Shown here: piece after piece, positions 1 to 30,005 of the stretch
Layout of the letters: every line of letters begins with the position of its first letter
Position numbering within the stretch: position 1 is the stretch's first letter
Source of the DNA: a virus
Virus record (IMG/VR): IMGVR_UViG_3300025759_000451
Coordinates: 1 to 30,005 of that record
Length of the DNA: 30,005 nucleotides
Reading direction: 5' to 3' (one strand)
Translations under genes and position numbers: made by a program
Notes under the pieces: model-generated
Databases searched by the model: none
Told to the model about the DNA's origin: nothing
The model's input: only the letters and a program-made list of their open reading frames with translations

Positions 1-1438
1 TTCAGGTCAAATTTCAGCAAATACTATAAATTATTTATATTTATCTTTTACTGCTACAGAAACAAATAGTAGATTAAGAGTTTATAGTGCAGATGATGTA
101 AGTTTTTACAATCCTACTATAAAAGAAATACAAGGAAACCCTGCCGTTATGACCAATATGGTAGAGGGTAATATCACTAACCAATTTCCCCTAACAAAGA
201 TTAGAAACTACTATAGAATGGGAGATGGTATATTAGATGGTTATCCTATCATACAAGACCAAACAAGTCCTAATCTTGCACATATACCTACTACTAATTC
301 ATTTAATTATTCAGAAAATTTTAGTCAATGGACTGATACTAATCTAAATTTAACACCAGGACAAACATCTCCTGATAATAATACTAATGCTTATAAAATA
401 ATACCTACTACAACTCCAGGTTTACATACTTTAAAAAAGTTTTCTGTAACAGGACAAACTTTTTCAGTTACTGCTAAAAAAGGAGAATATAAAAATTTAT
501 TAATTTGGAGTGATGCTTCTTCTAAAGGATTAGGTGTTAATTTAGATGATAATTCTATATTTAGAAACGTAGGTGTATTACACTATAACATAAGTGAATT
601 AACTGATAATTGGAAAAGAATTAATGTTACTATAAATGCTTCTGCCACAGGCACATTTGCTTTTTATGTATATGATAATTCTGCTACTCCTCAAATTAGT
701 TTTGCAGGTAATGGTAGTGATGGCTTGTTTATATATGCAGCACAATTAGAAGAACAATCACAAGCTACTGCATACATAAAGTCAGATGGTATAGCAGCAG
801 TAAGAAAAGCAACAACTACTAACTTAATTACTTATAGTGAAGATTTTAGTCAATCTGCTTGGGTAAAAGCAAGTATGGATTTTGTTAGTAATATTGCAAC
901 AAGTCCTGATGGTACTTTAAACGCAACTTCATTAACTAACACTACTACAGGACAAACTCATACAAGAACAAGTTTTGTAACTGCTACAACAGGTTTATAT
1001 ACAGGAAGTGCGTATCTTAAAAAACAAGATTTTGATTTTGTATATGTTGAGTTTGGTAATGCTTTTGCTTGGTTTAATATATCAAATGGAACTTTAGGTA
1101 ATACAGGTAATTTTGGTAGTGGTTGGGCTTTTGTCAATCATTCAATAGAAAGTGTTGGAAATGATTGGTATAGAATTTCTATTACTGCAAATAATACAAC
1201 TACAGGAACATACAATTTTAGACCATATCAGCCAACTTCTTCTAATGGTAGTTATAATAGTGGCTCTATAGGTACTTCCTTTATATGGGCAGCACAAGTA
1301 GAACAACAAACACAAGCAGAAACGTATGCTAAGACAACAGGATTACCTGTAACAATAGATTTATTCACAGAAAATAATTACGGAACAATGACAAATATGA
1401 GTCCTTCTGATATTATAGAAGATACTCCAAACAATTAA
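1..1438 (+). CDS. Phage adhesin / receptor-binding structural protein, C-terminal part (5' end missing)
   Basis: The reading frame is open from base 2, so this is the 3' part of a longer gene and the first ATG (149) is internal. The sequence before that ATG ends in SFYNPTIKEIQ, which looks like the last strand of a carbohydrate-binding-like beta-sandwich. Two similar jelly-roll-like domains follow. Each begins YSE(N/D)FSQ (roughly bases 305-325 and 830-850) and ends in a motif of the type AAQ(L/V)EQQ(T/S)QA.(T/A)Y.K. The tail contains SPSDIIEDTP. The other end of the window carries an open-ended LamG-like gene whose last residues (NGDFATDSNW, GWTISGGQ) resemble the start of the same kind of sandwich, so the two are probably one gene. 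Role inferred: virion appendage that binds host surface glycans. No enzymatic motif seen. Confidence 0.7.
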   Translation, partial: SGQISANTINYLYLSFTATETNSRLRVYSADDVSFYNPTIKEIQGNPAVMTNMVEGNITNQFPLTKIRNYYRMGDGILDGYPIIQDQTSPNLAHIPTTNSFNYSENFSQWTDTNLNLTPGQTSPDNNTNAYKIIPTTTPGLHTLKKFSVTGQTFSVTAKKGEYKNLLIWSDASSKGLGVNLDDNSIFRNVGVLHYNISELTDNWKRINVTINASATGTFAFYVYDNSATPQISFAGNGSDGLFIYAAQLEEQSQATAYIKSDGIAAVRKATTTNLITYSEDFSQSAWVKASMDFVSNIATSPDGTLNATSLTNTTTGQTHTRTSFVTATTGLYTGSAYLKKQDFDFVYVEFGNAFAWFNISNGTLGNTGNFGSGWAFVNHSIESVGNDWYRISITANNTTTGTYNFRPYQPTSSNGSYNSGSIGTSFIWAAQVEQQTQAETYAKTTGLPVTIDLFTENNYGTMTNMSPSDIIEDTPNN

Positions 1439-1442
1439 AATT

Positions 1443-1688
1443 ATGATATATACAACACCAAACACAAGTTTATTGACTGAAGTAGATGCAGAGGGAAACC
1501 CTGTATGTGATTTCTCACAAATAGTAGAAGATTCTCCTGCAACTGTAAGAAAGTCATTAGATGGTACATTATTTATTGCTAAATTTATGGGCGAAACTCC
1601 ATCTTTTTTAGAAGGGTTAGACCAATATACTCATGAGGAGATATTAGCAATAGTAAGAGGTTCTGACTGGACACCTGAACAAGAATAA
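1443..1688 (+). CDS. Small hypothetical protein in the structural region
   Basis: This is an 81-residue acidic protein between the adhesin and the portal, starting five bases after the adhesin stop. I do not recognise a family. It has no membrane segment and no cysteine pairs beyond one Cys. The phrase FSQIVEDSP resembles SPSDIIEDTP at the C-terminus of the preceding adhesin, which could be a short shared attachment motif, though this may be chance. Codon use matches its neighbours. The position suggests a minor virion or assembly protein transcribed with the appendage and portal genes. Confidence 0.6.
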   Translation: MIYTTPNTSLLTEVDAEGNPVCDFSQIVEDSPATVRKSLDGTLFIAKFMGETPSFLEGLDQYTHEEILAIVRGSDWTPEQE

Positions 1689-1696
1689 AATAAATT

Positions 1697-3703
1697 ATGG
1701 AAAATATACTAAGTGTAGATTTATCAAGTGCAACTAGCCCTATAATTGAAGAAGTTAGAGGGAGGGATTATATAGAATATGGTACAGAGGAATGGAGAAA
1801 CCTGTATCCACAGTTCTTAATTGACCTTTACTACAATTCTAGTACACATGCGGCTATTATCAATGCTACAAGTGAAATGATTGCAGGGGATAATATTGTT
1901 ATTGATGATGAAGAAGAAGTACAAAGAGAAAATTTAGATAGGTTAGTTAAGCTTAAAAACTTTTTCTTTCACGCTAATGGTAAAGAAACTTTACACGAAG
2001 TAATTAAAAAAATAAGTTTTGACTTTAAATTACAAGGTGCTTTTGCATTACACCTTATATGGAATAAAGTTAAGACAGAAATAGTAGAATTGTATCATAT
2101 TCCAGTAGAAAGGGTACGTGCAGGAAAGCCTAATGCTATGGGTGTTGTTGATTGTTATTATGTTTCTGCTGATTGGAGTAATACTAGACAAAACAAACCA
2201 ACTAAAATAGCTGCATTTAACTTAAATGATAGAACTAGTCCTAGTCAATTATTATATACAGGATTATATAGTCCTAATATGGACATCTATCACACTCCAG
2301 ATTATATAGCAGCTAATAATTGGGCATTGGTAGACCAAAGAGTAGCTGAATTTCATCTTAATAACATATCTAACGGTTTCAGCGGTTCTTATATGGTTAA
2401 TTTTAGTAATGGTGTTCCAACTCAAGAAGAACGCTTAGCTATAGAACGTAGCTTAACAGATAAATTCACATCAGCTAGTAACAGTGGTAAGTTCGTACTC
2501 ACATTTTCTGATGATAAAACTAGAACACCTGAAATATTTCCTATATCAGTAAGCAACGCCGATAAACAGTATTTGGCTTTGCAAGAACTACTCGTTCAAA
2601 ACATATTAACAGGACATAGAGTAACTAGTCCTATGCTTATGGGAATTAAATCAGATACAGGATTAGGAAATAATGCAGAAGAATTATTAAATGCTGCTGA
2701 TTTTTATTATAACACAGTTATTAAGCCATTTCAAACACATATTATACAAACTTTAGTAAAAATATTTAAAGTTAATAATATGGATTTACCTATATCTTTT
2801 GTTCAAACTAAGCCTATTACATCTAAATTTAGTATTGAAGATATGAAGTCTGTAATGACACAAGATGAAATTAGAGAAGAATTAGGGTTAGAACCATTAG
2901 AAACTAATGAAATAGTAGAAGAAGATGAATATAGTAAAGTAGGAATGATAGATGGAAAACCTGTTTTTAATACTATAGAAGAAGCAGAAGAACATGCAGC
3001 TAAAATAGGTTGTACAGGTTATCACGAACATGAATATGAAGGAGAAACAGTTTATATGGCTTGTGAATCACACGACCAGATGTTAAACTTAGAAAAAACA
3101 GAGTTAGAAAAATTTATACAAGAATGTGGAGAAGATGAACCTGAAGGATATAAATTATTTGATGAAGAAATAGTAGATAATGAAATTGAAGATTACGACT
3201 TTGAAAATGATTTAAATAATACTTACCATTTAGCTAAAGTACCTAAAAATGATAGAGATGGTAAATCAGAAGATGATGGTTGGAGTAATAAAGTTGGTAA
3301 GTTTTTCAAAGTTAGATATAAATATGATAGAGATTCTTCTTTAACTAATAAATCAGGAACTAAAAGAGAATTTTGTAAAAAAATGATGGGTGCTAATAAA
3401 TTATATCGTAAAGAAGATATTATAGCTTTAGATAAAAAAGCAGTAAACCCAGGTTTTGGTATCAATGGAAGTGATACATATTCTATATGGCTTTATAAGG
3501 GGGGTCCTCAATGTTTCCATCGCTTTATTAGGAAAATTTACGTTATGGATTTAGAAGATGCATACTTAGAAAAAAATATAAAAAAATATGGTGAACTTAT
3601 TTCAACTGCTAAAGCTAGAAGTCAAGGTTTTTATCCAAAACCAAATGACAAAAAAGTAGCACAAGCACCTAGAACAATGAAAAATAACGGATATTATAAT
3701 TAA
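1697..3703 (+). CDS. Portal protein with Cys/His-rich C-terminal extension
   Basis: The first 410 or so residues read like an HK97/SPP1-type portal of Bacteroidetes phages, the dodecameric ring at the capsid vertex through which DNA enters. They include an N-terminal alpha/beta region (EEWRNLYPQFLIDLYYNSS), the IPVERVRAG segment and a later helical stem. At 668 residues it is longer than a usual portal of about 400-500. The extra part holds GCTGYHEHE and ACESH (about residues 438-460), an acidic stretch, then a basic domain ending GGPQCFHRF (about 603-611). Its Cys and His residues could bind zinc; I associate such domains with flavobacterial phage structural proteins. The gene lies before the connector and lysis genes, far from the terminase, which is unusual. 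Confidence 0.8.
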   Translation: MENILSVDLSSATSPIIEEVRGRDYIEYGTEEWRNLYPQFLIDLYYNSSTHAAIINATSEMIAGDNIVIDDEEEVQRENLDRLVKLKNFFFHANGKETLHEVIKKISFDFKLQGAFALHLIWNKVKTEIVELYHIPVERVRAGKPNAMGVVDCYYVSADWSNTRQNKPTKIAAFNLNDRTSPSQLLYTGLYSPNMDIYHTPDYIAANNWALVDQRVAEFHLNNISNGFSGSYMVNFSNGVPTQEERLAIERSLTDKFTSASNSGKFVLTFSDDKTRTPEIFPISVSNADKQYLALQELLVQNILTGHRVTSPMLMGIKSDTGLGNNAEELLNAADFYYNTVIKPFQTHIIQTLVKIFKVNNMDLPISFVQTKPITSKFSIEDMKSVMTQDEIREELGLEPLETNEIVEEDEYSKVGMIDGKPVFNTIEEAEEHAAKIGCTGYHEHEYEGETVYMACESHDQMLNLEKTELEKFIQECGEDEPEGYKLFDEEIVDNEIEDYDFENDLNNTYHLAKVPKNDRDGKSEDDGWSNKVGKFFKVRYKYDRDSSLTNKSGTKREFCKKMMGANKLYRKEDIIALDKKAVNPGFGINGSDTYSIWLYKGGPQCFHRFIRKIYVMDLEDAYLEKNIKKYGELISTAKARSQGFYPKPNDKKVAQAPRTMKNNGYYN

Positions 3704-3708
3704 AAACT

Positions 3709-4287
3709 ATGGCAGGATATGTACTTTTCATAAGCGAAGATAAACTCAAGAACAGCACGGCAATCAATATGAATGTTGATGTAGATTTTTTATTACCTTA
3801 TGTAAAAATAGCACAAAAAAAATATGTAGAAACTAAGTTAGGAACTAATTTATTTGTAGCCATACAAGGAATGATTAGTGGTGGAACAATAAGCAATCCT
3901 GCTAATGCTAACTATAAATTACTGTTAGATGATTATGTTGCTGATATGCTAGTACACTTTGCTTTTTTCGAAGTATTGCCTTTTTTACGTTATAAAGTTC
4001 AAAACAACAATGTAGTAAGCAAGACATCAGAAAATTCTACACCTTTAACTAGAGAAGAAGCGCAAGATTTACGTTCAGAAGTCAGTAATACCGCTCAATT
4101 TTATGCTGAAAGATTAGTTGATTACTTATGTAATAATAGTCATCTATACCCAGAATACAGTACAAATAGTGGTAGTGATGTTAATCCTGATACTAATCCA
4201 TATTATCAAGGAATGAATCTTGAAAAAAGCTATATGCAAGATACTAGAATTACTATACGAGATTTTTTAGACACAACATATAATTAA
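3709..4287 (+). CDS. Head-tail connector-like (adaptor) protein
   Basis: The gene starts five bases after the portal stop and encodes 192 residues. It is mostly helical in appearance, with IAQKKYVETKLGTNLF near the N-terminus and a longer helix TREEAQDLRSEVSNTAQFYAERL. This pattern (IAQ..Y....LG..L near the start, helices, disordered C-terminus) fits the adaptor/head-completion proteins that sit under the portal in Bacteroidetes phages. Role inferred: attaches to the portal after packaging and forms the tail-docking surface. Position immediately after the portal supports this. No catalytic motif is visible. Confidence 0.6.
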   Translation: MAGYVLFISEDKLKNSTAINMNVDVDFLLPYVKIAQKKYVETKLGTNLFVAIQGMISGGTISNPANANYKLLLDDYVADMLVHFAFFEVLPFLRYKVQNNNVVSKTSENSTPLTREEAQDLRSEVSNTAQFYAERLVDYLCNNSHLYPEYSTNSGSDVNPDTNPYYQGMNLEKSYMQDTRITIRDFLDTTYN

Positions 4288-4430
4288 TGAAAAAACATTA
4301 TAAAGTAAAAGAAGTAAATAAAACAAAATTAAAATCATACTTGACAAATGCCAATACAAAAAACAGTACAGGACACACTAGAAGTTGCCGCAGTAAATGG
4401 AACAGTCCTAAGCGTAACAACGTTCAGTAA
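4287..4430 (+). CDS. Possible small basic protein (47 residues)
   Basis: The ATG shares one base with the stop of the connector gene (TAATG), a coupling common in this genome. The product is very rich in Lys, Asn and Thr (start MKKHYKVKEVNKTKLKSYL). Its last 83 bases overlap the membrane protein starting at 4348 in another frame, and codon use in the overlap looks better for that gene. It may be a real small protein, or just a leader whose translation feeds the downstream start. No recognisable family. Confidence 0.3.
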   Translation: MKKHYKVKEVNKTKLKSYLTNANTKNSTGHTRSCRSKWNSPKRNNVQ

Positions 4431-4539
4431 TTTAGAGTTAGCGTTAAAAATAATCTTGCTTGTAATATCTATTTTATATACTATAGATAAATGGTATAGT
4501 CAAAAGAAAAAGTACAATGAAAAAAAGAAAGCTAAATAG
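4348..4539 (+). CDS. Small membrane protein, holin-like
   Basis: A 63-residue protein with one strong hydrophobic segment (LALKIILLVISILYTI, residues about 30-45), a polar N-terminus and a highly basic tail (SQKKKYNEKKKAK). One transmembrane helix followed by a positive tail, next to a peptidoglycan hydrolase gene, fits a small holin or antiholin. A second small membrane protein lies on the other side of the hydrolase (5029-5211), so it is unclear which is the holin and which a regulator or spanin-like partner. No family recognised with certainty. Confidence 0.5.
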   Translation: MPIQKTVQDTLEVAAVNGTVLSVTTFSNLELALKIILLVISILYTIDKWYSQKKKYNEKKKAK

Positions 4540-4642
4540 CAAAAACCCTAAATACTTCAAAAAAGAAGAAGTAAAGAAAACACACAAAGAACTTATAAAA
4601 AACATAAAAGGAGTTAAAATTTACGCTGTATTTAATATATAA
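4517..4642 (+). CDS. Possible small Lys-rich protein (41 residues)
   Basis: The ATG at 4517 lies inside the end of the holin-like gene, and the frame runs to TAA at 4640-4642, just three bases before the TTG start of the peptidase gene. The product is dominated by Lys (MKKRKLNSKNPKYFKKEEVKK). Tight packing between two lysis genes favours translation, but composition alone could produce this in AT-rich DNA. No function proposed. Confidence 0.35.
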   Translation: MKKRKLNSKNPKYFKKEEVKKTHKELIKNIKGVKIYAVFNI

Positions 4643-4645
4643 ATT

Positions 4646-5014
4646 TTGAAGCATTTTAAAATATCTGAATTTGATAGTCCTGATTTAAAAAATAGTGGAC
4701 AAAAAATGGATAATGTATTTCTTAATCTATTAGATGAAGCTAGAGAAAAAGCAGGTGTTCCATTTAAAATATTAAGTGGTTATAGAACAATAGAACATAA
4801 TTTATTTGTTGGTGGACGTATAAATTCTAGCCATTTATTTGGATTAGCTGCCGATATATATTTACCTAAAGGTTCTAGAAATAGATTTTTAATAATAAAT
4901 TCTTTATTTCAAGTTGGTTTCAATAGAATTGGAATAGATTTTAATAGAGGATTTGTTCACGTGGATATGGATAGAAGCAAGGATAAAAATGTCCTATGGA
5001 CATATAGTAATTAA
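4646..5014 (+). CDS. Endolysin: M15A-type zinc D-Ala-D-Ala peptidase
   Basis: The 122-residue product matches the peptidase M15 fold. It has SGYRT at 44-48, the SxHxxGxAxD metal motif as S61/S62-H63-LFGLAA-D70, and HVD at 105-107, giving two His and one Asp for zinc. This family cuts peptide cross-links or D-Ala termini in peptidoglycan and is common as a phage lysin. There is no signal peptide, so export would depend on the adjacent holin-like proteins. The start appears to be TTG (4646), giving MKHFKISEFDSPD, a typical M15A beginning; no in-frame ATG occurs before the metal motif in a sensible place. It is a catalytic domain only, with no wall-binding domain. Confidence 0.88.
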   Translation: MKHFKISEFDSPDLKNSGQKMDNVFLNLLDEAREKAGVPFKILSGYRTIEHNLFVGGRINSSHLFGLAADIYLPKGSRNRFLIINSLFQVGFNRIGIDFNRGFVHVDMDRSKDKNVLWTYSN

Positions 5015-5028
5015 TTAAAACAATAAAA

Positions 5029-5211
5029 ATGAAAAATTATTTAATCTTAACAATGTTAAAATCAAAAAAAGTATGGTACACAATAGCAGCCATAGTAGTA
5101 CCTTTTATAGCAAGAAGTTTAGATGTAGATGAGGTTCACGTTAGTGAAATGTTTTGGGCATTAGTAGGTTTAACAGGTGCACAGGGATTAGCTGATAGTG
5201 GAAAGAAGTAA
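5029..5211 (+). CDS. Small membrane protein, second holin-like candidate
   Basis: A 60-residue protein with a hydrophobic stretch after a Lys-rich start (WYTIAAIVVPFIA, about 17-29) and a second weaker one (MFWALVGLTGAQGLA, about 41-55). Two short membrane spans and location directly after the endolysin suggest a holin or lysis regulator. The last 14 bases overlap the GTG start of the phosphoesterase gene. An in-frame ATG at codon 9 (MLKSKKVWYT) is an alternative start, which would resemble dual-start holins, but this is only a possibility. Confidence 0.5.
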   Translation: MKNYLILTMLKSKKVWYTIAAIVVPFIARSLDVDEVHVSEMFWALVGLTGAQGLADSGKK

Positions 5212-5920
5212 TAGATACAGATTAAAACCACACGAGATAAAAATCCTTCAGAAACTAAGAGAGCAAGAAATAAGTAATGTATTAGTAATAGGGGACTTGC
5301 ACGAACCTTTCTGCTTGGATTCTTATCTTGATTGGTGTTTAGAACAATATCACGCATATAATTGCACAGAAGTGGTGTTTATAGGCGATATAATAGATAA
5401 TCATTATAGCAGCTACCATGAAACCGATGCTAATGGTTTGGGTGGCTTAGATGAACTAGAATTAGCTATAAAGCGAATATCAAGATGGTATAAGGCTTTT
5501 CCTGTAGCTACAGTAATTATCGGCAATCACGATAGGATTATAATGAGGAAAGCACAAACAAGTGCTATACCAAGTAAATGGATTAAATCATATAAAGAAG
5601 TATTGGAAGTTCCTAATTGGGAATTTGTAGAAAGATATGAAAAAGATGATGTTCAATATATACATGGGGAAGGGGGTACTGCGAGAACTAAATGCAGAGC
5701 AGATATGATGAATACTGTACAAGGCCATCTTCATACACAATGTTATACCGAACATTATGTTGGAAAGAATTTTAGAGTTTTCGGAACTCAAGTTGGTTGC
5801 GGCATTAACCATAAATCATATGCTATGGCTTATGCAAAATATGGAAAAAGACCAGCAGTTGGTTGTGCTGTTATTTTAAATAGTGGTAAAACTCCACTTA
5901 ACCTCTTAATGCCTTTATAA
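5198..5920 (+). CDS. Calcineurin-like metallophosphoesterase
   Basis: The protein has every core motif of the metallophosphoesterase family: GDLH (32-35), GDIIDNH (63-69), GNHD (109-112), HGEGG (156-160) and GHLH (176-179). These ligate two metal ions. The family hydrolyses phosphomonoesters or diesters, including nucleotides and nucleic acids; the substrate here cannot be read from the sequence. GTG at 5198 is the likely start, overlapping the membrane protein by 14 bases; the product is 240 residues. It is the last gene before the regulatory gap and would be transcribed with the lysis genes. Possible jobs are trimming DNA ends, nucleotide salvage or removing a host phosphate signal; none is shown. 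Confidence 0.85.
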   Translation: MERSNRYRLKPHEIKILQKLREQEISNVLVIGDLHEPFCLDSYLDWCLEQYHAYNCTEVVFIGDIIDNHYSSYHETDANGLGGLDELELAIKRISRWYKAFPVATVIIGNHDRIIMRKAQTSAIPSKWIKSYKEVLEVPNWEFVERYEKDDVQYIHGEGGTARTKCRADMMNTVQGHLHTQCYTEHYVGKNFRVFGTQVGCGINHKSYAMAYAKYGKRPAVGCAVILNSGKTPLNLLMPL

Positions 5921-6033
5921 TCAATTAGTTAATCATTTCTTAAATCTTAATTGTTAATAACTTATTTAATTATTTAGTTAATTAGTTAGTTATTTTATTG
6001 TATATTTGTACTTTAATTTTAACAAAAATAGAA
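5921..6033 (+). promoter_or_regulatory. AT-rich intergenic control region with early promoter (-7 box 6001-6008)
   Basis: This is the largest gap between early and late blocks. TATATTTG at 6001-6008 matches TAnnTTTG, the -7 box of Bacteroidetes housekeeping promoters, and lies 26 bases before the ATG at 6034. A -33 TTG at the usual distance is missing; GTTAATTAG is found there instead. Upstream, TTAGTTA-type heptamers recur (near 5925, 5975 and 5983), with TTGTTAATAAC at 5951, which could be regulator sites. The leader AACAAAAATAGAAATG is typical of flavobacterial starts without Shine-Dalgarno. No terminator hairpin is visible after the phosphoesterase. Confidence 0.6.
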
Positions 6034-6252
6034 ATGAAAACACAGTATCGAGTAATTAATAGAGAAACAAGAGATGAGCTTATATTAAACGTAGATGAAC
6101 TTCTTAATTTCTTTAAACATAAAAGACAATTAGACTATACAATTACACCAATAGAATCTAAAAAAGAAACTTGGTTAGGAATTATAGGTTTTGGTTGTCT
6201 AGTAGTTGCATCAGTTTTAATATTAACTAAAATATTAATGCAATGGATATAA
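6034..6252 (+). CDS. Small membrane protein, first early gene
   Basis: The frame is open further upstream (from TTG 5998), but that would place the start upstream of the -7 promoter box, so ATG 6034 is chosen (72 residues). The N-terminal 45 residues are charged and soluble (KTQYRVINRETRDELILN), followed by one transmembrane segment (GIIGFGCLVVASVLILTKIL) at the C-terminus. It would be an inner-membrane protein with its N-terminus in the cytoplasm. Being the first early gene it may change host physiology or block superinfection, but no family is recognised. It overlaps the next gene by ten bases. Confidence 0.65.
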   Translation: MKTQYRVINRETRDELILNVDELLNFFKHKRQLDYTITPIESKKETWLGIIGFGCLVVASVLILTKILMQWI

Positions 6253-6590
6253 ATACACCAACACCACTAACTGATGAAGAATATGCTGAATTACAAATTC
6301 AACACGAAAAAGAAAGGCAAAAAAGGTTATTAACTTATGATAATAGAATTGTCAAAGCTAATTTAGTATATTTTAAAGGAACTATTGGTTCGACAGTCAG
6401 AGATTCATTTACAGGAAAACAATTTTCAGATATAAAATCAGGTTGGAATTCTGTAGTTATGGTAGGAACATCAAGACAAATGGCTGCTGATGATACAATA
6501 GACAATATAACAGGAACTTATTCATATAATTTAACAGAAGAAATGTTAAAAGAATATGAAGCTAATGATAAAAAACTATTAATATTATGA
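6243..6590 (+). CDS. Hypothetical early protein (115 residues)
   Basis: No family recognised. The first third is charged and helical in appearance (DEEYAELQIQHEKERQKRLL), the rest a mixed region with YFKGTIGSTVRDSFTGKQF that looks like beta strands. There is no signal peptide or membrane segment. It overlaps both neighbours by a few bases (six- and four-base steps at its ends), which places it firmly in the early operon. Early position suggests a host-takeover role, but this is position only. Confidence 0.6.
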   Translation: MDINTPTPLTDEEYAELQIQHEKERQKRLLTYDNRIVKANLVYFKGTIGSTVRDSFTGKQFSDIKSGWNSVVMVGTSRQMAADDTIDNITGTYSYNLTEEMLKEYEANDKKLLIL

Positions 6591-6886
6591 AAAAAACAGT
6601 AAACTTTTATGAATTTAGAGATTGGTTTGAAAAAAACAGACCTAATAATTTTTCTTATAGTGGTTTACAAACTTTATGGGAAATGTTAGAAGAATATGAA
6701 GATAGCACAGGAGAAGAAATAGAGTTTGACCCTATTGCTTTATGTTGCGAATATTCAGAATATGAAGATATGGAAGAATTTTGGCAAGATTATCACAAAG
6801 AAGATTATCCTGATGAAGATGCAATAATGGACGCAACAATGTATTATGCGTTTGGTTATGGTTCATTTATAATACAAAAATTTTAA
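6587..6886 (+). CDS. Acidic conserved-type phage protein (99 residues)
   Basis: The start ATG overlaps the previous stop (ATGA). The sequence is strikingly acidic (EEYEDSTGEEIEFDPIALCC, then EDMEEFWQDYHKEDYPDED). It resembles a phage early-protein type with the pattern YEFRD..E..RP.NFSY.GL..L...LE..E..TGEEIE.D.IA.CC, which I recall from many phages but for which I know no function. Negative charge of this kind can occur in DNA-mimic inhibitors such as anti-restriction proteins; that is speculation here. Soluble and cytoplasmic. Confidence 0.65.
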   Translation: MKKTVNFYEFRDWFEKNRPNNFSYSGLQTLWEMLEEYEDSTGEEIEFDPIALCCEYSEYEDMEEFWQDYHKEDYPDEDAIMDATMYYAFGYGSFIIQKF

Positions 6887-6888
6887 TT

Positions 6889-7071
6889 ATGATAGATAAA
6901 AATTTACACGATATACATACACATTATACTAAAGATAATGAAACAGTATTAGTAGGTAAAGATGAAAATGGTGCAGACTTTTCAATTTGCATACCAACAT
7001 TTGAACTACTAGAATGGTTAGATACCAAATATTTAAAAGAAAGTTTAATAAAATACATAAAACAAAAATGA
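6889..7071 (+). CDS. Hypothetical early protein (60 residues)
   Basis: Small soluble protein starting two bases after the preceding stop. The C-terminal half holds FELLEWLDTKYLKESLIKYI, a helix-like segment. The stop overlaps the start of the next gene (ATGA at 7068-7071), indicating translational coupling. I do not recognise a family; such short proteins are common just before SSB genes in related phages. Confidence 0.55.
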   Translation: MIDKNLHDIHTHYTKDNETVLVGKDENGADFSICIPTFELLEWLDTKYLKESLIKYIKQK

Positions 7072-7451
7072 AAACAGAACTTATTAAGGAAAAATACAAC
7101 AAGTATAATTTAGAACCTAGTGATGTATTTAAACATCAACACTACATTATTATAACAAGAAGTGGTATAGATAAAATACAAGCATTAGAAAATATCTTTA
7201 TACATTATGAAGTTGTAAAATCAGAATCAAATTTTGCATCAGTTAAAGCAGTAGCTATGAAAGGAGATAAAACAATAGAAACTTTTGGTAGTGCTTTAAA
7301 AGGAGATTACAAAAATGGTAATTGCAATACTTGGTATGTTTTAGAGATGGCTGAAAAAAGGGCTATGTCTAGAGCAGTTTTAAAGCTTACAGGTTTTTAT
7401 GAACTTGGAGTATTTGGAGAAGATGAAAGTGAAGAATTTAAAAATAATTAA
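7068..7451 (+). CDS. Conserved replication/recombination-module protein, function uncertain
   Basis: The frame is open from 7014, but the ATG at 7068 is coupled to the previous stop and preceded by AACAAAA, so a 127-residue product is preferred. It contains a beta-rich middle (VKSESNFASVKAVAMKGD) and a highly conserved-looking helix EMAEKRAMSRAVLKLTGFYEL near the C-terminus. The A.KRA.SRAVL pattern recalls single-strand annealing proteins of the Erf/Rad52-like group, and the next gene encodes an SSB-like protein, the usual partner. This is suggestive only; a diverged accessory replication protein is equally possible. Confidence 0.5.
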   Translation: MKTELIKEKYNKYNLEPSDVFKHQHYIIITRSGIDKIQALENIFIHYEVVKSESNFASVKAVAMKGDKTIETFGSALKGDYKNGNCNTWYVLEMAEKRAMSRAVLKLTGFYELGVFGEDESEEFKNN

Positions 7452-7462
7452 AATAAAAAAAA

Positions 7463-7789
7463 ATGAATATAGAAGGCAAATTAATTAAAATACTAAAATT
7501 AGAAACAGGAGTATCTAAAGCAGGTAAAGAATGGAAAAAACAATCAATTTTATTAGAGCAAGATACTCAATATAATAAAGAGGTAGTAATTACATTTACA
7601 GGAGATAAAATAAATAAATTAAAACAAATACAAATAGGAGATAATTTAAGTTGTAATGTAAATATATCATCTAGAGAATATAATGGTAAATGGTATCATA
7701 ATATAAATGCTTGGACTTGTGCTACTGCTAATGGAAATATTGTAGAAGAAATGATTCAAGAAAATAATGAAGATGATTTACCTTTTTAA
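7463..7789 (+). CDS. DUF3127-type single-strand DNA-binding-like protein
   Basis: The 108-residue protein has the pattern of the DUF3127 family, found mainly in Bacteroidetes and their phages. It starts with a strand I.GK...IL.LETGVSKAG.EWKKQ, has an OB-fold-like middle, the segment SSREYNGKWYHNINAW, and ends with EDDLPF. That ending matches the acidic tip of bacterial SSB proteins, which recruits partner proteins. Role inferred: coats single-stranded DNA during phage replication and recruits recombination and replication factors. It lies between the putative annealing protein and the initiator-like genes, as expected for a replication module. Confidence 0.78.
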   Translation: MNIEGKLIKILKLETGVSKAGKEWKKQSILLEQDTQYNKEVVITFTGDKINKLKQIQIGDNLSCNVNISSREYNGKWYHNINAWTCATANGNIVEEMIQENNEDDLPF

Positions 7790-7791
7790 TT

Positions 7792-8310
7792 ATGACAGAT
7801 AAAATAAAATTTGAATTAATATGTGACCTTACTACAGACATAGTAGGGTTACATAAAGGGGCATTGTCTAATAAAACAAGAAAGCAAACAATACATATAC
7901 CTAGAATGGTTGCTTCAGTTGTTGCTAGACTAATAAATGATATACACCCAACAATTATAGCTGATGTTTTAGAAAGAGATAGAACATCTGTATTACATTA
8001 TGAAAAGTCTCATAAACATAATTATGCTTCATTTCCTAAATATAGAGATATATTTAATTTAATATATAATTCTTATATTCTTATACAAAAAAGCAAAAAA
8101 GTATTTCATAATAATGATTTATTAAGAATGTTTTTAGTTAAATCAGGCATTAAAATAACACCTAAAAAACCTCAAGTTAAAATAAAAGTCAAAAGTGGAA
8201 AGTCAAAATATATAGTTAATACAAATTATTTTGATTTTTCTAATAATGTTGATATAATAAAAGATGTTTTAAAAGATTATGAATATTCTATAGAAATTAT
8301 AACAGTATGA
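7792..8310 (+). CDS. DnaA domain IV-like DNA-binding protein
   Basis: Residues about 30-75 resemble the C-terminal DNA-binding domain of DnaA. There is a basic start (SNKTRKQTIHIPRMVA), a helix-turn-helix, then RDRTSVLHYEKSHKH, matching the DnaA signature in which RDHTTV contacts the DnaA box. The ATPase domain of DnaA is absent. The C-terminal half is basic (KPQVKIKVKSGKSKY) and unassigned. Such a protein could bind the phage origin, help load host DnaB, or regulate early genes. It overlaps the next gene, also an initiator-like protein, by four bases, which strengthens the replication role. Confidence 0.65.
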   Translation: MTDKIKFELICDLTTDIVGLHKGALSNKTRKQTIHIPRMVASVVARLINDIHPTIIADVLERDRTSVLHYEKSHKHNYASFPKYRDIFNLIYNSYILIQKSKKVFHNNDLLRMFLVKSGIKITPKKPQVKIKVKSGKSKYIVNTNYFDFSNNVDIIKDVLKDYEYSIEIITV

Positions 8311-8927
8311 AAGATAAACCAAATTATTATGCAGTTTTAACAGCAGAAGTTAGATATAATAAATATTTAACACCAAATGCTAAATTATTATTTGCTGAAA
8401 TTACTGCCTTATGTAATATGAATGGACAATGTTTTGCTACTAATAATTATTTTGCTAAATTATATGGTAAATCTAAGACAAGTATATCTAAGTGGATAAG
8501 TCAATTAGCTACGTTTGGATATATAACAATAGAATATACATTCAAAGAAGGTAGTAAAGAAATTGATAAGAGGTATTTAAGAATAGTTAATGGAGGTATT
8601 AAAGAAAACTTAAAGGGGGGTATTAAAGAAAACTTAAAAGATAATACTACAAGTAATAATACTAATATTATATATAATAATAATATACGCTTTAAAAAAC
8701 CATTAATATTTGAAATTAAGGAATATTGTTTAGAAAGAAATAATAATATAGATGCAGAATCTTTTTATGATTTTTATGAATCTAAAAATTGGTTTGTAGG
8801 TAAAAATAAAATGAAAGATTGGAAAGCTTGTATAAGAACTTGGGAACGAAGAAATAAGCCAAAAACAAGTACAAGCAAATTAGATGCTCAAATTAGTGAA
8901 TGGCAAAAAGCAAAAAATTTATTATGA
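8307..8927 (+). CDS. Winged-helix replication initiator / replisome organizer
   Basis: The N-terminal part (1-95) looks like the HTH domain of phage initiators: YYAVLTAEVRYNKYLTPNAK, then CFATNNYFAKLYGKSKTSIS as the recognition helix region. A linker at 96-111 consists of two copies of GGIKENLK. The C-terminal domain contains SFYDFYESKNWFVGKNKMKD followed by W.ACIRTWERR, a pattern shared by replisome-organizer proteins that recruit helicase. In lambda O and similar proteins the origin lies within the gene; here a direct-repeat array and an AT-rich stretch lie at the same place. Role inferred: binds the origin and loads the host helicase. Confidence 0.72.
   Translation: MKDKPNYYAVLTAEVRYNKYLTPNAKLLFAEITALCNMNGQCFATNNYFAKLYGKSKTSISKWISQLATFGYITIEYTFKEGSKEIDKRYLRIVNGGIKENLKGGIKENLKDNTTSNNTNIIYNNNIRFKKPLIFEIKEYCLERNNNIDAESFYDFYESKNWFVGKNKMKDWKACIRTWERRNKPKTSTSKLDAQISEWQKAKNLL
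8550..8690 (+). repeat. Candidate replication origin: iteron-like repeats plus AT-rich stretch
   Basis: Two identical 20-base copies of GGTATTAAAGAAAACTTAAA start at 8595 and 8619. Two weaker copies start upstream at 8550 (GGTAGTAAAGAAATTGATAA) and 8572 (GGTATTTAAGAATAGTTAAT), giving spacings of 22, 23 and 24 bases. Immediately downstream, 8640-8690 is almost purely A and T. Repeats next to an AT-rich unwinding region inside an initiator gene match the design of lambdoid origins. The repeats also encode GGIKENLK twice, so a protein-level repeat is the competing explanation. Confidence 0.5.
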
Positions 8928-9112
8928 TAAAAGAATATAAACAAATGATGTATTTAGAAAATTTACATAAAAAAAATACAATAGATTTAGATAAATATTT
9001 TAAATATAGTGGTAAAATAGAAGTAGGTAAAAAATTCAAAGAGCCTAAAGGAGACTATGTATATAAACATAGGATTATAATTAATAATGATATGAGTAAA
9101 TATAAATTTTAA
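8924..9112 (+). CDS. Hypothetical protein in an AT-rich patch (62 residues)
   Basis: ATG 8924 overlaps the initiator stop (ATGA), so it is preferred to the in-frame upstream codon at 8900. The product is basic and Lys/Tyr/Ile-rich (MIKEYKQMMYLENLHKKN). No domain recognised. The codons are even more A-rich than those of the neighbours, and the next two genes look alike, so 8924-9626 may be a small insertion of foreign genes. Confidence 0.5.
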   Translation: MIKEYKQMMYLENLHKKNTIDLDKYFKYSGKIEVGKKFKEPKGDYVYKHRIIINNDMSKYKF

Positions 9113-9113
9113 T

Positions 9114-9395
9114 ATGGATAAAATAGATAAAGGAGAAATAATATATGGTAATTTAAAAATAAGCTATCAAAAAAATAATAGAAATTATATAAAAGATTTA
9201 AATGAAATAGTTTTTTCAAAAAAATATAATGATGAATTATTTCCAATATTGGATAGTAAATTATATTCTGTAATTTTAAGGAAATTAGAAAAAAACATAT
9301 ATCATCATCATTTATTAAAAAATATTAAAGTTTTAGATTTAAAAATTATAGCAAGAACAGGTTATATAGATAAAAAATATTATGTTGAAATATAA
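9114..9395 (+). CDS. Hypothetical protein in an AT-rich patch (93 residues)
   Basis: No family recognised. The product is basic, Lys- and Ile-rich, with HHHLLKNIKVLDLKIIA near the C-terminus. It starts one base after the preceding stop and has no membrane or signal segment. The position between two small AT-rich genes, the second an HNH nuclease, suggests a mobile accessory patch. A role as a partner of the HNH protein is possible but not shown. Confidence 0.5.
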   Translation: MDKIDKGEIIYGNLKISYQKNNRNYIKDLNEIVFSKKYNDELFPILDSKLYSVILRKLEKNIYHHHLLKNIKVLDLKIIARTGYIDKKYYVEI

Positions 9396-9404
9396 ATTTA
9401 AAAA

Positions 9405-9626
9405 ATGAATTATAGAAAATTATATAAAGACAATATAGGAAAAATACCTAAAAATTGGGATATTCATCATATAGATTTTAATCACGATAATAATGATTTA
9501 AATAATTTAATTGCAGTTCCAAAAATTGTACATACTATTATACATCAAACAGGATATTTAGATAAAGAAGAAATAGAAAATTTAATTCAAATATATAATG
9601 AAAACATTACAAGAGGAAAACATTAA
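9405..9626 (+). CDS. Small HNH endonuclease
   Basis: The 73-residue protein contains IPKNWDIHHIDFNHDNNDLN followed by NLIAVP and IVHTIIH. This is the HNH motif with H21-H22, Asn33/34 and H43/H47, arranged as in homing-type HNH nucleases (W.IHHID.N..NN...NL......H). It would nick or cut double-stranded DNA using a metal ion. It is shorter than most, consisting of little more than the catalytic beta-beta-alpha metal fold, and has no visible DNA-recognition domain. It may be a free-standing homing enzyme inserted into the early region. Its 3' end overlaps the next gene by 29 bases. Confidence 0.75.
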   Translation: MNYRKLYKDNIGKIPKNWDIHHIDFNHDNNDLNNLIAVPKIVHTIIHQTGYLDKEEIENLIQIYNENITRGKH

Positions 9627-9960
9627 ACAATTAACAGAAAGTTTATTAGATTTAATTGCTAAGACATCTGTAGAATTAGGACATAGAGCAGATGCACAGA
9701 CAATGGCTTCTTTGGCTAAAATATTAGCTGAAGATTTACAAAAAGAAAATAGGTTTAGAAGAATGTATTTAAATCAAATTATTGATTCTTTTTATATGGG
9801 GGTTCGTTATAGTGATTTTGAACCATTTTTAAATATCAGAACATTTTATCGTTGGATATTACAGCATAAAAAAAGAATATCAGATGCAATTTATAGGACT
9901 GAAACTTTGAAGCAGAAGAATGTAGAATTTTATCAACCACAATTAAAACAAATAAAATGA
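9598..9960 (+). CDS. Hypothetical early protein, possibly replication-associated (120 residues)
   Basis: The protein looks helical. Its second half holds LQKENRFRRMYLNQIIDSF and NIRTFYRWILQHKKRISDA, a basic region that might bind nucleic acid. I recall similar proteins in flavobacterial phage replication regions but know no function. ATG 9598 overlaps the HNH gene by 29 bases; no later start fits better because MKTLQEENIKQLTE reads as a natural start. The stop overlaps the next start (ATGA at 9957). Confidence 0.55.
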   Translation: MKTLQEENIKQLTESLLDLIAKTSVELGHRADAQTMASLAKILAEDLQKENRFRRMYLNQIIDSFYMGVRYSDFEPFLNIRTFYRWILQHKKRISDAIYRTETLKQKNVEFYQPQLKQIK

Positions 9961-10235
9961 AAACAATCAGAATAACTAGAGATGAAATAAAAACTCAAAA
10001 AGATGCTATATTATGGCATTTAAAAACTTATGGTAATATAACAAGTTGGGAGGCAATTAAAGAATATGGTGCTACACGATTATCAGGTATAATATTTGAT
10101 TTAAAAGATGAAGGTTATCCAATAGAAACTAATTTGATAGAATGGAAAACTAGATTTGGAAGAATTACGAATATAGCTAGGTATCAATATTATAAACCTA
10201 TACCAAAAGATGAACAAATGATTATATGGGGGTAA
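9957..10235 (+). CDS. Helix-turn-helix (winged helix) protein
   Basis: The first 60 residues fit a small winged-helix domain of the HTH_39 type seen in phages: KTQKDAILWHLKTYGNITSW, then EAIKEYGATRLSGIIFDLK and a beta wing. Such proteins bind DNA, but whether this one regulates transcription or acts in replication is not known. It is 92 residues and consists almost only of this domain. Its ends overlap both neighbouring genes, so it is transcribed with NinG. Confidence 0.65.
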   Translation: MKTIRITRDEIKTQKDAILWHLKTYGNITSWEAIKEYGATRLSGIIFDLKDEGYPIETNLIEWKTRFGRITNIARYQYYKPIPKDEQMIIWG

Positions 10236-10639
10236 AAAAACCAATAAGTAAACTAAAAAAAGAATTAGATAAATGGTTTAGTTTATATATAAGATTAAAA
10301 GATAGTGATGATAATGGTATGGTAAAATGTTATACATCAGGTAGGAAATATCATTATAAGCAAATCCATGCAGGCCATTTTATGAGTAGACGTCATTTAT
10401 CGACACGTTGGTTAGAAAAAAATGTTAAGCCCCAATCAGCAGCAGATAATTTATTTGGACAAGGAGAACAATATAAGTTTGGATTGCAATTAGATAATGA
10501 ATATGGTGTAGGTACTGCTGAAGAATTACAATTTATAGCAAGACAGACTTATAAAATTACTAGAGTAGATTATATAGAAAAAATAAGTTATTATAAAGAA
10601 CTTGTTAAAAACTTAAAAAAAGAAAAAAATCTAGAATAA
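10226..10639 (+). CDS. ninG: NinG/Rap-like recombination nuclease with altered Cys sites
   Basis: The 137-residue protein fits the NinG family (lambda Rap), which cuts branched DNA at recombination intermediates. Recognisable parts are CYTSGR (35-40), HAGHFMSRRHLSTRW (48-62), NVKPQ (66-70) and GQGEQYKFGLQLD (78-90). In the usual family the Cys pairs CxTCG and QCxxCN bind zinc. Here they read C-Y-T-S-G and Q-S-A-A-D-N, so three of four Cys are absent. I think Bacteroidetes phages include such CYTSG-type members, so the protein may still work. It starts within the HTH gene (overlap 10 bases). Confidence 0.75.
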   Translation: MGVKKPISKLKKELDKWFSLYIRLKDSDDNGMVKCYTSGRKYHYKQIHAGHFMSRRHLSTRWLEKNVKPQSAADNLFGQGEQYKFGLQLDNEYGVGTAEELQFIARQTYKITRVDYIEKISYYKELVKNLKKEKNLE

Positions 10640-10648
10640 TATATTTTA

Positions 10649-10656
10649 TATATTTG
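10649..10656 (+). promoter_or_regulatory. Possible -7 box before the sigma-like gene pair
   Basis: TATATTTG matches TAnnTTTG, in the 21-base gap after ninG. No -33 TTG is visible and the ATG of the next gene is only five bases downstream, so a transcript would be leaderless or use the second Met (10688). A perfect 12-base palindrome, TATTTGCAAATA, lies at 10674-10685. In DNA this AT-rich a chance match is quite likely. Confidence 0.25.
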
Positions 10657-10660
10657 GGTA

Positions 10661-11023
10661 ATGACAAAACCCATATTTGCAAATACTATGCATCAAATAA
10701 TTATAAATGATTATTTGAAGTTAATGCTATCGTTTGTTAAAGAGATTTCATCTGAAACAAAATACGAAAATTTTAAAGAAGTTTTAGAATTAATTATAGA
10801 ATATCATAATAGTTATGGTAAAGATGTTTCTGTAATATCAGGTAATTGGAATGATTGGTTGATGATTATACCTATAAATACATCAGTAATGGTAAATGGT
10901 TTTTTTGCAGGTATACAAACAAAAAGAAATTTAGAATCTATAAGAGCATATAAATTGTTGTTAGACAATGCTTTAGAAATGTTGGTTAGAGATTTAAGAG
11001 ATATAGAAAAAAATAATGAATAA
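10661..11023 (+). CDS. Hypothetical protein preceding the sigma-like gene (120 residues)
   Basis: No family recognised. It appears largely helical (FKEVLELIIEYHNSYG, IRAYKLLLDNALEMLVRDL) with a short hydrophobic middle (WLMIIPINTSVMVNGFFAG) that seems too polar for a membrane span. It overlaps the sigma-like gene by eight bases, so they are translationally coupled; an anti-sigma or accessory role would fit that position but has no sequence support. Met10 is an alternative start. Confidence 0.55.
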   Translation: MTKPIFANTMHQIIINDYLKLMLSFVKEISSETKYENFKEVLELIIEYHNSYGKDVSVISGNWNDWLMIIPINTSVMVNGFFAGIQTKRNLESIRAYKLLLDNALEMLVRDLRDIEKNNE

Positions 11024-11567
11024 AATATATCAAGAAGTAGCTAATTGTAGAAAAACATTTGTAGAAATGTCTTATACTTTTAGTCTTGATGAAAATGAAA
11101 TTAATGAAGTTGTTCAAGAATTAATGTTATATTTTATGCAAATGAATCCTGATACTTTAAAATCTATATATGAAAAAGATGGTAAGAAAGGTATTTTATC
11201 TTATGGAGCAGTGGTTTTAAGGAGAAGCTTTACAAGCCCTAGGAGTCCTTATTATTATAAGTACAAGAAGTATTATACTAATTTAGATAGTTATTCCAGT
11301 ACTATAACTTATGAGGTAAAAAGTATAAATGAAAAGAATTTATATAATATACCAAACCCTGAAGAATATAAACAATGGCAAAAGTTAGAACAAATAGATA
11401 AAGCATTAGATAATTTCTATTGGTATGATAGAGATGTATTTAAACTTTATTATTATGAAGGCAATACATTAAGTGGATTAGCAAAAAAAACAGGTATAAG
11501 CAGAAACAGTTTATTTTCCACTATTGACAAAGTAAGAGAACAATTAAAAGAGCTTTTAGATGAATAA
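11016..11567 (+). CDS. Sigma-70-like RNA polymerase sigma factor (phage-encoded)
   Basis: Residues about 128-180 resemble sigma region 4: ALDNFYWYDRDVFKLYYYEG, then NTLSGLAKKTGISRNSLFST, a helix-turn-helix, and IDKVREQLKELL. The N-terminal part (ENEINEVVQELMLYFMQ) could correspond to a shortened region 2, with a basic Tyr/Lys-rich stretch (YYYKYKKYY) between. At 183 residues it is the size of small group 4 (ECF-like) sigma factors. Such a protein would redirect host RNA polymerase to phage promoters. It lies at the end of the early block, just before the first of five copies of an unusual promoter-like motif, which makes it the best candidate to activate late genes. A sigma-like regulator without polymerase binding cannot be excluded. 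Confidence 0.68.
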   Translation: MNKIYQEVANCRKTFVEMSYTFSLDENEINEVVQELMLYFMQMNPDTLKSIYEKDGKKGILSYGAVVLRRSFTSPRSPYYYKYKKYYTNLDSYSSTITYEVKSINEKNLYNIPNPEEYKQWQKLEQIDKALDNFYWYDRDVFKLYYYEGNTLSGLAKKTGISRNSLFSTIDKVREQLKELLDE

Positions 11568-11958
11568 ATTTTTCGTATCTGATGAAGTTTATAATGATAG
11601 ATTAAACATCTGTAAAAGTTGTGATTATTATTTTAAACCAACAGGAAGTTGCAAAGTTTGTTTGTGTTTTATGTCGATCAAAGCTAGAATTAGTTTAATG
11701 GAATGCCCACAGAAGTATTGGTTAAAGACAAAGGAAATAGAACAACCTGAAGGTATTCCTGATGAATTAATACAAGAGGTAATAGTATTATGGGAAGATA
11801 TTAAAACAGGAATAGCTAAAAACCAAGCAGCTAAAAAAAGAATGATAACATTATTTAACACAATTTATAATACAAATTATGACACAGGCACAAGTTGCGG
11901 CACCTGTTTGAATGATTGTTTTAAAGGAATAAAAAATATATATGAAAAATACAAATAA
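11560..11958 (+). CDS. Cys-rich zinc-binding protein
   Basis: The N-terminal 55 residues carry ICKSCDYYF, CKVCLCFM and MECPQKYW. This CxxC...CxxCxC...C pattern, with a Trp after the last Cys-Pro, is a small zinc-binding module I associate with Bacteroidetes phage and mobile-element proteins. A second cluster, CGTCLNDC, lies near the C-terminus (about 114-121). The function is unknown; DNA or protein binding is likely. It overlaps the sigma-like gene by eight bases, so it may belong to the same regulatory group. Confidence 0.65.
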   Translation: MNKFFVSDEVYNDRLNICKSCDYYFKPTGSCKVCLCFMSIKARISLMECPQKYWLKTKEIEQPEGIPDELIQEVIVLWEDIKTGIAKNQAAKKRMITLFNTIYNTNYDTGTSCGTCLNDCFKGIKNIYEKYK

Positions 11959-12208
11959 AATACCTAATTATTATATAGGAAAATACTATAAATATGAAGC
12001 AAGAAAAGTAATTGCTGATTGGGAATTGAGTTACAATGTAGGTAATTCTGTTACCTATCTCTTAAGGTGTGGAAAAAAAACAGAAAAGGGAATGAGCAAT
12101 ATGGATAAACATATAGAAGATATAAAAAAAGCTATACACCATTTAGAATTTGAATTAGAAGAATTAGAGAAAAAGAAATTAAGTCAAGTTAGATTAAACC
12201 ATATTTAA
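11942..12208 (+). CDS. DUF3310-like protein
   Basis: The 88-residue protein fits DUF3310 (related to T7 gp1.7-type proteins): PNYYIGKYYKYEARKVIADW, then LSYNVGNSVTYLLRCGKKTEK and the helix DIKKAIHHLEFELEEL. The core pattern is Y..GNSV.YLLR...K......DI.KA..HL. T7 gp1.7 is a nucleotide kinase; for the wider family the activity is not settled, so nucleotide metabolism is only inferred. It is the last gene before a strong hairpin. Confidence 0.72.
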   Translation: MKNTNKIPNYYIGKYYKYEARKVIADWELSYNVGNSVTYLLRCGKKTEKGMSNMDKHIEDIKKAIHHLEFELEELEKKKLSQVRLNHI

Positions 12209-12268
12209 AGGAGAGTAGGCATATTGCCAAAATAATATATTAAATGTTTTTATGCTCTCCTTTATTTT
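12207..12268 (+). terminator. Hairpin, likely terminator at the end of the early block
   Basis: AAAGGAGAG (12207-12215) pairs perfectly with CTCTCCTTT (12255-12263), followed by ATTTT. The loop is long (39 bases) and contains a second small hairpin, GGCA-TAT-TGCC (12218-12228). The first arm overlaps the DUF3310 stop codon. A long structured loop is unusual for a simple terminator, so it may be a processed RNA end or leaky attenuator. Confidence 0.55.
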
Positions 12269-12280
12269 AAAACAAAAATT

Positions 12281-12511
12281 ATGTTAAACTATGTATGTAA
12301 TGTTTGTGGTAACACGAGACAATTAGCAAAAGCAACATTAGAAGTTGTTGATGGTAAAGTAAGAACAAGGGAAGCATTATGTGAATGTGGTGCTTATATG
12401 CAAGAAGAATCTAAAGAATTCGGTGGCTTTCCTAATATAAAAAGAACAGAGCCAACATTATCAAATAGAAAAGATAAGTTATGGGGTGGAGTGAAAGACA
12501 GATTAAAATAA
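12281..12511 (+). CDS. Zinc-ribbon-like small protein
   Basis: The 76-residue protein has YVCNVCGNTRQLAKATLEVV, then TREALCECGAYM, giving CxxC and CxC zinc ligands as in a zinc ribbon, and a C-terminus KRTEPTLSNRKDKLW. Similar proteins occur just upstream of ParB-like and terminase genes in flavobacterial phages, to my knowledge without known function. It lies between the hairpin and the first late-promoter motif; its own promoter is not evident, so it probably depends on readthrough. Its stop overlaps the upstream element of that motif. Confidence 0.6.
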   Translation: MLNYVCNVCGNTRQLAKATLEVVDGKVRTREALCECGAYMQEESKEFGGFPNIKRTEPTLSNRKDKLWGGVKDRLK

Positions 12512-12536
12512 ATTAAATAAAATTCTATTATATTAT
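12505..12536 (+). promoter_or_regulatory. Late promoter motif copy 1 (before ParB-like gene)
   Basis: AAAATAAA (12505-12512), 12 bases, then CTATTATAT starting at 12525; the ATG follows at 12537, 12 bases from that C. The upstream element is the second weakest match to CAAACAAA (6 of 8), while the downstream element is exact through CTATTATAT. It would drive the ParB / ABC-GNAT / terminase operon. Confidence 0.6.
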
Positions 12537-13046
12537 ATGAAGTTAAAAATCAATGAGTTAAAACCTAATCTTGATAATCCAAGAATAATAAAAGACGATA
12601 AGTTTAAGAAACTTGTTCAATCTATAAAAGATTTTCCTGAAATGTTAGAATTAAGACCAATAGTTGTTGATGAAAATATGACTATTCTTGGTGGTAATAT
12701 GCGACATAAAGCTTGCATTGAAGCAGGTTTAAAAGAAGTTCATGTTAAAATAGCTAAAGGTTTAACAGAAGAACAGAAGAAAGAATTTATAGTAAAAGAC
12801 AATGTAGGTTTCGGAGAATGGGAATGGGATATATTAGCTAACGAATGGAATAGCCTAGACTTATCAGAATGGGGGTTAGATGTATGGCAAAATGAAGATG
12901 ATAAAGAAACACCAATTAAAGATATATCAGATAATATATCAGATGAATTTAGAGTAGAAGTAGAACTAACATCAGAAAGAGAACAAGAAGCATTGTTTAA
13001 TGATTTAACTAAAAAAGGATATAAATGCCGAATTTTAACATTTTAA
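12537..13046 (+). CDS. ParB-like (ParB/Srx) domain protein
   Basis: Residues 1-75 form a ParB N-terminal domain: INELKPNLDNPR, then LRPIVVDENMTILGGNMRHK with the GGxMRHKA motif (about 52-59) and VKIAKGLTEEQ. Members bind or hydrolyse nucleotides (CTP in ParB) or cut DNA. The rest (FGEWEWDILANEWNSLDLSE) matches the common extension seen in phage ParB-like proteins that are often fused or linked to DNA methylases; no methylase motifs are present here. The gene directly follows a late-promoter motif with no room for a leader, and overlaps the ABC-GNAT gene by 22 bases. Role inferred: DNA binding or modification linked to packaging. Confidence 0.8.
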   Translation: MKLKINELKPNLDNPRIIKDDKFKKLVQSIKDFPEMLELRPIVVDENMTILGGNMRHKACIEAGLKEVHVKIAKGLTEEQKKEFIVKDNVGFGEWEWDILANEWNSLDLSEWGLDVWQNEDDKETPIKDISDNISDEFRVEVELTSEREQEALFNDLTKKGYKCRILTF

Positions 13047-14104
13047 GGGAAACAAAACCTAAAAAATCTTTTAGAGTATCATCAGTAATGGGTAAGTTTG
13101 ATTTACAAACTGAACATATAAAAGAACATTTTGAAGGTAATATAGATATCGATGATAATTGGCAAATAGGCTTAATAGTTGGTAATAGTGGTACAGGTAA
13201 AACGACTATTGCAAAAGAATTATTTGAAAATGCTTATGTAACTAATTTTAAATATGAAGCAGAAACTATATTAGATGATATGCCTGAACATTCATCTGTC
13301 GATGATATAACTAAAATATTCAATAGCGTTGGTTTTAGTAGTCCACCAAGTTGGTTGAAGCCATATTCAGTATTATCTAATGGACAAAAGATGAGGGTTG
13401 ATTTAGCCAATGCTTTATTAAGAGAAGATGAATTAATAGTATTTGATGAATTTACATCAGTTGTTGATAGAAATGTAGCTAAAATAGGCTCTTATGCTAT
13501 GCAAAAGGCTGTACGTAAATCTGATAAGAAGTTTATAGCTGTAACTTGTCATCATGATGTTCAGGATTGGTTGCTTCCTGATTGGGTATTTAATACCGAT
13601 AGTATGACCTTTCAAAAACTTGAAGGGCAAAAAAAAAATAGACCAAAAGTTAGATTTGAAATATTCCAAACAAGAGATAAGTCAATATGGAAGGTGTTTG
13701 CTAAACACCACTATTTAAGTCATACACATAATAATGCTGCACATAGTTATGTAGCTTATGTTAATGAACAAATAGCAGGATATATAAGTATATTACATTT
13801 ACCAAACAAAAAACCTAACTTAAAGAAAGTACATAGATTAGTTATATTGCCTGATTATCAAGGAATAGGAATAGGAGGGAGATTGTTAGACTTTATAGCT
13901 AAGAAATATACAAAAGAAAATTATGTAATGGGAATAACAACATCAGCACCAAGTTTGATATTTTCATTAAAAAGGCATATAGATTGGGTATGTTATTTCT
14001 TTGGTAGGAATACAGGTAAACAAAAGATGGAAGGATTTAATAAAACAAGTACTAAAAATAGAATAACAGCAGCATTTAGATATATTAAAAATGGACAAAA
14101 ATAG
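13025..14104 (+). CDS. ABC-type ATPase fused to GNAT acyltransferase
   Basis: The first about 200 residues are an ABC ATPase: Walker A GNSGTGKTT (53-61), signature LSNGQ (about 117-121), Walker B LIVFDE (about 137-142) and an H-loop TCHHD (about 173-177). There are no membrane segments, so it is not a transporter subunit. The C-terminal domain (about 215-359) is GNAT-like, with KHHYLSHTHNN, a strand LKKVHRLVILP and the acyl-CoA-binding motif QGIGIG (about 279-284). The Mom protein of phage Mu, which modifies adenine, is also GNAT-related; a similar DNA-modifying role is possible because this gene lies between ParB-like and terminase genes under late control. Acylation of a protein is the alternative. 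Confidence 0.8.
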   Translation: MPNFNILRETKPKKSFRVSSVMGKFDLQTEHIKEHFEGNIDIDDNWQIGLIVGNSGTGKTTIAKELFENAYVTNFKYEAETILDDMPEHSSVDDITKIFNSVGFSSPPSWLKPYSVLSNGQKMRVDLANALLREDELIVFDEFTSVVDRNVAKIGSYAMQKAVRKSDKKFIAVTCHHDVQDWLLPDWVFNTDSMTFQKLEGQKKNRPKVRFEIFQTRDKSIWKVFAKHHYLSHTHNNAAHSYVAYVNEQIAGYISILHLPNKKPNLKKVHRLVILPDYQGIGIGGRLLDFIAKKYTKENYVMGITTSAPSLIFSLKRHIDWVCYFFGRNTGKQKMEGFNKTSTKNRITAAFRYIKNGQK

Positions 14105-14444
14105 ACACATAAAAAAAGAAGCAATATTAAAAGCATTAGAAAATAGCTTGGGAGTAGTAACATTAGCTTGTAAACAAGCAGATATACCAAGAAGTACGTA
14201 TTACAAATGGTTAAAAGAAGATAATGAATTTGCTAAGTCAGTAAAAGAAATTGAAAACATAGCATTGGATTTTGCTGAAAGTCAATTACATACACAGATT
14301 AAAGATGGTAGCACATCAGCTACTATATTTTATTTAAAGACTAAAGGTAAGAAAAGAGGTTATATAGAAAGAAGTGAATTAGATTTATCATCAGGAGATG
14401 AGCCTATAAAAATTAATGTAAACATCAAAGGAGTTGAATATTGA
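14091..14444 (+). CDS. terS: Terminase small subunit
   Basis: The 117-residue protein starts with a helix-turn-helix: KKEAILKALENSLGVVTLAC, then KQADIPRSTYYKWLKEDNEF, which fits the DNA-recognition domain of small terminases. The following helix (ALDFAESQLHTQIKDG) and FYLKTKGKKRGY match the oligomerisation region of the phBC6A51-like type. It recognises the packaging site and delivers DNA to the large subunit. It overlaps the ABC-GNAT gene by 14 bases and the large terminase by 11, so the four packaging-region genes form one coupled unit. Confidence 0.82.
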   Translation: MDKNRHIKKEAILKALENSLGVVTLACKQADIPRSTYYKWLKEDNEFAKSVKEIENIALDFAESQLHTQIKDGSTSATIFYLKTKGKKRGYIERSELDLSSGDEPIKINVNIKGVEY

Positions 14445-15744
14445 TACTGAATTTACTCATACACAAGGACAAGCAATAGAATATCTATTTGATAAACAAA
14501 CAACAGAAGTATTATTTGGAGGTGCAGCAGGAGGAGGTAAAAGTTGGGTAGGTTGTAGTTGGCTTATTTTACTTTGTATTAAATATCCTAAGACAAGATA
14601 CTTAATGGGTAGGAGTAAATTAGATTCATTAAAGAAAACAACACTAAATACTTTTTTTGAAGTTTGCCAAACTTGGGGTATATTGGCTAATAAGCATTAT
14701 AATTTTAATGCAGCATCTAATATAGTTAAGTTTTATAATGGAAGTGAAATAATACTTAAAGATTTGTTTTTATATCCATCAGATAGAAATTTTGATAGTT
14801 TAGGTTCATTAGAAATAACAGCAGCTTTTATAGATGAAGCAAATCAAATAACAGAAAAAGCTAAGAATATAGTTGCATCAAGAATGAGATATAAGTTAGA
14901 TGAATATAATTTAATACCAAAATTATTAATGACTTGTAACCCAGCTAAGAACTGGGTATATACACAATATTACAAACCTGCTAAAGAAGGAGTACAGAAA
15001 CCACATAGGCAATTTATTCAAAGTTTAGTTGATGATAATCAATTTATATCTAAACATTATAAATCACAGCTATTAACATTAGATGAATTAAGCAAACAAC
15101 GACTGCTTTATGGTAATTGGGAATATGATGCAACAAATGATAATTTAATAGAATATGATGCTATATTAAATTTATTTAATCAAACAGGAAAACAGGGGGA
15201 TAAATATATAAGTTGTGATGTGGCTCGTTTTGGTAATGATAGAACAATTATAATGCTTTGGGAAGGGTTACATATCAAAAAAGTAAGAAGTATTGGTAAA
15301 TCAGCTGTAAATCAGGTTGTAGATGAAATTAGGTTGTTACAACAAATTAATGGTGTAAGATTGACTAATATTATAGTTGATGAAGATGGAGTAGGTGGTG
15401 GTGTAAAAGATTATATGCGTTGCAGAGGTTTTGTAAATAATTCAAGAGCATTAAAAGGAGAAAATTATCAAAACTTAAAAACACAATGTTATTATAAATT
15501 AGCTGATATGATTAATACTGCTCAAATAGGAATAGATTGTAATGATATTAATATGAAAAACCATATCATAGAAGAATTAGAACAAGTAAGAACAAAAGAT
15601 GCAGATAAAGACAATAAGTTACAAATAATACCTAAAGAAACTATTAAAGATATTATAGGACGTTCTCCTGATTATGCTGATGCTTTAGCTATGAGAATGT
15701 TTTTTGAATTAGATGCTAATTATGGTAAATATTATGTGCAATAA
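14434..15744 (+). CDS. terL: Terminase large subunit
   Basis: The ATPase domain has Walker A GGAAGGGKS (29-37) and Walker B AAFIDEA (about 130-136) with the coupling motif TCNPAKNW. The nuclease domain has SCDVARFGNDRT (about 260-271), VDEDGVGGG (about 315-323) and PDYADAL (412-418), the three acidic sites of the RNase H-like fold. The enzyme cuts concatemers and pumps DNA into the prohead through the portal. There is no ATG near the start: TTG 14434 directly touches AAAGGAG, while ATT 14440 sits six bases after it, a better ribosome spacing. Either gives nearly the same protein. The gene ends at a hairpin terminator. Confidence 0.93.
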   Translation: MNIDTEFTHTQGQAIEYLFDKQTTEVLFGGAAGGGKSWVGCSWLILLCIKYPKTRYLMGRSKLDSLKKTTLNTFFEVCQTWGILANKHYNFNAASNIVKFYNGSEIILKDLFLYPSDRNFDSLGSLEITAAFIDEANQITEKAKNIVASRMRYKLDEYNLIPKLLMTCNPAKNWVYTQYYKPAKEGVQKPHRQFIQSLVDDNQFISKHYKSQLLTLDELSKQRLLYGNWEYDATNDNLIEYDAILNLFNQTGKQGDKYISCDVARFGNDRTIIMLWEGLHIKKVRSIGKSAVNQVVDEIRLLQQINGVRLTNIIVDEDGVGGGVKDYMRCRGFVNNSRALKGENYQNLKTQCYYKLADMINTAQIGIDCNDINMKNHIIEELEQVRTKDADKDNKLQIIPKETIKDIIGRSPDYADALAMRMFFELDANYGKYYVQ

Positions 15745-15779
15745 AAAAAGGTGCAACCCCTAAAAATTACACCCTTTTT
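15744..15779 (+). terminator. Terminator after the packaging operon
   Basis: An A-rich arm with GGTG (15750-15753) pairs with CACC (15770-15773), flanked by AAAAA/TTTTT with one mismatch, and the stem extends inward with AA/TT. The descending arm ends in five T residues. It starts at the large terminase stop codon and separates that operon from the tail operon. Confidence 0.7.
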
Positions 15780-15820
15780 AAACAAAAACTTTTTGAAAAC
15801 GAGGCAAACATAACAATTTT

Positions 15821-15852
15821 AAACTAAATAACAAATAATTCTATTATATATT
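15821..15852 (+). promoter_or_regulatory. Late promoter motif copy 2 (before tail operon)
   Basis: AAACTAAA (15821-15828), 12 bases, then CTATTATATA from 15841, with ATG at 15853, exactly 12 bases after the C. It follows a terminator, so this site should start the 9.2 kb tail operon. The upstream element matches CAAACAAA at 5 of 8 positions. Confidence 0.65.
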
Positions 15853-16497
15853 ATGCGATTGAAAATAAATAAAGATGGCAAACAAACTGTTTATACTATG
15901 ATAAATAGTTGGAGTGATGTTACATTAGATAAGTGGGTAAAATTAATAAGTAAAAAAGAAAAAACAAAAACAGAAGAAACTTTAGAAACAATAAGTGTTT
16001 TATCTGATATACCTAAAAAGATTATAAAAGAACTATCAATAAATGATGTAGCAGCAATAATGAAAAAATTAGCATTATTACAAGAAAGTGCTAATAATAA
16101 ATTAAAAAAGATAATAACATTAGATGGTGTTGAATATGGTTTCCACCCTAATTTAGAAGAAATAACTCTTGGGGAATACGCTGATATAGAAACATATATG
16201 AAAGATGGTATAGAAAATAATTTACATAAACTAATGTCTGTACTGTATAGACCTATAACAGAAAAACATGGTAATAATTATTCAATTGAAGCTTATGGTA
16301 TAAGTGATACAAGAATAAGAGCAGAAAAATTTAAGAAAATGAAAGCAGAAAATGTAAATAGTTCATTGGTTTTTTTTTGGAATTTCGTAAAAGAACTGTC
16401 GATAATTTTGCCGCAGTATTTAATGGAACAGAGCAAGATGATTCTAAACAAAATACAGGAGAACAATTTGCAGAGAAATGGGGTTGGTTTGGTGTGA
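15853..16497 (+). CDS. Tail assembly chaperone, zero-frame product
   Basis: The 214-residue product begins MRLKINKDGKQTVY and contains WSDVTLDKWVKLI, DIPKKIIKELS and VEYGFHPNLEEITLGEYADI, a pattern I recognise from tail-assembly-chaperone-like proteins at the start of tail operons in Bacteroidetes phages. It would bind the tape measure protein and help tube assembly. After the T9 run (16370-16378) the zero frame continues for about 38 codons with rarer codons (CTG, TCG, CCG, CAG), whereas the -1 frame has normal ones. The biologically important long form is therefore probably the frameshift product described in the next entries. Confidence 0.7.
   Translation: MRLKINKDGKQTVYTMINSWSDVTLDKWVKLISKKEKTKTEETLETISVLSDIPKKIIKELSINDVAAIMKKLALLQESANNKLKKIITLDGVEYGFHPNLEEITLGEYADIETYMKDGIENNLHKLMSVLYRPITEKHGNNYSIEAYGISDTRIRAEKFKKMKAENVNSSLVFFWNFVKELSIILPQYLMEQSKMILNKIQENNLQRNGVGLV
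16370..16378 (+). other. Probable -1 frameshift site (T9 run)
   Basis: Nine T residues flanked by GG on both sides. In the zero frame they read GTT-TTT-TTT-TGG, containing the slippery heptamer T-TTT-TTT. A -1 slip continues as TTG-GAA-TTT into the frame that ends at 16622. Transcriptional slippage on the homopolymer or an assembly error in the run length would give the same appearance. Confidence 0.65.
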
Positions 16498-16622
16498 TGT
16501 ATAGATTAACTAATGGAGAAATAATTAATTTGGAAAGAATAACTAATTTAAGTTTATATGAGTGTTTAACTTGGCTTACTTATGAAACAGATTTAAATGA
16601 AACTAAAGCAGTACAAAGATGA
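16377..16622 (+). CDS. Tail assembly chaperone, -1 frame extension
   Basis: The 81-codon frame begins within the T run and has no ATG start. It contains FAEKWGWFGVMYRLTNGEII, then LERITNLSLYECLTWLTYET, matching the typical C-terminal half of tail chaperone long forms (KWGW....Y.L..G.I..L..(I/V)T.L....CL..L.YE). Slippage at 16370-16378 would give a 256-residue fusion, 175 residues from the upstream frame plus 81 here. This mirrors the gpG/gpGT arrangement of lambda. Codon use in this frame resembles that of real genes immediately after the T run. Its stop overlaps the ATG of the next gene. Confidence 0.72.
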   Translation: MEFRKRTVDNFAAVFNGTEQDDSKQNTGEQFAEKWGWFGVMYRLTNGEIINLERITNLSLYECLTWLTYETDLNETKAVQR

Positions 16623-17113
16623 CATATTTTAAAGATTATAATAATACGATAGATACATTAAAGAAATTAGGTCAACAACATTACCAAATACAAACTGTAA
16701 CAACAGGAGATATATGGGAAATTGATTTGCAAAAAAACACTATGTTTCCTTTAATGCATATTAACCCTGTTAATGCAGTAGCAGGAACACATCAGATGAC
16801 ATTAAATTTTCAAATATTTATTATGGATTTAGTGTTTCCAGACCAATCAAATGAACAAGAAGTATTATCAGATTGTTTACAAATAAGTAATGACTTTATT
16901 GGAACGTTTAAAAATGGAGAAAGTTTATTATTATCTAATCAAGGATTAAATGATATTCCTAAATATTTTACAGAAGGAGATATAAACTTAGAACCATTTA
17001 CAGAAAGATTTGATAGTGCAGTAACAGGCTGGGTATTTACTTTACCTGTTATAATAGAAAATGAATATAATACTTGTATAGCACCACAAGCAACAACAGA
17101 TGCAATACAATAA
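16619..17113 (+). CDS. Tail-region structural protein (possible tail completion)
   Basis: The 164-residue protein starts at ATGA overlapping the chaperone stop. It has a mixed alpha/beta look: MTYFKDYNNTIDTLKKLGQQ, strands around MTLNFQIFIMDLVFPD, then LSDCLQISNDFIGTF and a closing strand GWVFTLPVIIENEYNTCIAP. This pattern, including N(E/N)YN(T/S)C near the end, recurs in Bacteroidetes phages in tail operons, and its size fits a tail terminator or completion protein. The exact role is not shown by motifs. Confidence 0.55.
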   Translation: MTYFKDYNNTIDTLKKLGQQHYQIQTVTTGDIWEIDLQKNTMFPLMHINPVNAVAGTHQMTLNFQIFIMDLVFPDQSNEQEVLSDCLQISNDFIGTFKNGESLLLSNQGLNDIPKYFTEGDINLEPFTERFDSAVTGWVFTLPVIIENEYNTCIAPQATTDAIQ

Positions 17114-17181
17114 TGTTTAAATTTAAAATAGGAAAATTAACGATACAATTAATACCACCAAAAATAACTTATAAAATATAA
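17113..17181 (+). CDS. Possible micro-protein (22 residues)
   Basis: ATG 17113 overlaps the preceding TAA by one base (TAATG). The frame encodes MFKFKIGKLTIQLIPPKITY plus KI and stops at 17181, just before the next gene. It fills the whole gap between two tail genes, which argues for translation, but so short a frame could be chance or a coupling leader. Confidence 0.35.
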   Translation: MFKFKIGKLTIQLIPPKITYKI

Positions 17182-17184
17182 CAA

Positions 17185-17628
17185 ATGGCAGATTTAACAA
17201 CAACAATTAGTGAATCAGTAGTCCTTAATGGTGCAGTAAGAGGAACTACTAATACAGTAACAACAACAGGTATAAACAACGTATATGAACGTATAGTAAC
17301 TTGTACCACAGGGCAAACAACACATATAGCAACTTTTAATACTAACTCTTATGGTTCAGCAGTACAAATAGATAAAGAAGATGTTAGATATATCAGAGTA
17401 ACCAACTTAGATGCTACTAATACTTTAGAACTAGCAGTAGTTGGTGCAGCTACTTTATATCAAGTATTACTGAAAGCAGGACAATCACATATACTATGTG
17501 CAGCAGAAGATGTTATGTTAGCAGAAGCAGATACATCTCCAAGCTTTGGTACTATGGCTGATTTAACAAGTTTACAAGTTAGTCCTGCTGCTACTTTAGA
17601 TGTAGAAATATTTGTAGCTAGTGTATAG
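17185..17628 (+). CDS. Virion structural protein, beta-rich (147 residues)
   Basis: The protein is rich in Thr, Ala and Val and appears all-beta (VVLNGAVRGTTNTVTTTGIN, YIRVTNLDATNTLELAVVGA, LLKAGQSHILCA). Such composition fits a decoration or tail-surface protein. I recall similar proteins in flavobacterial phage tail operons, without known role. It is clearly a late gene, followed by a GTG-started gene overlapping by one base. Confidence 0.6.
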   Translation: MADLTTTISESVVLNGAVRGTTNTVTTTGINNVYERIVTCTTGQTTHIATFNTNSYGSAVQIDKEDVRYIRVTNLDATNTLELAVVGAATLYQVLLKAGQSHILCAAEDVMLAEADTSPSFGTMADLTSLQVSPAATLDVEIFVASV

Positions 17629-18161
17629 TGAAAGCATTAGAAAGATACTTAGAATCATTTGGTAAGTTTGTTATTCAACAATCTAAAAGTAATTTAACTA
17701 GAAAAAAGAAAAACGTAACTAATGATTTATACAACTCTTTAAAATTTACTGTAAATAAAACACCTGATGGATATAGTGTTAAATTTTATATGGATAATTA
17801 TGGAGAGTTTGTAGATAAAGGAGTATCAGGTAATAAAAAAATAAATGAATATACTACTTATGATGGAAGAAATATAGAAAGTCCTTTTAAATATAGGAGT
17901 AAAGGTCCTCCTGTTGATATATTATCAAAATGGATTAAAATGAGAGGTATTAATCCTAAAGGAATTAAAAGGGGTAGGTCTAAAAAAACAGGACAATATA
18001 TTTCAGGTTTGGCATATTTAATAAGTAAAAAAATAAAAAGAGATGGTATAAAAGGAATTAGTTTTTTTCAAAGACCTTTAGGTTTAGGTTTAGCTAAATT
18101 TCCTGATGATATTTTAATAAATATAAAAAAAGAACTTTTAATTAATATAAAAAATCTATGA
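17628..18161 (+). CDS. HK97 gp10-like neck / tail-completion protein
   Basis: Start is GTG overlapping the previous stop (TAGTG). The basic 177-residue protein has VKALERYLESFGKFVIQQSK, the phrase YGEFVDKGVSGNKK, FKYRSKGPPVDILSKWIKMR and ISFFQRPLG near the C-terminus. These match the gp10-like type, which joins head and tail or sits in the neck. The YG.FVD.G.SG element is the most telling. It overlaps the next gene by four bases. Confidence 0.65.
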   Translation: MKALERYLESFGKFVIQQSKSNLTRKKKNVTNDLYNSLKFTVNKTPDGYSVKFYMDNYGEFVDKGVSGNKKINEYTTYDGRNIESPFKYRSKGPPVDILSKWIKMRGINPKGIKRGRSKKTGQYISGLAYLISKKIKRDGIKGISFFQRPLGLGLAKFPDDILINIKKELLINIKNL

Positions 18162-19624
18162 GTATAATAATAGAACAAGCACCATTATATAAAACTTTAC
18201 CTGTTGGACAAGATATAATATTTACAGTATCAAGCGATACTTTGGTTGCAACAAAATATAATGTAAAATTTACTGCTGAAATTTATATTGATGAAGAATC
18301 AAGTAATATTTATAATCCAAGTTCTTATATAGCTAAATTAAAAGTAACCCCTAATAATGTTGGTAGAGGTATATTTTCTTTACAACCTGTTTTAGAAAGC
18401 TATGTATCTGCACAACATCAGGGTACTAATTTTGATACTATAGCAAGTCAATATAAAGGAACAGCATATTCTGATGATAATCCACACCCTATACATTTAA
18501 TTGATAAGTATGCTAATAATAAAAACAATGCAAGATATTTTGGTTTAGCATTTAATATAGAATATTATAATACTGCTGATGCAGTAGGAACACCACAAAC
18601 ATTATTGCAAGCTCAACAATCATTTAAATATTTTTATTTCAATGGGGTATTAGATTTTGATGAAGTGTTAAAGGTAGTAAGAGGTAATTATGGTTATAAT
18701 TTAGATGGAGATAAATTAGTATTAAATGATTATTATGGAACATTAGGTAAATTTTTAAGTAATGCACCTACAACACAATATGCTAAATTAACAGATTATG
18801 GTACTTTATCTTTTTTAAACTTTCTTAATAGTGGTACTTATAGCTTTCAAGTTGGAACTGATAATGCTACAATTAATATGATGGCTTATATTAATATAAA
18901 TTTATATGATAGAACAGGTGCACAACAAGGTTCTTCTATTCGTATAGATTGTACTGATACTAATGGTGGATTTCAATATAATAATGATTTTTCTAATACT
19001 AGAGTTATGTACTTTGGTGCTTTTCCTGCTAACTTAGATAATTGGAGTACAGATTGGGATACTCATAAAGCAAATACAGCTTATTATACAATACAAGCTT
19101 TTGATGATGAAGAAGAAGCTATTAGTCAGCTATATACTATAAATATAATAGGTAATAGTTGTAAAGGTTTTGAAAGTATTAGGTTAACTTGGCTTAATCA
19201 ATATGGTACTTGGGATTATTATACGTTTAAAAAGAAGTCAGTTAAATCATTACAAACTAACAGAACAACATACACACAACAATCAGGTACTTGGAACGAA
19301 AACAAATATAGAATAAGAGGATTTAAAGGTGGTAAGAAAAACTTTAGAGTAAACACAAAACAATTAATAAGTATAAATACTGATTTTATAAATGAAGATG
19401 AAGCAATATGGTTTGAAAATTTAATGAATAGTACAGATGTATATTTATTAAATGGCTATGATAGTGATGTAAATGATACTAGATATGGTATAGTTAATAA
19501 ATATGTAGAGCCTGTTAGAGTTATTACATCTAATTATATAAGAAAAACAAAAGCAAACGATAAGCTTATACAATATACTTTTGAAATAGAAAAAACTAAA
19601 AATAAAAGAACACAATCAGTATAA
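18158..19624 (+). CDS. Tail structural protein (488 residues)
   Basis: The protein is beta-rich and Tyr/Asn-rich with no catalytic motif. The N-terminus (IIEQAPLYKTLPVGQDIIFT) followed by KYNVKFTAEIYIDEES and GRGIFSLQPVLESYVSAQHQ is a combination I associate with tail-tip proteins of Bacteroidetes phages. The C-terminus IRKTKANDKLIQYTFEIEKT resembles the end of distal tail proteins. It probably forms part of the tail tip with the 917-residue neighbour, which it overlaps by one base (TAATG). Confidence 0.55.
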   Translation: MSIIIEQAPLYKTLPVGQDIIFTVSSDTLVATKYNVKFTAEIYIDEESSNIYNPSSYIAKLKVTPNNVGRGIFSLQPVLESYVSAQHQGTNFDTIASQYKGTAYSDDNPHPIHLIDKYANNKNNARYFGLAFNIEYYNTADAVGTPQTLLQAQQSFKYFYFNGVLDFDEVLKVVRGNYGYNLDGDKLVLNDYYGTLGKFLSNAPTTQYAKLTDYGTLSFLNFLNSGTYSFQVGTDNATINMMAYININLYDRTGAQQGSSIRIDCTDTNGGFQYNNDFSNTRVMYFGAFPANLDNWSTDWDTHKANTAYYTIQAFDDEEEAISQLYTINIIGNSCKGFESIRLTWLNQYGTWDYYTFKKKSVKSLQTNRTTYTQQSGTWNENKYRIRGFKGGKKNFRVNTKQLISINTDFINEDEAIWFENLMNSTDVYLLNGYDSDVNDTRYGIVNKYVEPVRVITSNYIRKTKANDKLIQYTFEIEKTKNKRTQSV

Positions 19625-22377
19625 TGTCAGTACAATTAGTATTATATCCACAAAGCTATAAAGGTGTTTATTCAACTACCTCATATCCTGTATTAAGTGA
19701 ATATGTAGCTGATACACCTTATTTTTTCTTTCTAAATTGGTTAGCTAATTATGATGTAGGAACATCTTCATTAGACCCATCATTAGATGCTGTAACTGCT
19801 AACCCACCAATACCTGCTTGGAGAACTTGGAGAAGTACAGGTGGTTTTTATGCTAACGTAACTGCACCTAGTCAAAGTTATTCAGATAGATTAATATTAT
19901 ATTCAAACAATGGTGCTATTTCTAGTAGTGGTGTATATCAAAAAATACAGAATTTAAACGTAGGTATATTATATGAATTAAGAATTAAAATAACACAAAT
20001 TGGTTCTGGTGGAACTTTATTAATAGGAAACCCTAATTTAACAACAACACTTGGTGGTGGTATGACAGCTAATTTATCTACATCAAGTACAACAACTCAT
20101 ATAGTTAATTTTACTGCTGCTAATACAGAGGAAGATTTAATAATAGATTATAGAAATAGTAATGGTACTACAATTAATATAGAGTTTGTAAGTATAAAAG
20201 ATGCTATTAATGCACCATCACAAGGTTATGGAGATTTATCTGATGGTCAAGTAATATGCGATTTATATGAAGAAGAAGATATACCATTGACTTTATCTAT
20301 TGATAATTTTAAAAATATAGCTGAAAAAACGCAAAGCTATTCTAAAGACTTCAACTTACCTGCAACAAAAAGAAACAACAAGATATTTAGCCATATTTTT
20401 GATGTTACAAGAACACAAGATAGTTTAGGGTTTAATCCTTATGTAAAAACTAAATGTATATTAAAACAAGATGGATATAATATATTTGAAGGGTATTTAA
20501 GATTAATAGATATAACAAATAAAGAAGGAGAAATAAGTTATAATGTTAATTTATATTCTGAACCTGTAGCACTAAAAGACATACTAGAAAATAAAAGCTT
20601 TAAAGATTTAGATTTTTCAGAATTAGACCACGATTATAATAAAACTAATATAAAAGCGAGTTGGTATGATAGTACAGGAATAACTTTGTTAAATCCTTTA
20701 TCTACTAATTCTAATGCTTATGATGCAGCTTTAGGGGTAAACAACACTAATGTACTAAAATATCCTTTTGTTAATTGGAAAGGAGATTATGATGTAGATG
20801 CTAATAACTTTCCTATATTGGATACTTTAGAAGATGCTTTTAGACCTTGGATTAGTTGTAAATATATTTTAGATTCAATATTTGATGATACACCTTTTAC
20901 ATATAAATCAGAATTTTTAGATAGTACAGATTTTACTAATCTATTTATGGATTTTAATTGGGGTACAGGTAATGCACCAAATGATACTATACATACAGGT
21001 AAAACACAATTCACATATTTACATACACAAACTATTAATACAGCTTGGGTTAATTTAGATTGTAATTCTAACAATTTCTCAAATGAATGGGGTTATAATC
21101 AAACAACTAATGTATTTACTTGTACAGCAGATAATACAGTTTATGATATTGTTGCTAAAGCTGTATTCAGATGTCAAGCAGCAGGGAATGCTATTAGAGT
21201 TAGGTTGTTACATACAGATACAACAGGTGCTCAAACAGTACATAATTTTCAAAGTCAATATATAGGAAGTTCAGGAGGACAATATTCTTATAACACTACT
21301 TTAAACATAGCATTACAATCAGGAGATACTCTAGAATTTCAAGCACAATCATCAGCATTAAATTCATTTATTTGTGTAAACTCTAGTCCTTATCAATTTG
21401 GTGCTAGAATATATGGTAGTGTAACTATTAACAGAATAACTAATTCTATTCTTTTACATACTTTAAGGGGAGAATTAGGTCAATGGGAATTTATTAAAGG
21501 TTTTGTTAATATGTTTAATTTAGTTATGATACAAGACAAAGACAATCCTAATAGAATAATAATAGAACCATATAATACTATATTTTCATTAGATGCTGTT
21601 GGAACATCTTTAATAGAAAGAAACATATTATATGATTGGACAGATAAAATAGATGAAACACAAATTAAACTAACTCCTTTGGATTTAGCTAATAAAACTA
21701 TATTCAAATATGAAGATGATGATAGTGATTATCCTACTACTTATTATAATAGCTTAAATATAAAAGATTATGGTACTGAAATACATCTTGGTATTAATAA
21801 TGCTATGAGTATTTTAACAGGAGAAGAAGAAATAAGTGCGTCACCTTTTTCAGCAACATTAATAAAGCCTATAGCTGATTATATAAATGATTTTATTATA
21901 CCTGTTATATATGCAAGTAATGATGAACAAACAGAATTTGAAAGTTTTGATAATAATCCAAGAATATTATATAAAATAGAATCAAGTCCTTTTCTATTTA
22001 CAGGAAATACAACATATAAAATACCTACTCAAAATGGTGTTTCAGGAGAACAAGCAACAGGGTATTTAAGATTTTCACATACATCTAATTTAATTAGTGC
22101 ATCAACTGATGATGATTTAAACTTTGGTACTATACAATTATTATGCGGAGATAGTCCTATAAATAATTTATATCAAAAATATTGGAGTAGATATTATAGT
22201 GAATTGTATAATCCTGATACTAAATATATGACTTTGAAAGTCAATTTGAATGCTTCTGATATAAATGATTTTGATTTTTCTAAAAATGTAATGATTAAAA
22301 ACAGAGCATATAGGGTAAATAAAATAGATTATAAACCTAAAGACTTATCTACAGTCGAATTTATATTAATAGGATAA
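19624..22377 (+). CDS. Large tail-tip / baseplate protein with carbohydrate-binding-like insert
   Basis: The largest protein in the window (917 residues). Residues about 50-195 resemble a carbohydrate-binding sandwich (LRIKITQIGSGGTLLIGNPN, then IVNFTAANTEEDLII and INIEFVSIKDA), inserted after a short N-terminal strand. The next part, PLTLSIDNFKNIAEKTQSYS then KDFNLPATKRNNKIFSHIF and FEGYLRLIDI, is a conserved-type tail-hub segment in flavobacterial phages. The C-terminal third (GQWEFIKGFVNMFNLVMIQD, NRIIIEPY) resembles phage hub proteins. Role inferred: tail tip scaffold with host-glycan contact. Confidence 0.65.
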   Translation: MSVQLVLYPQSYKGVYSTTSYPVLSEYVADTPYFFFLNWLANYDVGTSSLDPSLDAVTANPPIPAWRTWRSTGGFYANVTAPSQSYSDRLILYSNNGAISSSGVYQKIQNLNVGILYELRIKITQIGSGGTLLIGNPNLTTTLGGGMTANLSTSSTTTHIVNFTAANTEEDLIIDYRNSNGTTINIEFVSIKDAINAPSQGYGDLSDGQVICDLYEEEDIPLTLSIDNFKNIAEKTQSYSKDFNLPATKRNNKIFSHIFDVTRTQDSLGFNPYVKTKCILKQDGYNIFEGYLRLIDITNKEGEISYNVNLYSEPVALKDILENKSFKDLDFSELDHDYNKTNIKASWYDSTGITLLNPLSTNSNAYDAALGVNNTNVLKYPFVNWKGDYDVDANNFPILDTLEDAFRPWISCKYILDSIFDDTPFTYKSEFLDSTDFTNLFMDFNWGTGNAPNDTIHTGKTQFTYLHTQTINTAWVNLDCNSNNFSNEWGYNQTTNVFTCTADNTVYDIVAKAVFRCQAAGNAIRVRLLHTDTTGAQTVHNFQSQYIGSSGGQYSYNTTLNIALQSGDTLEFQAQSSALNSFICVNSSPYQFGARIYGSVTINRITNSILLHTLRGELGQWEFIKGFVNMFNLVMIQDKDNPNRIIIEPYNTIFSLDAVGTSLIERNILYDWTDKIDETQIKLTPLDLANKTIFKYEDDDSDYPTTYYNSLNIKDYGTEIHLGINNAMSILTGEEEISASPFSATLIKPIADYINDFIIPVIYASNDEQTEFESFDNNPRILYKIESSPFLFTGNTTYKIPTQNGVSGEQATGYLRFSHTSNLISASTDDDLNFGTIQLLCGDSPINNLYQKYWSRYYSELYNPDTKYMTLKVNLNASDINDFDFSKNVMIKNRAYRVNKIDYKPKDLSTVEFILIG

Positions 22378-23216
22378 TGGATTATTTAAAAGGCTATAAC
22401 ATAAAACCTAAAGAGGTTACAAGTACAGGAGAAGTAATATTTACTGATGGAACATATGAATTTCCACCTAATCAATTAGCTTGTGAAGCTTATGGATATA
22501 CATATAATGAAGCTACAGGAACTTGTTCAGCTTTCAATTATAATTCTAAATTACAAAGCAATTTTTCTAATATATTAAATAACAGAAGTGGTGGTGCTAC
22601 AGATAATGGTACTAAAAACACTATATTAAATGGTCAAGAAAACATTACAAAAGGAAATAACTTCAACAATGTAATGAATGGAGAAAAACACCAAATAGAA
22701 AATGGTGTAAATAATTCATCTATTTTAGGTGGTTCTTATGGTTTATTACAAAATCAAGGAGAAATAGTAATGGCAGGTGGAGGATATAATGCAATATTAG
22801 GGTCTGCTCAAACATCTTTTATACAACAATCAGGAAATACTGAAGATGACACAGAAACATTATTATATACTCAATTTATAACAAATAAATTTATTGAAAA
22901 AGTAGCTAATTCAGTAATGGGTTTTGAAATACATATAGTAGGTGTAAATACAGGTGTAGGAGTAGGAACAGCAGGAGATTATGGTTATATACAAGTATTA
23001 GGTGCAGTAACTTTTAGTAATGGATTAGCTTCTACATATCATCAACACCAAAATTACTTAGTTAATTCAGGTACAAGTGGATTACATCTTAACGCAAGAA
23101 TGAAAGATGCAACGGCTACATCATTTGGTGTTGCAGTAACAGGGTTAAATGAAACATATATACAATGGACAGCAAGTATAAGATTATGGACAAATAAAAT
23201 ACAACAAACTATTTAA
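22377..23216 (+). CDS. Tail fibre-like protein with YadA-head-like repeats
   Basis: Residues about 55-140 contain irregular repeats of the type N.I.NG...I..G.NN: KNTILNGQENITKGNNFNNV, MNGEKHQIENGVNNSSILGG, YGLLQNQGEIVMAGGGYNAI. These resemble the left-handed beta-roll of trimeric autotransporter heads, which suggests a trimeric fibre. The C-terminal half is a probable beta-rich tip (HQHQNYLVNSGTSGLHLN). A Cys pair sits near the N-terminus. Position between the tail-tip gene and tape measure gene supports a tail-attached role. Confidence 0.6.
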   Translation: MDYLKGYNIKPKEVTSTGEVIFTDGTYEFPPNQLACEAYGYTYNEATGTCSAFNYNSKLQSNFSNILNNRSGGATDNGTKNTILNGQENITKGNNFNNVMNGEKHQIENGVNNSSILGGSYGLLQNQGEIVMAGGGYNAILGSAQTSFIQQSGNTEDDTETLLYTQFITNKFIEKVANSVMGFEIHIVGVNTGVGVGTAGDYGYIQVLGAVTFSNGLASTYHQHQNYLVNSGTSGLHLNARMKDATATSFGVAVTGLNETYIQWTASIRLWTNKIQQTI

Positions 23217-23219
23217 GAT

Positions 23220-25103
23220 ATGGCTAAAGAAGAATTAGTATTTGATGTAAAAACTAACATTAAATCAGCAACAAAAGAAACAAAAGAATACACTCAAACA
23301 TTAAGTGAAGCACAAGAAGAACAAAAAAACTTAAATGAACAGTTAAGTATTCAAAAAAGTGTTATTACTGATTTAGAAAAAGAATTAGTTTTAATGGAAG
23401 CCCAATTAAAAGAAACACCTAAAACAGGTGCAGCAGGTTTTTACGCATTACAACAACAAATTGAAGAAACTAATAAAGAATTAAAATTAGAAAAAATAGG
23501 TTTGAAAGAAATTGAAAACCAAATAGATGAAAATAAAAAAAGTGTAGAAGAATTAGAACAAGCAACTAAAGATAGCGAAAAAGGTTTTAAAGGGTTATCT
23601 ACAGTTGTTAAAGGTTTCGGTACTGCATTAAAAGCTGCAGGAATAGGATTAATAGTAGCAGCATTTGCAGCGTTAAAAGAAGCATTGGAAAGGAATCAAA
23701 AAGCAATTGATTTATTTAATACTGTTGTAACTACTATATCAACTACTTTTAATCAAGTTGTAGAAACTTTAACTGATGTTGTTGTTTGGGTAACTGCATC
23801 AACAGACAGATTTAATGGATTAGGTAGTGTTATAAAAGGTATAGTTACAATTGCTATAACACCATTAAAATTATCTTTTCAAGCTATTAAATTAGCTATA
23901 CAACAAGGACAATTAGCTTGGGAACAATCATTTTTAGGTGGTGGAGATGAAGGTAAAATAGCAGAACTAAGAGTATCTATAGGAGAAACTATAACAGATA
24001 TTGAAAAAACAGGAAAAGCTGCTATAGATGCAGGAAAAAATATAGTTACAAATTTTGGAGATGCAGTAACAGAAATAGGTGCTATTTATGAAAAAGTAGC
24101 TGAAGGCATATCAGATATAACTATCAAAGGTAATTATGAGCAAGCAAAAGCTACAACAGCAGCTAATAAAGAAGCAAGAATAGCTGAAGTAAGATTACAA
24201 GGATTAATTGAAAAAAATGATAAATTAGCTGAAGTTCAAAGACAAATTAGAGATGATGAAACTAAAACATTCGAACAAAGGTTAGAAGCTAATAAAAAAT
24301 TAGGAGAAATATTAGATACTCAAGAAAAAGATATGCTTGAATTAGCTGATAAAAGAGTTAATGCGGCTAAATTAGAATTAGATGCTAATAAAGACAATAT
24401 AGATTTACAAAATGCTTATCAACAAGCATTAAATGATAGGGCTGCTGTTGAAGCACAAATAGCAGGATTTAGGAGTGAACAATTAGTTAATCAAGTTTCT
24501 TTAGAAAAAGAATTATTAGAAACACAAAGAGAATTAGCACAAGAAGGTTTATCAGGTATTGAAAAAGAATTACTAGAATTAGAAAATTCTTATAAACTTA
24601 AATTAGATATGGCTCGTAAATCAGGTGTAGATATAACAGCAATAACTAAGCAATATGAAAAACAAAAAGCTGATATAGTACAAGCAGGAATTAATGAACA
24701 ATTATCTGCATATTCTACGTTAGCAACTGCATTAAGTGGTTTAGCAGGAGAAAATAAAGCATTAGCAATAGCATCAGCAGTTATAGATACATACGTTGGT
24801 GCTAATAAAGCTTTAGCAGCAGGTGCAGGTACCCCATTAGGTTTTATACAGGCAGCAGCAGTAATAGCAACAGGATTAGCTAATGTCCAAAAAATAATGC
24901 AAACAAGTGTACCTGGTAGCACTAATCCAGGCAGCACACCACCTTCTATTGATGCAGGAACACCAGCACCTCAAATATTAAGTGGAAAATTTGATTTAAC
25001 ACCAACAGAAGAACCACAACCTGTTCAAGCTTATGTAGTTACAGATAGTTTAACAGATAATCAAAATAAATTAGCTTATATAAGAAGGAGAGCTACAATA
25101 TAA
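23220..25103 (+). CDS. Tape measure protein
   Basis: The 627-residue protein starts with a long coiled coil (LSEAQEEQKNLNEQLSIQKS, QQIEETNKELKLEKIGLKEI), then hydrophobic helices (ALKAAGIGLIVAAFAALKEA, about 137-156), a second coiled-coil region (about 310-460) and an Ala/Gly-rich hydrophobic C-terminus (ASAVIDTYVGANKALAAGAG, then IQAAAVIATGLANV). This order is typical of tape measure proteins, which set tail length and pass into the host envelope. It is short for the class, implying a short tail. It lies at the end of the operon, after tail-tip genes, unlike the usual order in which it precedes them. Confidence 0.8.
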   Translation: MAKEELVFDVKTNIKSATKETKEYTQTLSEAQEEQKNLNEQLSIQKSVITDLEKELVLMEAQLKETPKTGAAGFYALQQQIEETNKELKLEKIGLKEIENQIDENKKSVEELEQATKDSEKGFKGLSTVVKGFGTALKAAGIGLIVAAFAALKEALERNQKAIDLFNTVVTTISTTFNQVVETLTDVVVWVTASTDRFNGLGSVIKGIVTIAITPLKLSFQAIKLAIQQGQLAWEQSFLGGGDEGKIAELRVSIGETITDIEKTGKAAIDAGKNIVTNFGDAVTEIGAIYEKVAEGISDITIKGNYEQAKATTAANKEARIAEVRLQGLIEKNDKLAEVQRQIRDDETKTFEQRLEANKKLGEILDTQEKDMLELADKRVNAAKLELDANKDNIDLQNAYQQALNDRAAVEAQIAGFRSEQLVNQVSLEKELLETQRELAQEGLSGIEKELLELENSYKLKLDMARKSGVDITAITKQYEKQKADIVQAGINEQLSAYSTLATALSGLAGENKALAIASAVIDTYVGANKALAAGAGTPLGFIQAAAVIATGLANVQKIMQTSVPGSTNPGSTPPSIDAGTPAPQILSGKFDLTPTEEPQPVQAYVVTDSLTDNQNKLAYIRRRATI

Positions 25104-25107
25104 AAAT

Positions 25108-25139
25108 CAAACAAATATTAATTTAATCTATTATATATT
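25108..25139 (+). promoter_or_regulatory. Late promoter motif copy 3 (before protease gene)
   Basis: Perfect CAAACAAA (25108-25115), 12 bases, then CTATTATATA from 25128; ATG at 25140, exactly 12 bases after the C. It shares a 15-base identity ending in this CAAACAAA with copy 4 (25101-25115 and 26136-26150), each starting at or near the preceding stop codon. Confidence 0.7.
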
Positions 25140-26138
25140 ATGCCTTGTAAAAAATGTGGAAAAAAATGGAAGTGGGGAGAAAAAGGAGAGTGTAAATACG
25201 ATTCTAAAGATGCTTGTGAAAAAGCTAACCCTAAAAATTACGAAAGTGCTAAAAGTACTAAAGTAATTGAATTATTAATTAGTGATGAAAGTGAAGAACT
25301 AACTATTGATGCTATTAGTTTAGTTACAAGTCCTGCTATTGAACAAGATTTTGTTTATTTTGGTAAGGAAAAAAATAACTTAACTTTTGCAAAAATAGAT
25401 AAAGAAAAAAGAATGTTAGTTAGTCCTGCATTAATACCTGAAAAAACTATTTTCAGATATGACCCTAATACTGATTCAGATTACTATGTGTATTTTTCCA
25501 AAGATACGGTTCGTAAAGCCGCAGAACTTTATTTAAAACATAATAATCATCATAAAGCTACATATCAACACGAAGAAAGAGTTCCTGGTGTTTTAACAGT
25601 AGAATCGTGGATAAAAGAAGGAGAGCAAGATAAATCTAAATTATATGGATATGATTTACCAAATGGAACTTGGTTTGTTAAAATGCGTATAGACAATGAT
25701 GAAATGTGGAATAAGATAAAAGAAGGAGAATTAAAGGGCTTAAGTATAGAAGGATATTTTACTAATAAATTTGAACAAATGCAAAATAAAAAACCAACTA
25801 ATTTAGAAATACTATCAGCTTTAAATGAAATTATAAAAGATTATAAAAAAACTAATAAAATAGAACTAGGTTTGGTTCAAGATGGAGAAGAACATGCTGA
25901 AAACTTATTAGAAATAGCTGAAGAATTAGCAGGAACCAAAAAAGATATAGCAAGAACTATGAAAAGGATAGAATCTTATGAAAATGATGGTATGGAATAT
26001 TTAAGATTTATTAAAAAAACTATTAATGAAATAGAAAAAATTAATAAAGAAATGGGTATAACAGTAAAAATACCTCAATTGAAAAAAATGGAAAAAGCCA
26101 TATCAGAATTTAATAAGGCTCAAATGATTAAAATTTAA
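25140..26138 (+). CDS. XkdF-like prohead protease with N-terminal zinc motif
   Basis: The central domain (about 85-215) matches the XkdF-like putative protease family: MLVSPALIPEKTIFRY, YVYFSKDTVRKAAELYL, HHKATYQHEERVPGVLTVES and WFVKMRIDNDEMWNKI followed by GLSIEGYF. His in the TYQHE segment and Ser in the GLSIEGYF segment fit the catalytic residues of prohead proteases. The N-terminus MPCKKCGKKWKWGEKGECKY has CxxC plus later Cys, a likely zinc site. The C-terminal 120 residues form a coiled coil. It should process the capsid precursor and scaffold. Own late promoter at its start codon. Confidence 0.78.
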   Translation: MPCKKCGKKWKWGEKGECKYDSKDACEKANPKNYESAKSTKVIELLISDESEELTIDAISLVTSPAIEQDFVYFGKEKNNLTFAKIDKEKRMLVSPALIPEKTIFRYDPNTDSDYYVYFSKDTVRKAAELYLKHNNHHKATYQHEERVPGVLTVESWIKEGEQDKSKLYGYDLPNGTWFVKMRIDNDEMWNKIKEGELKGLSIEGYFTNKFEQMQNKKPTNLEILSALNEIIKDYKKTNKIELGLVQDGEEHAENLLEIAEELAGTKKDIARTMKRIESYENDGMEYLRFIKKTINEIEKINKEMGITVKIPQLKKMEKAISEFNKAQMIKI

Positions 26139-26142
26139 AAAT

Positions 26143-26172
26143 CAAACAAAAAGAAAATAATTCTATTATATA
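26143..26172 (+). promoter_or_regulatory. Late promoter motif copy 4 (before scaffold gene)
   Basis: Perfect CAAACAAA (26143-26150), 12 bases, then CTATTATATA from 26163. Unlike the other copies, the ATG is 26 bases after the C (26189), with an A-rich leader AAAAAAAAGAAC. It would drive the scaffold-like and capsid genes, perhaps with normal rather than leaderless translation. Confidence 0.68.
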
Positions 26173-26188
26173 AAAAAAAGAACTCATT

Positions 26189-26884
26189 ATGGATTTAAAA
26201 CAACAAATATTAGTAGCACTTGGTCTTGATAAACAAGATGAAGTTAATTTAGAATTTCAGGCAAAGTTAGAAGATGGAACGCTAATCGTATCTACTTCTG
26301 CTAATTTAGAATCAGGTGTTGATATATCAATTTTAACCGAAGATGGTTCTACAATGCTTCTTCCAATAGGAGAATATAAAACAGAAGATGGACAAAGGTT
26401 TTCTGTAGAAAAGGAAGGAATAATAGCAGAATTATATTCTGATGAAGAAGAAAAAGAAACAGAAGGAGAGCCTGTAAATGAAGAAATGGCTGATGATAAA
26501 GAAGAAGAAGAATATGAAGAAGAAGCTGATGTAGCTGATTGGGAAGGTATGGAAAAACGTATCAAGAACCTTGAAGATGCAGTAGCTGATTTAAAAAAGG
26601 ACAAAGTAGGTAATGATGAAGTAGAAGAATCAGATGTGGAAATGGAATCTGAAACAGAAACTAATCCAACACCTAAAAAAGTAAAAACTACAGAAGAAAT
26701 AGAATTTGAATATCAAGCTAAGATAGAAGAATTAAAATCTAAGGTTGTTGAATTATCAAATCAACCTGCTGATTCTCCTGTTGATACTAATAAATTTAGC
26801 ACAAACAAAAAAGATTTTACTCCTGATTTCAGTAAAATGTCTAAAAGAGATAGAATCTTATATAATTTAACTAATAATAAATAA
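26189..26884 (+). CDS. Scaffold-like acidic protein
   Basis: The 231-residue protein is strongly acidic in the middle (SDEEEKETEGEPVNEEMADD, EEEEYEEEADVADW), with coiled-coil segments (MEKRIKNLEDAVADLKKD and IEFEYQAKIEELKSKVVELS). The C-terminal KMSKRDRILYNL is basic and could bind the capsid protein, as in other scaffolds. It lies directly between the protease and capsid, the standard place for a scaffold. An N-terminal beta part (EFQAKLEDGTLIVSTSANLE) is found also in related phage proteins. No enzymatic motif. Confidence 0.75.
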   Translation: MDLKQQILVALGLDKQDEVNLEFQAKLEDGTLIVSTSANLESGVDISILTEDGSTMLLPIGEYKTEDGQRFSVEKEGIIAELYSDEEEKETEGEPVNEEMADDKEEEEYEEEADVADWEGMEKRIKNLEDAVADLKKDKVGNDEVEESDVEMESETETNPTPKKVKTTEEIEFEYQAKIEELKSKVVELSNQPADSPVDTNKFSTNKKDFTPDFSKMSKRDRILYNLTNNK

Positions 26885-26899
26885 TTAAAATAAAAAAAA

Positions 26900-27814
26900 A
26901 TGGCTTTTACGGTAAATAGTAACTATGCAGGGAAGGCGGCTGGATTTTATATTTCGGCAGCACTTAAAGAAGCAACATCTTTAGACCACTTAACTGTATT
27001 ACAAAACATAAAATATAAAGAAAATTTGCAAAAAGTTGCGGGTTCTGATTTGGTTAGGAATGCTGATTGTAATTTCACAGACCACGGAACACTTGCTTTA
27101 ACTGAATCAGTTCTCGAACCAAAATTACTACAAATTAATATGCAAACGTGTAAAGACACGCTGCTTAGTTCATGGGAGGCTGACCAAATGAAAGCAGGTG
27201 CTATGAATAACAATGCCCCTAAATTTGAGGACTATGTTATTTCTTACTTCACACAACATATTGCTGATGCAGTTGAATCTTCTATTTGGAGTGGTGCTGC
27301 TGCAACTAATGGGCAGTTTGAAGGGTTTTTAACTGCTACTACAGGTGCTTTTGCAGTAAATGGTAACGTAGTTCAAAGTGATAATGATGGTGGTGCAGGT
27401 GTAGCTTATACTGCTTCTAACATTATTGCTAACTTACAAAAAATAGCTGCTGCTATTCCTTCTACAGTTTACGGAAAAGAAGATTTAAGAATATATATGA
27501 ACTGGAAAACTTACAGATTATATGTTTCAGCAATCTCTGCTTTAGGATATGTAAATATGTACTCAATGAACAACGACTACGAAGCTACTTTTGAAGGTAT
27601 CAGATTATCAGTTGTTTATGGTATGCCAGATGACAAATTAGTTGCTGCACAAGTATCTAACTTATATTTTGGTACTGACTTAGTTTCTGACACGACACAA
27701 GTAAAAATGCTTGATATGTCTCCACTAGATGGTTCAGAGAACTTAAGATTTGTTGCTAAGTATTCGGGAGGGGTACAAGTAGGTATCGGTGCTGAAGTAG
27801 TACAGCAAGACTAA
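26900..27814 (+). CDS. Major capsid protein (HK97-fold-like)
   Basis: The 304-residue protein starts MAFTVNSNYAGKAAGFYISA and has features fitting small HK97-type capsid proteins of Bacteroidetes phages: a helix-rich middle EDYVISYFTQHIADAVESSI followed by WSGA, a strand DLRIYMNWKTYRLY, and the P-domain/A-domain end FEGIRLSVVYGMPDDKLVAA, NLYFGTDL. Codons are less A-biased and include more C and G than average, as expected for a highly expressed gene. It follows the scaffold by 15 bases and precedes a strong terminator. Assignment rests on context and fold-like pattern. Confidence 0.82.
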   Translation: MAFTVNSNYAGKAAGFYISAALKEATSLDHLTVLQNIKYKENLQKVAGSDLVRNADCNFTDHGTLALTESVLEPKLLQINMQTCKDTLLSSWEADQMKAGAMNNNAPKFEDYVISYFTQHIADAVESSIWSGAAATNGQFEGFLTATTGAFAVNGNVVQSDNDGGAGVAYTASNIIANLQKIAAAIPSTVYGKEDLRIYMNWKTYRLYVSAISALGYVNMYSMNNDYEATFEGIRLSVVYGMPDDKLVAAQVSNLYFGTDLVSDTTQVKMLDMSPLDGSENLRFVAKYSGGVQVGIGAEVVQQD

Positions 27815-27827
27815 TAATTAATTATAT

Positions 27828-27860
27828 GGAGAGAGGGTTTTTCCCTCTTTCCTTAACTTT
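27828..27860 (+). terminator. Terminator after the capsid gene
   Basis: GGAGAGAGGG (27828-27837), loop TTTTT, CCCTCTTTCC (27843-27852): a ten-pair stem with one G-T wobble, followed by TTAACTTTT. It is a strong hairpin, but no late-promoter motif lies between it and the next gene at 27875, so some readthrough is likely and could set a high capsid-to-tube ratio. Confidence 0.72.
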
Positions 27861-27874
27861 TAAAACAAAAATAA

Positions 27875-28441
27875 ATGGCTTGTGATTTAACTAGAGGGAG
27901 AGGAATCCCGTGTAGAAACCTTATAGGAGGTGTAAAGTATATTTATTTTGCTCAATTTGACCAAGTTGGTACTATAACAACAACTGCATCAGAAATTACT
28001 GATGTAGATATGGGTGCTAACTCTATTTATAGATATTCAATTAGAAGGGGTAATGCTTCGGTTACAGAAACTATTACAGGTTCTACAGAGAATGGTACTG
28101 TAGTTTACGCACCTTCTTTAAATTTAAAGCTAACAGGGTTAAGTAAAGAAGACCAAAATGAATTAAAATTAATTGCACAAAGTAGAGTTATTGCTTTTGT
28201 TCAATTGAATCAAGTATTATCAACTAATGACCATAATGTTATATTATGTTTAGGTGCTACAAATGGATTAGACTTAAATACAGGTACTAATTCATCAGGC
28301 GCTGCATTTGCGGATATGAACGGTTATGAGTGGACTTTCGAGGGGCAAGAATTTGCACCAATGCAAACAGTATTAGATTATACTGCAACACCATTTGACA
28401 ATTTAGATAGTGGTGGTGCAATACCTGTTGTAACTTCTTAA
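27875..28441 (+). CDS. Probable major tail tube protein
   Basis: The 188-residue protein begins MACDLTRGRGIPCRNLIGGV, a start type I associate with tail-tube-like proteins of Bacteroidetes phages (LT.GR...C....GG.K..Y). The rest is beta-rich (IYRYSIRRGNASVTETITGS, VVYAPSLNLKLTGLSKEDQN) with a closing loop FEGQEFAPMQ. The pattern strands-helix-strands fits the tube fold. It lies next to the capsid rather than with the other tail genes, and good codon use suggests high expression. A capsid-associated protein is the alternative. Confidence 0.55.
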   Translation: MACDLTRGRGIPCRNLIGGVKYIYFAQFDQVGTITTTASEITDVDMGANSIYRYSIRRGNASVTETITGSTENGTVVYAPSLNLKLTGLSKEDQNELKLIAQSRVIAFVQLNQVLSTNDHNVILCLGATNGLDLNTGTNSSGAAFADMNGYEWTFEGQEFAPMQTVLDYTATPFDNLDSGGAIPVVTS

Positions 28442-28461
28442 TCAGATTTTACATATAATTT

Positions 28462-28493
28462 AAAAGGAACTACTTCGGTAGTTCTTTTTTTTT
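28462..28493 (+). terminator. Strong intrinsic terminator with TTCG loop
   Basis: GAACTAC (28467-28473), loop TTCG, GTAGTTC (28478-28484), then nine T residues; AAAA upstream pairs with the T run. This is a textbook intrinsic terminator with a stable tetraloop. It ends the head/tube unit directly before late promoter copy 5. Confidence 0.9.
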
Positions 28494-28494
28494 C

Positions 28495-28526
28495 CAAACA
28501 AATCAAAGGTTTTTCTATTATATAGT
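28495..28526 (+). promoter_or_regulatory. Late promoter motif copy 5 (before appendage genes)
   Basis: Perfect CAAACAAA (28495-28502), 12 bases, then CTATTATATA from 28515, and ATG at 28527, exactly 12 bases after the C. It starts one base after the T run of a strong terminator, so it must drive the appendage genes and, across the window ends, probably the portal and lysis genes. Confidence 0.72.
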
Positions 28527-29006
28527 ATGATACACGGACAATACGGACAACCTTATACTTTTTACACTACAACAGAAGAAAAAAGAATAGACAAAGCAGT
28601 ACCGAGTTCACAGATAAGGTTTTTGTTCAAGTTTACTAATGATATGGATAGAAATGTAGTTTATGCTTATGGGCAGAATCAGTTAGTAAACAACAGATAT
28701 ACAAGAGTTAATATGATACCAAACACAACAGAAAATGTATTTACAGGTAATATTGACTTTATGCCGAATGGCTATTGGGAATATGAGGTATATGAGGTTA
28801 GTTGGCAAACGACACCTAACTTAGCTACAAATTATGCACCAATAACAGAAACAGATGTATTAACACCACCTGCTAATGACAAAGGAGTAGTACAAGGAAG
28901 GGTAGAAATAGGTAAATTATACATTAAAGAAGCAACAGGACAAGAGGAAGTACAATATGAACAATATGTAAAACCTACACAAACAAATTATATTTACGTA
29001 AGTTAA
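28527..29006 (+). CDS. Virion structural protein (159 residues)
   Basis: A beta-rich protein: MIHGQYGQPYTFYTTTEEKR, then QIRFLFKFTNDMDRNVVYAY and IDFMPNGYWEYEVYEV, with C-terminal KLYIKEATGQEEVQYEQYV. I recall proteins of this type (ending YIKE....G...V.Y.......NYIYV) just upstream of appendage genes in flavobacterial phages. It may be a tail or appendage base protein. No enzymatic motif. Its ATG directly follows the late motif, so its mRNA should have little or no leader. Confidence 0.6.
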   Translation: MIHGQYGQPYTFYTTTEEKRIDKAVPSSQIRFLFKFTNDMDRNVVYAYGQNQLVNNRYTRVNMIPNTTENVFTGNIDFMPNGYWEYEVYEVSWQTTPNLATNYAPITETDVLTPPANDKGVVQGRVEIGKLYIKEATGQEEVQYEQYVKPTQTNYIYVS

Positions 29007-29017
29007 AACAATAAAAA

Positions 29018-29281
29018 ATGGGAATTAAAAATACACAAGCATTATTAAATGAACAATTAGGTGGTTTAGGAGAAATAGAAGTATTTACAACTACTGCACA
29101 AACAGGCAAAGATTACTATGCTATATACTTTGTGCAAGAGAGTGTAATATCTTCAATCACTATGACTAATACTACAGGTGCAAGTAACTTAGTTACAACT
29201 ATACCTGCAGGAATGACTTTATTTGGTAACACGACTGCTATCACTTTGACTAGTGGTTTAGCAATCGGCTATAAAAACTAA
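29018..29281 (+). CDS. Small virion structural protein (87 residues)
   Basis: A beta-rich protein with Thr/Gly-rich composition (VISSITMTNTTGASNLVTTI, TLFGNTTAITLTSGLAIGYK). It is similar in character to small appendage or decoration proteins placed before receptor-binding genes. I recognise no specific family. Start is preceded by AACAATAAAAAATG, the flavobacterial type without Shine-Dalgarno. Confidence 0.58.
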   Translation: MGIKNTQALLNEQLGGLGEIEVFTTTAQTGKDYYAIYFVQESVISSITMTNTTGASNLVTTIPAGMTLFGNTTAITLTSGLAIGYKN

Positions 29282-29284
29282 AAT

Positions 29285-30005
29285 ATGCTAGCATTAGCGA
29301 ACAAGCTAACAATATCAACACAACCTATCTATAGGTTTGTAAATAAGTATTCTATTGACTTTGATGGAGTAGATGATAGGATTATTACTGATGGTGCAGA
29401 TACTGTAGTGCAAAATACTACATATTCTTTTTGGTGTAAAGCAACTGAAACAGGACAAAATAAAGGTGTATTTGGACACGGAAGCGATAGAAAGGGTGCT
29501 TTTCATTTTAACGAAAATGCTAATAGACCTATGTTATGGTTTAATGATTCCTATTACGTTTATTGGGCAGATAATTCTGCACAAGATGATGGAGACTGGC
29601 ATCATTGGGTGGTTTATGCAGATTCAACTAATATTGCAAATTGCAAATTATATATTGATGGTGTTTTACAATCTTCAGTTTCAACATCAAATACAGGTGG
29701 TGCTGCATATACAGAATCATTAACTATAGGTTCAGACAGACAATCAGGTGGTAATAGTTTTGAAGGCAAGATAGATGAGTTTGCAGTTTACGATAGAGAA
29801 CTCACACAAGCAGAGATTACTCGTATGTTTAACACCTATTATAGCCCAAATAGAATTGCAAACGGGAATTTCGCACAGATTGGAAACGAAGAAGTAACTA
29901 ATGGAGATTTTAGTCAGATAGGTTCAGAAGAAGTAATTAATGGCGACTTTGCTACAGATTCAAATTGGACAAAACAAGATGGGTGGACTATTAGTGGTGG
30001 ACAAG
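29285..30005 (+). CDS. LamG-like appendage / receptor-binding protein, N-terminal part (3' end missing)
   Basis: The frame stays open to the end of the window (240 codons plus one base). Residues about 20-195 are a concanavalin A/LamG-like domain: SIDFDGVDDRIIT, TTYSFWCKATE, WHHWVVYAD, LYIDGVLQSS and FEGKIDEFAVYDRELTQAEI, the standard order for this fold. A short tandem repeat follows: NGNFAQIGNEEVT, NGDFSQIGSEEVI, then NGDFATDSNW, which begins a beta-sandwich domain. Bases 1-1438 appear to carry the rest of this protein. It should bind polysaccharide or other host surface sugars. Direct joining of the window ends puts the two parts out of frame. Confidence 0.78.
   Translation, partial: MLALANKLTISTQPIYRFVNKYSIDFDGVDDRIITDGADTVVQNTTYSFWCKATETGQNKGVFGHGSDRKGAFHFNENANRPMLWFNDSYYVYWADNSAQDDGDWHHWVVYADSTNIANCKLYIDGVLQSSVSTSNTGGAAYTESLTIGSDRQSGGNSFEGKIDEFAVYDRELTQAEITRMFNTYYSPNRIANGNFAQIGNEEVTNGDFSQIGSEEVINGDFATDSNWTKQDGWTISGGQ

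Follow-up and report, generated by a model that had tools for sequence, protein, structure and literature searches.

To our knowledge, little is known about late transcription in phages of Bacteroidota. In T4, the late promoter TATAAATA has no -35 box, is read by gp55 and needs gp33 together with the gp45 clamp. It resembles the promoters proposed here in that an AT-rich -10-type element is used by a divergent phage sigma, but differs from them in the missing -35 box and in the requirement for gp33 and the clamp. In phage 7-11, late promoters of the form GTAAtg-(16)-aCTA, which depend on the late sigma SaPh711_gp47, were mapped experimentally (PMC8948821). The locus described below would share with 7-11 a phage sigma acting on host polymerase, a small number of bipartite late promoters at late operons (8 in 7-11), early genes left to the host sigma, and CTA in the core, whereas 7-11 is an enterobacterial phage with other box sequences and spacing, and its promoters are known from experiment while ours are read from sequence. 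The sigma gp36 of phiEco32 uses promoters with the consensus tAATGTAtA (PMC8948821, PMC4331800) and drives middle and late genes from starts located 6–8 bp past the element, as would be comparable here; in contrast, these are single-element promoters without a -35 box, and phi32_gp79 inhibits host sigma-70, a protein for which no counterpart was identified in the phage studied here. For the late promoter TATG of the phiKZ nvRNAP, a start at the G of TATG has been reported (as quoted in PMC5312081); going by this quotation, the start lies near where a start codon could lie, but the enzyme is a phage multisubunit polymerase and not a host core with a sigma.

Phage sigmas that put host polymerase on few late promoters are thus known, both with bipartite (7-11) and with single-element (phiEco32) promoters. 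What we rate as new is their occurrence with Bacteroidota hosts, the new boxes and spacing, and the locking of promoter to AUG; the open-access literature searched contained no earlier account of this promoter class.

Genome setting

The window, i.e. the whole stretch of DNA that was analysed, is a virus record of 30,005 bases; its G+C content is 28%, and almost all of its genes share one strand. Early genes (replication initiation, a DUF3127 protein, a NinG-like nuclease) occupy approximately 6.0 to 12.2 kb. From 12.5 kb on come the genes for packaging, tail, protease, likely capsid and appendages, and the portal and endolysin genes are found at the left end. This gene order fits a circularly permuted record, and no terminal overlap was found when it was looked for in the record. 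The host is inferred to be a marine member of Bacteroidota because DUF3127 and the Nonlabens relatives point there. The late region is arranged as follows:

12537..15744, + strand: late operon 1, with ParB-like, ATPase-GNAT fusion, and terminase small and large subunit genes
15853..25103, + strand: late operon 2, with tail genes and tape measure
25140..28441, + strand: late operons 3 and 4, with head protease, likely scaffold, likely major capsid protein and a following gene
28467..28493, + strand: intrinsic terminator, GAACTACTTCGGTAGTTC-T9, adjoining late promoter 5 and kept in relatives (the same hairpin is also listed on the other strand)

A bipartite motif at the heads of the late operons

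The initial annotation had reported a bipartite motif in five copies with fixed 12-base geometry, and a motif search of the window recovered every one of them as described (positions 12505, 15821, 25108, 26143 and 28495). Each consists of an 8-mer resembling CAAACAAA, a spacer of exactly 12 bases (5/5 copies) and the 10-mer CTATTATAT(A/T), lies on the coding strand and stands 5' of a late operon; the units headed in this way begin at 12537, 15853, 25140, 26189 and 28527. Three upstream boxes are perfect and two are weaker (AAAATAAA and AAACTAAA), again as had been noted. An ATG follows the 10-mer after 2 nt in four of the copies and after 16 nt in the one before 26189:

12505..12534, + strand: predicted late promoter 1, AAAATAAA-N12-CTATTATATT; predicted start 12537, the A of ATG (leaderless); heads the ParB-like/ATPase-GNAT/terS/terL operon
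15821..15850, + strand: predicted late promoter 2, AAACTAAA-N12-CTATTATATA; predicted start 15853, the A of ATG; heads the tail operon, up to and including the tape measure gene
25108..25137, + strand: predicted late promoter 3, CAAACAAA-N12-CTATTATATA; predicted start 25140, the A of ATG; heads the head maturation protease gene
26143..26172, + strand: predicted late promoter 4, CAAACAAA-N12-CTATTATATA; predicted start 26175, with a 14-nt leader to the ATG at 26189; heads the gene preceding the likely major capsid gene (26900-27814)
28495..28524, + strand: predicted late promoter 5, CAAACAAA-N12-CTATTATATA; predicted start 28527, the A of ATG; heads the appendage operon

The copies precede packaging, tail, head and appendage genes, with the refinement that terS and terL are the third and fourth genes of the first operon. 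When up to 3 mismatches were tolerated, 6 matches were found against 0.91 expected by chance, a number reached in 0/100 shuffles of the sequence. The sixth match, at 11948, was rejected as a promoter: it is located inside ORF 11942-12208, and the same place in relatives is a coding match encoding YYIG. A second scan, with a consensus learned from relatives and a first-order Markov null, gave 5 matches on the + strand and 0 on the - strand (null: 0.016 per window), and the pattern CTATTATATW-N2-ATG occurred 4 times against a null of 0.026.

Conservation of the element in related phages

The same element, with its rigid 12-base spacer, was found at the same operon heads in scores of IMG/VR contigs, while the sequence of the spacer drifts. 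Exact CTATTATATA cores at 109 related loci numbered 176 on the gene strand, compared with 19 on the opposite strand, where several are palindromic and thus counted twice. When the sites were clustered by downstream sequence, the same operon heads recurred, and what was left consisted of the YYIG coding match and a few stray sites. The promoter is retained at operon heads in the relatives even where the head gene differs, and distant contigs (sigma identity near 55–60%) have late-side sites at up to five positions.

An alignment on the core of 80 non-redundant sites, a handful of stray ones included, placed an upstream box [C/A]AA[A/C][C/T]AAA at -20 to -13 relative to the core, with 0.7 to 1.3 bits per column. 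Both boxes have 0.7–1.5 bits per column, the fixed C being higher, and the spacer mostly 0.04 to 0.3 bits, rising to 0.4–1.2 bits in the last three bases adjoining the core. Since this alignment puts the upstream box at exactly the distance seen in the window, the two weak forms are correctly aligned. They also recur in relatives at the same genes, and the weakness of the box in promoters 1 and 2 is for this reason probably a matter of tuning and not of decay.

The contigs tested contained 58 CTATTATATW-N2-ATG sites, confined to a single strand in each contig, against 0 for a reversed control pattern. No site was present in the 139,657 nt lying upstream of the sigma gene (see below), compared with 42 in the 207,345 nt on the late side. 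The proposal of a distinct late promoter class is thereby supported by conservation at orthologous operon heads, by confinement to the late side and by the link to a phage sigma-factor gene.

A candidate ECF-type sigma factor upstream of the late region

A gene immediately 5' of the late genes had escaped the initial annotation, and so had the leaderless arrangement, the candidate host-type promoter ahead of the sigma operon and the parallel in P12024L:

11016..11567, + strand: candidate for the late sigma (183 aa) of ECF-type build, with sigma2, a disordered linker and sigma4

ECF-type (group IV) sigma-70 factors have only regions 2 and 4, are about 160–200 aa long, and lack regions 1.1 and 3. 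The window protein has this size and build, with a putative region 2, a disordered linker at residues 87–113 and a region 4. It matched the ECF sigma model TIGR02937 over residues 19–181 (E 2.3e-10) with a score of 40.4, just under the curated cut-off of 42.9 bits, and the model was matched by all 24 aligned family members. For region 2, the TIGR02937 alignment begins at residue 19 and the N-terminal helices are modelled as ECF-like, a separate PF04542 match being absent for the window protein. The C-terminus carries the helix-turn-helix of sigma region 4; the PF04545 match is weak (E 7e-4 for the window protein), as is that of PF08281, but they were obtained in 23 and 18 of the 24 members, respectively. 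In the AlphaFold models, which are of moderate confidence (pLDDT 69 and 72), a helical domain at the N-terminus is joined by a disordered linker to a helix-turn-helix domain at the C-terminus. The best Foldseek matches in the PDB are sigma factors, with ECF sigma L of M. tuberculosis at the top (E 1.7e-3 and 1.1e-3, no PDB match being at E 0.001 or better) and a sigma4 structural match to 3hug (TM 0.69 by target length). A profile search of PDB sequences returned weak sigma matches only. Because the curated TIGR02937 cut-off was missed, the product appears to be an ECF-type but divergent sigma, and we do not file it as a member.

The protein has 382 relatives in IMG/VR, and the family counts hundreds of members in viral contigs; tblastn against cultured phages gave no match. 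A search of bacterial genomes for a prophage or host returned one match, a 36-kb contig in a Pseudooceanicola MAG that is probably a mis-binned phage.

Linkage of gene and motif was assessed by scanning IMG/VR with the DNA motif alone, which returned 76 stretches. Among 20 contigs of at least 20 kb tested for the sigma (19 motif-derived and one, G020, sigma-derived), 17 had the gene at E below 1e-60, or 16 of 19 when G020 is left out. The 3 contigs without it are fragments: in two of them the first late promoter is 0.3 and 2.0 kb from the contig end, so close that the sigma gene would be expected at the very end or beyond it, and in the third the first two operon heads are not seen. As shared descent contributes to this co-occurrence, it is supporting and not decisive. 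The arrangement, a candidate sigma gene together with a repeated phage-specific promoter at late operons and none at early genes, is one shared with the late-sigma systems of phiEco32 and 7-11.

A parallel in the Nonlabens phage P12024L

Through capsid and portal genes and synteny, a link was found to the Nonlabens phage P12024L (capsid 27%, portal 32% identity to the window phage). Its gp35, annotated as sigma-70 region 2 with PF04542 above the cut-off, is upstream of terL, i.e. at the same locus, and its late genes are preceded by AAAACAAA-N14-CGTTAATATA-N2-ATG with a nearly invariant spacer, an arrangement present also in its uncultured relatives. In P12024L the genes concerned are those at 3031, 5412, 22090, 24771, 26011 and 27612. 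P12024L and P12024S (Inhavirus) therefore have in common with the window a sigma-like gene upstream of terL, the AAAACAAA upstream box and an ATG 2 nt past a 10-base core, but differ in the core (CGTTAATATA), in the spacer of 14 and in a sigma too divergent for pairwise detection. The two sigma profiles are weakly alignable (hhalign E 0.0012, low probability), and a common origin is likely. No description of a late promoter of P12024L/P12024S was found in the literature searched.

The AAC-N17-CGT of the P12024L class resembles ECF promoters. The ECF sigma motif SM6 of Flavobacterium psychrophilum has a CGT box (PMC9723704), which occupies the -10 region just as CGT does in the P12024L class; SM6, however, belongs to a host nutrient-response and T9SS regulon, and the window class has CTA for CGT (AAC-N15-CTA). 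A match to the P12024-type pattern at another locus (L193) had N12 spacing and no sigma in its contig, and was judged to be due to chance. Phages 11b, phi10:1 and P12002L, which have a similar terminase, were also set aside, as they had no A1/A2 sigma, no TIGR02937 match and no CTATTATATW-N2-ATG.

Host-type boxes and the proposed late switch

Boxes of the host type were found on the early side of the window:

6001..6008, + strand: host-type -7 box TATATTTG on the 5' side of the early operon, with no clear -33 TTG
10649..10656, + strand: host-type -7 box TATATTTG, 4 nt 5' of the ATG at 10661, kept here in nearly all of 31 relatives
10661..11023, + strand: small gene before the sigma gene, which it overlaps, predicted to be in the same operon

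In nearly all of the 31 relatives, the distance from TATATTTG to the ATG of the gene preceding the sigma gene is 3 to 6 nt, with differing flanks; the box at 10649 has no clear -33 element. The -7 element of Flavobacterium johnsoniae is at -12 to -5, with 4–5 nt to the start (PMC6847099), and if this geometry is applied to the distance between TATATTTG and ATG, the mRNA of the sigma operon would be near-leaderless.

We consider it probable that a phage-encoded ECF-type sigma switches host RNA polymerase onto the five dedicated late promoters. During early infection, the host RNA polymerase would use its sigma-A to read host-type -7 boxes, including the TATATTTG before the two-gene unit 10661-11567, the second gene of which would provide the small ECF-type sigma factor. 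This would join the host core polymerase and direct it to [C/A]AA[A/C][C/T]AAA-N12-CTATTATAT(A/T), the upstream box being read by region 4 and the CTATTATA element by region 2. Transcription would begin about 12 bases downstream of the first C of the core, on an A, which in 4/5 promoters is the first base of the ATG, so that packaging, tail, protease and appendage genes would be expressed late from leaderless mRNAs.

It is improbable, in our estimate, that the late promoters are read instead by the host primary sigma or by a host ECF sigma with a phage activator. Early phage genes do appear to use host boxes, and the host probably has ECF sigmas of its own, given the seven in F. psychrophilum (PMC9723704), but the late element lacks TAnnTTTG, a full-length sigma-like protein is encoded by the phage, its gene and the motif travel together, and in P12024L a different core goes with a different phage sigma. 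An ordinary host sigma-A promoter is ruled out by sequence, as the TAnnTTTG of the Bacteroidota element (-33 TTG / -7 TAnnTTTG) is present in 0/5 late sites, in agreement with the dissimilarity first noted.

With the phage sigma as the switch, sequence alone provides a complete testable cascade, from host box and sigma gene to five promoters with predicted start bases, and the cultured relative P12024L (on Nonlabens/Persicivirga) provides a testable parallel version. E. coli promoters do not work in Bacteroidota, and a compact phage sigma/promoter pair that the host polymerase should accept is a potential orthogonal expression tool for these bacteria.

Distance to the start codon

The ATG lies exactly two bases past the core in 114/176 of the gene-strand CTATTATATA cores and in 155 of 241 distinct sites. 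In the other 86 distinct sites, both boxes are retained with the ATG at other distances, of up to 33 nt; in 45 non-redundant sites of this kind, the base at core+12 is A in 93%. If this A is taken as +1, the upstream box spans -32 to -25 and the C of the core is position -12.

Such a fixed distance could also be expected if CTATTATATA-N2-ATG were a translation-initiation signal of late genes and not a promoter, all the more as the ribosomes of Bacteroidota do without Shine-Dalgarno sequences (PMC6847099, PMC9976891) and most sites have the ATG exactly 2 nt downstream. We regard this as very unlikely, because about a third of the distinct sites (86/241) keep both boxes with the ATG elsewhere, the element is confined to operon heads and absent from internal genes, and the upstream box at its fixed distance has no evident role in translation. 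Just as little probability is given to a role of the boxes as operators, bound by a late activator or by some DNA-processing protein such as the ParB-like product, with promoter function secondary: the first late operon does contain a ParB-like gene and CTATTATATAATAG is palindromic in some relatives, but only in some, and all sites have the same orientation, stand at the heads of transcription units, and show -35/-10-like spacing and a conserved start-like A. Chance or AT-richness is ruled out by shuffles, strand bias and conservation, and a T4-like late promoter by the conserved upstream box at a fixed distance, which has no equivalent in TATAAATA.

For late promoters read by the phage sigma, most late mRNAs should be leaderless because the ATG is mostly 2 nt past the core and, where it is elsewhere, an A is conserved at that position; in the window, four of the promoters are predicted to start on the A of AUG. 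Whether this distance is itself maintained is a separate matter. We suggest tentatively, and at somewhat less than even chances, that the spacing of late promoters is maintained so that +1 coincides with the A of AUG, both in this large marine Bacteroidota phage clade and separately in the P12024 lineage, giving a mostly leaderless late programme. If true, late genes would be selected at a second level, that of translation, through leaderless initiation. Leaderless mRNAs make up only 5.5% in F. psychrophilum (PMC9723704), and the fixed AUG distance opens the question of why a phage should have leaderless late mRNAs. The variation at codon positions from codon 2 onward is compatible with translation from these ATGs.

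Sigma gene and its neighbour

The gene for the candidate ECF-type late sigma factor (11016-11567) had a single match among bacterial genomes, on L124 (PAPR01000004.1), a 36.1-kb contig of a Pseudooceanicola MAG, which is probably a phage contig placed in the bin of a bacterium other than its host. In the window, the sigma gene probably shares its operon with a small gene (10661-11023), for which a sub-threshold, Csm2-like match was obtained; the product of this small gene might act together with the sigma factor or regulate it, e.g., as an anti-host-sigma protein.

First late operon and capsid region

Some related loci (e.g., L022:4565, L035:11898, L045:5177, and similar ones) have a 29–32 nt leader on the first late operon, and in this leader AATTGAATAATCAATT or TTGATTAATCAA forms an inverted repeat, whereas the operon in the window is predicted to be leaderless. 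The ATPase-GNAT fusion gene of this operon (13025-14104) is preceded by a ParB-like ORF (12537-13046) and followed by terS and terL. Its relatives are found across many unrelated phages at identities of no more than about 50%, and those of Gram-positive phages are labelled as ABC siderophore transporter. Directly 3' of the likely major capsid gene, a strong terminator-like hairpin (GGAGAGAGGG-TTTTT-CCCTCTTTCC, 27828-27852) is present, with no late promoter of its own downstream, and may represent an attenuation or processing site.

Start of an early ORF

The TTG listed as the start of ORF 5998-6252 overlaps a host-type -7 box (TATATTTG, at 6001); translation more likely begins at a downstream ATG in the same frame (MKTQYRV).
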